Of a DNA stretch of 64,000 nucleotides, positions 1-64,000 are shown piece by piece. How positions within the stretch are numbered: the stretch's first letter is position 1; every line of letters starts with the position of its first letter. Both the position numbers and the translations under genes were made by a program. This DNA comes from Enchytraeus crypticus (taxonomy: Eukaryota > Annelida > Clitellata > Enchytraeida > Enchytraeidae): assembly GCA_905160935.1 (NCBI GenBank), contig CAJHZI010000428.1, forward strand, positions 936,001 to 1,000,000, read 5' to 3'. The notes beneath the pieces were generated by a model. It was not told the origin of the DNA and searched no databases. It saw only the letters and a program-made list of their open reading frames with translations.

Positions 1-89
1 GTATAGAATAGAAAATATTTCTTAATTTTACGGTCGCAAGAAAATGCTTTTTAAATAAAGGTTTTATTATTTAAATGATTGTAAAGTTT

Positions 90-300
90 CATTCCGAAAC
101 TGAGGAAGACAACAGACATCCACCCCAGAAGCAATTTTTTCTCAAGCTGTACGTTAAATAAGTTATGGATAAGGCAAAACCTTTTGTAAAGAGATTATCT
201 CTTTGATCATTGTTGTATTGTTTATAGATTGTCAAAGCAGATTGTGAGTAGGAATATGTACCTTGAACATGACACTCCATTGAACACAGAAAGAACATTA
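90..300 (+). mobile_element. Repeat family D, degenerate copy
   Basis: Shares with the better copies the block CTGAGGAAG...AAGCTGT...GTTATGGATAAGGC and the end GAGTAGGAATATGTACCTTGAAC. Family D is a dispersed, apparently non-autonomous repeat present about ten times in the window. Confidence 0.6.
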
Positions 301-630
301 GAACAAAAATTTATTAAAATTTTGTTTGCGTTATTCGGACCCTTCTAAATATACACACTCTGCTCTATTTTAGTATTTAATACTACAGTGATTATATTAT
401 TTAATCTTTAAGAATCTAATGTTTGAGTAAAAATAGTTTGGCATAGGCTTATATGAGGCTTATTTTTCAGCTGTTTTGTGATTGCTGATAATGTTTATTG
501 TTTACATAAACTTCTGCAATTTATCAATTACTGTACGTTTACGTTGATGACGTGTGTCGCATTTCTTTGATTTCTTATAAATTAACACATTATTTGTATG
601 CCATTATGAGGTTAAAATAGTTAATTTTAA

Positions 631-762
631 CCAGTGGAGCCAGTGGCGAAGTCGGTAAGATGTTCGACCGCGTATCAGTAGGTGCGGGTTCAAATCCTAG
701 GCTCGCCCGTCACTGACATCGCTTTCGAGTGAGGAAACTAACGTTAACCTTAGCTTTTTAAC
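631..762 (+). mobile_element. tRNA-derived SINE (family S), near full copy
   Basis: Pol III box A TGGCGAAGTCGG (644-655) and box B GGTTCAAATCC (687-697) are spaced as in a tRNA, followed by a non-tRNA body GGCTCGCCCGTCACTGACAT and tail GAGGAAACTAACGTTAACCT. Seven copies share box B, body and tail. It does not fold to a mature tRNA by eye, so I call it a SINE. Confidence 0.8.
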
Positions 763-1394
763 TTTAACCAAACTTTAATCGTGCAAACGTTCATAAAGCG
801 AAGCATGATATTCATAAAATGATCACTGTATAGGGTAGACGGTACCTGGCGCCTAGCTCTAAAGGGGTATCAGAATCATGAGAGGTCACTGCCAAAAGTT
901 TAAAATACGCCTCCATGTATATAACGCTTGTAGGGCAAAGAGCTAATTCCATTGTGCTGTTAAATAAGTGGTCTTTATACGCGAGCTAGAGCGAAATAGA
1001 GTTTAAATATGTCAATTCAGAAATTCTTGTTAAATCATAGTTCTTCTTTTAAACTTTGCTAGTAGCTTATATTATTAATTATACTAAAATATCTAAGTAA
1101 AAAATTGCATGTGGAGACGGAAAACAGTTGACATAATTAAGTTAATTTTTCGATCATATACATTATGAAACTTATGTTATTAAGTAGTTTATCGGTTGTC
1201 TGAAAATTATATATAATAACAATTTATTAGAAGCCATTGAAATAAATTAAAATACAAAAGGAACCTGCAATTAATGTTAATATTGAACAGGGGTAGGAAT
1301 AAGAACACTTGATATAACCTGAGCGTCAATAAGTAATACTAAGCAACGTCACTTTTGGTTTGTACTTGGATTTGAGACTTCTGTGGTAAAGAAA

Positions 1395-1525
1395 CTGGTA
1401 AAGCTAAGGTTAACGTCAGTTTTCTCACTCGAAAGCGATATCAATGACGGGTGAGCCCAGAATTTGAACCCAACACATACTGATCCGCGGTCGAATATAT
1501 TACCGACATCGCCACTGGCTCCAGC
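1395..1525 (-). mobile_element. tRNA-derived SINE (family S)
   Basis: Reverse-strand copy with body, box B (reads GGGTTCAAATT on the element strand) and head. It abuts a second, inverted partial head, forming a perfect 15-bp inverted repeat at 1506-1520/1523-1537. Confidence 0.78.
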
Positions 1526-1958
1526 CAGTGGCGATGTGGAACACAGAATGTTGGTACTTTTGAATTAATTACAGTCACTTGCTCTTGTAAGTTTAATCTT
1601 ATATCTCCTCTATTCGTAATTGATGCGCTATAAATAGTAAATAGTATTTATAACATTACAATGCAATATGAATTAACGAACACAACAAACACATCAATTA
1701 CACAAGAACATTATCTATCAGCAGGGCAACGGCGTGTGTTGAACGATGCGGACAGCGATAATATCACGCTGAACGTCGGTCGCTTTATGGGCACAGAACT
1801 TAAGATTTGTTAACAGCCGAGGTTGTTATATTTCAGGTCATCGTAGTCTACGTCATAGTCAGACAGGCGCTTTGTAACCGACCTATAAAACCAACGAAAA
1901 GCAAACATATAGCCCAACGTTGCATTAAATTGTCTTCATGGGAAGCTCAAGCATAATA

Positions 1959-2055
1959 GGTATAAATAGCCCATCATAGGGGTATTATCAGCCCATACTA
2001 AAGTGGTATAAGTAGCCTATCAGAGGGGGCATTATCATCCCAGCATAAACGGGTA
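1959..2055. repeat. Imperfect 23-24-bp tandem repeat
   Basis: About four degenerate units of the type GGTATAAATAGCCCATCATA follow one another. No coding or regulatory meaning can be read. Confidence 0.55.
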
Positions 2056-2202
2056 TGAGGTTTCTGTACGTAGGTTGAAAGTGACAGTCACTGAGCAGTT
2101 TATTGGTGTACAGTATTCAGGTACGGCTGATTTGGTGTTAGTATAGTCAATGCTTACAGTTAACAGCAAAAATTTAGATATCCAGCATGAAAAAAAACAT
2201 TA

Positions 2203-2325
2203 TCTTCTCTTAGTGCTCTGTCTATTTTCAGGGTCATGGTATATAACTCATTCACTCGATCTTTTCTGTATTCCCCTTTCCTTTTCATATCCACGCGGAA
2301 AGTTAAGATGTCATTGTCATAGTTA
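2203..2325 (-). mobile_element. LINE family C, 3' end fragment
   Basis: Degenerate copy of the 3' end seen intact at 28134: GGGTCATGGTATATAACTCA and the TCATATCCAC block. Confidence 0.6.
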
Positions 2326-2762
2326 CTAAGAGTAATTATTTAAATTTCCGGCAGGAAAAATATTAATATCATCTAATTTAAGTAGATCATCTCATTGTTA
2401 TCATATCAATTGAAAATGGGCTATTTAAATAATAATAATTAATTACAATAGGCTAAAACTAATAAACTAAAAAAATTTAAAAAAATTAGAATTTATATAG
2501 GCTTAGATTTTATTAATTCCATGAGATGCAAAAGCTAATTAAAATTTTTTCAAAATAATGCAATATGAAAATGTACATAAAATTGTGCAAAATAGTTGAA
2601 AACCGCAGCATACATCTACTGCATACATTCTTATTGCTAATATATAATTTGTAAATTATATTAAATAGGTCTATAATATATGGTTAAACTATCTTTATAA
2701 TGTTTTACAACGGTATACATTCGCACTTATTCCCAGGTATGAGGTACTTAATCACACCAACG

Positions 2763-2838
2763 ACATCGCCACTAGCTGGAGCCAGTGGCGATATCACTTT
2801 CAAGTTAAGAAACTGACGTTAACATTCGCTTTCAGGTC
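2763..2838 (+). mobile_element. SINE family S with internal deletion and inverted head
   Basis: A short reversed head (GACATCGCCACTAGCT) is followed by a forward head (GGAGCCAGTGGCGATATCAC) and then directly by the tail (AGAAACTGACGTTAAC). The A-to-B box core is missing. Confidence 0.65.
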
Positions 2839-2985
2839 CCACAAAGAGCACCCCGACTATTAACTAGTTAAACCCTTCACAAATTAAGCTTATCCATATA
2901 TTAATTTCATACAGCATAGACCTTGAGAATAGTAAGCCTACGGATTCTGAGGTGGTTTCCGTTGCCTTCTTCAGTTCTTGTATAA
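2834..2985 (-). mobile_element. Repeat family D, degenerate copy
   Basis: Contains the reversed family-D blocks TTAAACCCTTCACAAA and GATTCTGAGGTGGTTTCC followed by TTGCCTTC. Confidence 0.6.
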
Positions 2986-3092
2986 ATAATATAGCTACTG
3001 CATTATTGACAATATCTATATTAACTATATCATCAACTATACTAATATGTACAACTATATTTAAACTATGCGATCGTCGTGTTTAGGAGAAA

Positions 3093-3168
3093 ATGTTCTT
3101 CAATATGTTCTGCTCTATGCTGATTTTCTCTTCGCTCGTGTTAATTACACAAACCACCTTTGTGCAGG
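3093..3168 (+). CDS. Exon 1: start codon and signal peptide
   Basis: The ATG opens [20 protein letters not shown], a hydrophobic leader followed by a polar TTFVQ cleavage zone. The exon ends after one base of a Gly codon (phase 1) at a good donor, G|GTAAGA. An AG at 3085-3086 just before GAGAAAATG could be the acceptor of a 5' UTR intron, so the transcription start may lie further upstream. Confidence 0.8.
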
Positions 3169-3326
3169 GTAAGAATTAATATAAATAAGTATATAAATTA
3201 GTTGGTTTAATTAGCTTTATTTATTTCATTGTGTTGTGCGTTGGCATCTGCTGATGCATAATCTGCTAAATATATCCCTGACATTATTGCCTCATGGTAG
3301 AAAATTGATCACTAAATTCTTAACGA

Positions 3327-3361
<35 letters not shown>

Positions 3362-6300
3362 GTTCAGTGACTGCTGGCAGGTCCATGGTATATAACTCCT
3401 CCACTCATCGCTATCTTCGTTTTCATCTTCATATCCACATACGAGTGGATATTTAAATCATTTAACATATTCCTTTTGATATACCATTATTCTTATAACT
3501 GATCTATTTGCTTGATATCATGGATTTCAATTAATTTGACTACACTGTTTATATTGTATAAATGTATGTATTTAAGGTTGCATTGTATTTAGAAATTGCT
3601 ACAAACGAGAAATTGCTTAAACGAATGGAAAAGTCTCAAATAGCGGGTTGATTGATGGATTATTTGATGTAGGATAGCGAGGATTTGAGAAAGTCTATTC
3701 GTATTCCGACCCGAACTAAACTAGGATTCAAAAAGCTGGTAAAGCTAAGGTTAACGTCAGTTTCCTCACTCGAAAGCAATGTCCGTGACGGGCCAGCCCA
3801 GGATTTGAACCCGCACCAAGGGATGATGATGACGATAATGCTGATGAAATGTTTGTATTTTAGGTGTGTGCACAAACTTCCAATGGCCTTGTAACAACGG
3901 GAATTGCATCCCATACTACTCACAATGCGACGAGATAGAGGATTGCAGTGACTATAGCGATGAGTTATCAACAACTTGTTCAGCCGGACAAGGTTCTTCA
4001 GAATTCTGTGCAATTAAATTTGATATGATTTATATAGAAATTGTCAAATCTTTCAGCTAAATGTGCAAACATAGAAGACGTAACTTTAAAGGGAAAGAGA
4101 ACTATGTTTATTTCGATACACTCAAAATATACAGTGACATACACAAACAAGGCCTTCAAAGAGGTCACAAGTAACCTGTCTAGTTGACCACCCCAAAATC
4201 AAAAAAAAATTGAAAAATAACTAGGAAATCGGTATAAACATGCAATGCAAGTAAAAGAAATAACAGTTGATAAAGTTTGAAATAATAGCAACAGGAATTT
4301 AAAAAGAGATTGCTTCAGAGAGTTTGAGAGATTACTTAAAAGGAAAATGTTTGTAGCTGGTTTATATAGAAATTAGCAAATCTCTCAGCTAAAAGTGAAA
4401 GTATATTATATGTTGCTTAAAAGGGCAATGTTTGTACCTGTGCCATAAATTAGAAAATTAACTTAAACCTAAAGTAAGAAATGTCGAAGGTATTTCTGCT
4501 GAAATTTCAAATATATAAAGTATAACATCTTCCTGTTCATAATTCAGAACTCCAGTTATGTTTCATTGAATTATAAACTAATTTTTTAATACTGAAAATT
4601 CTTATAAAATAATACGATTTCTTTCCAATATTTTAATTTGCTCTAGAGACATAAATTTTTAATTTTTGTGAAAAATAGTATAATTGAAGATTTATCTATT
4701 TTTAGGTTACATTGAGAGTGAGTACTTAGTTCTAATGACTCGCACGGATTCATCAGACAATCAGCTCTATCAGATAGAGGTCTCCACTGGAAGGGTTAGA
4801 CGACTAAACAATTCTGTGGGTGTGCCCTACAGCGCTGCCATTGACAAGCAGACTCAGAATGTATACTACGGATCTGATAGTGGCAGGTCCTCCTACGATA
4901 TGAAGGTTTTTGATTGGGCGACAAAAACCAGTTCTGTCGTCTTTGGCGATGTCAACCCGTGTAAGTATATATCAACTCTAAGGCGTCTCTTTATGGACAC
5001 TAGAGTAGTCTCTCACAACCTTCCTCCTTCACCAATCACGATCCATGGCGAGATCATATACATCACCACCCGCAAGACTAAATTTAGTATCTATTAAACT
5101 TAAATCTTTACTATATTGTCTTATTAAATTATACTTATTTCCTATACCTATTTTAGTTTATATTTTATTATTTATCTATTTCTAATGACAAATCCTGAGG
5201 TGATTTGAATCCTCGTGGGTTCGAATCCCGGCCGCGCTGATCTGAGAGTAAAATCTCGTACATTCACTGGACTGGTTACACGGAAAATGGTATAAATTGC
5301 CTAACGGATTAAACATGTGGTTTTAAAAGTGATAGATATCAACATAGTTGATTATTCACTATAATGCGTGTTTACTATTCTTAATTTATTTCGTGTTAAC
5401 CTGTGTCTCAGTGCTTTCCTTGTTGGTGTGTTTCGGGTAATCTTATCATATGTCCTTCCTATTCCAACTTAACCTTTATTTTCATAAGATTTCACTCCAA
5501 GGAGTTTAAATAAGCGGTTAGTAAGCTTTACAGGAAAACCTTCACTTTAGTAAATCAATCAATAAGCATTTAACGTCCGCTTCCTCTCCATAAGGCAATG
5601 TCATGAGCTTCTCTTGCAGACTCTACACAAACAAACATTAGATCAGTTATTAGTTAAATAGATTTATGTATAAATTGGATTTATGGATATTGACAAATTA
5701 TTATAGTTCGCGTCCATAAAGAAGTTTTATGGCCCTTGTTGTGTATGGGTTATTAAGAATAGACAGATCGTTAACTGTTCCTGTCATTCGAGACGATTAA
5801 GCAAGAGGTGGGAAGGCAACGGGAAAACACATCATTAGCTTTATTGATTTTTTATATTTTAGTAAAAACATCAATCTAATTTTTATCTATAAAACAGTTG
5901 TTACATTTTTTGTATTTCGAAATAATTTGTATGTATCAATTTAAATGTAACTAGCGAGGTATCATTATCCTACATGTACCTTATTACTATATCTTGAAGA
6001 GGTATAAATGTGTCTTAAATTAAAACTGAAACTGAAACTGAGCAGTTTAAAGTGAAACCAACATCCATGCCAGGATCTCTCACTTGTATTTCAATATGTT
6101 CAACCATTGGAAAGTTGTGAGAACATCTCAATGTAATTTAATTGTTTGAGAAAAATGAAGAGCTATGGACATTTTATTGCATTATATTTCTCAAGACTTA
6201 CCAGTTATTACCACACTACGTTGCAGATAATTATTCTTCTATCGACGGTTTCGCCTTCAACTCCAATGGAGGGGGATATTTCTATATAAGCATCGGTCGC

Positions 6301-7760
6301 GACATATTGGAATACAACATAGCGGCTCAATCACATCGAGTTATACACAATAATTCCGACCCTTACAATCTAGTGTACGACGAGCAACTCAAGCAAGTAT
6401 CATGTTATTTGCTGTATTGTTATGGTATTGTTATTGTATTGGTATGGTATTGTTGTAGTATTGTTGTAGTATTGTTATAGTATTGTTGTAGTATTGTTGT
6501 CTACAACAATACTATATTGTTATAGTATTGTTATAGTATTGTTGTAGTATTGTTATAGTATTGTTATAGTATTGTTATAGTACTGCTGTAGTATTGTTGT
6601 AGTATTGTTATAGTATTGCTGTAGTATTGCTATAGTATTGTTGTAGTATTGTTATAGTATTGTTATAGTATTGTTGTAGTATTGTTGTAGTATTGTTATA
6701 GTATTGTTATAGTATTGCTGTAGTATTGTTGTAGTATTGTTATAGTATTGCTGTAGTATTGCTATAGTATTGTTGTAGTATTGTTATAGTATTGTTATAG
6801 TATTGTTGTAGTATTGTTATAGTATTGTTATAGTATTGTTGTAGTATTGTTGTAGTATTGTTGTAGTATTGTTATAGTATTGCTGTAGTATTGTTGTAGT
6901 ATTGTTTTAGTATTGTTATAGTATTGTTGTAGTATTGTTATAGTATTGTTGTAGTATTGTTGTAGTATTGTTGTAGTATTGTTATAGTATTGTTATGACA
7001 TTGCTATTGTATTGTTGTAAGTTCAAATTTTATTTAGTTTAATTTTTCATTCACGCTATATTATTATAGTAGGCCTTGTAACAAAGTCTATCTAGCATTA
7101 ATTCTATAGGCCTACTTGAAATTTGTAAAATTTAATACAAATGTCTTGTAGATTACTGAGTCATTATAATTTGAAAATACTATATGCGGGAGGGATAAGG
7201 TGCATTTCGGTAATCCTATAGACCTTTTACAAAAGGTGTCTACTTTAAAAAAATTACCATATATTTTGCATGATAATTTCATGATAAATTAATATTAGCC
7301 TTTTACTGTTACTCTGATTTTTAGGACCGAGATTAATTTAAGCTGTTTGATATTGCAGCAATCTATACTGGTGTGACGTGGGGAGTTATTTACTAGGAAT
7401 CTACAGGATATCTGTTGGAGATGTGATTGGTGATCCAGTGAGTGTGGTGACCGACGTAGATGAACCATATTGTCTTGCAATAGATTTCTCAAGTAAGATT
7501 AAACCGTTCTTTATCTAATATATGTATACTTATATATATATATATGTATGTATATATATATATATTATATATATATATATATATATATCTTATAGCACTG
7601 CCTAGTTATAGGTCCATTGTATATAACGCCTCCACTCATTTCTACCTTCCGTTTTCCTCTTCATGTCCACATACGAGTGGATCTTTAAGTCATCTAACAT
7701 ACCTTTAAATATACCATTATTCTCGAGGGATTCTCCTTATTACGATTACGATGAATATAG

Positions 7761-7827
<67 letters not shown>

Positions 7828-9945
7828 CATATTTGGGTTCATATCCTGGGCGCGTCGTCATTGCTATGTACCTCGAGAGCGGATCAGATTTTAACACCGG
7901 CTAATAATTTCTTAATAATTTCGCTTAATAATTTCTTCATAATTTCTTAATAATTTCTTAATAATTTCTTAATAATTTTGCTTAATAATTTCTTAATAAT
8001 TTCTTAATAATTTCGCTTAATAATTTCTTAATAATTTCTTAATAATTTCTTAATAATTTCTTAATAATTTCTTAATATTTTCTTAATAATTTCTTAATAA
8101 TTTTGCATAATAATTTTTTAATAATTTCTTAATAATATCGCTTAATAATTTCTTAATAATTTTGCTTAATAATTTCTTAATAATTTCTTAATAATTTTTT
8201 CATAATTTCTTAATAATTTAGCTTAATAATTTGTTGCAGTTGGAGTGCTGTATTGGATTGATTCCTATGCTGGCTTGCTGGAATCGATTAATTTGGACGG
8301 ATCAAACAGGCAACGACTGCTAACTCTCCAGCCTGGGCCATACTTCTCTCTAGTAGTAACAGAAAATCATTTCTACTATGCTATAAATGCTGGCAGGTGG
8401 GTTACATAATAGTTCTTGTAATATGTGTCGTATAAGCTAGACATTTATTCATCATCATCATCATCATCCTTCCTTGAATACCAGTTTAACCAGGGTCGGG
8501 ATACAAATAGACTGTCTCAAATCCTCTCTGTCCTACATCATATCAGCAGTCAATCCCATATTTGAGACTTCCATTCGTTTATATTTTTGTAGCAATTTCT
8601 GGAGCCTAGGCGCCCACCAAACGAATGCTTTTCTGACGTTGGTATGGATCTTAATGCTTTAGTCGCCTTCGACGACATGTGCAGTCACCGGTTAGTCAAT
8701 TCTTCAAACAAGTCGGACACAACAAGGGGAAAGTCTACTAAGTTATTAATTTATGAAAAATAATTGTATAATATGTCGTTACGTAGTCAGTGGTAAGATA
8801 AGTTTATCAGACGTTCATTTACGCATGAAAGGTTCAGAAGCTCAACTCGATATATCTTTACAAGTGTTGTCTATGGATTCAATTCTATCATTGCTGCTTT
8901 AAACGAATACCAGTTTAAGACAGAAATAATCCAGTTACGATGTTGACTTAAAGACAACATCAATTTTTAATTAATTTTTCTAGCCATCCTTCCATAATTT
9001 AATTTTTTATTTTCTTTTTATTTTGATTTTTATAAAACATAATAGCTTTGTAATTATGTAGCTCTCAGCTCGCTGTTCATGGGATTGAGCGGAGAGGACT
9101 TGGACGTCATCGTTTTGCTAATCTGAGATTCAGAGCTGATGATCCCACAATAGCAAGCTATATAGTAAACCCGGGTAAAAAGAATTTCTGTAATTTTAAA
9201 AATTTCTCATTCAGAGCACTTGCAAAAGATGGAGATACTTTTAGACAAACTTCTAACAATTAAAGACTATGACTGACATCGAAATTAGTCGGATCGCTCA
9301 TAAATGCAAGCATGAATCACAAATATGTAGGCCTATGCCTATATTGACGGCAGGATATAACTTACCAGTCGGCCGAATTTTACAGATAATTTAAAGAATC
9401 TCGGCCGTACTCGTTTCAACAGAAAATCGTAACATAGTAAGCAATCCAACAATGTCTAAACGATGGTTCGCGAGGCGACATACGCAAAGGAGAACAGTCA
9501 CACATTTGATCCTTGTTTGAAATATATTACTTCGAAGAATTTGGATATAAAATATTTATTTCTAGGCCTACATCTTAAAAATAAAAAGGCAAGCTGCATC
9601 CAATTTAAAACCTAGTTTCATGATTTCCATAAACTCGTTAAAATGTTTTTCCTCCAATTATAATTCTTATAAACTTACTAGACGTTCCTGACATTGCCTT
9701 ATGGCGCGAAACGGAGCGTTAAATTATTATTTATTGATTGATTGATTGACTAGGCTCCTAATGTAGCCTATGTAGGCCTATTTTTTTGTCAAAATGTAGT
9801 ATATCTCGTATTGTACATCGCCAAATAGCCCCATAGTCTCACACTTTCATAAAATGATTACTATAACTTAATTTGAGCCATTAGTGGAAATCATCATCAA
9901 CTACAAAGTTACTAAATTAAATAGTCAATTGTGTTTAACTAATTA

Positions 9946-9996
<51 letters not shown>

Positions 9997-11133
9997 TTCT
10001 ATATATAAATTTATACATGTATATATGCGTTGGAACGCCTCGTGGCGCATTGGGAAGAGAGAGAGAACTGTGTTTATTGAAGTACACATACAAGTATACA
10101 TACAATCACAAGGTCATCAAAGAGGGTATATATACCCTATCTAGTTGACAGCCAGCAAACACGCAAAATCAGCCAAACATACATGTGCATTTAAAATTAG
10201 CAAGAGTTACTAGCGAAAAGCTGTACCGACTAACCGGCGTGCAAGTTCGAAAAACTGTTGTACAACAATTGACGGCATAAAAATCAAACTACAATTATTG
10301 AAGCAAGCAACCTAAGTAAAGACAGAAATAGCATGATAATTGCCAACATTAATATGTATTTATCATTACAAAATACTAATTAAATAGCTTTTGTATCTCT
10401 TGTTGAATAAGTTCAAAGATTTACTATTACGAATTTCTAAGGGAACATTATTCCAAATCATCACACAATTAAAAATATAAGATTTGAAGAAAAGCTTGCT
10501 ATTATTAGAAAATATATAATTAGTGCTCGACAGTCTAGTATTGTAATAACGATTTTGATGGAGAGAATTAATGATGTCACGAATTGCCGTAGACATAATA
10601 CCGTCAAAATTAATACACTTATAAATTAATTTACTTATAAAAAGTACATAGAGTTGAGATACAGGTAAAGTATTGAAATTAGCGTATAATTCTTTGACAT
10701 TACAAAACCTGGATTTATTTTGTAGAGTTCGTAAAATTCTATTACAGGAATAGTGCAGAGGCTATAATAACTTAGAGGTTGTTTTTCCATAAATTGCTAT
10801 ACCATATTGAATGCGCGAATAAACAAGAGAAAAATAAAGATTTTTACGGCATTCCTGAGGTATGTAGGTGAGAGCTGAGGTATGTAGGTGAGAGCTCGCC
10901 TCTTGAATGAGAGTACGCGGGTTGGATACTACGTAACATCGTGGGTTTTTCTTCCAAGGGGCGAATAAATACCTAGTCGTGTACACTTGGTGGTGTCAGG
11001 CTTATGAAGTCAGCCGACCTTAATGTTCCATTTCCTATTTAGTCTCCTCCGTATCGACCCCGAATGCACGCTAAGCGGAAGTTTATTATTTATTTATATA
11101 TAGATTTATAATTGATATACTATATTACGTACA

Positions 11134-11194
<61 letters not shown>

Positions 11195-14100
11195 GTATAG
11201 GTCTCTATGTTTGAATGACGAGAGAGCATTTAAATTATGTTTATTACACAGCAACCTGCATGAAAGACTACAAGCACTGTGCGGGAGCTGGGTGTGTCTA
11301 CATCTATGATATCTGTGACGGTGTTAATAACTGCGCTGATGGGAGCGACGAGATGTCGCCACTTTGTACTAATGGAACTAAAGGTAATCAGTTGAATTCA
11401 ATAAAAGTATTAGTTGTGAATTTTAATTTCTGGTTTAATATTGCCCGAAACATTATTGGGTTCATTTTAATGCGTTATCAGCCGATTGAAATGTTGCTTT
11501 GCCAGAAAGTTGTTTGACAGCGGATTAGTATTTGTAAGATTCAAATCCAGTGTTTCTCCTGTAGATGGCATGCTATCAAGCATGAAACTGACATTAAAAA
11601 TCTTGACTAAAGAAGTACACTTAAAATTATATAATTTTTTCCAATTATTTTATACATGTCTGCTTTAATACTTTTTTCTATACATTATGGCTCAATATAC
11701 AAGTATTAGCCTTAAAATATAAAATTGTTAAATGCTACCATGCAGTTAAATTTTTGTGATAAAAACCAATTAAATGACCTTATAAATACCCCAAGTCATT
11801 CATTCCTCTCGGTGGCTTAAAACCGACCTTGCTTCTTTTGACAAAAATTTGCAATATCATTAACGATAACCTTGCCGTAGTCCTCTGCTGGACTAATAAT
11901 AAACAAAAACAGGATTTTAGGGTATATAGAATTTTTTTCTCAGGGAATGGCGTCCCTGCTGAGTAAATGTTAGTCGAAGCTGAGGAAGGTAAAGGGGGCC
12001 CACCTCGTCAAATGCAGAATCCCCCAAGAATAATGGTTTATCAAAAGCTATGATGTAGATGGCTTAAAGATCTAAGCGTATGTGGACGTGAAGATTAAAA
12101 CGAAAAACAGACTAGAGTGGGGGCGCTTTATACCATGGACCTGCCAGTAGGCAGTGCACTAAGAGAGAGTGAGTGTGAGAGATAGATTGTTAATAGCAGC
12201 CTGGTGGATACTCTTCTCTGAATTTCCTCCTTTTCATTAATTAAACGTATACAAAATGTATACAATACCTTCAGCGTGAAGAACGTCATCTTTTGTCCAA
12301 TATACTTAATCTCTTCTTCGAATATTTTGCTAAATACTTACCTCGACATTTAAAAGATATAAGGCAACCTTTGAAACCCATAAATATTCTTATAGGTAAA
12401 GAATCTATCCGGTAATGATTTACTCATAGTTGCGCTGATATCGTCTCAAAAGTGATTTCAAGTAAGAGGTTTTTAGCAACGCTATGAATGTACTATTACA
12501 TTTTTTGCTTTAGCATTACTAACTTCTTTTTTGTCCATGTTTTTTAGTAATAAAATTTAAATAGAAAATCAAATTTATCGTTCTTAGGCTAAGAAATGCA
12601 TAAGCCACCTCCGTCCTATACATAGTCCTACAACAATAGGCTATATCTTGGTAAAATTATAACTCATTAAGAGCCTCCCGAAACTCTAAATACAAACTTT
12701 GAGCCTTTTAGTGCTACATACAATTTGATCTTTTACATTTTTGAGACAGTCTAATATTTCTTGCATTGTAGAATATTTGACAGAAAACTATTTGCTTGGG
12801 ATGGATATAAATCACAGAGCCCTGTATCAAATAGATCCAGAAACGGGAGATGTGGTTCACCTGAACGGTGTATCGATGGTTATACCAAACCAAATATCAG
12901 TTGACCCTGACAATTGCTTCGTATACTTTGGAGATGAAGAGCATAGAACTGTGCAGAGATATGACATAGAGAGCAAAACTCAAGATATTTTTTACCAGGA
13001 TTTTGGAGGTAATAAATATTTCTTAACTTAACTTGATTATACTGATTCAGGAACTTGCAAAGACTTGTAACACCAGTCAAGTCGTAATTTCATACCATAA
13101 TACATAAAGACGGTAAACAAATACAAACCTTTACAAGTTGATAGGCTTCAAAAAAGAACTTTGGAAAAACTAAACACTCAGCAACACATCACACACACAT
13201 ACGTATCTCACATATAAATCTACAGACATGTACACAACTGTGCAGACATACGCATACATGCAAATAGGTTAACTAAGGCGATAATATTTAAATAATTATT
13301 TCATAGTGCCTCGGAAATGTATGAACTACTATTTCAGTGCAAGTGACTGAAATGCGTACCGAGACGCAAGTAGAACTACAATCATGAAGGTCTACAACAC
13401 TTTATGGAATAAGCAATTTTGACTAACGTTTTAAAATAAGACAATTGTACAATAAAACAATTGTGTGCTCTTCATTTAATTAGACTAGGACTATTATTAG
13501 GACTATTACTATATTAATTAGACTAGGACTATTATTAGGACTATTACTATATTAATTAGACTAGGACTATTATTAGGACTATTACTATATTAATTAGACT
13601 AGGACTATTATTAGGACTATTACTATATTAATTAGACTAGGACTATTATTAGGACTATTACTATATTAATTAGACTAGGACTATTATTATTGACTATTTC
13701 TAATCTAGCAAATGACGTCTTTCATTTAATAACTTTAAATAATATGTAATAGTCAAATTGTACTAGTAAACTTTATTATAATCCATAGCGATTCATCGTT
13801 AGAAACTGGGCCACTATCAAATATTTGAAGTACATGTAAAACTATTAAGCAGTTGCTTTTGTAAAATGTTAGAATTTGTTTGTACTAGTCATTAACATTG
13901 ATTTTTTTAAAATTAAACCTTAGACAGTTCTTGTAAGCTACACGTTCATAAATGTCCATTTTCTAGTTTGGTTTTGTCAAAGCATTATTTACATTATTTA
14001 GTTGGCGAGATTCAGACTACTTGGTTTAGATATTCGTCAATATATGAAGTTGAGCTCTATCGGCTTCGGTTAATACTTTGCGGGTGACCATTTTGGAATA

Positions 14101-16096
14101 CCGAGTGTTGATAACTTCGAATGAAAAAAATCGTCAGCGTGTTGGAGGTTGTTCTTAAATCTGCGCCAGCTGCAATTGATGAGCCATAAAATGGAAACGA
14201 TTACTTATAACCATGGAGAGAAAGGAGGAAATGGACCTTAAACAAGCATCTGTGCTTTCGGACCCAGTGTGCCGTTATGTTATGCTTTCATCAGCGAATA
14301 AGACAGAACTAGGTTAAGCAAACGCTTTGATTTTGTGCTTTTTGACTTGATATTAGTAACTACGCATCTATTGAAAAATCTCCATTAGACTTTGGCATTT
14401 TATTCTTATATTCTATAGCTAAATTATTAATAATGGATTATATTATACTGTATAAATTTTCCAATAAAATCAAAATAAACCTAATTCAATTACCGTAAAT
14501 TCATTATAATTTTAGGTACCTACTTGAAAGCTATGACTATCGATACTGAAGGAGGATTTCTGTATTTGGCAACAACTGACCCCTTTTTAATTACGGAGGT
14601 CAGTCTTAGTGACAGTTCGGTTAAACGTGCAGTTATACAAGGAGGATACTACAGTCCTTGCTGTCAATTGGCTTTTGATATGGATAACAAGTAAGTATAG
14701 CGAACGACCTTACTGTTTTTTTTAATTTGGGTCAATAATGAAGACAAGTATAAAACATTGATTCAGCGATGGTGAACTCTATGCCATTATAATTAGGTGT
14801 AGTGTGTCTTTAGAATATTGAGAGAAGCGCAAATAAACGAAAAGAAATAGGCCTACATGTTTGTATTCGTTTATTTTATATATTGCAGATACTTTTTAAG
14901 ACCATATATTTATGTTAATCTTTTCTTCTTCTTCAGTGCACTGCCAAGTGACAGGTTCAAGGTACATATTCATACTCAAAGTCTGTTTTCTCGCTCCATA
15001 AGAGCACTCCTTAGATCAACAAGTTAACCCCTTCACAAAGTCTATGCCTTATCCATAACTTATGTAGCCTATAGCTTGGGAAAATATGGCTTCTGAGGTG
15101 GTTTCCCATTGCCTTCCTCAGTTTGGTGGATTAATTACCATTTAATCCTGGGGGAAAATATTTCATGGTGAGGTGGGTCCCCTCTTGCCATCCTCAGCTC
15201 CAGCCTTTAGTCGCATCTTCGTACACGCGGCAGACTGTTTGCGGTTGCCCAATTCTGCAGTGGTCCAACCACACCCGAGCACAACACGGGCATTATGTTA
15301 ATAATGCTATATTAATATGAATAGTATATTAATATTAATATATTATTGTGTTCGTGTAATTACAATAATATTATTATATTACTATTTAGATATATTAATG
15401 TTAATATTAATATTTATACTTATATTAATATTAATATTAATATTAATATCAAAATACTGTCAATTACTACAAGATCAATGTAGGTTATATCTTTTTATTT
15501 CAATATACACCAATTGTTGTTAGTTGATGCGTAAATTTATTAAATTTTAGTTGCAACGATATGAAATTTTTCAGTATCCTCATGCTTGTTATTCTACAGC
15601 GCAGCCATTGGTAGGCCTATATAAATTCGCTGTCAGATGTAATATATTATAATTTTAGTAGACATAATAGTTACTTAGTTAGACCAATATAAAATTTATA
15701 TTTATAATTTACATTATATATTAAATGTTAGCTTATAAAAGTATTTAGAAATGTGAAACAATTCCCTTTTCCATAAAACATTACAGATAATATTCGTTTC
15801 TGTTATTTGCCAATCGTAGTAGTAGTGGTAGTAGTATTTTGAATATCATTATTATTATTATTATTATTATTTTATTTTTATTTTTATAATATTTAATTGT
15901 ACCCGCGGTGTAAAGTACCTGGGGTTTGATAAAAACGATTCAAGCAATACGTGCTGAATCGCCGCCCGGCTATTCGAGGTCATCAATTGGCTTAAAAGAA
16001 TTATTGAAGCAGACTGCATTAAATCTTTGCAAAGTCATGGAAAGCCTTTTCCAAAGAAAAGATGTCTCTCGCTTATCGCCGGTTTGCTCTTTGGTA

Positions 16097-16133
<37 letters not shown>

Positions 16134-18544
16134 TTATATTGTGGTTTATTTCTTTTTCATTTGCATAATAGATTAATGCAAAGAATAATTATCACTTAGT
16201 CCTGCCAACGCCCTGATAATAAAATATCACATGACCTATAGATATAATTAGCCTAATTCTAACTTCAGAATTTCTATTCAGGTATTCGCTAACTCATATT
16301 TCTTATTATGCATTTTTTGCAGAATACTCTATTGGCCGGATGTTAAGTCCAACGCTATCCATTCCATATCCATGGAACCAAATTCGTCAATCATCACTGT
16401 AATAGATGGTTATAGAATGAGAGGACTGGCGATAGATTTCAATAGTAAGTAATCAAATGAAACGGTTTTTGTCATTATTGTGTTTTATCTGAGGTTCTAA
16501 ATTAGCCTTATTCAGAAAAATTGCGAAAATGAAAATGAAAGAAAAATTGCTAAAATGAAAAGATAAATTGTTAGGAGTCAAACAAGCATATTGCTTGTGG
16601 ATTTAATATGCAACCAAGAACGCCGATTCATTTTGAATAGCACAATTTCTTCTAAAGTGAAAAAATAAATAAATAGATTAAGGAAATTATTTACTTTCTG
16701 TTTAAACATAAAACTTCAGAACCTCACATACTCCGCTGATTATTTCCGTTCATTTTTTTATGTTTAATTATCTTATAACGTAAATATTTGTTTAAAATAT
16801 TTTACTTTAGTAGCCTATATGTGTACGATTTAGTCGCCATTTAGTGTTATAATTGAAATCAAAAATCTAGCCGTGGGTTACCCATAATTTCCGCAAAAAT
16901 GTCTTTGACATATTTACGGCTGATAATGAATTCAACATATAATAACACTCAATGATTGCCATTTTCTTACAGCTAAGCAAATATTTTTCACGGACCTCCG
17001 CTCCAGGTCTATGCTGACTTGTGATATCAATGGAAACGATTCTCAAGAAATCTACACAACGCAATTAGCACTGGATGATACACGAATAGCTTTGGATTCT
17101 AAATACATTTACATGTCCAACTTTGCCGCAAGGTTTGTCTTGATTTTAAATATCTTTCACTCTCAATGTACTACCTACTTTCAGATCCATGGTACAAAAC
17201 GCCTCTATTCTTCTTTCATTTTCTTCCCTTTCCCACTACGTATCCACATACGAGTGGATATTTAAATCATCCATTACATTCTTTCGATATACCATTCAAT
17301 ATCAAAATAATTTTGATTAAACATTTTTAGATATGTTATTGAGACAACGCAATCAATATATTGTCAGTTCAGTTCGAGAAACTGAAATCAAGAAATGATT
17401 ATACCTACATGTTAAAGTGACATTGTGTGAATTGAACAATCGCAAAAGGCTACATAGCAAACTTTATCTAAATAATGATGTCATTTTTATTGGAGAAATT
17501 TGACGTAATATCTCTAGTAGTTTACAAGTCTACCTGTATCACATATCACATATATTTTCGTTTCGTTAAGAAAATAATAATTGCAGAGAGATTTCACAAG
17601 AGCCTATGAAATATAACAAAACATAATTACAAAATATACATGGGGTTAAGGCATACTAATATGATTATTGTTGTTTAAAAACAGTTTAAATTTTTCAGCG
17701 GTGTACAAGCGTCAATTATGCCTAAGCTTATTACCTGAAAGATATTATCCGATAGGAATTGATAGAATTTGGCTTTATCCGCGAGATAAATCAAAATCAG
17801 ATTTTTTTTATTTTATGAAGCTTTCTATTGTCAAAATTAACTTGAGTCTGTAACATAATATTTTCAAGAATTCTAAACATGTGCGCGCAGTTTGCTCTCT
17901 GCTATTAAAATAAAGCCACCTGAGCTGTATGAATTACAGATGCTGAGCGATAACTCTGTTTTATTCACACGCGTTGATAGCCACCCGAACTTCAGAAGAT
18001 ACCATCCCAATTATAGTAGCTGAATTCACCTGAGATATATAGCGAAAATGGGCCCAAAAAATTCAAAAGTGACATTCTGAGACGCTTACGTGAGTAGTGA
18101 CAGATACATTTCCATTTTAATATTGGGCATTAGTGTCATTGGAGTTAGACATTTTTTCTCTCGAGGAGCTAAATTGAACGTTTTTTGCTAGTGCTCACCT
18201 TCTTTTAGCAACGTTTCTTTTGGTTTGATGAGAATGTTGTTTTAGTGGGATAAGAGCAGCTCCAGCAATTGGTCAAAATTGATTAAAACAAACTGTACTT
18301 AATTGCTTTCAATCAGTTGATAGATAGATGGATGGATAGATAGATAGATAGATATATAGATAGATAGATAGATAGATAGATGGATGGATGGATGGATGGA
18401 TGGATGGATGGATGGATGGATGGATGGATGGATGGAGGATGGATGGATGGATGGATGGATGGATGGATGGATGGATGGATGGATGGATGGATGGATGGAT
18501 GGATGGATGGATGGATGGATGGATGGATGGATGGATAGATAGAT

Positions 18545-18612
<68 letters not shown>

Positions 18613-21600
18613 TTAGATAGATAGTTAGATAGATAGATAGATAGATAGATAGAATAGAATAGATAATATGTTTATTTCTCAGCAAAGACACACAATGCAT
18701 ATCGCGAGAAAAATTGGTCGTCAGTGTATCTTATCTAGCTGACTACCGTGATAATTATGTTACAAACAGTTCTTAATAAAGCTAGTATTAGTTCATAGCT
18801 CATAATACATATAGAGTTGAACTTAAAATTTACATGTATAAGCAGAGCTAAATGACTCATAAAAATAAAAAAACAAATACCGTGAAACTTACGTAACTTA
18901 GATGAAGATGACAAGGAGAGATTATGAAAAGCTAACTCGTTGCTTTGGAAATCAGCCTCTTAGCACGTATTTAAGAAGCTTCCAGACGGTTTCTCTCGTC
19001 AGCATTGGTAAACCTAAAAAATTTCTCTTAAGTATTGAGTATTTTACTAAGCAATGATGGAAGCCAGTCAAAAATATTATAACATAACATTTACAGAGTC
19101 AGGAAGCAATTATATGCTTGTTTAAGACTCATCAGAATGCTCTTAAAATCTAAATTAACCTAAAATGAATCTAAATGAACTAAAATGCTCTTAACAAAAA
19201 CCAATTTATATTAATCAAATCATACAGACTTCATGTCAACATGTCAAATTTATACATAGCCTCTGTATAACACTGAACATGCAATTAGATTCTAATTTAC
19301 ATGTTCTTATGTTTATCATATTTATTTTTAAAAGCATTCACTGATTCTGCTTCCACAACTTCGTTTGCCAAACTATTCCAAGCATTTATAACTCTCTGAC
19401 AAAAGAAAAATTTCCTTAAATCTAGTCTACTTCTAAATTTATTAAGGTTATAAATATATCCCCCTGTGTTTCTGTTGTTTGATAAATTAAACCAAATACT
19501 ATGGTTAACTTTGCTGAAGCCTTTGAGTATCTTAAGAACTTCTATTAAATCTCCTCTAGTTCTTCTCTCACTTAAAGAGGTTAATCCTACGAATTTTAAT
19601 CTATTCTCATAACTAAGTTTTTGACAGTTAAATACCAGCCTTGTTGCTCTGGCTTGTACCCTTTCTAATTTATCGATATCTTTCTTTGGATATGGGCACC
19701 AAGCCTGAACGCAGTATTCAAGTATGGGCCGCACAAGAGCCTTATATAGCCTTACCACAATATCTTTATTTCTACATGCAATTGTTCCTTTAATCATTCT
19801 AATACACAATTAGCACTGTTTACAACTTTATTACAATTTTCACTTAAAAGACTCCTAAATCCCTCTCACTGTTTGTGGATTATAGTTCCAGACGGTTTCT
19901 CTCGTCAGCATTGGTAAACCTAAAATATTGTTCTTAGGTATTGAGTTTTTTACTAAGCAATGATGGAAGCTAGTCAAAAATAATATTGAAGTCATTACTT
20001 TCCTCAATCGAAACTTCAAAAGCGATGTCAGAGACGATCGAGCCCAGGATTTGAATCCCACACATACTGATTCGCAGTCGAATATCTTACCGACATCATC
20101 ACTGGCACTATAACTATCAATAAGATAGTGATAGTGTTTTTATATACTGTCGTAGTATCTGAAAGAGTTCATTCGGTTGGTAACTCCTCCGTTCTAATTA
20201 GTACATTAAACGGCACATTAATGTAATGATGTTCTGTTTAATGTGCTAATTAATGTACTAATTAGTACATTAATGAGCACATTAAACGGCACATTAATGT
20301 AATGATGTACTCGAAGCTTTGGAAATGTGAGATGTGAACGTATCCACTGTTTGTATGTTTTCAGTTTTATTACACGACTCGATAGAACAAACAGCTACGC
20401 AGCATACGAGTATCCTGGGCAAGCTTTCGCTTTTTTAACTGGACTTGTTTACGTCTCGCAAGATATGTGTGAGTATTGTAAAATGTTGAGTATGATTAAC
20501 ATGTCTGGTATGTGTTATTATAGCAATGATGAGCACGTTTAATATGTAAAATATATGCTAATGTGACTGCTATGTTTAATATATTCATATGTCGATATAT
20601 TAAAATGTTTGTGTGCTTAATAAATGTGAACGAATGAAAGCCCCGAATAGGGGAATAGCTGGTGGTGTAGTGTAGGACACAAAGGATTTCAGACAATCTG
20701 TTTTTGTAAAAGGACCCTTGTGAAACTTGGTCTAAAGGGAGGATTTTCATGATGATGAAGATGATGATGATGATGGTGATGATGATGATGATGATGAGTA
20801 TATTTAATATATAAAATATGTGTCAATATAACATTGATAAGTGGTTTAATATATAAAATATGTGTTAGTAGAACAATGATGTGAATGTGTTTAATATACT
20901 GTATATATTATGTTTGCATGTCAATTAAGAGTGTGTTTAGTATAAAAGGTTGGCTATATATTAAATCTAATTATTATCGTCAGTTTCTTCACTTGAAATC
21001 TCTAACGGGAGAGCCCAGGATTTGAACCCAGCAAATACGGATACGCGGTTGAATATCTTAACGAAAATTCCACTGAAATTGACTGAAACCAGTGGAATTT
21101 TTAATGTAAATATCAATAGGATATAAATCGATGCTAAATGTATTTTGTTAATATGGATTCATAGCAAAATGTTTGAAGAGGTCGAACATCGAATCGACAG
21201 CAGAGACAACAACAACTACACCTTTACCAAGAACAGCAACCGAAACAACAGCAATGCTAAGTTCTGTAGAGGATTTTACAACTCAAACGTCAACAATGAC
21301 ACCTCAACCAGGTGGATCAACAGATCAATCAGGTGGATCAACAATTCAATCAGTTGGATCAACAATTCAATCAGGTGTATCAACAATCCAATCAGGTGGA
21401 TCAACATATCAATCAGGTGGCTCAACAATTCAATCAGGTGGATCAACAATTCAATCAGGTGGATCTACAACTAAATCAGGTGGATCAACAACTAAACCAG
21501 GTGGATCAACAATTCAATCAGGTGGATCAACAATTCAATCAGGTGGATCAACAATTCAATCAGGTGGATCTACAACTAAATCAGGTGGATCAACAACTAA

Positions 21601-22306
21601 ACCAGGTGGATCAACAATTCAATCAGGTGGATCAACAATTCAATCAGGTGGATCTACAACTAAATCAGGTGGATCAACAACTAAATCTGGTGGATCTACA
21701 ACTAAATCAGGTGGATCAACAACTAAATCAGGTGGATCAACAATTCATTCAGGTGGATCAACAATTCAATCTGGTGGATCAACAATTCAATCTGGTGGAT
21801 CTACAATTCAATCAGGTGGATCAACAATTCAATCTGATGGATTAACAACACAAGCAGGTAAACCTAATATTCGTTTTCATGAATGCAATCATAAGTTTAT
21901 TCCTGTTGAATACGAAAATACTGTTACGGAATCAAAATCTTCACTTATTGAGTCAACATTTATATTTGATTGGCATATAATTTTATTCGAGATTTCTCGA
22001 GAAGTACAGCTTGATCACAGCATTAGAATGTTATTATATATTATGTTACTGTTTTAAGCATTGCAATACATTGAGCAAATATTTATGAATCCCTATGAGC
22101 AAAGACTAGACGTTGCATAACATCTAGTAGCACGTTGAGTCAGGAAGCAGAGATGCTTGTTTAATACCCATTTCTTCCTTCCTCTCCATAATGATTAGTA
22201 ATCTTTGCCTCTTGATGGCTCATCAATTGCAAACCGGTGCCGATTTAAGATTTTAAGATAAGATTTCCAACACACACACTATATATATACAGTATATATA
22301 TATATA

Positions 22307-22358
<52 letters not shown>

Positions 22359-22557
22359 AACTAATTTATTCATTTATATTTATATACTGACTCGTCTATG
22401 TTAGCTAAAGAACGATGTTGCTTATGTCAACCTCTCCGCAGATCTGGAGCAGTACAATGCAGAAGAATTGAAGAAGATAACGATCATTCTGTTCGCAGCT
22501 GTGGTTGCAGCTTCTATCATTCTCTTCACTCTCAGCTGTTGTTGCTGCCTTAAATAG
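3093..22557 (+). CDS. LDLa/YWTD-propeller/mucin single-pass membrane protein, complete 15-exon gene
   Basis: Seen: coding exons 3093-3168, 3864-3992, 4706-4960, 6227-6392, 7359-7492, 8240-8396, 9062-9174, 11252-11383, 12772-13008, 14516-14690, 16323-16444, 16973-17132, 20365-20468, 21165-21857 and 22442-22557 join in frame (2769 nt, 922 residues). Order: signal peptide about 1-23; LDLa 28-64; propeller 69-343; LDLa 346-382; propeller 388-653; mucin-like stalk 654-884 with heptads 703-877; membrane span about 897-916; tail CCCCLK. Known: LDLa modules bind Ca2+ and ligands, and YWTD propellers mediate protein contacts in LDL receptor, LRP and nidogen. Inference: a type I cell-surface receptor or adhesion protein. 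The two LDLa-propeller halves look like an internal duplication, since exon phases repeat (LDLa exon 1-1, then 1, 1-2, 2-1, 1-2, 2-1). Odd: no EGF-like module follows either propeller, and one donor is GC. Ligand unknown. A tandem paralogue begins by 45.66 kb. Confidence 0.88.
3328..3485 (-). mobile_element. (CT)n tract and LINE family C 3' end, in intron 1
   Basis: A (CT)n run precedes GGCAGGTCCATGGTATATAA and ATCCACATACGAGTGGATAT, the conserved end of family C. On the element strand the tail is therefore (GA)n. Confidence 0.7.
3600..3722 (+). mobile_element. LINE family B 3' fragment, in intron 1
   Basis: Reverse-complement relative of 8452-8580 and 43560-43680 (AGTCTATTCGTATTCC). Those copies end in (ATG)n. 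Here the (ATG)n tail (about 3820-3846) is separated from the body by a SINE, which suggests insertion into the 3' end. Confidence 0.6.
3731..3818 (-). mobile_element. SINE family S, 3' part, nested in LINE family B
   Basis: Tail AGCTAAGGTTAACGTCAG, body and box B (GGTTCAAATCC on the element strand) are present; the head is missing. It lies about 45 bp from the exon 2 acceptor. Confidence 0.72.
3864..3992 (+). CDS. Exon 2: first LDLa domain
   Basis: The acceptor is TTTGTATTTTAG. The exon encodes all six LDLa cysteines in standard spacing, with the acidic Ca2+ cage in the segment [13 protein letters not shown]. It is symmetric (phase 1-1), as LDLa exons usually are. The donor G|GTTCTT is weak; a second phase-1 option (T|GTGCAA at about 4009) would add five residues. 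A SINE fragment lies just upstream of the acceptor. Confidence 0.85.
4085..4195 (-). mobile_element. LINE family H, 3' end fragment
   Basis: Shares AGAGAACTATGTTTATTTCG and the CTGTCTAGTTGACCACC block with the 10.06-kb copy, which continues into RT coding sequence. Confidence 0.55.
4706..4960 (+). CDS. Exon 3: propeller 1, blades 1-2
   Basis: The acceptor is TCTATTTTTAG and the donor T|GTAAGT; both ends are phase 1 and the exon is 85 codons. It aligns with exon 9 (79 codons): [20 protein letters not shown] corresponds to [20 protein letters not shown], followed by a VYYGSD / VYFGDE strand. These are the first two beta-propeller blades. Confidence 0.85.
5195..5260 (+). repeat. tRNA-like fragment with perfect B box
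   Basis: GTGGGTTCGAATCCCGGC is a textbook T-arm/B box. No A box or acceptor stem can be found around it, so it is probably a SINE remnant, not a tRNA gene. Confidence 0.45.
5552..5625 (+). mobile_element. Dispersed repeat family K
   Basis: Shares ATTTAACG.CCG and CCATAAGGCAATGTCA with the reverse complement of 9680-9755. The (AATC)n side is the likely 3' end. Confidence 0.5.
6227..6392 (+). CDS. Exon 4: propeller 1, blade 3, with a GC splice donor
   Basis: Phase 1 in, phase 2 out. It encodes a blade ([20 protein letters not shown]...) matching exon 10 ([16 protein letters not shown]). The only join that keeps exon 5 open and aligned to its paralogue is AA|GCAAGT, a GC-AG intron. The nearby GT at 6397 would exit in phase 0 and run into a stop in exon 5. 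An 11-bp minisatellite begins a few bases after the donor. Confidence 0.78.
6403..7018 (+). repeat. 11-bp minisatellite in intron 4
   Basis: More than 50 tandem copies of GTATTGTTRTA with T/C and A/G variants. The array starts about ten bases after the GC donor of exon 4, so its expansion may affect that weak site (inference). Confidence 0.9.
7359..7492 (+). CDS. Exon 5: propeller 1, blade 4
   Basis: Acceptor GATATTGCAG, donor A|GTAAGA, phase 2 in and 1 out. Begins [18 protein letters not shown], a YWTD-class strand matching [18 protein letters not shown] of exon 11, and ends LAIDFS as exon 11 ends LAIDFN. Confidence 0.85.
7518..7590. repeat. (TA)n microsatellite
   Basis: TA/TG-interrupted dinucleotide run at the end of a LINE family C fragment. 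Confidence 0.9.
7592..7725 (-). mobile_element. LINE family C, 3' end fragment, in intron 5
   Basis: Contains AGCACTGCCTAGTTATAGGT, CCACTCATTTCTACCTTCCG and ATCCACATACGAGTGGATC-type sequence of family C, flanked by TA runs as at 28.1 kb. Confidence 0.7.
7757..7826. repeat. (TA)n microsatellite
   Basis: About 30 TA units. The YIYIYI open frames it creates are not genes. Confidence 0.9.
7897..8232 (+). repeat. 11-bp minisatellite in intron 5
   Basis: About 28 units of TTAATAATTTC, some with an extra GC, ending a few bases before the exon 6 acceptor. With intron 4 this makes two unrelated 11-bp arrays in adjacent introns. Confidence 0.88.
8240..8396 (+). CDS. Exon 6: propeller 1, blade 5, canonical LDLR class B repeat
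   Basis: Contains [20 protein letters not shown] followed by RQRLL, the clearest LDL-receptor class B (YWTD) signature in the gene. Phase 1 in, phase 2 out; the donor is G|GTGGGT. An 11-bp minisatellite (TTAATAATTTC units) runs almost into its acceptor. Confidence 0.9.
8449..8640 (-). mobile_element. LINE family B 3' end, in intron 6
   Basis: (ATC)n on the plus strand, i.e. an (ATG)n 3' tail on the element strand, followed by GGGTCGGGATACAAATAGAC and ATCATATCAGCAGTCAATCC, closely matching 43.56 kb. Confidence 0.68.
9062..9174 (+). CDS. Exon 7: propeller 1, blade 6
   Basis: Phase 2 in, phase 1 out, 113 nt. Encodes [20 protein letters not shown], the closing blade. The paralogous exon at 49350-49462 has exactly the same length and ends. 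Confidence 0.82.
9680..9755 (-). mobile_element. Dispersed repeat family K, second copy
   Basis: TGACATTGCCTTATGGCGCG... then AACGGAGCGTTAAAT and a GATT repeat: the reverse complement of the 5.55-kb copy. Confidence 0.5.
9949..9994. repeat. (TA)n microsatellite
   Basis: Uninterrupted TA run in intron 7. Confidence 0.9.
10060..10885 (-). mobile_element. Non-LTR retrotransposon (family H), RT C-terminal region and 3' end
   Basis: Two open segments encode a typical LINE C-terminus: [11 protein letters not shown], then [35 protein letters not shown]. The 3' end has a GA-rich tail and the motif CTGTGTTTATTGAAGTACAC on the plus strand. Frames are broken and the N-terminal half is absent. It is inserted in intron 7 of the receptor gene in antisense. 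Confidence 0.75.
10887..11045 (+). mobile_element. SINE family M fragment
   Basis: CCTCTTGAATGAGAG, TTTTTCTTCCAAGG and CCGACCTTAATGTTCCATTT match the reverse complement of 34540-34727, where tRNA-like promoter boxes are visible. Confidence 0.6.
11139..11192. repeat. (TA)n microsatellite
   Basis: TA run about 60 bp before the exon 8 acceptor. Confidence 0.9.
11252..11383 (+). CDS. Exon 8: second LDLa domain
   Basis: Symmetric phase 1-1 exon of 44 codons with six cysteines and the Ca2+ cage [13 protein letters not shown]. Acceptor TTATTACACAG and donor G|GTAATC. Its first 74 bases differ at one position from the duplicate LDLa exon at 49916, far closer than the neighbouring exons are. Confidence 0.88.
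11940..12182 (+). mobile_element. LINE family C composite 3' end, in intron 8
   Basis: GGGAATGGCGTCCCTGCTGA ... GCTGAGGAAGG ... TATACCATGGACCTGCCAGT, AGGCAGTGCACTAAGAGAGA. The same two-part arrangement recurs at 22810-23035. Confidence 0.68.
12772..13008 (+). CDS. Exon 9: propeller 2, blades 1-2
   Basis: 79 codons, phase 1-1, acceptor TTGCATTGTAG, donor G|GTAATA. Encodes [20 protein letters not shown] with a second strand [19 protein letters not shown]. The paralogous exon 55294-55530 has the same 237 nt. Confidence 0.88.
13483..13690 (+). repeat. 38-bp minisatellite in intron 9
   Basis: Almost perfect 38-bp units (starts at 13483, 13521, 13559, 13597, 13635, 13673) of GACTAGGACTATTATTAGG plus ACTATTACTATATTAATTA. 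Near-identity indicates recent expansion. Confidence 0.92.
14516..14690 (+). CDS. Exon 10: propeller 2, blade 3
   Basis: Acceptor TAATTTTAG, donor AACAA|GTAAGT, phase 1 in and 2 out. Encodes [20 protein letters not shown] and SLSDSSVKR. The paralogue (56589-56775) shares EGGFLY and SLSDSS and is four codons longer. Confidence 0.85.
14935..15293 (-). mobile_element. Repeat family D, long copy, in intron 10
   Basis: Runs from CAGTGCACTGCCAAGTGACA (3' end on the element strand) to CACCCGAGCACAACACGGG (5' end). It is the most complete copy in the receptor gene. On the plus strand it is open through [15 protein letters not shown] and [13 protein letters not shown], as are three other copies; this is antisense to the inferred element. 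Confidence 0.75.
15838..16135 (+). mobile_element. (ATT)n tracts around dispersed repeat family L
   Basis: Between two ATT runs lies GTGTAAAGTACCTGGGGTTT ... GCCGCCCGGCTATTCGAGGT ... GGCTTAAAAGAA. The reverse complement occurs at 26062-26164, also ending in ATT repeats, so the trinucleotide tail belongs to the element. Confidence 0.65.
16323..16444 (+). CDS. Exon 11: propeller 2, blade 4
   Basis: 122 nt, phase 2-1. [20 protein letters not shown] is a YWTD-type strand. The paralogous exon 59484-59605 has the same length and begins MLYWPN. Donor A|GTAAGT. Confidence 0.86.
16973..17132 (+). CDS. Exon 12: propeller 2, blade 5
   Basis: Phase 1-2. Encodes [20 protein letters not shown] and ends YMSNFAAR. 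The paralogue at the window end begins NQIFFSDS and ends YNFAAR. Donor G|GTTTGT. Confidence 0.85.
17165..17295 (-). mobile_element. LINE family C 3' end, in intron 12
   Basis: TTTCAGATCCATGGTACAAA and ATCCACATACGAGTGGATAT define the copy. All introns hosting family C keep normal splice sites. Confidence 0.65.
18316..18660. repeat. GATA/GATG tetranucleotide microsatellite
   Basis: A pure (GATG)n core is flanked by (GATA)n. The SIHP/SIYL open frame on the reverse strand is only the repeat read as protein. Confidence 0.93.
18660..18745 (-). mobile_element. LINE family H 3' end fragment
   Basis: ATATGTTTATTTCTCAGCAA and TATCTTATCTAGCTGACTAC match the family H 3' end. Confidence 0.5.
19068..19215. 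repeat. Dispersed repeat N
   Basis: ACAGAGTCAGGAAGCAATTA followed by TGCTTGTTTAAGACTCATCA recurs at 37995-38045 and weakly at 22135. Family unknown. Confidence 0.5.
19290..19825 (-). mobile_element. CR1-like LINE, RT C-terminal domain, open fragment
   Basis: A 170-codon open frame reads [51 protein letters not shown] and ends [11 protein letters not shown], the classic thumb/C-terminal region of CR1-like reverse transcriptases. It stays open without breaks but is truncated at its 5' side. Sits antisense in intron 12 of the receptor gene. Confidence 0.85.
19984..20108 (-). mobile_element. SINE family S, in intron 12
   Basis: Body AGCGATGTCAGAGACGATCG, box B (GGATTTGAATCCC on the plus strand) and head ATCTTACCGACATCATCACT. 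Confidence 0.75.
20236..20287. repeat. 52-bp palindrome upstream of exon 13
   Basis: GTTTAATGTGCTAATTAATG... pairs with ...CATTAATGAGCACATTAAAC around the centre TACTAATTAGTA. A 28-bp direct repeat (AAACGGCACATTAATGTAAT...) flanks it on both sides. Confidence 0.85.
20365..20468 (+). CDS. Exon 13: propeller 2, blade 6
   Basis: Acceptor GTATGTTTTCAG, donor T|GTGAGT, phase 2 in and 1 out. Encodes [20 protein letters not shown] and a last strand GLVYVS that closes the second propeller. It is shorter than its counterpart exon 7 (104 against 113 nt). Confidence 0.78.
20750..20797. repeat. (GAT)n microsatellite
   Basis: GAT/GAA trinucleotide run in intron 13, probably a LINE tail remnant. Confidence 0.8.
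20977..21101 (-). mobile_element. SINE family S with palindromic head, in intron 13
   Basis: Body, box B (GGATTTGAACCC on the plus strand) and head are followed by a 12-bp inverted repeat, AAAATTCCACTG / CAGTGGAATTTT. Ends about 60 bp before the exon 14 acceptor. Confidence 0.72.
21165..21857 (+). CDS. Exon 14: mucin-like Ser/Thr heptad stalk
   Basis: Phase 1-1, 231 codons. A TTTTT-rich start leads into about 25 copies of a 7-residue unit, GGSTIQS alternating with GGSTTKS/P (21-bp DNA unit, 21311-21835), then DGLTTQAG at the donor G|GTAAAC. Dense Ser/Thr implies an O-glycosylated spacer. The acceptor at 21163-21164 (GGATTCATAG) is preferred; AG at 21199-21200 would keep the same frame. Array length is likely to vary between alleles. 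Confidence 0.82.
22280..22356. repeat. (TA)n microsatellite in intron 14
   Basis: Long TA run about 85 bp before the transmembrane exon. Confidence 0.9.
22442..22557 (+). CDS. Exon 15: transmembrane segment, Cys-rich tail and stop
   Basis: Acceptor CAACCTCTCCGCAG, phase 1. Encodes a short acidic linker ([12 protein letters not shown]), a 20-residue hydrophobic span [20 protein letters not shown], then CCCCLK and TAG. Clustered juxtamembrane cysteines are typical S-acylation sites (inference). There is almost no cytoplasmic domain, so any signalling would need a partner. No AATAAA was seen close downstream. Confidence 0.85.
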
Positions 22558-22809
22558 CTTTATTTTGTTATTTAAAATAGCTCTGAAATGGTTACGTATT
22601 TAAAAAAACTTTCAACTCCGGAATCGTTTTTGCTTAGAATCCTCTCGTATGGTTAAGCTAAGAACGATAAGACTATGTCTCTCAAGCTATGCTCATAAAT
22701 TCACATCTTCACTAAAATGAATTATTATATTTAAACTTTTACATAGAAAATATAACAGCGTTTTTTCTTTATTTCTATGGTATGTTGTCGTATGGGTAAA
22801 CATGGTAGA

Positions 22810-23035
22810 TTACTCAGGGAATGACGCTCCTGCCCAGTAAAGGTTAGTAGAAGCTGAGGAAGGCACCTAGTTAGAAGCAGATTCCTATGGAATATGGCAT
22901 ATAAAATCAGAAATGATAATTAATTGCTAGATGACTTAGAGACACATGTATGTACAAATGAAGACGAAAACGGAAGACATATATGACTGGAGGCATCAAT
23001 ACCATGGTCTTGCAGAAGGCAAAGCAACGAGAGAG
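22810..23035 (+). mobile_element. LINE family C composite 3' end
   Basis: CAGGGAATGACGCTCCTGCC ... AATACCATGGTCTTGCAGAA ... GAGAGAGAGG; same arrangement as 11.94 kb. Lies just downstream of the receptor gene. Confidence 0.62.
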
Positions 23036-24374
23036 AGGGGTTGATCGTAATGCACAATGCCTTTCACTACAGAATGCTACTACCATTACTGCTATTCTTA
23101 TACATTCAAATATGCAACAATTTGTGTTTGAAACTTCACTGAGGCGATACCAGCAGATTAGTGCTTTCAGAATTCATATGCGCTTACAATATTCCTTAGC
23201 ACGAAATTGTCTAGTGTGCTTCAATTCTCTGGTATTAGACTGACTCATAGTTGTAGAAGGATCGTATTGTGGCAGCCTCCATGCAGTCAACTCCTGTGTC
23301 ATTTAAATTAATGACTTTAGAGAGACCAATCATTTCTATTCGCGGCAAGTTTTCCAAGCTCTCCTTCTACTTTACTGCAACGTTGATCTGGAATCATCTT
23401 TATCCCACAGTAAAAAATTCATCATCTTCATCCTACCCACTTTTTGTTATTTCTTGTTAAAAGTATATAGACCAAACTCTATTCCGCTATTAGAGATTTA
23501 TTTACTTCCGATGACTGATTTCGTGCCTTCAAAATGGTTTATTAAAAGGTTATAGTTTCAAAGGGTAAAACCATTATTATATAGTCGTCACTTAGGTCTA
23601 CGATTACTATTCCTGCATGCTAAACCGGCTTTCTAAACCTGCTTGGTCGCACAATCCCTAAGCCACTTCTAAATGATAACTATCCATCAATTCTTGCTAG
23701 AAACCTTCTTAATATTTAGGACAAAAAGTCCAACCTCTGTTCATCTCTACCATCGTGCACTTAGACTATCGCATGTTCTTCTTGCCAAATCCTACTCTAC
23801 GTTCACAATATTAAACCTGATTCACTTGAAGAAATCCGTCATCAAATACTCTGGCCTACCGACTCATCTGGCTCGCTAGGTCCTATTCCAATCAAACTAC
23901 TTAAATCTTGCATGGATGACCTCCTTCTTCCAATCACCCACTTGGTTAATCTTCCACTTTGTGAATAAATTTTGCATTTTTCTTTAAAAACTGCTGTTGC
24001 TTCTTCTCTGCTTAAAAATATATCACTTCCAAAAGACCACATATCTAGCTATCGTCTCATATCCAACTTGAATTTCTTTTCAAAAAAAAAAAAAAAAATA
24101 GTCTACACTCACTTATGCATCAATCTTGCATCATTTCCTTCTCTATCTTGTTTCCAATCTTTATATTGAAAGCTTCACTACTCTTAAACTACCATACTCA
24201 GCATTCATAATGACCTTTGCCTGGCTTTAAACTCTTAAAAGATAACCGCCCATGCACTACTCGCATCTTTCGGCTACCTTCGACACCTATGATCATAACA
24301 TTCTCAAGAGTCGACTTAAAACGTGTCTCTGACTCTGCTTTCTCTCTGATAGCTTCCGTACCGCTGCTTTTTAT

Positions 24375-24690
24375 GAGAAAATATGATATACAATAGCTCT
24401 ATATTATATGATCTTCTAGGATATTTCGTACTGCTTTACTATTACATAAGGTAACGCTGTATTATATGCTCTACTGTGATATTCCGTAGCTCTGTGTTCT
24501 GAGCACTTCTATGATATAGGCTTACCATACCGATATATTCTAATCTCTAATTATATTCTCTATGGTTGTATTATATGCTCTTCTATGATATTCCTTACAC
24601 ATTTATTCTATGCCCCACTATGATTAAAGTTTCACTGCATTCTATACATTACTCTGAGATAACCATACTATGAGATTCCCCGTGTTGTGT
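24375..24690. repeat. Degenerate tandem repeat inside the LINE
   Basis: Loose repeats of TATATGCTCTACTGTGATAT-type units continue at 25037-25160 on the far side of the family-D insertion, showing the order of events: LINE, then satellite, then D. Confidence 0.55.
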
Positions 24691-25035
24691 TCAGGTGTAG
24701 TTACCACTGCGGTTTGGGGGCAACCGCAAACAATCTGCTGCATGTACGTAAGAGGCGACTAGGGCAGGAGCTGAGGATAGCAAGATGGGATCCACCTGAC
24801 CATGAAATATTTTCCCCCAGGATTACATTGGCAATTGATCCATCTAACTAAGGAAGGCAGATGAAAACCAACTCAGAAGGCTTAGTTTTCCCAAGCTATA
24901 GGCTACATAAGGTATATAAGACCTTGTGAAGAGCTTAACTTGCTAATCTAAGGCGTGCTGTTATAGAACGAGAAAGCAAACTTGGAGTAAGAATATGTAC
25001 TATGAATCTGCCACTCGGCAGTGCATAGAAGAATA
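24690..25035 (+). mobile_element. Repeat family D, near full copy
   Basis: Starts CCCCGTGTTGTGTTCAGGTG, contains GGGGGCAACCGCAAACAATC, CGTAAGAGGCGACTAGGGCA, CATGAAATATTTTCCCCCAG, and ends CTGCCACTCGGCAGTGCATA. The end matches the 3' end of LINE family C. Confidence 0.78.
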
Positions 25036-25855
25036 GGCCTCACCATAATGTTCTACGTTTTCCATATTGATGTATTCCATGATCTACTATGATATACAGT
25101 ATCACTAAATTCTGTGCTCAATATAATATACCGTATCACTGCTTTCTATGCTGTAATATGTCCATTCTTGTACTTTTTTTCATTTATGATTCATTTCATT
25201 CTTAAATTGATTATTGTAACCCACCTCAGAATGATCTCCCGAAAACCTCTGTTATTTGTCTCCAACACATACAGAATGCATTTTCTCGAGTTGTCTGTAA
25301 TTTAAAACTATTCTAATCCCAAACTTTTTCTCTTCTTAAAAAATTGCACTCAGTGCATTATCAGAACGAATAAAATTCAATATAGCTTCCTTAGTTTTCA
25401 AAGCTTTAAAATATGGTAATCCATCCTATATAATTATCTGACCTTTTATCAATCTATCAGCCCTCTCGTAGTCTTCGCTCTTCTAGTAAAAACCTTCGCC
25501 CTGTACAAAACATTAAATCTGCCATAGGCAGTCGCTCCTTCATGTTTTCTGCTCCGACAATATGGAACTCTCCGCCACAAGACCTTCGATCTTGTAATTG
25601 TATTGGTACTGACCTTGGCAAGCTAAAAACCCATCTCTTTCCGCCATAGTTCTAAATTTTGACCATCTTGCCTTGGATCATGGACTTGTATTTTTTTGAC
25701 CTCACTTAATCTTGTGGTCTTTGTGAACTCTGTCGTCGTCGTGTAGTGTTTTGGCGCCTCTTGTTGCAAAGTCTACAAGAGAGAATAATCAAAAATTTAT
25801 CAATCAATAAATTCTAATTGATTGATAGACTAATAAAAAAACAACAACAACAGCA

Positions 25856-25856
<1 letters not shown>

Positions 25857-25887
<31 letters not shown>

Positions 25888-26176
25888 CGTGGCACATTGG
25901 CGAATTGGCGAATGCGGCCTCCCAGAGCGTAGAGGAACTATTTTAAATATTTGTCATATTTCTTTTAATTAAATAAAGTCTCTCTTTTATCTTATATTTT
26001 AGCTCATGGCCTTATACGGCCCAGTGTATTTAAGAAAAATAATAACAATAATAATAATCGGTTTCTTTTAAGCCGATTGATGACCTTGAGTAGCCGGGCG
26101 GCGGTTCAGCACATATAGCTTGAATCGTTTTTATCAAACCCCAGGTTCTTTACACCGGGGAGATAAATTTATAATA

Positions 26177-26207
<31 letters not shown>

Positions 26208-26250
26208 TAGTAATAATAATAAATAACAATAATAATAATAATAATACTAT
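25857..26250 (-). mobile_element. (AAT)n tracts and repeat family L
   Basis: Two AAT runs enclose a reverse copy of family L (TTTTAAGCCGATTGATGACC ... GTAGCCGGGCGGCGGTTC ... AAACCCCAGGTTCTTTACAC). Confidence 0.65.
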
Positions 26251-26734
26251 AATATGAAAATAACTCATCCTAGAAATTGCATTCACTATACCAAAGAAAC
26301 GATATCGGGCGTTTCTAAACTAGGCTGCACGCTTGAGGTATGTCCGCTGCATAATATAGAATAACATTTTGTTGATATTATACTGCTTAGATTGTAAAAC
26401 GAGTACTAATAAATCACTGCAGGCAATTCTTTGAAATAAGCGATAGAGGATACATGTGTGTATTCTCAGAGTTCAATGTCTATGCTTGGCTGTACATCAG
26501 ATTGCTTTTAAACCCTGGCTAGTGCACATAATGAATGACATATTGTGAATTTGCACCGTTTTTGGACCTTCTTTCTTTTGCTCGCAGTCCTGATTTTGTC
26601 TCAATAGTGCTCGATGTTGTCATTGATGACTGTAGCACTCTAATTGTTGTTATTAATGTTGTTATTATTATTGACAGAGATCTAAAATCATGAATTTACT
26701 AGGAGTTAGAACTATTAATTTTTGAAGTACTTAA

Positions 26735-26777
<43 letters not shown>

Positions 26778-28060
26778 GATCTAAAATCATGAATTTACTG
26801 AGAGTTAGAACTTTTAGTTTTTGAAGTACTTAAATTAATAATAATAATAATATAAGGGATTAAAATACCTTAGAAGATATGGAATTTATTCCGCATTTTG
26901 GTATCACTCTTACTTTTAGTGCCTACTGCCACGTTCATGGTACTGTACCTTCACATGAACGAGGGTATTATTGTGTACCTTCACCCCTCTCTGTTGTATA
27001 TTTTCCACTTCATGACAGTATAATAGATTTTAAAAATAATATACTAGATTTAGAAGCATTTAGACCTAACATTTATAAGATCGATCTCCATAATTTATCT
27101 TTGTCTCCATTCTACCATCTATGATCTATTTCTGAAGGAGGTCATTTTTGTATTACACACATTCCAATGTTGAATGGGTAAAATCATTTTCCATTTATTT
27201 CATCTGGTTTAATAGTTTCATCTGGTGATAAATCGAGCGATGTTTAATTTTTTATGGTTAATAACTTAAATATCTTTTCAATACTCACACTTTAAACGAA
27301 ATTTATCGTTAATATGTGTTACGTATAACGCACTCATTAAACTGTTTCATCGCTGCTTATAAAGTGAATACATTTGAGATTCATTTTTATGGAATTCGGC
27401 CGATTGTCAGTTACTTTTCTACCGGCAATACAATCATATTTTTCAAGTGAAATATTACGGCTGAGCACGTGTATAATGATGTACGTTGAACATATGCTAC
27501 GGAGATTAAGGGTATTTTTAATTGAAACCAAACAGTACTCGGGCTATCAAGAGTGTCATCCATATTTGTGCTATGATCTAAGTGTGCTATTTTGCGCTCT
27601 AAGGTGTCTGACTTCATCCAGTGACTAGCATGTAAATCATTTGCGCGCTGCTACGCTTCTCTCACAAAATCTATAAATAATGACCTAAATGGATTTGACG
27701 TTTAACCAGAGTCAACTGTATATAATCATTTTGAAATAGCGTCACTGAATATCGTATATCTGAAACACACCACTGAATGGTGTACGTTGCTCAAATCTTT
27801 AACGGTAGACTTTGCAAGACCATTGAAAAAATGTATTCGCTTTATTTATCAAATTACTAGTAATTTTTATATGGAAAAGAGAACATTTAGTGCAATAAAT
27901 GCAGCCATTTTAGAGTGAATTATGAAATAGAGCATACTATGCAAACAGTTTATCTAGCATATTGAAAGCTAATATTCCAATGCATTAACCATAATTTAAG
28001 AGGGTTTAGTTTCCTTTATTCTCTAAGTTAAATGATCGGTATAAAAATATGAATTTAAAT
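26251..28060. other. Intergenic, no gene seen
   Basis: Holds a 99-bp-spaced direct repeat (AGATCTAAAATCATGAATTT at 26678 and 26777) separated by (AAT)n. The open frames around 26.9 and 27.4 kb lack splice context and family resemblance. Confidence 0.6.
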
Positions 28061-28085
28061 ATTATATATATATATATATATATAA

Positions 28086-28131
<46 letters not shown>
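28061..28131. repeat. (TA)n microsatellite at a LINE tail
   Basis: TA run directly at the 3' end of LINE family C, as at 7.59 kb. Confidence 0.88.
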
Positions 28132-28133
<2 letters not shown>

Positions 28134-28470
28134 TAGTGCACTGCCTACTGGCAGGTCCATGGTACATAACGCCTCCACTCTTCTCTGTCTTCCGCCTTTC
28201 TCTTCATTTCCATATATGAGTGGGTCTTTAAATCATCTAACATACCTAATCTCGGCCTGCCCTGGCCTCTTTTTCCTTCCATTCTACCTTCTATGACCTC
28301 TTTTAATAGACCTTCCCCCCTTAGAATGTGTCCTATCCATCTCTTCTTCCTATTTCTTAATACATTTATCAACTGTCTATCTGTGCCAACTCTCTCCAGG
28401 ACTTCCTCATTTGTAACCTTTTGAGTCCAGCTAATCCTCTCCATTCTTCTCCAAATCCACATTTCCACAT
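28134..28470 (-). mobile_element. LINE family C, RT C-terminus and 3' end
   Basis: Open frame with MWIWRRMERISWTQKVTNEE, RKKRWIGHILRGEGLLKEVI and GKRGQGRPRLGMLDDLK, the C-terminal tail of endonuclease/RT LINEs (WxGHxLR and RGRPRL motifs), ending just before ATGGACCTGCCAGTAGGCAG on the element strand. The same protein segment occurs at 38.6 kb. Confidence 0.82.
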
Positions 28471-28476
28471 ACATAT

Positions 28477-28478
<2 letters not shown>

Positions 28479-28510
<32 letters not shown>

Positions 28511-28530
28511 ATAAATAAATAAATAAATAA

Positions 28531-28585
<55 letters not shown>
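28479..28585. repeat. (CT)n and (TA)n microsatellites
   Basis: (CT)n, then AAATA repeats, then (TA)n, immediately upstream of the LINE C fragment on its coding strand. Confidence 0.85.
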
Positions 28586-28586
<1 letters not shown>

Positions 28587-30379
28587 ACCCATTGTTTTCT
28601 GATAATGATTGACCTGTAGCTAGACACCATTTTAAGACAACCAGCGAACTCATAACAGAAACTTTTACGGCCTATGGGGCGTCTTGATAAAGGTTTGTAA
28701 GTGGTTTCAATAGGTGAAAGGTTTCTTTCAATTCGTACGGTCTTGACAGTTTGCAGGCAACATTTCTGAGAATGACCGTCATATTTATGCTATTTATTAC
28801 CCCCTATTCATCTAGTGAAGCAGTTATGTCACGAATAAGTATTAACATAGAATTGGCAGCCTTAGAACTGTTGGCAACAGTTACTAAAGGCTATCTTTTT
28901 ATTACATCTTATTCAATAACCTTACAACGATGACAGTAAGTCTAAAGCTTCACAAATAGCTTGCTGGGGCGTCTTGAAATGAAGTGCATAAAGAGCATAT
29001 TGTAACATCTCCAGTTGTGTATTATAATGTAGCCTATTACAAGTGGTTGAACTGGTCTAGCAGGAGAGTCACACACGTGGTTCTGAAGAGGTTAGCAATT
29101 GCCTTTCAGTCAAAATTGAAGCAGTTCTGCAAAAAGTTTCTGCAATATATGCATTACACTGAATAACAAATGTTAACTTATTTAAATACGAACGACATTG
29201 AGCAAAACACGCCGTATGATTTACAAGTCATCGCTAAACTGGTATAGAAATGCATATCAAAGGGAGATCTTTAGCATTTCGCTCCCACAAATGCGCAGAT
29301 GCATATATACCTCTATAAACACATATAATTTTATAGGTATATATATACCTGTAAACTACTCTTTGGAGAAACTTTTCACGAGAAACGTTTTACTATTTTG
29401 GCTGACCACAGGCATATATTTCTACTCAATTACTCATCCAGTCCATGTAAAGGTATATCGTTGATCAAAAAAGGCAGAGCTTCTTTTAGCAAATTTCACC
29501 CATGGGGATAACGGAAGCACGTACTAGAGCTTACGAGTCCTATCTACGGTTGGAAGGCTTTTCTAGATTACTGCGGGTTCAAATCCACGAAGTGAAGGGT
29601 AGCCATACTGGCATGGGTCCTACCTACGACGATGTGAGAAATGTGGGTGACTGCTTCAGAAGACTAATCAGTAACGAACAAAGCATCAACTGTCATAAAT
29701 ACACTTATATTATCTATTGCGTATCATGGTTTTATAATGCACAAATAAACTACCTTAAAGTTTGAATACTTATACAACGTTTACGTTCGATACTTAAATA
29801 CCCTATCACAATGTAACCCGGTACCTTGTTACTAACTAGAGACGCAAAGGAGTAAAGGAGTAATTAAGTAAAAGGCCAAAAGAAGCAAAAGAGCCCGGAC
29901 TGCTAAGAGGATCCAGCTTACATAGTCCGAAAAAAATACATACATTCCAACATACAAGCATACACACTAAGAGCGAGACATTCACACGATACTAATGGTA
30001 ATAGTTCTATTTAAACCGGTTACAAAGGTTATCCCAATCACCATTTCACGCAGAAGTAAAGGTGATTTGTGCCCATTAAACGATTTTTATGCGTGTCCTA
30101 AAAGGTCCAATCAAATGATGGTCCGAATCATACATGGTCATCATTTTGTTTTAGTAGAAGTTTCTTAAAATAAATAATGAATATCCAAGGAAAAGTTCAG
30201 TGTAATTTTTTAAAGAAATATTATTAAATATTTAAATCTAAGCATATTTCGCTCACAATTAATATTTATTTACACGATATTTCATATCTCATCCCCCAAA
30301 CTGTTATCGCATGAGGCTGTTACAAAATGATTCTACGTAATGGTTAGTCTTTATGAAAATTTTATGTAATCAATGGTCA

Positions 30380-31800
30380 GCCTCAGAGGATGTGTAAATT
30401 GAAGCGATGTATGAAAAAACTAGAAGGAATGATTAAAAGGGGAAAAGCTAAAGATCAAATGATAGTTATGGGGGATTGGAGCACGGTGGTGGTTGATGAA
30501 GGAACAGAAATGAATAAAAATGGGGACTTCAGTCTAGGAAAAAAATAGAGAAGACAGAAATTGGTTAATTTTTGCAATGGAATATTATTAGTGATGACTT
30601 GGTACTTGGTTCAATCATGAGAAGAGAAGGCGCTATACGTCGAAGAAAACAGGAAGCACCGGAAACTAGGTGATATACCAGAAATAGTATATTCTGTTCA
30701 AACAATATTACAATACTAATTTGAAGAATTTACCCAGGAGCGAATGTTAATTCAGTTTAGAATCCATTAATGGCAAAAGTTGGGCTGCAGCTGAAGAAAA
30801 TACTTAAGAAGAATAGTAATAAGAAATGGAAATTAAACTTGTTGAACAAGAAAAGTTCAGCACATCAAAACAACAAAACAGCACAACAAAAACAAGAACA
30901 GCAAAAGACTTGAAAATGTTGGAAGGAGAAACACTCAATACGTTAATGGAGGTACATGTAAGTATGGAAGTGTACAGTTCAGGTATTTGCCCAGACTACT
31001 TTATCCAGTCAGTGATGATCTCAATTCTCAAAACATGCAATGCTGTGGAGTGTTCGGATTTCAGAACAATCAATTTTATAACTCACGCGTCGAAGATTTT
31101 ATTAAAAATAAACAAATATTCGCATTAAGTCTAAAACGGATATAATATTGAACAAGACACAATTATAATATTTTACAAGACACAATTATTTTTAAGGAAA
31201 GGATGTTGCACAAAAGATGCATCAGGGTTAGTGTGGACCCTTTTTGAAAGAAGCTTAGAATATGGAAATGAAGTTTTTGTTTGATTTTCGGAATTTGAGA
31301 AGGCCTTTAATAGTATTGATTGGTTATCAATGTTGAATACCATAAGAGAGTAGGAATTGACTGTAGAAATAGAAGACTAGTTTTAAAGTTGTACATATAT
31401 CAAAGAGCCGTAATCAAAATTAAAAAACAATACACCGAATAAGGTAAAATAGAACGTGGAGTAAAGCAAAGTTGTAGCATTTCGTTGCTGGTGGTTAAGA
31501 TTTACGCTGAGGCAATGATGGAGGAAACCATTGAAGACTCAGAAAATGGAACAAATATTGAAGAAAATTGTTACAAGATGTACGATTGGCTAATGACTAA
31601 GGAATGGTGGCCGGAAGATAGACTTGGCCGAAGAGGAAAATGGATGGTCTGAATTACACCGTGGCGAAATATGGAAGGAAGATTAACATAAAAGACAAAA
31701 GTGATAAGAGTGTCCCGGATAGAGTTGTAGTCACTATTACAATAAATATTACGAGATGGGAAGTATTAGGAAGCTTCAAATATTTAGATAATTATTTAGG
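30380..31800 (+). mobile_element. Endonuclease/RT LINE (family P), decayed
   Basis: Order fits an APE-type LINE: endonuclease segment KAKDQMIVMGDWSTVVDEGT with TWFNHEKRRRYTSKKTGS; RT palm N-part CSDFRTINFITHASKILLKI; then GKGCCTKDASGLVWTLFERS, EFEKAFNSIDW, and RGVKQSCSISLLVVKIYAEA where RGVRQGCPLSP is usual. Numerous stops and frameshifts. No intact frame longer than 100 codons. Confidence 0.78.
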
Positions 31801-31809
31801 CAAATACTA

Positions 31810-32400
31810 CGCCTGTTGAATCTTACTGGACTCAGTTCACGTTCAGTCAAATTCTATATTCTTAAAGATTTTAAAATCTAAAGGATCTGATATTAACAAG
31901 TATTGATGTTGCTTATCATTGAACGAACCTACTCATAATGATCTTCTTAATTTTACAAATACTCTCTATTAATGGATACAGCTGTGTGTCCAGTTTATAA
32001 CTTTACAAAACTATCAGAATATACAATACTATACAAAATTTCAGAACTTCTATTCGGGACAAATGCATGGCTGTGTAAGATCCTAGGTATTAGCAAGTAG
32101 TACTATTTAGTGTACGCTTGTCTAGGACCTGTAATAGAAAAATCTTCGTCAAAATAATAGACTATATGAGATAGTTATTAGGTCATCTGGTTATCTTGCT
32201 TAAATTATATTTTTTATTTCAATTAAAAATTATTCCTCTGCGTACTTTATATGCCCGAGTTCACCAATTATAGTTACTTATTTTTATCCAAGTCCACCCT
32301 AGATCACAGTTAGTTTGTGTTTTGCCTTTTACATTTGATTACTTGAATTTTTTATATGTGAACTCCACTGAGTTGAATTACCTTTCTTGACGTTCTTATT
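31810..32400 (+). mobile_element. Dispersed repeat O (LINE C-terminus/3' UTR)
   Basis: Shares AAATTTCAGAACTTCTAT, ACATGGCTGTG-like and GTACGCT blocks, in order, with 44690-45270. Short coding-like scraps (ISELLF) suggest the end of a LINE. Confidence 0.55.
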
Positions 32401-34180
32401 AAATTATATTAATTTAAATAAAAATAAAAATAAAAATGAAATGGCATAGAATCAAAGATACATTAAAATGTAGCTTAAATTTTGCATGTAGACCTATATA
32501 TAAACCTGGAACTAAAAGCACTTGCAAGGTCGTAGAGTTAGGCCGATACTCACAAATTTTACATTCAATCCTGACGTCTAAATAGCTTTGTGTCAGAATC
32601 ACACCTGATATTCATGGCTAGTATTCTTTGTCAATACACTATTCGTGGTTGAGTAACACCCATGGCTTCGTCTAAAGCTGAGACGGCTTGAGCGGTGAAG
32701 CAGAGAGCGGTGCTGTCTAATTTGCCAGTAAGGTTATTAGCGGAATTCTTCTGATATACATTTACAACGTCGAAGCTAGCAGATCACACTCTAGACAACA
32801 GGTAAGGAACATAGGCCCTATCTGTCCATACTAATATTAATAGTTTTCACAACAAATAGGAATATAAGGCCAATATTTATTAAGTTAGTAATAAAAAATA
32901 ATAACTTAATAATTAATTTAATTAATTAATGAATAATTATTTATTATTTATTAAATATTCAATTATATGGCTACAAATGATCTTACTCTATTTGGTAATA
33001 TAATAGAAATTGTTTGTATTTCAGACTCAAGTAGACCCTGCTATATCTGCTAATTATTATTATATTACCGAATAGAGCTCTGGCTCTTTTATGGTGGCCT
33101 CTTTGTATCGTTATTTGTTTATCTAAATACATGCTCGTTTCTATTTTTTTCATAATCAGTGCTGTGATTAACAAATGAACGTTACTAACGTAAATAAATA
33201 AATAAATATTTAACACTTAATTTTCCGTATTAGCGACACACCTGTGACTCCCGGCATGTGTTGAGTTATGTTAGGTATTGGCTACTAGAGCCGAATAAGA
33301 CCCGAGACATGGATTAAATGTGGTCGGGAAACTATGCAGGGACGTCACCAATATAAATATACATCCGTTTTCCTACAGTTAATTTCCTATTTTGATTCCC
33401 ATTGGGAAGCAACATTTTGCATCGTTATTGATCAGATATTGCTTATGTTTCAAACTCTACTTAATTGAAATTTAGAAAATGCCATCAATTAAACAACAAG
33501 ATTTAGCGTCCTCTTCCTAGCTATGAGCAACATCAGGAGCTTCTAAGGCGGAACCTAAATCAAGCAGAACCCCAGCACCACATGATGATGATATTCGAGC
33601 ATATTTAACATACAGAGTCAGCATCAAATGCAAAACAGTACGTGTGCCATACTATATGCCATCGTGTCAGCATATGTTTTAAATTTTAAGCATCCAGCAA
33701 TACTCACTTTTGTTCATATTTTATATACATATAGGCCTACCCATCAACATCGGACCTAACTTCAATATCGAAAGTAAAAATTGCAACTTTCAATCCACTC
33801 CAACAGAACGACGGGCATAATTGTAAGGAGTTATTTCATTAATTTATTTACCATTCTGAGTGTCCACATAGTCAGATTGAATTCTCCAGATTTTCTTACA
33901 TCAGATTTATCATAATTTCTCATAATTGAATTTAAGAAAAGTTACATTACGAGGGTTATATAACAAGCATTCTAGAGCAATAATTTAATTGTATCACCGC
34001 ATTCTCTTTAAGTTGTTGTTTTAAGAGAATGCTTTGATCTATCTGATGAGAAGTATTGAACTAGTGGAAGAATGTAAATTTCGTAAACAAGGATATATCA
34101 TGCTGATTCACCGTGCTGTTTATAATAGCGTTATAAAATAAGGACAAAAACAAGAAAAGTGTATTTCTGTTTTGTTGTTG
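32401..34180. other. Intergenic, no gene seen
   Basis: AT-rich sequence without recognisable exons or repeat families; only short ATTA/AAATA runs. Confidence 0.55.
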
Positions 34181-34183
34181 TAG

Positions 34184-34321
34184 ATTACCGGCAGCGGCTA
34201 CAAGATCTCCTCGTCGTCGCCGCAGAAATCCCTATTATTATTGAGTCCAGTGGAAGTGTCGAACATTTAGTTGTACACCTCCAGTGTGGAAATAAAGATA
34301 ATTTAAATATAAAAGAATAAA
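34184..34321 (+). other. Candidate 3' terminal exon of an unidentified gene
   Basis: A T-rich tract ending TTTTGTTGTTGTAG is followed by an open phase-2 reading TRSPRRRRRNPYYY with TGA at 34242-34244, then AATAAA at 34291 and 34316. Stop plus two polyadenylation signals within 80 bp looks like a last exon. No upstream exon can be joined, so function is unknown and chance is possible. Confidence 0.25.
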
Positions 34322-34539
34322 ACGACGATGTTTTCTGATATTGCCTTACTACACGAATGTACATTTGTATAACATACACAGGTATTGAGGAAATTTTCAA
34401 GAAATGCAAGTAACCTGGATTTCATAGTTTGCTATCTAATGTATTCCTGCATAGTTTGAATTATACAGCCCGGAGTGGATTTATGAGTTCAAATCCTTCC
34501 TGTTATCTTGCTGACATGTCTCAGTTATGGATACGACAA

Positions 34540-34727
34540 AGTTGTATTTTAGATGGGAAATGGAACGTTAAGGTCAGCTATACACTAGGCACCACCTAGT
34601 CTAAACGATTAGGATTTGATTTGTTCCTTGGAAGAGAAAAAACCAGGTCGATACGAAATCTAGAACTCGAGACCTCTCATTCAAGAGGGATCTCTATACC
34701 ACCTTACCGCGTGGCGTCCCCTTTTCA
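34540..34727 (-). mobile_element. tRNA-derived SINE (family M)
   Basis: On the element strand: A-box-like GCGGTAAGGTGGTATAGAG, B-box-like GGTCTCGAGTTCTAGA, then CTTCCAAGGAACAAATCAAA and CTGACCTTAACGTTCCATTT. Related to 10887-11045. Distinct from family S. Confidence 0.62.
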
Positions 34728-34784
34728 CTTATAAAGCTTTAGACTAACAAAATTCTGAATCACTAATGAATTAACAAACAATTA

Positions 34785-34787
34785 CTT

Positions 34788-34868
<81 letters not shown>

Positions 34869-34872
34869 CAAC
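34785..34872. repeat. (TA)n microsatellite
   Basis: TA runs with ACA interruptions. Confidence 0.9.
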
Positions 34873-35960
34873 TACATATATATGTGTGCTGTTTATGACA
34901 TAATAAGAATCTTGCATAATCTGCTTTGCAAGTTGGTTTATATTAGTTTGATTAACGTTTATGTACTCTTTGAAGGTAAATATATACTGTAGATATTTCG
35001 TATTACTACATGCAAAATGTAGTCTATAGTGAAGAGCTTATTTGGTCGATTATAAATAAAATGTTAAACCCCTATATTTAAGGACCTGGATCTCCTGTAG
35101 ACTTCATTCAGCTGCTTCCGGATAGACCGAAAATATATGACATTTTAGAAATTGACATTTGGTTCAAGATTATTTTTTTTATTGTGATTTTTTTCATGGA
35201 ACTGCAGTGTAATAAATCTAAAGAGAGTAACTTAAACAATATCTAGCTTGCAATAATAACTTCGCAATGGCGTGGCCGATGATCGGCCTTCGGGACTATT
35301 TTACTGGTTTCTTGCTATTAGCAGCTATTCAATAAGTCGTTAATCAAAGCCCTGCTAGTAATAGCGCCATTTGACAACAAGATCTGTGATCGTTCATCAG
35401 TCGTCACTCAATAACTAGAGATTCAAAATTCAAAAAGGCGAGAGTCGGCTGCGAGTTTTTCAAAGATCAACAGCAAATAGTAGACCTCTAATGATCATTA
35501 TGTTGTCACCTACAACATCGAGAGTAATATGAAATATGCAATAGTTCGTATCCGACTAATCTGAATTAAGAATTAATTCACATCAGATTAACATGAATAT
35601 TATGAATAAGGATTAAAACGTCTCATGTTAGCCTTCCTCAATGACACTTTTATAAAATTTATTTTCTTGGATATGTGAATGATGTGTAGTTCTAATATTT
35701 TATGGACACATATACTGTTTATAAAATTATTTGTTTTGGTTAACCTGTAAAATTATCGACAAGCAATTCTTTTAGTATTTTTTCATATCTATGTACTCAG
35801 TAATTATTGCTATAATATAATTTTTAGAAAGGCAAATTCAGGTAAACATCAATTTTCCGGATTTCAGAATTAAATTCTGCAAAGTCAAAATATAACTCGC
35901 TACTTTTTTAATTTAAGTTTTTTTTATTTATTTTTATTGTAGTTGTTGTTGCTGCTTTAG

Positions 35961-36038
35961 ATTTTTTCTGATGCTGCTGTTGCCAATTCTGCTATCAGTG
36001 AAGATGCAGAAGCGAAAAACTTTAAATAGATCTACTTA
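35961..36038 (+). other. Candidate terminal exon with a hydrophobic segment
   Basis: After TTGTTGTTGCTGCTTTAG, the phase-2 reading is FFLMLLLLPILLSVKMQKRK TLNRST stop: a hydrophobic span with a basic tail. Phase 0 is also open, and no upstream exon was found, so this may be chance. Confidence 0.15.
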
Positions 36039-36148
36039 GGAATTATGTTAGAAATGTAAGCGATATATATTACACAAAACAAATTCAATGAAGGCTGATT
36101 AATCCATAATAAGTATGGATTAAACCTTATGAACAAAAAACTATGTCT

Positions 36149-36152
<4 letters not shown>

Positions 36153-36187
<35 letters not shown>
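36153..36187. repeat. (GA)n microsatellite
   Basis: Pure GA run. Confidence 0.9.
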
Positions 36188-36188
<1 letters not shown>

Positions 36189-36477
36189 AATTTATGAATA
36201 CATGAAACATGTATCTTAAGTAACAGCGAACGATGGGTAATAACAAAATATTGAATATGACCCAGAATTTGTTATAAAAAATTATTGATAAATCTACAAA
36301 ATATTATAAATTATCGGTTGACGATATTTAATTTAGATATAATTATATGAAATAACACAAATATTCTTTGAAGTTAGTTTTAAGATAAATAACACTACTG
36401 GATAGGTCATAAAATGTATGCTAAGTTTATATGAAGATTCTCGAAACTGAAAAGCTCGATATAGGCCTATACTTCTC

Positions 36478-36735
36478 CCCGTGTTGTGCTCGGATGTGGT
36501 TGGACCACTGCAGAATAAATTTTAATTAATCCATCTAACTGAGGAAGGCAACGGGAAACCATCTCAGAAGGCACACTTTTCCCAAGCAATAGGCTAAATA
36601 AGGTATGGATTAGGCATAAACTTTGTGAAAGCATTAACTTGTTGATCTAAGCAGTGTTCTTATGAAGCGAGAAAGCTGATTTTGAGTATGGATATGTACC
36701 TTGAACCTGCCACTTGGCAGTGGAGTGAAGAGAGA
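36478..36735 (+). mobile_element. Repeat family D
   Basis: CCCCGTGTTGTGCTCGGATG start, internal deletion, then CTGAGGAAGGCAACGGGAAA and the end CCTTGAACCTGCCACTTGGC. Confidence 0.75.
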
Positions 36736-37355
36736 GATACTTGCAAATAATTAAATAAAGATGGGGAACAAATACAATTCGAGTCTTCCAGTTGCGCGTG
36801 AGAAAGTAACGCGGAGTGTAACCTGGAGCCAATGAGCATGATAGTGTAACCGCTGTCACTATAGTTCTGTCAATATTCACTTTAAATTTCTTTTCTTCGT
36901 CATACTCACCTTCATCATAAAGTTATGGCAAATTTTTTTCATCATTTGTATTGTCCATTTTATAATCATTTAGGACCATCGATACTACTTTAGCATCGAA
37001 GCGTCTAACTTCCGTTTGTGCAAACACAATCTATAGATATAGGCGAGTTTGCTGTTCACATGCTAGAATGTTTACAGAGTTTGAACCGATCAAAATTCTA
37101 TTTGATATCGGACAGAGAGATCCATACAATATCCACTCGCATTCAGGCAAGCCAAACATAGATATGTCATGAAATGTAGGCCGTCAATTAATTCTGTCAT
37201 CGACCAATAAAATGAAGGCATGCCGTCAATTAACTCCATAATCGACCAATCAAATGAAGGAATGTAGTCGTTTAATTAATGTTTTTGATTCTTCATTGTT
37301 TTAATGTATCCATAAACATATAAAATGCACATATTAATATACATTCCCAAACATC

Positions 37356-37500
37356 CCCATATGTTGTGCCCGGGTGTGGTAGTGACTACAGCAAGAATGG
37401 GGCAACCGCAAACAAGCTGACATATTTACGTAAGAGGCGACTAAGGCAGGAGTTGAGGAACGCAAAAGGAATCCATCACCGTGAAATTTCCACATGATTA
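37356..37500 (+). mobile_element. Repeat family D, 5' part
   Basis: TGTTGTGCCCGGGTGTGGTA, GGGGCAACCGCAAACAAGCT and CGTAAGAGGCGACTAAGGCA. Truncated after the GTGAAATTTCC block. Confidence 0.7.
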
Positions 37501-38609
37501 GATGGAATAAATAACTTAGCAAAATGAAAAAGTCTGAAGAGTCGGTGCAGAGAGTCAGCCAATAAATGTGATCAGCAAAAAGAGGAAAAGCTGGATAAGT
37601 CACAGTATATGGGATTAGTGTGGATTGGTGTGGGGGATTAGTTGGCTTATGGATGTTATAAAGGGTGAATTTCTGAGGAGTGGGTTGGGTAAAACCTATA
37701 ATTGGTAAGCTGGATGATTTGACGGTAAAATACAGATGAAAGGAAATGCTGATGATAGAATTGCTTTGAAGAGTTTAATGACATGGATCTGCCCTTAGGC
37801 AGTGCACTAGAAGAAAAAGATACAAACGTATCAACAGTAAGTTCAGTAATTCATCAACATAAATGAAGCAAACAATTATCATCTTAAGGTAAGCCAACTT
37901 AACAGTCGATTAATAAAACAGAGCTTTTCAAATGGTGACTAAACAGTAGTTTACGCAACTGTCGAGATTTAAACAGCTGATATGATAACATAACATTACA
38001 GAGTCAGGAAGGAATTATATGCTTTTTTAAGACTCATCAGGCTCTTAACTAAAACCAGTTAAGTAATAGCACAACATAACAATCATAACAATCATAACAT
38101 AATAACATAGCATAACATAACAATCACTAGTAAATGCGGCCATATGGTTACTACACGAGTTTGTCAATTACTAGCCTACATGTAGAACAATTATTGAATC
38201 AGTTAGGCCGAATATATAGGCTATGGTAAGTTGTTAACTTATATAGCCTACTTGATATGTCCAAGTCTGACATTTTTATAAGTCAATACTGCAATATGCT
38301 AGGATGCTACCGCTTTCTTGCTAACTTAGAGCCGATATATATTCAAAAAAGAAGTAAATTTTGACGCAGCCAAACAGTACAGATTTAAAAACTGTTTCCT
38401 CTTCGTTAGGCGATGTCAGGTCGTCTTCAGATCCACAAGCAACTATAAACTAATCACCGACCTTATATCAGATAATACGTTGCTCCGGTCACCTAAACTC
38501 TGACAACTTTGGAATACATTTCAAGGAACAACAATTCTAGGAGGCTTCGTCAATTTGTTTTATTTTGATTATATACAATGTATTTTATATTTTGTAATGT
38601 ACTGAAGGC

Positions 38610-38955
38610 ATTGGAAATGTGGATTTGGAGAAGAATGGAGAGGATTAGCTGGACTCAAAAGGTTACAAATGAGGAAGTCCTGGAGAGAGTTGGCACAGAT
38701 AGACAGTTGATAAATATATTTTTAAAAAAGGAAGAAGAGATGGATAGGACACATTGTAAGGGGGAAGGTCTATTAAAAGAGTTCATAGAAGGTAGAATGG
38801 AAGGAAAGAGGAGGCAGGGGCAGGCCGAGATTAGGTATGTTAGATGATTAAAAGACCCACTCATATGTGGAAATGAAGAGGAAGGCGGAAGACAGAGAAG
38901 AGTGGAGGCGTTATATACCATGAACCTGCCAGTAGGCAGTGCACTAGGAGACAAT
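38610..38955 (+). mobile_element. LINE family C, RT C-terminus and 3' end
   Basis: MWIWRRMERISWTQKVTNEE with an almost identical continuation to the 28.1-kb copy, then the shared 3' end ATACCATGAACCTGCCAGTA plus GGCAGTGCACTAG. A frameshift falls near 38720. Confidence 0.8.
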
Positions 38956-39094
38956 GTATTTTATCAGCCTGAACCCGTTCTACGTCCTTCCCATCGTAAT
39001 TATTCGTTACTGGAGTATTTATATTTTCATGTCATGTGATCATCCTGATTCCAGCCAAATATTTCTCCATGATATTCCTCCATGAGGAACATAG

Positions 39095-39305
39095 AAGATC
39101 AGGAAATGAGGTGGTTTCCCCTTGCCTTCCTCGGTTAGACGGTTTAATTACGATTTAATACTGTGGGAAAATGTTTCATGGTGAGTTAGGTCCCCTCTTG
39201 CCATCTTCAGCTCTTGCCATGGTCGCGTCTTACGTACGCGCGGCAGATTGTTTGCGGTTGCCCCATTCTGCAGTGGTCAAACCACACACGAGCACAACAC
39301 GGGGG
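39095..39305 (-). mobile_element. Repeat family D, 5' part
   Basis: Reversed family D. The plus strand is open through [20 protein letters not shown] and [13 protein letters not shown], matching other copies. Confidence 0.72.
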
Positions 39306-39564
39306 GAAATTCTGCTATTATATCTAAAAATTACTAATGATAGAAACTGTAATGCAATTGAGAAGAGATTTGGAAATATGCAAATTTGGCATAGGGAAAA
39401 ATAAGTTATTACTACTATGAAATAATGAAAAAATAACCATAACACCTACATGTGTAATGGAAAATAAATATGGAAAACCCTCTATTTAATGATGATGTCT
39501 TCAAACCCAGTGTTTGTTTCTGTGTCTGTTTGTGTGTCTGTTAAGACACACAAACAGACAGATA

Positions 39565-39566
<2 letters not shown>

Positions 39567-39627
<61 letters not shown>

Positions 39628-39638
39628 CATGCTTATAA

Positions 39639-39724
<86 letters not shown>

Positions 39725-39757
39725 AGAGAGCGAGAGAAAGAGAGAGAGATAGAAAGT
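39567..39757. repeat. (TA)n followed by (GA)n microsatellites
   Basis: Compound dinucleotide block ending about 250 bp before the orphan mucin exon. Confidence 0.92.
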
Positions 39758-40003
39758 TAAAAATGTACACCTGAGCTGCTAGATATTAGGAAAGTTAATA
39801 TCAAACTATATCAAGGACCGATAGGTGTGTTACGACAAGGTTTCAAAGAAACTACCATTAGATTAATAGTATAATGAAATAGTAAGCCAAACACCCAAAT
39901 AGACTTTGATATCAGATAATTAATTTCACAGTATATTTCCAAATAAATGCAAGCCATTATATTCTGATTATTTAATTATAGCTTTATATTTCTTGTTCAA
40001 CAG

Positions 40004-40845
40004 ACAATTATTTGACAACAACCTCATCCACAACAGAGACAACAACAACATCTACAACAACCGAGACAACATCGACCTCTGCAGCAGCATCAACAACAAG
40101 TGAGGAAACGATTACTGCACAAGCAACAGAAACTGAAGCAACCTCAATTTCAGCAGCGACGACATTGATAACAACTCCAGCAGTAGTGGAAACAACTGCA
40201 GAGTCATCATCCACCAAAAGCAACGGAGTCTTCATCTCCGTCTGGTCTGATAACAACATTATCTGATGGATCAACAATTCAATCAGTTGGATCAACATAT
40301 CACTCAGGTGGATCAACAATTCAATCAGGTGGATCTACAACTAAATCAGGTGGATCAACAACTAAACCAGGTGGATCAACAATTCAATCAGGTGGATCAA
40401 CAATTCAATCAGGTGGATCAACAATTCAATCAGGTGGATCAATAGTTCAACCAGGTGGATCAACAATGCAATCAGGTAGATCAACAATTCAATCAGGTGG
40501 ATCAAAAATTCAATCAGGTGGATCAACAATTCAATCAGATGGATCAACAATTCAATCAGATGGATCAACAATTCAATCAGATGGATCAACAATTCAATCA
40601 GGTGGATAAACAGTTAAATCAGATGGATCAACAATTCAATCAGGTGGAACAACAATTCAATCTGGTGGATCAGCAATTCAATCAGGTGGATCAACAGTTC
40701 AACCAGGTGGATCAACAATTCAATCAGGTTGATCAACAATTCAATCAGGTGGAGCAATAATTCGGTCAGATGGATCAAGAATTCAATCAGATGGATCAAC
40801 AGTTCAATCAGGTGGATCAACAACTAAATCAGGTGGGTCGATAGC
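40004..40845 (+). pseudogene. Orphan, broken copy of the mucin-like exon
   Basis: After an acceptor-like CTTGTTCAACAG the frame reads Thr/Ser-rich sequence (TTTSSTTETTTTSTTTETT), then loses frame in an AAAA run near 40216, so a TGA falls at 40264-40266. The GGSTIQS heptads then lie in the next frame and contain TAA at 40607-40609 and TGA at 40730-40732. About 27 units of 21 bp, many identical to exon 14. No propeller exon before it and no membrane exon after it were found. Probably a fragment of a third, decayed tandem copy. Confidence 0.75.
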
Positions 40846-40849
40846 TTTA

Positions 40850-42240
40850 TCGTGTAGACTTTTAACCACTTTTATTGGACCGCAGTCTACTTCTGAATTT
40901 CAGTATTCTATGAGGCATTTACAATTTAATAAGTTAATGGAAGCTATGACACAATGTCAATGAGCTGAATAAAGAACCTTTAAACTTGACAACGCGCGTG
41001 AGTAGGTTGAATTAGGCATAACAGTTTTTTATAGCCATCTGCTTAGAATGCAAAGCGAGGGTTACTAAGTCATTTTGATCTCCTATATTCCAATTTGACT
41101 TTTATATTCACAATGAAAGTTAAGGAATTTTCCGAAATTTCAAATTCACCACTAAATTAAGCAAAAAACAATCACCCGAAGTGCACTAATTTCAGTGCAC
41201 ATAATGTATCATTATCCAGCGTCACTATAATGCAATTCCACCAATACCCAGGTAAATCCAAAACAGGTCGAATAATAGCTAATATGAGTGGAAAAGTTCA
41301 CAACCAATCCCACGGTTTTTCGACAAAAATCTGATTTCGTGAAGTGTATAAAAATAAGAACAGACTGAAATTATACAAAAAATTATTTCCGCATAAATGT
41401 TTCAATATCTAGCTACAATTGGACGTAATTACATCAAATTTTAACTGGATACTGATATATTATGCGTAATTAAATTGGTAAAAAAATTAAAAATTAAATA
41501 TAGATATTTCCAAAATTAGATTTTTATTGTATTTTACTTTTACATTTAAAGTCAATAAATTGTAAAGAATAGGAGTGGGGTCAGATAAGAAATTTCCAGT
41601 ACAGAATTACGAGCGTGTTACATGCAGCGTAAAATTATCTCTTTAAAAATTATAGCGAACATGTCACATGAAATATCTGCTAACGTTATTTTAAAAGGCA
41701 ATCATTTATTTTCAAAACGACCAGCTGATATGATCTTAATTGACAAAGTTATTGAATTTTAAAGCATGCCTTCGGTCATTAGGTCTGCGTGTGCTAGGCG
41801 AGAGCTCAGCTGCCGGTAGACGATGAGACCGCAGCTACTGCTAATTCTCTTCGTACAATGCATGCATTAAAAGTTCAATAACTTCGGCAATTAAAAACAT
41901 ATCGACACGTATTTTAAGTTTTTTGAAAATAAATAATTTCTCTTCAAAATAGCATTAGCAGAAATTTTCTGTTACTTGGTCGCTATTATTACTAAAGAGA
42001 AAATAATACGCTGCATGCAACGCGCCCATAATCCTGTATTGGAAATGTCTAATCTGATCCCACTCCTATTAGCAACAAAATAACTTACACGTTATTAAAG
42101 ACATTCAAACGAATTTTCACTATGTCTGGCAGAATTGGCTGCTGGTCGCGTATCGTAAAATTCAAGTACATCGGTCAACTCCTTACGACTTTATTGCTAA
42201 AATAATATGGGGTATCATGTATAAAAAGCACAGTGTAAAT
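40850..42240. other. Intergenic, no gene seen
   Basis: No exon or repeat recognised. AAGTTTTTTGAAAATAAAT at 41919 and ATTTATTTTCAAAACGA at 41707 hint at an imperfect inverted arrangement around 41.7-41.95 kb. Confidence 0.45.
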
Positions 42241-42245
42241 ATAGG

Positions 42246-42262
42246 TATATGTATATATATAT

Positions 42263-42306
<44 letters not shown>

Positions 42307-42363
42307 TATACAGCACATGTATATATTTATATACAGTGTATATGCATATATATATATATATAT

Positions 42364-42417
<54 letters not shown>

Positions 42418-42470
42418 TGCTGTGGTCCCACCTCACCCGAGCAAAACACGGGAAATATATATATATAAAT

Positions 42471-42520
<50 letters not shown>

Positions 42521-42748
42521 CCTTGTTTTGCTCGGGTAAGGTGGGACCACAGCAAAATAGGGCAACCGCAAAAAATCTGCCGCGTGTACGTAAGAGGCGA
42601 CTAAGGCAGGAGCTGAGGATGGCAAGAGAAGACCCACCTCATCATGAAATATTTTCCCCAAGTACTAAAAGTAATTAATCCACCTATCTGAGGAAGGCAA
42701 CGTGAAACCACCTCAGAAAACATATTTTTCTAAAGCTATATGCTACAT

Positions 42749-42805
<57 letters not shown>

Positions 42806-42852
42806 TGGTGCTATTATTAAGGTGTTACATATGCCTAATGAAGGGTTGATTG

Positions 42853-42886
<34 letters not shown>

Positions 42887-42896
42887 GGGCTGATTG

Positions 42897-42939
<43 letters not shown>

Positions 42940-43037
42940 TATATGGCCAATAGATATATATATATATATATATACATATATATGGGGGCTGATTGGCCAT
43001 ATATATATATATAATATATATATATATGATATTGGCC

Positions 43038-43076
<39 letters not shown>

Positions 43077-43240
43077 TATAATATATATATATTATAGATA
43101 TATATAGATATATATTATATATATTATATATATAAATATATATATCTATATATAATATATATATATATGAAGGGCTGATTGGCCATATATATATATATAT
43201 TATATATAGATGTATATATGGGCCATCAGCCCATAAGGGC

Positions 43241-43283
<43 letters not shown>

Positions 43284-43367
43284 GGGCTGATTGGCCATAT
43301 ATATATATATATATATATATGGCCAATCAGCCCTTCATTAGGCATATGTAACACCTTAATAATAGCA

Positions 43368-43425
<58 letters not shown>

Positions 43426-43500
43426 CCTTATGTAGCATATAGCTTTGGAAAAATATGGTTTCTGAGGTGGTTTCACGTTGCCTTCCTCAGATATATATAT
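42246..43500. repeat. TA-rich nested foldback cluster
   Basis: Three levels of inverted repeats sit in TA tracts: a family-D 5' end facing itself (42418-42453 and 42520-42558); GGTGCTATTATTAAGGTGTT with its continuation (42803-42860) facing 43318-43374; and the family-D TACCTTATGTAGC block (43423-43490) facing 42730-42752. Between them the word GAAGGGCTGATTGGCCATAT recurs at least four times. Confidence 0.82.
42520..42760 (+). mobile_element. Repeat family D, longest 5' part
   Basis: CCCTTGTTTTGCTCGGGTAA, GCAACCGCAAAAAATCTGCC, CATGAAATATTTTCCCCAAG, CTGAGGAAGGCAACG; the 3' end is replaced by TA repeats. Confidence 0.75.
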
Positions 43501-43557
43501 ATATATATTGCCAATCAGCCCTTCATTAGGCATATGTAACACCTTAATAATAGCACC

Positions 43558-43960
43558 ATCATCATCATCATCGTCCTTTCACTCCCAAGTTAAACAGGGT
43601 TGGGATACGAATAGACTTTCTCTAGTCCTCTCTGTCTCACATCATATCATCAGTCAATCCCCTATTTTTCATGTCCTTCTTAATTACTTCATCCCAAGTC
43701 AATTGTGGTCTACCTCTCTCTAGCTTAACATCCAGCTCTTCCCTCCAAACTCTCTTTACTACATCCTCATCAGCCATTCTCACAATATGCCCATACCATC
43801 TCAAGACTGACTGAGCCAACCTATCCACTCTCTCTTCAACATTCAAATTCATCCTCAGATATTCATTTTCCAATCTGTCCTTCCTAGTTCTTCCACACAT
43901 TAGACACACAATTCTCATTTCTGCCACATAAATAGCACTAATATCGCCATCATGCGGATC
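43558..43960 (-). mobile_element. LINE family B, RT C-terminus and 3' end
   Basis: Open frame with RTRKDRLENEYLRMNLNVEE, QSVLRWYGHIVRMADEDVVK and RGRPQLTWDEVIKKDMKNRG, a standard LINE C-terminal tail, then TATTCGTATCCCAACCCTGT and an (ATG)n 3' tail. Antisense to the receptor paralogue. Confidence 0.83.
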
Positions 43961-44039
43961 ATATAACCATAGCGATCCGCACTAGAACCAGTCTCTCACT
44001 TAAAGGAAGAACCTTTGTGACTCTGTGACTTTAATTCCT

Positions 44040-44310
44040 ATCCAATGTTATGTGAACTTTTGAGCCGAATACGACGACAACAGATGAAGTTTTTGGGATA
44101 TTTGATGCGGAATAAACTAGTTGAAAGTACCGTAATGAAAGAAATAATAGAAGGAAAAATATTCTAGGGTCGACAGCAGATGACGTTTATTAAGAGTCTT
44201 AGCAAATGGATGCAGTTATCTGAAACAGAGATGATCAGAGCAACAAATAGCGACTATAGAGGAATATGACCATGACCGCCCAGGCTTGGAACATGCACGG
44301 CACTTAGAGA
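44040..44310 (+). mobile_element. LINE RT C-terminus, another family
   Basis: LLSRIRRQQMKFLGYLMRNK, then IIEGKIF, stop, GRQQMTFIKSL: the RQMKFLGHIMR / RGRQR type C-terminal motif. One stop interrupts it. Confidence 0.68.
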
Positions 44311-44689
44311 GAGAAAATTAGCAAAGTAGAAGTGGATTTACAAGTTCTGGTTTAAGTTTTGAGACCGAGGCATACCGATTCTGCTAAGCTTATTGGCTAT
44401 ATCAGTAGGTCCATATCTCTACTTGAGCATTTTCGCTTGGTTTGAGAGAAGAGAAGATAAAGTAGGAATATAAATTTGTCAAAACTTCAAAACTGAGGAT
44501 TGATATTTCACAGCAATATAATTGTTGATTAAATTTGTATTACAGTTTAATAGTTAAACGTTAAAATTACGGCAGAAAGGCTTCGAAAACCCTGATCAAT
44601 GCGTTTATAATACTTTAAAAATGCGAATTCTAATTATTTAGCATGTAGATTATCGAAGATACACGAACAATATATTTAGATATTTGAAT

Positions 44690-45270
44690 TATTAAAGGTA
44701 TCTGATGTAAATAAATATGGCTGTTGCTTATTTCTGCTTAAATTTACTCACAATGAATCGCCAATATGTTACAAATACTCGCTGTTATTGAATAATGCTG
44801 TGTCCCATAACTAAAAATTTAGTAACCTAACATTATTCTCAATACCAAATTTCAGAACTTCTATCCGTGAAAAATACATGGCTGTGCAAGTTTCTAGATA
44901 ATGTCTATCCTTACCATCCAATGTACGCTCATCAAGACCTTAAATGCCTTAAAATTAAATCTTCGTCATTAATTAATAGATAGCTGTTATAAGACATGTT
45001 CTTCTTCTTTCTCTTTTATAAATTGATCATTTTAATTTTCAATCTCAAATTAAAAATTATACTCTTGACTCTTTTTTATGTTCAGATTCACCCTCTATTA
45101 TTAATTATCTTATTTTTCTCTAAGTTCATCATAGTTCAAAATTAGTTGGTATTTTTTCCAATTGCCTTTGTTTGATTGCATGTTTTGCATGTGCACTGTA
45201 AAGGTTAGAATGACATAGTTTGGTATTATTATATAATTGAATAAATTGGCTAGAATGTAATGATTATATG
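44690..45270 (+). mobile_element. Dispersed repeat O, second copy
   Basis: Co-linear with 31810-32400: TTACAAATACTC, CAAATTTCAGAACTTCTATC, CATGGCTGTGCAAG, TGTACGCTCATC, AAATCTTCGTCATTAA. Confidence 0.55.
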
Positions 45271-45660
45271 GATTAAATTGTTATTATATTAAGTAGATTG
45301 TTTCTTTAAATTTTTTTTTCAATCAATCAACTCCCAAGTAATCTCGACATATTGGACTAATTAAAACACTATTACAAGTATTCCCTAGAAATGTTATAAA
45401 ACCACCCCTTAGCTTGATTAATAAAGTAACTGAAAATAATTGTAGGCCTACTTTGATTTGATCAATGGAGTGCTCCTACTGATTCTTGTAGCAGACTGCG
45501 AGTAGGAGTGTAGTCATGGAGCTACCGCAGAAACCGTGGAAAAAATTTATCAGTACTAATGAATACATTGCAATTTACCATTTACATTTTCTGTACAAAA
45601 AAAATTGATATCTGAAACCAGATCACTTAAACGAAACATTTGTAATTATTATTTCTGCAG

Positions 45661-45826
45661 ATAGACTGATATACTGGATCGACATAGACCAGGGAAATAT
45701 TGAATCGATAAATCTGGATGGAACAAATAGACAGAGTGTAATTCTTAGCGACAAAACTGGAAATTTATATAATTCTTTGAAAGTAACTGAAAATCATTTT
45801 TATTATACCGAAATAGTCCCATTCAG
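45661..45826 (+). CDS. Paralogue exon 6': YWTD blade
   Basis: LIYWIDIDQGNIESINLDGT followed by NRQSV matches [20 protein letters not shown] of exon 6; both continue to TENHFYY. Acceptor ATTATTTCTGCAG, donor G|GTAAAT, phase 1-2, three codons longer than exon 6. Confidence 0.85.
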
Positions 45827-46989
45827 GTAAATCAATGTTCATTACACAGATAATCTTTTAGTTGCTGTTAGTTTAGATGCCTAAACATTATCTCACTATC
45901 TAGTCTATGCTAAAAACAAAATAATTTAACCACACTTAGCCGAATTACTGCTATATTGCGTGATGCAGTTCTACTTAATTTTGTTAATTATAATCTATCA
46001 TAAATATTTTTATTAATAATTTCCATGTTGTGTCCGGAATACTGAAGAATAAAAAAACCGTTGCAGTCGTGATAATCGTCGACTGAGCGAAACTAAAGAG
46101 AGCAACGAGAAACCACTTCAGAAGCCGTAGTTTCTCAAACTATAAGTATCGTAAGGTTTGGATATAGTATAGTCTTTGTGAAGGGATAGCCTTGCTTAGC
46201 TCTGAAGTGCTTTCTATGAAGCGTGAAAGCAGACTCTTAGTATCCTAAATGTACCTTGGTCCTGCCACGTGTCAGAACACTAGAAAGAGATAAAGAGAGA
46301 GAGAGAGAGAGACAAAGAGAGAGAGAGATAGAGCGAGAGAGAGAGAAAGAGAGAATTTGAACGACTCATTTAATATTTAATAATTTGCTTTTTATGTTCT
46401 TTTCTTATTCTCTTATTAATTGTTGTGAATTTCATGTGTGTGGGTAAGCAGAAAAAGGAATCAGTTAGAGATGGGAATCGAACCGGACCCGAACCGAACC
46501 CTAAAATATGAAATTTTGGCCGAACCGAACCCGAACTCAAACTCTGGCCGTACCCGAACCGAAGCCGAACCCAGACTCTGGCCGAACCCGAACCCTGACT
46601 TCGTTCAAACCGAACTGAACTCGTGAAATTCCTTTCTCCTTCCCCGGGCTCAGGAGAAAAGAACACTTATCTTTTCAGATATTTTTCAAAGTCTGTACTA
46701 AAATATAATGAATATAGCTTAACAGTATATAAATATAGTAAAAGTAATACATATGAATATAATAGTTTTTGCGTTTACAAGCCTCACTGTAACTGAAAGC
46801 ATATATTCAGGTGAGGCTGGTTCCGAAACAAATTTTTAAATTAGTAACAAACTACAATACAAAATTCACAGATATTTTAGATAGGCCTACTTATACGGTA
46901 AGACTAATTGTGGGACTACAAAAGGTGACATAATAAGCAATTTTATTCGTGTTATTTATTAGTGCAATCAAAGCATAATTGGCCCGTGG

Positions 46990-47060
<71 letters not shown>

Positions 47061-49112
47061 TGATATTATACGCACAAATAATTAAGTTGATTGTGTTAAG
47101 TTAACTATAAGTTTTATTCATTATATATGTAATTGTTATTCAACAACGTCAGAGCATACTGATTTTAAAAACTGGAATCAAATTGACTGCTTTCTGTTAA
47201 ACAACGTATGGCTTATTAAATCACATATCACTCCTGCTAAACTGATTTTACCTTTCTGCAGGATGACGTTTATAGGCTCTTGTTCAGGTGTAATAGTTAC
47301 TTTATTTTTAGATTTTAAAATATTTTCTTCAACTTTAATACTTTTCACATTCTTTGAGTCACCTTGAACTGCCTTGGGGTTCTTAGGGCAGTTCTTTGAT
47401 TTATGCGTATCACTTCCGTATAGCCAACAGTCATTCGAGCGAGATCCATATGGTCGCTTTCTGCATCCTCGGGTACCATGACCTTACTTTTGACAGATGA
47501 AGCAAAATTTCTTCTTTGTTTCTATTGTTTGCTTGTCTTGTGGTTCTTGTTGTAACGATTGTTCTGGTTTCTTTCGCTCTAGAGCAACATGCCCTTTGCC
47601 ATTACTGTTGAAACATGAGATTCGTGACCTCCACTCCTTAAATTTTGTAGAATCACTCGATGTGTCCACAGTAATAGCTCTGACTTGAGGTGTCTTGTCA
47701 TCATTTTTTCTCCTTTCTTTGAAGTTATCATCCGCTTGATTACTGCCTCTAGACACCTCATGTATGTCCACCATCTTGACCATATCGTTCACCTTCATCC
47801 AATCCTCTCGCTCTCTATATTGTACCGTGAATCTAGAGCTTTGGTGAAGACTATCACGCAGTCAGTCTGCCAGCGGACTATTACATCCTGCCAAAAAAAT
47901 TGCCTGAATGTTTTTTCGACCCATATATTTTATGCACTTCCAACTTTTTAAAATAAGTATTTCCTAAGGTCTTGTGCGTGTCCTTTACATGCAGATTTGT
48001 TAATAAAAATTAGTTTGCAAGCCAAGAATATTCCAAAGCGACATATAACTACTCATAGAATACCTAATTAGAAGTATTCTTAAGTTCCAGTGACTCAAGG
48101 CACACCGTCACAAATAAATGTAATTCCTATTTTCAAATTTTGATATTTAAACAAGTAAGTTAATGCTTTCCAATCAGAAAAATTTTCATTAATTAATTAC
48201 TAGCTTTCATCTGCTTGGCTATCTGCTCTAATTATTTATAAAAATTTTATTTACTGTAGTACTTTAGATTACATTTTGCACTACTTTAAATGCTAATCTA
48301 TGTTTCTCCATAGTTCTATAGGTTTCTCTGTAGTGTTTTTTGAAGCTCAGATGTATTCGCAGAAGTAATATTATCTTTCTAATTTTCCTATTGTTATTTA
48401 AAACTTTATTGACTGTCTTTTATAGTTTAATTACATGTTAATTTCGTTTGCCTTGTCATATTTCAATTTGCTTGACAGAAGGATGGTCAATTAGACACTT
48501 GTGACCTTTTCGACGGCCTTATTTGTGTATGTCACTGTATATTTGAGTGTATTGAAGTAAACATAGTTCTCTCTCTCTCTACAATTCTTTATTTCTCACT
48601 ATATAGCTATTTATAAAACAAATATAGCCTTTGAAATATCAAACAACCAATGTTTTGCTATAATATATAATTTACGCGCGTTGAGTCTGGGACAATGAAG
48701 AATAGCCATAGCGCCAGCTGCAGGTGTCTTTATTAGCGACAAGGCTTAAACTATGGACTTAAATATGAAGGCAAAATCATATCAGAAGCCATATTTTTGC
48801 TCAAACTATAATCTAAAACTTGTTGATATATAGACTGCTATGTAATATATGGCGGGTGAAAGCTGACTCAAGAGAGTGAATGTATAATGATTCTTCCGTT
48901 TGGCAGAATACTAGAGAGAGAACATTGGCAGAACCATTCTAATAGAAACCATAGAACTAGAGAGAAGCAAAGAAAGATAAAGATGGAGATAGATAGCATA
49001 GTTGTAAACTAATTTAAAATTATAAATAAATAAAAGAAGGACATACTTATCCGGATGCCTTAACGTTAATATTTGAGCTCAGTGTACAATTTCCCATTAC
49101 GGCGAATATTCA

Positions 49113-49166
<54 letters not shown>

Positions 49167-52100
49167 AATTGTATATATGCTCGACTCAATGGGATAAGGA
49201 AAATCAAATCTTAATAGAATTGCAGTAAAACGAACCTGGTTTAGATCATGCTTGCGGGAAAAGTGGAGTAAAACTTCATGGTGATTGTAATCACTATTGA
49301 ATATATTAAGTAATTGCTAGATTAACAAATGAAACTTGATTTGTTACAGCTCGTATATGAGTGTGATGGGGATTGAAAGGAAAGGACTTAGTCGACACCG
49401 ATTCGCCGATCTGAGATTCAAAGTTGATGCTACACAAGTTGAAAGTTACGTTGTAGACTGGAGTTAGTTGTTTCGATAGCTTTCAGGATATACATTTATG
49501 TGAGATAGGTTACTTTGCTAAATTTAGTTTACAATGAATATATTCAAAAAATTTGACTAAGTACAAATAATTTACAAGGTCATTAAAAACCTCTTTAATG
49601 ACCTTAGCTTCTTTATTTATAGAAGTAAATTCACATTACAAAGTATAGCCGAAGCAGATAAAATAGAAGTTTATTGAACCGCCTAAAATAGGCATATTCG
49701 TGTAATTTAAATCTAAATAAAGTGATTTGGCGTTCTACTACTAGTGGCTATAATCTGAAATAAATGATTAATGTTTAATTGACATTCGTAAATACTTTAC
49801 ATGCGAAAATAATTAATATATAAAATTGGACTAAAATCAAATATCCAGTTGGAATGAATATTTCTTTTAAAAAGTCGAATATGAATATGGATTTTATGCT
49901 AACTTTGTTTCACAGCAACCTGCATGAAAGACTACAAGCACTGTGCGGGAGCTGGGTGTGTCTTCATCTATGATATCTGTGACGGTGTTCCCTACTGCGA
50001 AGATGGGAGCGACGAGATGTCGCCAATTTGATGATAGATATTAGCAAATGTCACATATTTATAAAGTTAGTTAGACACACGTGCAAATAGTTTCCCAAAT
50101 AAATTACAATATGCTAAAATTATATGTCCAATCAGCAAGTCCAAGGCATATGTTTTCTCCTTCAGATATGTCAGTCATTTTAGACAGCATACGAATTCGG
50201 TCATCAACTCATGCAACATTTCAACTATCAGTCCTACTCCAATTGTAAATCTCTTCATTATTCCGCATTTTTCTAAAGTTAGCAACTGGCCGCTACATGG
50301 AGTCTGTCCAATCATCCCATGTCATAATATATTATCAGTTGCAAATGAGTATTTGGATAAACAGCTGATGTGGAATGGAAAAGAATGAAATGGATGATGC
50401 TCGAAGAATATTGAAGGAGTTGCTACATCAAAAATTTCAGTACACCTCCATTCGTTCCTTCATCTAACCACTTATATTATTCGTTATTTTCCATAGCCTT
50501 CCTCGGACTGAATTTCCGGATATCTTTTTGCACCGTATTTGAAATCACAGTCTGCTCAATGGATTGGATTTGGTGTTCAATGTTGTCATGGACTAGAGTA
50601 GCACTATAATTCTGTTCCTTTTATTGTTGTGTCTGTTGTTAATGTACCACTCTGCATGTACCTATATATAGTAGCAGTTAAACCTAATGACACTTGATCG
50701 CTTGTGTCTATGTTATCGTCTCCATTGTCAGTCATCAAAATCCTCGCAAAACGTCGCAATTATATTAAATTTGGCTGAGTGTTAATGGATTGCGGGACGT
50801 AGATAAATCAACGTACCAACTCAATTATTGTCGTAATGTAGACTAATTTTAAACATACTCTTGTAGAAGAAGTGTGCAGTTTGCTTCCCTTCTTCTCATC
50901 ACTCCACACATTTATACGTGTCTTCGCTTGATGAATCAAGTTGCTTTTATAAAAGAGGCTTTATTTAATTAAAAGTTTAAAAAATAAGAGATTTAAATAA
51001 TTCCTTTACACTCTGGGAAGCCGCATTAGCCAAAGTGCCACTGAAACAGTCTGAATTGAATCGCTGGAGAGCAATAAACAGTGGCTGCCATAGAAAAACT
51101 TTTTCGCGGTTATCACCAGTAATGGCGCTGGTCCTCCTGCTCATTTCGTCAATAAAGTCTGATGCGATAGAGTTGACGGGGCCCAGGGTCTCAAAGGCAA
51201 TAGGCATGAAGATATAGCTGCTAGAGATTTCGGCATACTTCAGAGTTTTCCTATTAGCCGCAGCCTCTGCAGCAGCATCAGAAGCAGCACAAGATTGGCC
51301 GAGATTGCTTACTGAGGAAGTGTCCGTAACGGTGACAGCCCAGCTAGCATACTTGCCCTCTGCCCATGGAATTTGTGAGACACCGTCCGGGCGCTTCCCA
51401 TCAGTGCGGATCAATCCCAAGAGCTCTTTAACGGCTGGGATATTCGCTTGACCTAGATCAAATCGTTTAGGAACTGATGTCTGGTGATTCTGTCGGCACT
51501 ACGTTGCACGACAGGCCGTGAATGCCTAACGCATTGACTGAGACATCACAAATGCAGTTGTGTGGCTCACATAAGGTGGTGCCCAGTCGGAGACCGGCCG
51601 CGAATCTGACTGCTTTGTCGTCCAGACGGTGGCCACATGATGAGATTAGTAAAGCTTTGATCCAGTCTCCACTATGGGGAGCCGACACAGCGGGCAGCCA
51701 CGCCTTTTGTGGCTATATCGGCTTCGCAAGGAGTTTCGTGTACAAAGCGGTAGTGACCTTTGAGTCCCAAGGCTTCATGCTCTTAGACATCAAAACGATA
51801 GGAGCTTCGGATGTGGACAGATCAGCCCAAATACCCTGAATTCTTACTATCTCCATGTCGGAAATTTAAAGAATCCGGAAAGGATTGAATGCTGTAAAAC
51901 GCCAGTCCCCGCGGCTGAAGCCAAAAAGGCAGAAGGTGCCAGCGACGTGACAGAGCGCATACCCAATCCTCCGTAGCAGATTGGCAGGCTAGCTTGAATC
52001 CATTGAACTTCGATAATTTTAATATTAACGATGCCACTGAGCGACTTTAGCTTGATGAAATCATAAGCCTGCAATGCTGTATGACCCGAGCATTGAGAGG

Positions 52101-54798
52101 CACGCAGTATGTATATGAGCTTTGAATAACCAACACAGTTCCGCAATATCGTAAAAGCATCGTGCGCGGAGATGAGCTTCAACCGGCTAGCGGATCTCTC
52201 TAGGTTAGAGCACTGAGTATTGAGAGCCAAATTCATAGCTTGACCAATCTGCAGCGGAGCTCAAAGTAGTCTGGCTTCGACTGGCTTTACACGAATGAAT
52301 GGATTGATGGCAGGAAAGTTGTTGTCGGAGCGAGTGCTAATCAGCTCAAATTTATTTATGTTCAGGCTTAGCCCCAAAGTCCGTCCAGCCACCATCAGTC
52401 TTGAAATATCATCCGCCACGGTAGACTCATCCCCGCCCACAGGTATATCTTCGAAATAGCCTATTCTCAGGGAAGTGGATAGAGATTGAAGCAGCGGGTG
52501 TATTGTCAAACTGAACAGGAGAGGGCCCAAAGGGTCACCCTGTTGTAGCCCCTCGCTAAACATGATCACCCATTGACCGAAACGTAGAACACTTGGATCT
52601 TCATAGGATACACGGCAGAAGGGTCCCAGCTCAGGCAGTGAAGTGTCTACAGCTTCTAGCATGGGAACCCTTCTTAAGGAGTTGAAAGCGTTACAAAAGT
52701 CCAGTTTCGCCAATACCCAATCATCTGGCATGCTGCTAATGAATCGTCGGGTGGCATGCACGGCGGCTTCACAACCTCCTTTCACACTCACGCCTACCTG
52801 GAGAGGTTGAAGAGAGTCTGAGAGCCTATCTAGGACGAAGAAATTAGCGCATTTGGCAGCGATCCTGCGCCAAGCTTAGCCCACAGCAATCGGTCTAAGT
52901 CCGTCTGTATTTTTCTTCAGAGCAATCAAGTTGGCTCCAAACAGAAACGGCTTGACTTCCTGGTGACATTTACCCAGCAAAAGGAGATTTACAAAACCTC
53001 TAGTAGCTGTTAGAGTCGCCCTCCCCATTATGGGGCGCGTCACCAGCTGCAGGATGTGCTGTGGCCTCACACCATCCGGGCCCTTAGAAGAACCGGCAGG
53101 GAAACTTCTAATGGCTTTCATTATCTCCGCTTCAGAGACTTGGAGCGTATTCGCTTGAGAAGAGGCTGAGCTAAGAAGACTCCAGGGTGTACTGTCTGCT
53201 GATGGATGTTTCTGACTCAGCTCTCTGTATGTTTCATAATTATAAGGGGCCAGAGACTCTTCAGAGCACAGGATTCGCACGGCTTCTCTTAAATTCCCGT
53301 TTTCAATATTTGACGTCACTATGTATCGGAGGGATTCCTCATGAGTGCGGGGCCTGGATGATGCAAATATTCGCTCTTTCGCCGTCTGAAACAGGATCGT
53401 CCACCCCGGACACTCTTTTGCGCATCAAGGACGCCAAATTGTGCTTTTTCTCTGTTCTTTTAGGTGGTAGCACAATGTCTTCGCTGACGGTCAAGAAGAG
53501 ATATCCATGTTCCTAAGTCGTCCACGCACTTAGTGATTCAGAGATTCTATCCAGTATATTTATTACGTAGGTGGCGCAAGTGGCTCGAACAGATTTAGGA
53601 ATGTGCTTGATAGTACCACTGGTAAGGTTGGGATGAGTAAATGCCGTGGCTGCATCAGATGGAAGGAGCATCGGGGGGATGCTGTGTGATGGGATTACGG
53701 GTGGATGGGAGTCCTCATCCCTTACATCACTTGAGCGTTGTGATGATAGTGGCCCCTGAGCTTCAATTGGAGTCTTGCGAGACCCTAGGCACCGGTTGTC
53801 ACGGGGGCCATGGAGGTGAACAGACCCGTCTCTAATGTGCAATTGAAACACTTCTAAGCACACACTGCAAGTACCGTTTCTCTTGTTAGCATACTGAGAC
53901 AGAGACCATTTATGCTTGCGAGGCGGTATTCAAGCGTGAAGTTATAAACAGCACCGTGTGTATCGAGTCTATTTATAGCCTTAGAAAATCCTGTAGCTCA
54001 TAACTAACTCCAAATTTTGACGAAATGGCAGGAAACGCGAAAAACTCTTGGCGAGCGGATGAATGCCTGAAGCTCAATCCTTCTGTTGGCAGAATGAAGA
54101 GGGCTGGGACTGGCTAATAAATAATAAAATCGCGAAAAAGCAATGTTAAGTGCGCGAAAGATAAACAAACGCAGCCAGCACGGACTTCCCAGAGAAGAGA
54201 AAAAAAGTTTCTTTTATTATTAAAATGTTTAATTGTGATAATGACGACAGCAATTATATACTGCTGATATTTCAGATAAGCAAGGAAAATTATAATAATA
54301 GAATACATAGTGAACTTATCAATCGTGTTATTTTCGATCATTTTTAATAACACTTTTTTCAACCATTTGGCAAATTAGACCATTATATGAGTACTCTATC
54401 CTGTGAAAATCCAATAATTTACTTCAATTTCAGCCGGCCGAATAATCGAACATACGCAAGTTCAATTCACTTCAGGATCTGTCGTTTAAAACGTCATGAC
54501 GTTACTTAAACCCTCTAGCCGCAGCGCTATTGAGACATTCGTTTAATATTGTGATGCTCATGTTAAAATTATTTCCGAATTTCTGGAATGCTGTAATTGC
54601 ATAGAAAACACGCTAGAAAAATCTAAATAAGAGCTGCAGTGCGAACGTGAGTTTAGGAAAAATTAAATCAAGTTGATAGAGACTAATTAACAATTTAAAA
54701 ATAAATAATAGTTTTAAGTCAATTATAGAACAATTATATAATTTTTACTGTATTGAGATATATAATTTTTAAATTTGTGGTATTAAATGCAGTATAAA

Positions 54799-54841
<43 letters not shown>

Positions 54842-54867
54842 ATATATTCATGTATATATACATATAT

Positions 54868-54899
<32 letters not shown>

Positions 54900-55068
54900 A
54901 GAGCTGCAGTGCGAACGTGAGTTTAGGAAAAATTAAATCAAGTTGATAGAGACTAATTAACAATTTAAAAATAAATAATAGTTTTAAGTCAATTATAGAA
55001 CAATTATATAATTTTTACTGTATTGAGCTATATAATTTTTAAATTTGTGGTATTAAATGCAGTATAAA

Positions 55069-55111
<43 letters not shown>

Positions 55112-55139
55112 ATATATTCATGTATATATACATATATAA

Positions 55140-55171
<32 letters not shown>

Positions 55172-56443
55172 ATATATTGTGATTCTATTATAATGCAATT
55201 GCGGAATAAGATTTTTATAATTATTATGCAATGTAATGTATTTAACCATATTGTTGGGATTTTGAATTCTTTTAAGTATCAATTTCATTGCAGCGTATTT
55301 AACCGACAACTATTTGCTGGGGATGGATTTTTATCATAAATCACTGTATCAAATAAATCCTGACACTGGTGATGTAGTTCACGTGACTGGGATATCGGTG
55401 GAGGCACCATCTCAGGTGGTAGCTGATCCTGACGATTGTACGATATATTTTGGGGATGAAGCGACAATGACTTGGCAACGATATCACATGGATAGCATGA
55501 CTCCGGAAATTTTCTACCAGGATAATGAAGGTTACTGGATTAGTTTAATAGTTTTACAAAATATGAACAAATTCTCAGTTTTTTTTGGAAGTGACTTAAC
55601 TAAGCAGCTTTATACTGAATAGTTTTGACATAGTTAGCAAATAGATCCGTCTAAGTTATTTTGGAGCATTTAAATGTTGAATAAATGAAGTATCGCCAAT
55701 GACTGCTTTAATTATCAGTAAGTTAGAAAAGTTATTTTTTGATGCTTATTAATTATTAGTGATTGAGTAAAGGAGGTTATAACGTGCTAAATGTTTATGC
55801 TCCCCGAGTTGTGTGTGGAAAGGAAGAGAAACAATATTTAGGGAGGATGTTGATTAAGTGTTGAGTGATATGGTGTGTGATGGTGATTAATAATATGATG
55901 GCTTTTAAATGGACATGCTTTGGAAATAATGATTGATATATAGATTGGAGCATGATGGGTATGGTAGTGGGAAGAGCAAAATGATGGTATTGCAGTATTT
56001 GAAGCAACCGTAGTGCATGAATTAGTGACATATAGTGAGCTCTTTGAGAAAAAAGCACAACATCTTTTCACCTATATAGTGAGTGAATTGAAGGGCAGTC
56101 ACAAATATATGTTCTGTTGATACACAGGTAGTATATAAAGATTCCAAAGCTACTAGATGAAAACTAGACGAGGAGCTAATTATTATTATTTTAATCTACA
56201 TGTAGGATTTTTTAAATTTCTGTGTGAGTGTACAGGAAAATTAGAAATATGAATTATATACGGAGAGGATGCATTGGGGACAGATAAAGGAAAATGAAGC
56301 AGAATTGAAGTTAGATATTTAATTTGAATGAGGTCTGGGTGATCGGCTAATGACACGCTTGTTAGGGTGTCCAAAAAACTTAAAAGAATATTTTTGATCG
56401 TACAGTTACGCACATGACAACCGAACGTGCTTACAACTTTGCC

Positions 56444-56509
<66 letters not shown>

Positions 56510-59500
56510 TATAATTCTTACTGAAGCTAAGGAATAAGGAAACATTGTCTGAATACTACCAAGTCTATACAAAGAATGTCTCTGTTAGCTCTTCAGATAA
56601 GATCTATGGCAATTGACTCAGAGGGAGGATTTCTATATACAGCCACAGCATCAGCTGACACACTGTATATAAAGGAGATCAGCCTTAGTGACAGTTCGCT
56701 CACTCGTGTACTACTACAACTGGACTATACGCAATTCGATGCCTGCTGTCAAATGGCTTTTGTTGCTGAAAATAGGTGAGTAAATTCAGCATGCAGGTCT
56801 TTTCTAGCGATGTTTATATTTTTTCTAATTAAGCAGAAAGTGTTGTTTAATGTGAATGGTATATTTAGGAGGCTTAGTAATATCTGCAGCATACTACAAA
56901 ATGTTAAGTTATATCCTATAATTTTTACTCTGTCTAAATGAAATGTTTAGAGCAAATAAATTATTCAATATGCTATTTTTTTCTTTTGTGTAATATAGAA
57001 ATATTCTTTTCACTCATCCAGATCATTGACAATTATTAAACATAGAGAAACATGGAGTGCATATTCTATCGAAATTATTTAATTCCATAAAATTGACTCT
57101 TAATTAAAAAATATTAACCACGTGTAATTTTAATCTAAGAGCATTCCACCCCTTGTTATAAAATACCAAATAATCACTTTCAAATTTAAATATAAAATGC
57201 AAATATTATTATGGTTGGTTCCACTAAATATTTAGGTGTATTTGTCGATCAAAATCGACAACCTGTAATAAATATATTACTCAGGCACATATATACCTCA
57301 AAAAATCAATATTCTAAACACCATCAGTCTATTAAAATGTAACAAAGCTACCAAGAAAAAGAATCTAATGTCTTTATTACAGCAGAATTTAATGCACTAA
57401 TTGAAACTTATAAGCACACAAGTAGACTATCTTAATATCAATCGTTGATGGAATGAAAGTATTCTTTGTTTGGATATATGTATATCAAAGGTTCTGCTGA
57501 GACTATTGCGTTGTGTTGTCTTATGTTTGTTGTCGTTCTTAAAATACTTAATCTCTGAGAACCTCTGACTTGGGAAACTAGTGACTCACAGGTAGTATTT
57601 TATTAATTGGCCGACAACTATTTGTATTGTTGCTTCTTACTAATGAAGCACGATAAAACGACACATTAATAGAAAACAGTCATTTGTAATATGATCAGGA
57701 TTTATTATTATTAATTAATTAGCAATTACAATTCTAGCAAGACACCAATGTTCTATTCAACTAATTATTCTAGACAGGCAATACGCTTTCACAGTTATGA
57801 TCAGTCCCTAATTCTACCACTTAATCTTGATATAGAAACATATGTATAAATATCTATATATAAATATCTTTAACTTTTGCTCCCTATGAATCTTTATCTC
57901 TTCTACTATTCTACTATCTTTACTCTAAATTCTTTCTGTTACTGTCTGTGACAAACTTCTAAGTCTTTCCTAACAGCCCTTGGACTTAGCCAGATTCAAC
58001 TTGACTTGATCTCGACTTAGCTGTTTCTTAACTTCTACTAGACTTTACTCAGCTTGACTCCCTTCTCTTAGACTGCTCTTTCCTTAACTCTCTTCTCATG
58101 GACTCTTCTTTCCTTAGCTCCTTATTCTTAGACTATCTCTCCCTAACTAACTCTTCCTCCTCTATTCTCATCTGAGGTCTTTCTATTCCTGCTAAACCGC
58201 GCCTTCTTCCTATGTACTGTCCAATAGAGTTAATTCATTATATTTAAGATAATCTAATCCTCCAATCACAGTTGACTTCTTAGTTTGACTTCCGTGATTT
58301 ATCCTATGATTCCGGCCTTAGATCACACAAACAATTCTCTTTAATCTATCAGACATTCCAAGACAATGAAACTATCACTCGTGCCATTAGCGATCTCTTA
58401 ATTGCTTTTCCAGCATTCGGATGAATTCAGACTTGCATCTTATAACGTCGTCCTTCCAGATGTCCATTCCCGCATTCTATACTCTCTATTTAGGTCAATC
58501 ACTGGCATGCTCAGGTTATCTAAAGAAATCTATGTCTTAGCTCAACTGCTAACCTTTCACAATTTGTAGCCTAATCTTTGATGTATCTTTTCATATAAAA
58601 TATATGATTATATGTTACAGCATTCCAACACTACTGACTAATTCCATAATTAACAGTATCAGTAGTGCAAGACATAAATTATATCTAATCATAACACAAA
58701 ATATAAAACATACAATAATCAAAATTACTAAAATAACAATATTCTCTAAGCTACGTAATTTACTACTTTGCGTCTATTTCTTACACATACTACTATTTCG
58801 CATTTACCATCATAATATATAGTGCAATCAACTAGATGCTTATATCATTAACAACTGACAAACTTGACGTTAAATTTATTTAACATATTCCTACCAATCT
58901 TTGATTATGTCTGCTTAGACGACATCTAGTGTAAATTACAGTTTCACTGTGGTGACACCCAATGTATATTTTTAGGTGAGATCCTTTTGATTTAACATTA
59001 ACATTCAGTTTCAGCTAACAATAAAGTAATATCAATAATCCAAACGTTATCTTAACTCGATTAAACCCGAAGTACTAATTTACAATGTTTACACTAAATG
59101 AAATCTTTAAGTCTACATTTGTTACTACATAACATTTCATTGTTTATTGGGGAGCGAATACTCCCTGTACCTCTTTTATACTAACAATGTACAGCCGACG
59201 TATCTCAGCTACAGTGTAGTCACTGCATCTGTATAAATAATCACATCTCTATACCGTACTCGTGGTTCCCGCATTCTCTTTACTCTGATAGATTTACGGC
59301 TTGATTGCTTTATTGATATACCACACATGTGAGTTTATACGGACCCAAGATGAATATGAAACTTAACTATATTGCATTTATTCAACATATTATTTAAACT
59401 AGAAATACGATTATGGTAACATATGCTTTCTTCACTCTGCTTCTTGTGCCGAATCTAAGAACATGATATGTATTTATTTTCAGAATGTTATATTGGCCAA

Positions 59501-61616
59501 ATATGAAACGACTAGAAATTTGCTCCCTTTCCGTGGAACCGTCATCTGTAGAAAATTGTTTTGATATCGAATGTAAATCTATGAGCATATCAGTTGATTT
59601 TAAATGTAAGTAAAATATATCACTATCCTGTTTATTGTACTGCCAAAAGACAAATGATTGTCGTGTACTAAGCAACATATCCTGAATTTTATTCCTGTTC
59701 TTATCAAATGTCGTGTATCAGTACAAAATTCAATGTAATTATAAAAGTAAGATGTAACTAAAATAAGTGGTTGGATACTAAATAATAAATTTAAGTTTGA
59801 CCTGTACAGTGAGGATTACTGGAGAGAACATTATTATATTTTGATTTGATAATTCCCCAAAACGAGTATTTGATGAAGAGACTTTTGACCTTTCAACTTG
59901 TTGTACACTCTGTTCTCTGGTTGCTTTCTTGTGTAATATGATAATAAGTTAAAATCATGTGCTCGGTACCAGCACACCTTTTAGTTTCAAGACTTTAAAA
60001 TTGATATTTCATCTCTTAGAGAAATTTAAAGTGGCATAGAGCAATGGAAGGCAGCAGGAATAGGTGCACTTCAATTGAATTCTAGAAATTGCAGCTACAC
60101 TCAACAAGCTATAACGGATATCGTTTATTAAATTTTACAAAATGAAACTTCACAAATTTACTGATGATATCAATCTGCAAAAAAGTAATGCTATGGAGTC
60201 TTCGGATTATAGAGCGATTAATGTGTACCTCATGCGTCGAAAATATTAGTGACGATAATGCATAGGCTCTATTTGTGTTCAATTGAAAGCATACATTTAG
60301 TAGACGCCGCTTAATAAAACAAGCAATAAAAATGCGGATAAATAGTTGACGAAGCTAAGAGCATTAAATTGATGTCTTTGTATGATCTATGGACTATGAG
60401 GAGGGCTTTAGGAGGGTTCATTGAACTAGGATTTTGAATATCGTGAAAATGAACATGTTATGCCTGGCGAGATTGAAGATTAATAATCAACGTATGCATG
60501 AACCAATGAACCATGCTATCGATCAAGCAATAATACTCAGAATATGCCACGACGTGCAGTTGAGACGATTTAGCTTTTTGCCGCTGTTGTCTAATATATC
60601 GTAGTTATATTTATGTGTGTTTTAATAAAAGAGAGATGCATTAATGTATTGGAGAGGTATTAATACCAGATGATCCCGATTGTACTGTGGTAGGATATTA
60701 AAGCATCAAATTCTAAGGAAGCAAAGAGAGGTATTTTCCTTCACAATCAATGTCATTTTCCTTCACAATCAATGTCATTTTTCTTCACAATCAATGACAT
60801 TTTTCTTCACAATCGATGAAATTTTCATTAAGAATCGATGTCAGCAGAACAACCAACGATGGGAGTAAACAGATTGAATGATCAGTTAGCAGTGGTGTCT
60901 GCTGTAATGATGATAGGAGGATAGCAGGGGTTAAATTATTAATTAGGATCCGTAGACCTTCATACAACGATGGAGCATAATATTGTTCGCACTCAAGTTG
61001 GACTCTTTTATACTCATTGATACCTGGAGCCAGAGGCAGAGTCAGTAAGATACTCGACCGCGGATCAGTAGGTGCGGGGTTCAAATTCTGGGCTCGCCCG
61101 TCACTGACATCCTTTTCGAGTGAGGAAACTGACGTTAACCTTCGCTTTTAACTTTTTTTATAACTACACACAATTCTTTTGTTTTGATATCTTTGCCTCC
61201 AATGTTTTTTCCACATTTCATTTGTTTATCGTTTCATATTAAACAGCAAATGTAGCATATACAAATTTCAAGAAATAAAAAAGCATTAAATAAGAAGATT
61301 CAAACCAAAATTCTACAGAAAATTAAAAAGAACCAAATTCTTTTTAAGTTTCTGTAGCATTTACAAAATTATTTAGACTGAATCTAAAAATTGCTTTTAG
61401 ATACTGTTCGGTGTTATTTTGTGATATGCATTATTTATAGTGATAGTATCAAGTTGCAAATATCATTGTTGTGCATAATTATCAAAATTAAAAAGCTCAA
61501 TTATGCTCTTTCCGCGGATACCTTATTTTAAAAATTGAAATATCCAATAACATTTGCAATACGGAAAAAAGAATAGATGCATGCTTATTAATTTTATTTA
61601 CTAGGCGGAGGAAGAG

Positions 61617-61658
<42 letters not shown>

Positions 61659-63365
61659 TAATAGTTGTTGGAACGAACGGGACAGTTCGGTATCGGAAAA
61701 ACGAAGCTTACGAGTAGGTTGATATTGGATTATTAGATCAGAAAGGTAAGAAGGTTTACCAAATATAAGTGTTTTGAAAGTTAACAGAGCAATTTTATAC
61801 TTAATTCTTTGAACCACTGGAAGCCAATGAAGATTATTTAGCAAGGAACTAGAGGTGGCCTGAAGCCTCGAGGATCGACAGACAATACGTGCAAGAGTAT
61901 TCTGAACGCGTTGCAAACGCATGAGTGACGAAGAAGGTAAACCATATAACAAGGAATTGCAGTAGTCAAGTTTAGAATGAACTCTTGAGTTAGCAAGAGT
62001 TATGGATGATTTTTTATCAAGAGATGATCGTATCTGTCTGATTAGCCGAATCTGGAAGAAAGATGAACTACATTCAGATGAGATATGATATTTAAAATCT
62101 AGATTTTCATCAAATATGACACCAAGGTTTTTAGCTTTGAGAGTAGTAGTGGGAGCAAGATTTTGAAAATAGATGGAGGAAATGGCAATCTTGGTTCTTT
62201 GTTGGGGATCGCCGATTAAAAGATATTAGGTTTTAGAGAGGTTGACACAGAGACGATTACTGCAAAACAATGTCAAGAACAGATTGTCAAGAACTTTGTC
62301 AAGAACAGATGAAAGGTGTTGCAATTTTAAGTCAGAATCTGACCTAGAAAATGAGATGTACAGCTGAGTATCATCAGCATAGAAGTGAACTTTTATTGAA
62401 GCATTGTCTAAAACATAACTGAGTGGGGTAGTGTAGAGAGAAAAAAGTAAAGGTTCAAGTACAGATCCTTGGGGAACACCACGAAGAAGAGGTAGTTTAG
62501 GGGAGAGTTCACTGTCTATAATAACATATTGAGTGCGACCAGAAAGATAGGAGGTTACCAGAGAGAAAGCGGAATCAGAGATACCAAAGCACGTTTTAAG
62601 TCTACTGGTAAGAATGTTATGATCGATGGTGTTGAAGGCAACCGAATGAGCAAGGATACCTTTTGAGAGTTTAAGGCTAAGCAAAGTAATTATGAATGCT
62701 TAGTATGGCAGTTTCAGTGGGGTGAAGTTTTCGATATGCAAAATGGAATATTATCGGAATATTCTAGCTATACCCGCCAAAAACCTCGGCTTATATCATC
62801 TATTTAAAATATTTGGAAAACCCCTACTGGAAATCCTTTCATAACGTCATTTTTTATTTATAGATAGCTGCTGTAAAATATATGCTTTCTTCATATAGTA
62901 CACATTTCTTAATATATAAATTGTGAACGAGGCGTGTTCATTTAAATAGTTTTATATCGTTAGATATATGTATATATATATATATATACATATATCTATA
63001 TATATACATATATCGTTAGGTATATAGGTATATATATATATATATATATACCTAACGATATAAAACTATTTAAATGAACACGCCTCGTTCACAATTTATA
63101 TATTAAGAAATGTGTACTATATGAAGAAAGCATATTTTGTAAAATTTAATAAACGATATCCGTTATAGCTTGTTGAGTGTAGCTGCAATTTCTAGAATTC
63201 AATTGAAGTGCACCTATTCCTGCTGCCTTCCATTGCTCTATGCCACTTTAAATTTCTCTAAGAGATGAAATATCAATTTTAAAGTCTTGAAACTAAAAGG
63301 TGTGCTGGTACCGAGCACATGATTTTAACTTATTATCATATTACACAAGAAAGCAACCAGAGAAC

Positions 63366-63436
<71 letters not shown>

Positions 63437-63993
63437 GATATAAAACTATTCTTAAAGAATGTATATTATATTAATATAGTCGTAGCTCCTAAATTATTAA
63501 CTATTAGTCACACTCTGTAAGCCTAAACACTGACAAGCTTTTCAGGAAAATGTTGTTTCTTAACGCCTTCAGTTGTATTTTTCTTTCGTGATAATTTTCA
63601 TATTAAATTTGGTTCCATATCATACAAGACGAAGTTTTTAAACTCATATCGTAAATCCAAATACCATGTGACTTGAGAGCTAAATGGAATCGCAAATTAA
63701 TCAAGTTTGAAACAATATAACAACGACATTCTATTTAAACTTCTTAAAGCACATAATATTTTTTCTAAACTTAAAATGTTGCATATTGTAAGATAATAAA
63801 TCTAATCATAACAGATACTAATTATTTATTTTATAGCTAATCAAATATTTTTCTCGGACTCCTTTAATGCGCTGCTTACGATTGATCTGGAAGGGACATC
63901 TATCTCACCAGTTTACGACTCTGGGCCAGCAATGGAGTTCGTGAAGACTATCCTGGATGAAAAATATATCTATATTTATAACTTTGCCGCGAG
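45661..63993 (+). CDS. Tandem paralogue of the LDLa/propeller receptor, partial, possibly decaying
   Basis: Seen: exons equivalent to receptor exons 6, 7, 8, 9, 10, 11 and 12 at 45661-45826, 49350-49462, 49916-50031 (stop), 55294-55530, 56589-56775, 59484-59605 and 63837-63993. Phases match the first gene and lengths are equal or differ by whole codons. Not seen: counterparts of exons 1-5 upstream; exons 13-15 would lie beyond the window. The LDLa exon carries a stop at its last cysteine and no donor; skipping it would keep the frame because it is a phase 1-1 exon. The other exons have no stops and good splice sites, so this may be an expressed, shortened gene or a recent pseudogene. Confidence 0.65.
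46022..46355 (+). mobile_element. Repeat family D with (GA)n tail
   Basis: CATGTTGTGTCCGGAATACT ... GCAACGAGAAACCACTTCAG ... GGTCCTGCCACGTGTCAGAA ... CACTAGAAAGAGATAAAGAG then (GA)n, showing that the GA run is the element's tail. Confidence 0.68.
46466..46622. repeat. Degenerate CCGAAC hexamer repeat
   Basis: CCGAACCCGAAC-type words repeat over about 150 bp, unusually GC-rich for the window. The Gly/Ser/Val/Arg-rich reverse frame is the repeat read as protein. Confidence 0.75.
46993..47057. repeat. (TA)n microsatellite
   Basis: Pure TA run. Confidence 0.92.
47355..47800 (-). mobile_element. LTR-retroelement gag remnant with zinc knuckles
   Basis: Reverse strand shows a CFNSNGKGH knuckle-like motif, then CFIC....GH....C and a further C....(H)....C group. 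Arrays of such knuckles are usual in BEL/Pao-type gag, but no protease, RT or LTR was recognised. Interrupted by stops; short. Confidence 0.5.
48470..48585 (+). mobile_element. LINE family H 3' end with (CT)n tail
   Basis: TGGTCAATTAGACACTTGTG, TGTATTGAAGTAAACATAGT and TCTCTCTCTC: the reverse orientation of the 4.09- and 10.06-kb copies. Confidence 0.6.
48690..48915 (+). mobile_element. Repeat family D, degenerate
   Basis: AATGAAGAATAGCCATAGCG, GAAGGCAAAATCATATCAGA and TTCTTCCGTTTGGCAGAATA with AGAGAGAGA after it. Confidence 0.55.
49113..49158. repeat. (TA)n microsatellite
   Basis: TA run about 190 bp before exon 7'. Confidence 0.9.
49350..49462 (+). CDS. Paralogue exon 7': closing blade
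   Basis: MSVMGIERKGLSRHRFADLR against [20 protein letters not shown]. Exactly 113 nt in both, phase 2-1. Donor A|GTTAGT. Confidence 0.83.
49916..50031 (+). pseudogene. Paralogue exon 8': LDLa exon ending in a stop at the sixth cysteine
   Basis: Nearly identical to exon 8 for 74 bases (one change), then diverges ([17 protein letters not shown]) and the TGT codon is TGA, with a second TGA in frame directly after it. No GT donor is visible in the expected place. Read through, the protein would end with five of six LDLa cysteines; skipped, the transcript stays in frame. Confidence 0.78.
50970..53900 (-). mobile_element. Decayed retrotransposon: zinc finger, RT and nuclease-like C-terminus
   Basis: Read 5' to 3' on the reverse strand: a CSVCLEVFQ...H..HG.....RCLGS zinc-finger-like motif (about 53865); a linker; an RT entry KAIRSFPAGSSKGPDGVRPQ and FLFGANLIALKKNTDGLRPI; the palm LAKLDFCNAFNSLRR; GLQQGDPLGPLLFSLTIHPL; the catalytic box STVADDISRLM; then thumb-like sequence with CYGGLGMRS; and finally GKRPDGVSQIPWAEGKYASW with TVTDTSS...AAAEAAANRK, resembling the PD-(D/E)XK-type tail of some invertebrate RTs. 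Stops near 52877 and 52261 and at least three frameshifts. Inserted in intron 8' of the paralogue, antisense. Clade not assigned. Confidence 0.78.
54627..55170 (+). repeat. 270-bp tandem duplication upstream of exon 9'
   Basis: GAGCTGCAGTGCGAACGTGA begins at 54631 and again at 54901, and the two copies stay co-linear, with rare changes, through the (TA)n tract at their ends. The second copy ends about 120 bp before exon 9'. Confidence 0.93.
55294..55530 (+). CDS. Paralogue exon 9': propeller 2, blades 1-2
   Basis: YLTDNYLLGMDFYHKSLYQI and NPDTGDVVHVTGISVEAPSQ align without gaps to exon 9; 237 nt in both. Acceptor TTTCATTGCAG, donor G|GTTACT (weak). Confidence 0.87.
55623..56448. other. Intron 9', no gene seen
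   Basis: Purine-rich stretch at 55800-56110 without recognisable family. Confidence 0.5.
56449..56515. repeat. (TA)n microsatellite
   Basis: TA run about 75 bp before exon 10'. Confidence 0.9.
56589..56775 (+). CDS. Paralogue exon 10': propeller 2, blade 3
   Basis: The acceptor TCTCTGTTAG is chosen over TCTTCAG eight bases later because it restores phase 1 and the same distance to the MAIDSEGGFLYTAT strand as in exon 10. Contains EISLSDSSLTRVLLQ. Donor AATAG|GTGAGT, phase 2. Confidence 0.8.
57217..57425 (+). mobile_element. LINE RT scrap
   Basis: VGSTKYLGVFVDQNRQPVI resembles the KYLGV.ID segment of LINE reverse transcriptases. Too short to classify. Confidence 0.4.
57650..59460. other. 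Intron 10' interior, pyrimidine-rich, no gene seen
   Basis: 57850-58560 is rich in TCTT/CTTAGACT words without clear period. GTGGTGACACCCAATG at 58949 could be read as a retroelement primer-binding-like site, but no LTR pair was found. Confidence 0.4.
59484..59605 (+). CDS. Paralogue exon 11': propeller 2, blade 4
   Basis: MLYWPNMKRLEICSLSVEPS against [20 protein letters not shown]; 122 nt in both, phase 2-1. Acceptor TATTTATTTTCAG, donor T|GTAAGT. Confidence 0.85.
59895..60560 (+). mobile_element. LINE family P, RT N-part, decayed
   Basis: KSGIEQWKAAGIGALQLNS, AMESSDYRAINV and YGNEVFV-related scraps match the order of the 30.8-kb copy. Frames are broken. Confidence 0.55.
59909..60143 (+). 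repeat. Left arm of a 235-bp inverted duplication
   Basis: Identical by eye, base for base, to the reverse complement of 63134-63368. Begins TCTGTTCTCTGGTTGCTTTC and ends AAATTTTACAAAAT. It consists largely of LINE P sequence. Confidence 0.95.
60735..60842. repeat. 22-bp tandem repeat, five units
   Basis: TTCCTTCACAATCAATGTCA-type units, the last two diverged. Confidence 0.88.
61020..61150 (+). mobile_element. tRNA-derived SINE (family S)
   Basis: GAGCCAGAGGCAGAGTCAGT, box B GGGTTCAAATTC, GGCTCGCCCGTCACTGACAT, GAGGAAACTGACGTTAACCT: nearly full length, closest to the 631 copy. Confidence 0.8.
61497..62690 (-). mobile_element. L2/CR1-like LINE, RT palm to C-terminus
   Basis: Upper segment: FNTIDHNILTSRLKTCFGIS, then GVPQGSVLEPLLFSLYTTPL and the catalytic FYADDTQLYIS. 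Lower segment: LLYGLP type start, LQRVQNTLARIVCRSSR, NNLHWLPVVQRIKYKIALLT, YLSDLIIQYQPTRKLR. Both long frames are open but are joined by broken sequence at 61950-62225. A TA run (61620-61655) interrupts the C-terminus. Inserted antisense in intron 11'. Confidence 0.85.
62880..63135. repeat. 84-bp perfect inverted repeat with TA-rich loop
   Basis: Arms 62880-62963 and 63052-63135 (from ATATGCTTTCTTCATATAGT to TATATCGTTAG on the left arm). The loop is TA repeats holding a smaller CGTTAGGTATATA/TATATACCTAACG hairpin. Confidence 0.93.
63134..63368 (-). repeat. Right arm of the 235-bp inverted duplication
   Basis: Reverse complement of 59909-60143. Its inner end coincides with the outer end of the 84-bp palindrome and its outer end with a (TA)n run (63369-63435). 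Confidence 0.95.
63369..63435. repeat. (TA)n microsatellite
   Basis: TA run at the breakpoint of the inverted duplication. Confidence 0.9.
63837..63993 (+). CDS. Paralogue exon 12': propeller 2, blade 5
   Basis: NQIFFSDSFNALLTIDLEGT ... YIYNFAAR matches exon 12, one codon shorter. Acceptor TATTTTATAG, donor G|GTTTGA at the window edge. Confidence 0.83.
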
Positions 63994-64000
63994 GTTTGAT

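What the first reader, a model, noticed from the sequence alone, without database searches (positions are those of the whole stretch)
3093..22557. Complete membrane receptor with LDLa-propeller twice, mucin stalk, and no EGF modules
The sequence supports a full 15-exon chain with consistent phases. In LDLR and LRP proteins YWTD propellers are flanked by EGF-like domains; here each propeller is preceded by a single LDLa and followed by none. The half-repeat exon pattern suggests an LDLa-propeller unit duplicated inside the gene. I do not recognise a described family with this exact order.
Basis: partly seen in the sequence, partly recalled or inferred. Interest (0 to 1): 0.75.

Follow-up and report, generated by a model that had tools for sequence, protein, structure and literature searches.

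The report
EGF-less twin-propeller surface protein family
A potworm gene makes a cell-surface protein built from parts of the cholesterol receptor put together in an unusual way, and it is one of a family of similar copies whose job is not yet known.

Summary
Confirmed, and larger than reported. The 15-exon gene (3093-22557, +) encodes 922 aa: signal peptide, LDLa, YWTD-type propeller, LDLa, second propeller, Ser/Thr/Gly repeat stalk, hydrophobic anchor, 7-residue Cys-rich tail; no EGF, no NPxY. The host is almost certainly the potworm Enchytraeus crypticus (mitochondrial contig of exactly the published 15,205 bp, enchytraeid-like COX1). The genome holds 29 matches to exon 8 (second LDLa) and 28 to exon 9 on 7 contigs; 26 stand as pairs in the right order and strand. 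Three distant paralogs, rebuilt exon by exon, keep all twelve ectodomain exons; the two whose stalks were read have different repeats. A metagenome protein of unnamed source (P0033) carries propeller-LDLa-propeller-stalk-membrane segment in one open frame; AlphaFold gives its second propeller six blades, superposing on LDLR, LRP6 and nidogen propellers. A tree groups the first propellers of both sources, so most simply the unit was doubled once, before the sources split. This is a new variant of the LDL-receptor superfamily: an expanded, EGF-less, nearly tailless family, most likely for surface recognition or adhesion. That function is inferred; no expression or ligand data were available.

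The parts
3093..3168 (+). Exon 1: signal peptide ([26 protein letters not shown])
   Evidence: Hydrophobic start, donor GTAAGA in phase 1. Candidate signal exons with a phase-1 donor lie 0.8-0.9 kb upstream of exon 2 in C178, C321 and C324.
3864..3992 (+). Exon 2: LDLa module 1
   Evidence: PF00057 above cut-off; phase 1-1; donor GTTCTT is weak. An exon of the same length, 129, in C178, C321, C324.
4706..4960 (+). Exon 3: propeller 1, first part
   Evidence: Phases 1-1; found in C178, C321, C324, C335b, C306b.
6227..6392 (+). Exon 4: propeller 1, ends in a GC donor (GCAAGT)
   Evidence: The GC donor keeps the frame; C178, C321 and C324 have GTAAxx donors at the matching place.
7359..7492 (+). 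Exon 5: propeller 1 (YWCD blade)
   Evidence: Phases 2-1.
8240..8396 (+). Exon 6: propeller 1 (YWID blade, PF00058 at residues 257-281)
   Evidence: Phases 1-2.
9062..9174 (+). Exon 7: propeller 1, last part
   Evidence: Phases 2-1.
11252..11383 (+). Exon 8: LDLa module 2, strongly conserved in the family
   Evidence: PF00057; 29 exon-8-type matches in the genome, this one included; DNA conserved while flanking introns are not.
12772..13008 (+). Exon 9: propeller 2, first part
   Evidence: Phases 1-1 as exon 3; 28 exon-9-type matches in the genome, this one included.
14516..14690 (+). Exon 10: propeller 2
   Evidence: Phases 1-2 as exon 4.
16323..16444 (+). Exon 11: propeller 2 (YWPD blade)
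   Evidence: Phases 2-1 as exon 5.
16973..17132 (+). Exon 12: propeller 2
   Evidence: Phases 1-2 as exon 6.
20365..20468 (+). Exon 13: propeller 2, last part
   Evidence: Phases 2-1 as exon 7.
21165..21857 (+). Exon 14: Ser/Thr/Gly stalk; 21-nt unit coding GGSTIQS, 26.5 copies
   Evidence: TRF array 21304-21859; S+T+G are 153 of 232 residues. Stalks of C178 and C321 use other units.
22442..22557 (+). Exon 15: hydrophobic anchor and Cys-rich tail (CCCCLK), stop
   Evidence: Hydropathy peak at 897-915. Similar exon in C178 and the second window copy and in C321.
45661..63993 (+). Part of a second, incomplete copy (exons 6-12; exons 13 and 15 lie beyond the window on the same contig)
   Evidence: Exon-by-exon matches. 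Between 23 and 45 kb no exon 2, 3 or 5 match at E below 0.05 and one exon-4 match at E 0.048 that looks like chance; exon 8 runs into a stop.

Best explanation
The gene is a complete member of a lineage-expanded family of cell-surface proteins in Enchytraeus crypticus. The ectodomain is two LDLa + six-bladed YWTD-type propeller units that arose by internal duplication. It is lifted off the membrane by an O-glycosylatable repeat stalk and anchored by a single hydrophobic segment with almost no cytosolic tail. Most likely mechanism: the propellers bind partners outside the cell, in trans (adhesion, recognition of other cells or microbes) or as a co-receptor; the small Ca2+-type LDLa modules act mainly as spacers that take the place of EGF modules; the stalk sets the reach; any signalling goes through another protein. 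SHOWN by sequence: gene model, domains, copies, conservation, lack of EGF and NPxY. INFERRED: O-glycosylation, membrane topology, recognition or adhesion role, LDLa as spacer.
Against: No transcript, protein or ligand was seen. The only transcript-like support is P0033, whose contig could also be an intronless gene. The second-propeller group in the tree has weak support (53/11). P0033 lacks the first LDLa, so the exact order is shown only within one genome. The structure model is of P0033, not of the window protein; its first blade of propeller 1 has low confidence, and two-propeller chains align only with about 20 A rmsd, so the arrangement of the two propellers is not known. The paralog models were built by a script that accepted splice sites only in the window gene's phase. 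The anchor could be a GPI signal. The pair C178/C321 shows no sign of diversifying selection, which weakens an arms-race reading.
Confidence: 0.6

Rival explanations
1. An endocytic lipoprotein or vitellogenin receptor: a reduced LDL receptor that carries cargo into cells.
For: LDLa, propeller, sugar-rich stalk and membrane segment come in the LDLR order; the closest solved chains are LRP2, LRP4, LRP6, VLDLR, LDLR. The E. crypticus genome paper lists an expanded vitellogenin family of 10 genes (passages of PMC8460440).
Against: No NPxY and a tail of 7 residues; no EGF; one LDLa per unit and not a cluster; the tryptophan that in ligand-binding LDLa modules holds a lysine (recalled) is S and D here (read). 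Many divergent copies do not suit a housekeeping uptake receptor.
Confidence: 0.08
2. A mainly structural glycocalyx or cuticle mucin: the stalk does the work (barrier, lubrication) and the propellers are only a cap or a matrix-binding foot.
For: Fast-changing tandem repeats rich in S, T and G; nidogen's propeller, a matrix binder, is among the closest folds.
Against: The ectodomain is under purifying selection (dN/dS 0.27) and conserved over the distance to P0033 while the stalk changes; an inert cap would not need two complete units.
Confidence: 0.2
3. An immune or self/non-self recognition family, with clustered copies giving a repertoire.
For: Many copies, clustered on 5 of the 7 contigs (C294 and C324 have one each); divergent copies; at least one broken copy; differing stalks; no signalling tail.
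Against: No population data and no expression data; the one pair that could be tested has dN/dS of 0.14-0.33 in every domain.
Confidence: 0.25
4. A false chain: exons of different genes or dead copies joined by the reader.
For: One weak donor (exon 2) and one GC donor (exon 4). A neighbouring copy in the window is broken.
Against: The same twelve exons in order in three paralogs; P0033 has the joined order in one frame.
Confidence: 0.02

Closest known systems
LDLR core family (LDLR, VLDLR, LRP8, LRP1, LRP1B, LRP2)
   Same: LDLa modules, six-bladed YWTD propeller, type I layout; LDLR, VLDLR and LRP8 also have an O-glycosylated stretch before the membrane (PMC8469001, passages).
   Different: No EGF modules, one LDLa per unit and not a cluster, no NPxY, nearly no tail; the propellers form their own clade against the 9 others tested.
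LRP5/LRP6
   Same: Tandem propellers, no NPxY (PMC8469001); the two-propeller LRP6 chain 8ffe is the first Foldseek match of P0033.
   Different: LRP5/6 have EGF with the propellers and their LDLa modules after them, and a long signalling tail (recalled).
P0033, 809-aa protein of unnamed source on a 3322-base JGI contig
   Same: Colinear over 569 columns: propeller, LDLa, propeller, Ser/Gly/Pro repeat stalk, membrane segment.
   Different: No LDLa before the first propeller; a longer Gly/Tyr-rich tail; 28-30% identity; organism unknown.
P0006, uncharacterized protein of the sea urchin Diadema setosum
   Same: Its last part reads as propeller-LDLa-propeller without EGF in between (the middle propeller is read by eye and is very divergent in the tree).
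   Different: An EGF pair stands after its first propeller; no stalk or membrane segment seen in the 912 aa; its propellers fall outside the family.
Sevenless / ROS1
   Same: YWTD-type propellers without EGF neighbours in a membrane protein (fold matches; domain layout recalled).
   Different: FN3 domains and a tyrosine kinase; no LDLa (recalled).

Membership tests
LDLR core family | LDLa (LDLRA) modules | tested here: met
   Two, PF00057 E 3.4e-13 over the protein; the core family has clusters, here one per unit.
LDLR core family | Six-bladed YWTD propeller | tested here: met
   PF00058 and SGL above cut-off; profile matches to LRP and LDLR chains; six blades in propeller 2 of the model of the relative P0033. 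The window protein itself was not folded.
LDLR core family | EGF-like modules around the propeller | tested here: not met
   No Pfam EGF in the protein or in introns 1, 2, 7, 13; no 40-residue stretch with 5 or more Cys away from the LDLa modules.
LDLR core family | Cytosolic NPxY motif | tested here: not met
   No NPxY in 922 aa; tail 7 residues.
LDLR core family | Binding and uptake of lipoprotein ligands | not testable with these tools
   Needs cells and protein.
Distant LDLR relatives (PMC8469001 figure legend) | At least one core extracellular domain type | tested here: met
   LDLa and propeller. In this wide sense it belongs to the superfamily.
LRP5/LRP6 | EGF and propeller cluster followed by LDLa | tested here: not met
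   An LDLa precedes each propeller, no EGF.
ROS1/Sevenless | FN3 domains and tyrosine kinase with the propellers (recalled) | tested here: not met
   Neither is among the Pfam matches of the protein.
The family proposed here | LDLa-propeller-LDLa-propeller with exon phases 1-1,1-1,1-2,2-1,1-2,2-1 twice | tested here: met
   Window gene, C178, C321, C324. In the paralogs only sites of this phase were allowed; 32 of 36 acceptors and 30 of 36 donors fell exactly where the alignment predicts.
The family proposed here | Repeat stalk and terminal hydrophobic segment in other members | tested here: met
   C178 and C321: stalk frames and hydrophobic exon. P0033 by reading. Not looked for in C324.

The most novel reading that the evidence does not exclude
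A clitellate worm lineage took an LDL-receptor-type propeller, dropped the EGF modules and the endocytic tail, doubled the LDLa-propeller unit, put it on a fast-changing mucin stalk and multiplied the gene to more than twenty-five copies, mostly clustered. They form an undescribed cell-surface recognition repertoire (microbes, gametes or own tissue) in a worm used as a soil model.
Probability: 0.3. Interest if true: 0.75.

Novelty: new variant of a known kind. Interest (0 to 1): 0.5.

Why it matters
EGF modules and YWTD propellers are described as one working cluster in the LDL-receptor family (PMC8469001, passages). A whole family in which LDLa stands where EGF is usual shows that the propeller can be built into surface proteins without EGF, and gives a natural test of what the EGF modules are for. 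A multi-copy, divergent, nearly tailless surface family is also a candidate recognition system in a worm that is already a soil-test model.

Tried and rejected
Rejected: a hidden EGF exon between units or before the stalk. Three-frame Pfam scans of window introns 1, 2, 7 and 13 found none, while the same scan found the LDLa of exon 2, a module of like size. The same holds for C178: intron 7, the stretch between exons 13 and 15, and the first 2.4 kb; its repeat array gave eleven matches to unrelated families. Other introns were not scanned. A positive control on ordinary LRP pieces of the same genome failed: nine frames of L004, L008, L002 on + and nine of L004, L005, L001 on - showed propeller repeats in some frames but no EGF, presumably because the 3-kb pieces lie inside propellers. 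So the scan's power to see EGF here is shown only by its finding LDLa.

Rejected: an odd genetic code. COX1 reads well with TGA = Trp and AGR = Ser, the usual invertebrate code (judged by eye).

Led nowhere: one long open frame looked like an intronless retrocopy; it was a run of N. Literature: eight text searches listed no paper on this architecture, judged by titles and the starts of abstracts; two found no paper, and the listings of 43, 63, 82 and 83 were cut short. The E. crypticus genome paper (passages only) has no occurrence of 'lipoprotein', 'LDL' or 'mucin' in its main text; it mentions expanded groups of unknown function, and whether one is this family could not be checked. Protein searches: 32 of 6195 candidates and 47 of 6315 passed E 0.001; by their listed domains and scores only P0033 is colinear over nearly the whole query (six others from the two lists were read in full: P0002, P0005, P0006, P0010, P0029; P0037, P0043, P0069: eight in all). 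Both searches are limited by shared words and length, so relatives with fragmentary gene models could be missed. No other eukaryote genome was held.

Full report
THE OBSERVATION. With each boundary placed at a splice site, the exons 3093-3168, 3864-3992, 4706-4960, 6227-6392, 7359-7492, 8240-8396, 9062-9174, 11252-11383, 12772-13008, 14516-14690, 16323-16444, 16973-17132, 20365-20468, 21165-21857 and 22442-22557 give one open frame of 922 residues. Thirteen introns are GT-AG and one, after exon 4, is GC-AG with the donor GCAAGT. The donor of exon 2 (GTTCTT) is weak.

DOMAINS. Pfam finds LDLa (E 3.4e-13 for the protein, 2 stretches), SGL (2 stretches) and one LDLb stretch above cut-off. Against the PDB by sequence the best chains are LRP2, LRP4, LRP6, VLDLR and LDLR; with a profile of four family members (A1) the matches become LRP2 E 5.8e-118, LRP4 7.1e-66, LRP6 1.1e-34, LDLR 1e-26 and nidogen 1.6e-12. 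The YWTD motif is much worn: strict YWxD occurs at 212, 258 and 528 only. Exon 1 codes a hydrophobic signal peptide and exon 15 a hydrophobic segment with its peak at 897-915, followed by the tail SCCCCLK. The stalk exon holds a 21-base unit, 26.5 copies, coding GGSTIQS; S, T and G are 153 of its 232 residues.

NO EGF, NO NPxY. Pfam reports no EGF domain in the protein, nor in three frames of introns 1, 2, 7 and 13, while the same scan does report the LDLa of exon 2; the other introns were not scanned. No stretch of 40 residues away from the two LDLa modules has 5 cysteines, so an EGF module (six Cys in 30-40 residues) cannot hide in the protein. NPxY does not occur. My attempt at a positive control on LRP genes of the same genome was uninformative.

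THE INTERNAL DUPLICATION. Units E2-E7 and E8-E13 are 26% identical (E 2e-20). Their junction phases are the same (1-1, 1-1, 1-2, 2-1, 1-2, 2-1); in the alignment the junctions fall 0, 2, 0, 0, 1 and 9 columns apart.

THE HOST. The window is part of a genome of 524,188,772 bases in 802 contigs. The contig with COX1 has 15,205 bases, and the COX1 is 95% identical to entries named Lumbriculus variegatus, Mesenchytraeus cf. pedatus and Enchytraeidae (where only the 7999 candidates sharing most words were scored). The published Enchytraeus crypticus genome has 525,192,231 bases and a mitochondrial genome of 15,205 bp (PMC8460440, passages). The equal length makes E. crypticus almost certain; I did not compare the sequences themselves.

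A FAMILY. A search of the own genome with the ectodomain gave 70 matches (70 of 299 candidates scored). A search with exons 8-9 gave 59 matches from 129 candidates, all scored. By my count of its rows, 29 are exon-8-type and 28 exon-9-type, on contigs C335, C306, C294, C324, C242, C178 and C321. Of these, 26 stand as pairs, exon 8 before exon 9 on one strand within 7 kb; three exon-8 rows and two exon-9 rows, all on C242, have no partner, and some rows there are weak (E near 1e-4). Per contig the pairs are C335 4, C306 6, C242 5, C178 5, C321 4, C294 1, C324 1. The two remaining rows (C800, C578) are weak and were left out as probably other LDLa proteins. The counts include this gene and the broken copy beside it; how many copies are intact I do not know.

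PARALOG MODELS. Three were rebuilt: C178 and C321 and C324. In each, the twelve exons E2-E13 are present in order and the joined ectodomain has no stop. The script allowed only splice sites in the window gene's phase, so phase agreement is partly built in; but 32 of 36 acceptors and 30 of 36 donors lie exactly where the alignment predicts, the others 3 or 6 bases off. A candidate signal-peptide exon with a phase-1 donor lies 0.8-0.9 kb upstream in each. C335b (exons 3-11) and C306b (exons 3-10) are partial because the fetched stretches end; in C306b some boundaries chosen by the script (exons 3, 5, 8) are doubtful, and neither was used in the tree. Stalks differ: GGSTIQS here, GGSTNQP in C178, MGSTNPSGQS in C321; C324's was not looked for. 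Hydrophobic exons with Cys-rich ends occur in C178, C321 and the second window copy, where the frame runs on past the cysteines.

SELECTION. Between C178 and C321 (74.5% identical) dN/dS is 0.27 over the ectodomain: LDLa1 0.14, propeller 1 0.33, LDLa2 0.20, propeller 2 0.24. The propellers of the other pairs tested (window gene, C178 and C321 with each other or with C335b) are saturated at synonymous sites. Single exons of the window gene against its second copy give 0.29-0.34 where a value could be had. So the ectodomain is kept, and I see no sign of diversifying selection in what could be tested.

A RELATIVE ELSEWHERE. The profile search returned P0033, 809 aa from a 3322-base JGI contig, E 2.3e-103, 93% of the query covered; the next hit is an LRP2-like protein at 1e-35. 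Profile comparison aligns 569 columns in one piece, probability 100%. It reads signal peptide, propeller, LDLa, propeller, GPSGPSTQGG-type stalk, membrane segment and a Gly/Tyr-rich tail; it lacks the first LDLa. One open frame for the whole order is what a spliced transcript would look like, though an intronless gene is not excluded.

TREE. With 10 family propellers and 9 others (LRP, VLDLR-like, Diadema), the family is one side of a branch (100/100). First propellers of the worm and of P0033 group together (96/93); second propellers group with weak support (53/11). The simplest reading is one duplication before the two sources split. Whether the LDLa was doubled with it is supported by exon phases in the worm but not by P0033.

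HOW IT PROBABLY WORKS. A tail of 7 residues without NPxY speaks against a self-sufficient endocytic or signalling receptor. Two propellers on a stalk suit binding outside the cell: adhesion, recognition or a co-receptor role. The LDLa modules keep the acidic SDE end typical for Ca2+ binding, but the tryptophan that grips ligand lysines in LDLR-type modules (recalled) is S in module 1 and D in module 2, so I read them as structural spacers. In C178, C321 and the second window copy G-x-S-N-E/D stands just before the hydrophobic stretch, and in C178 and C321 the protein ends soon after it, so a GPI signal is possible in place of a helix; P0033, with its longer tail, looks like a true transmembrane protein.

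WHAT IS KNOWN. The review PMC8469001 (passages) defines LDLR core members by LDLRA clusters, EGF-like modules, YWTD propellers, a membrane domain and NPxY, and lets distant members share at least one extracellular domain. This family meets the wide definition and fails the core one. The nearest annotated case I saw is the Diadema protein P0006, which reads propeller-LDLa-propeller at its end but has EGF modules before. Eight text searches listed no paper on this architecture (listings only, four of them cut short).

VERDICT. Real, complete and part of an expanded family for which I found no description; a new variant of a known kind. Interest 0.5, held down because function, expression and population variation are unknown and because the building blocks are familiar.

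Noticed in passing
window 45661-63993, going on to about C335:1007.7k: A second copy of the gene (exons 6-13 and 15) lacks credible exons 2-5, and its exon 8 runs into a stop after a frame break; probably a dying copy.
   Followed up: partly
window 11252-11383 and exon 8 of 13 other loci: Exon 8 is unusually conserved at DNA level (window against C335b: dS 0.48 while the propellers are saturated), and the similarity stops at the exon edges. Exon 13 of the second window copy is also closer (dS 0.36) than its neighbour exon 12 (1.8). Exon-wise gene conversion or a constraint on the coding DNA could explain it.
   Followed up: partly
window 6393-7358 (intron 4): A GC-AG intron; it holds a long array of TATTGTTGTAG-like repeats (read).
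   Followed up: no
window about 18310-18660: A long GATA/GGAT tetranucleotide array inside intron 12 (read).
   Followed up: no
window 19297-19809, 52261-53319, 61497-62684 (- strand): Fragments that read like reverse transcriptases of LINE-type elements, judged by eye from the ORF list.
   Followed up: no
G000 contigs C361, C424, C796, C373, C166: Broken COX1 pieces on other contigs (C166 below the cut-off), presumably nuclear copies of mitochondrial DNA.
   Followed up: no
C306:1178001-1198000 (L052-L053), exons 3-10: A further paralog whose exon 9 is two residues shorter in the PETGD loop; only partly modelled.
   Followed up: partly
P0006 (Diadema setosum): A sea urchin protein that seems to end in propeller-LDLa-propeller without EGF between; possibly an independent case of LDLa standing where EGF is usual.
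   Followed up: partly
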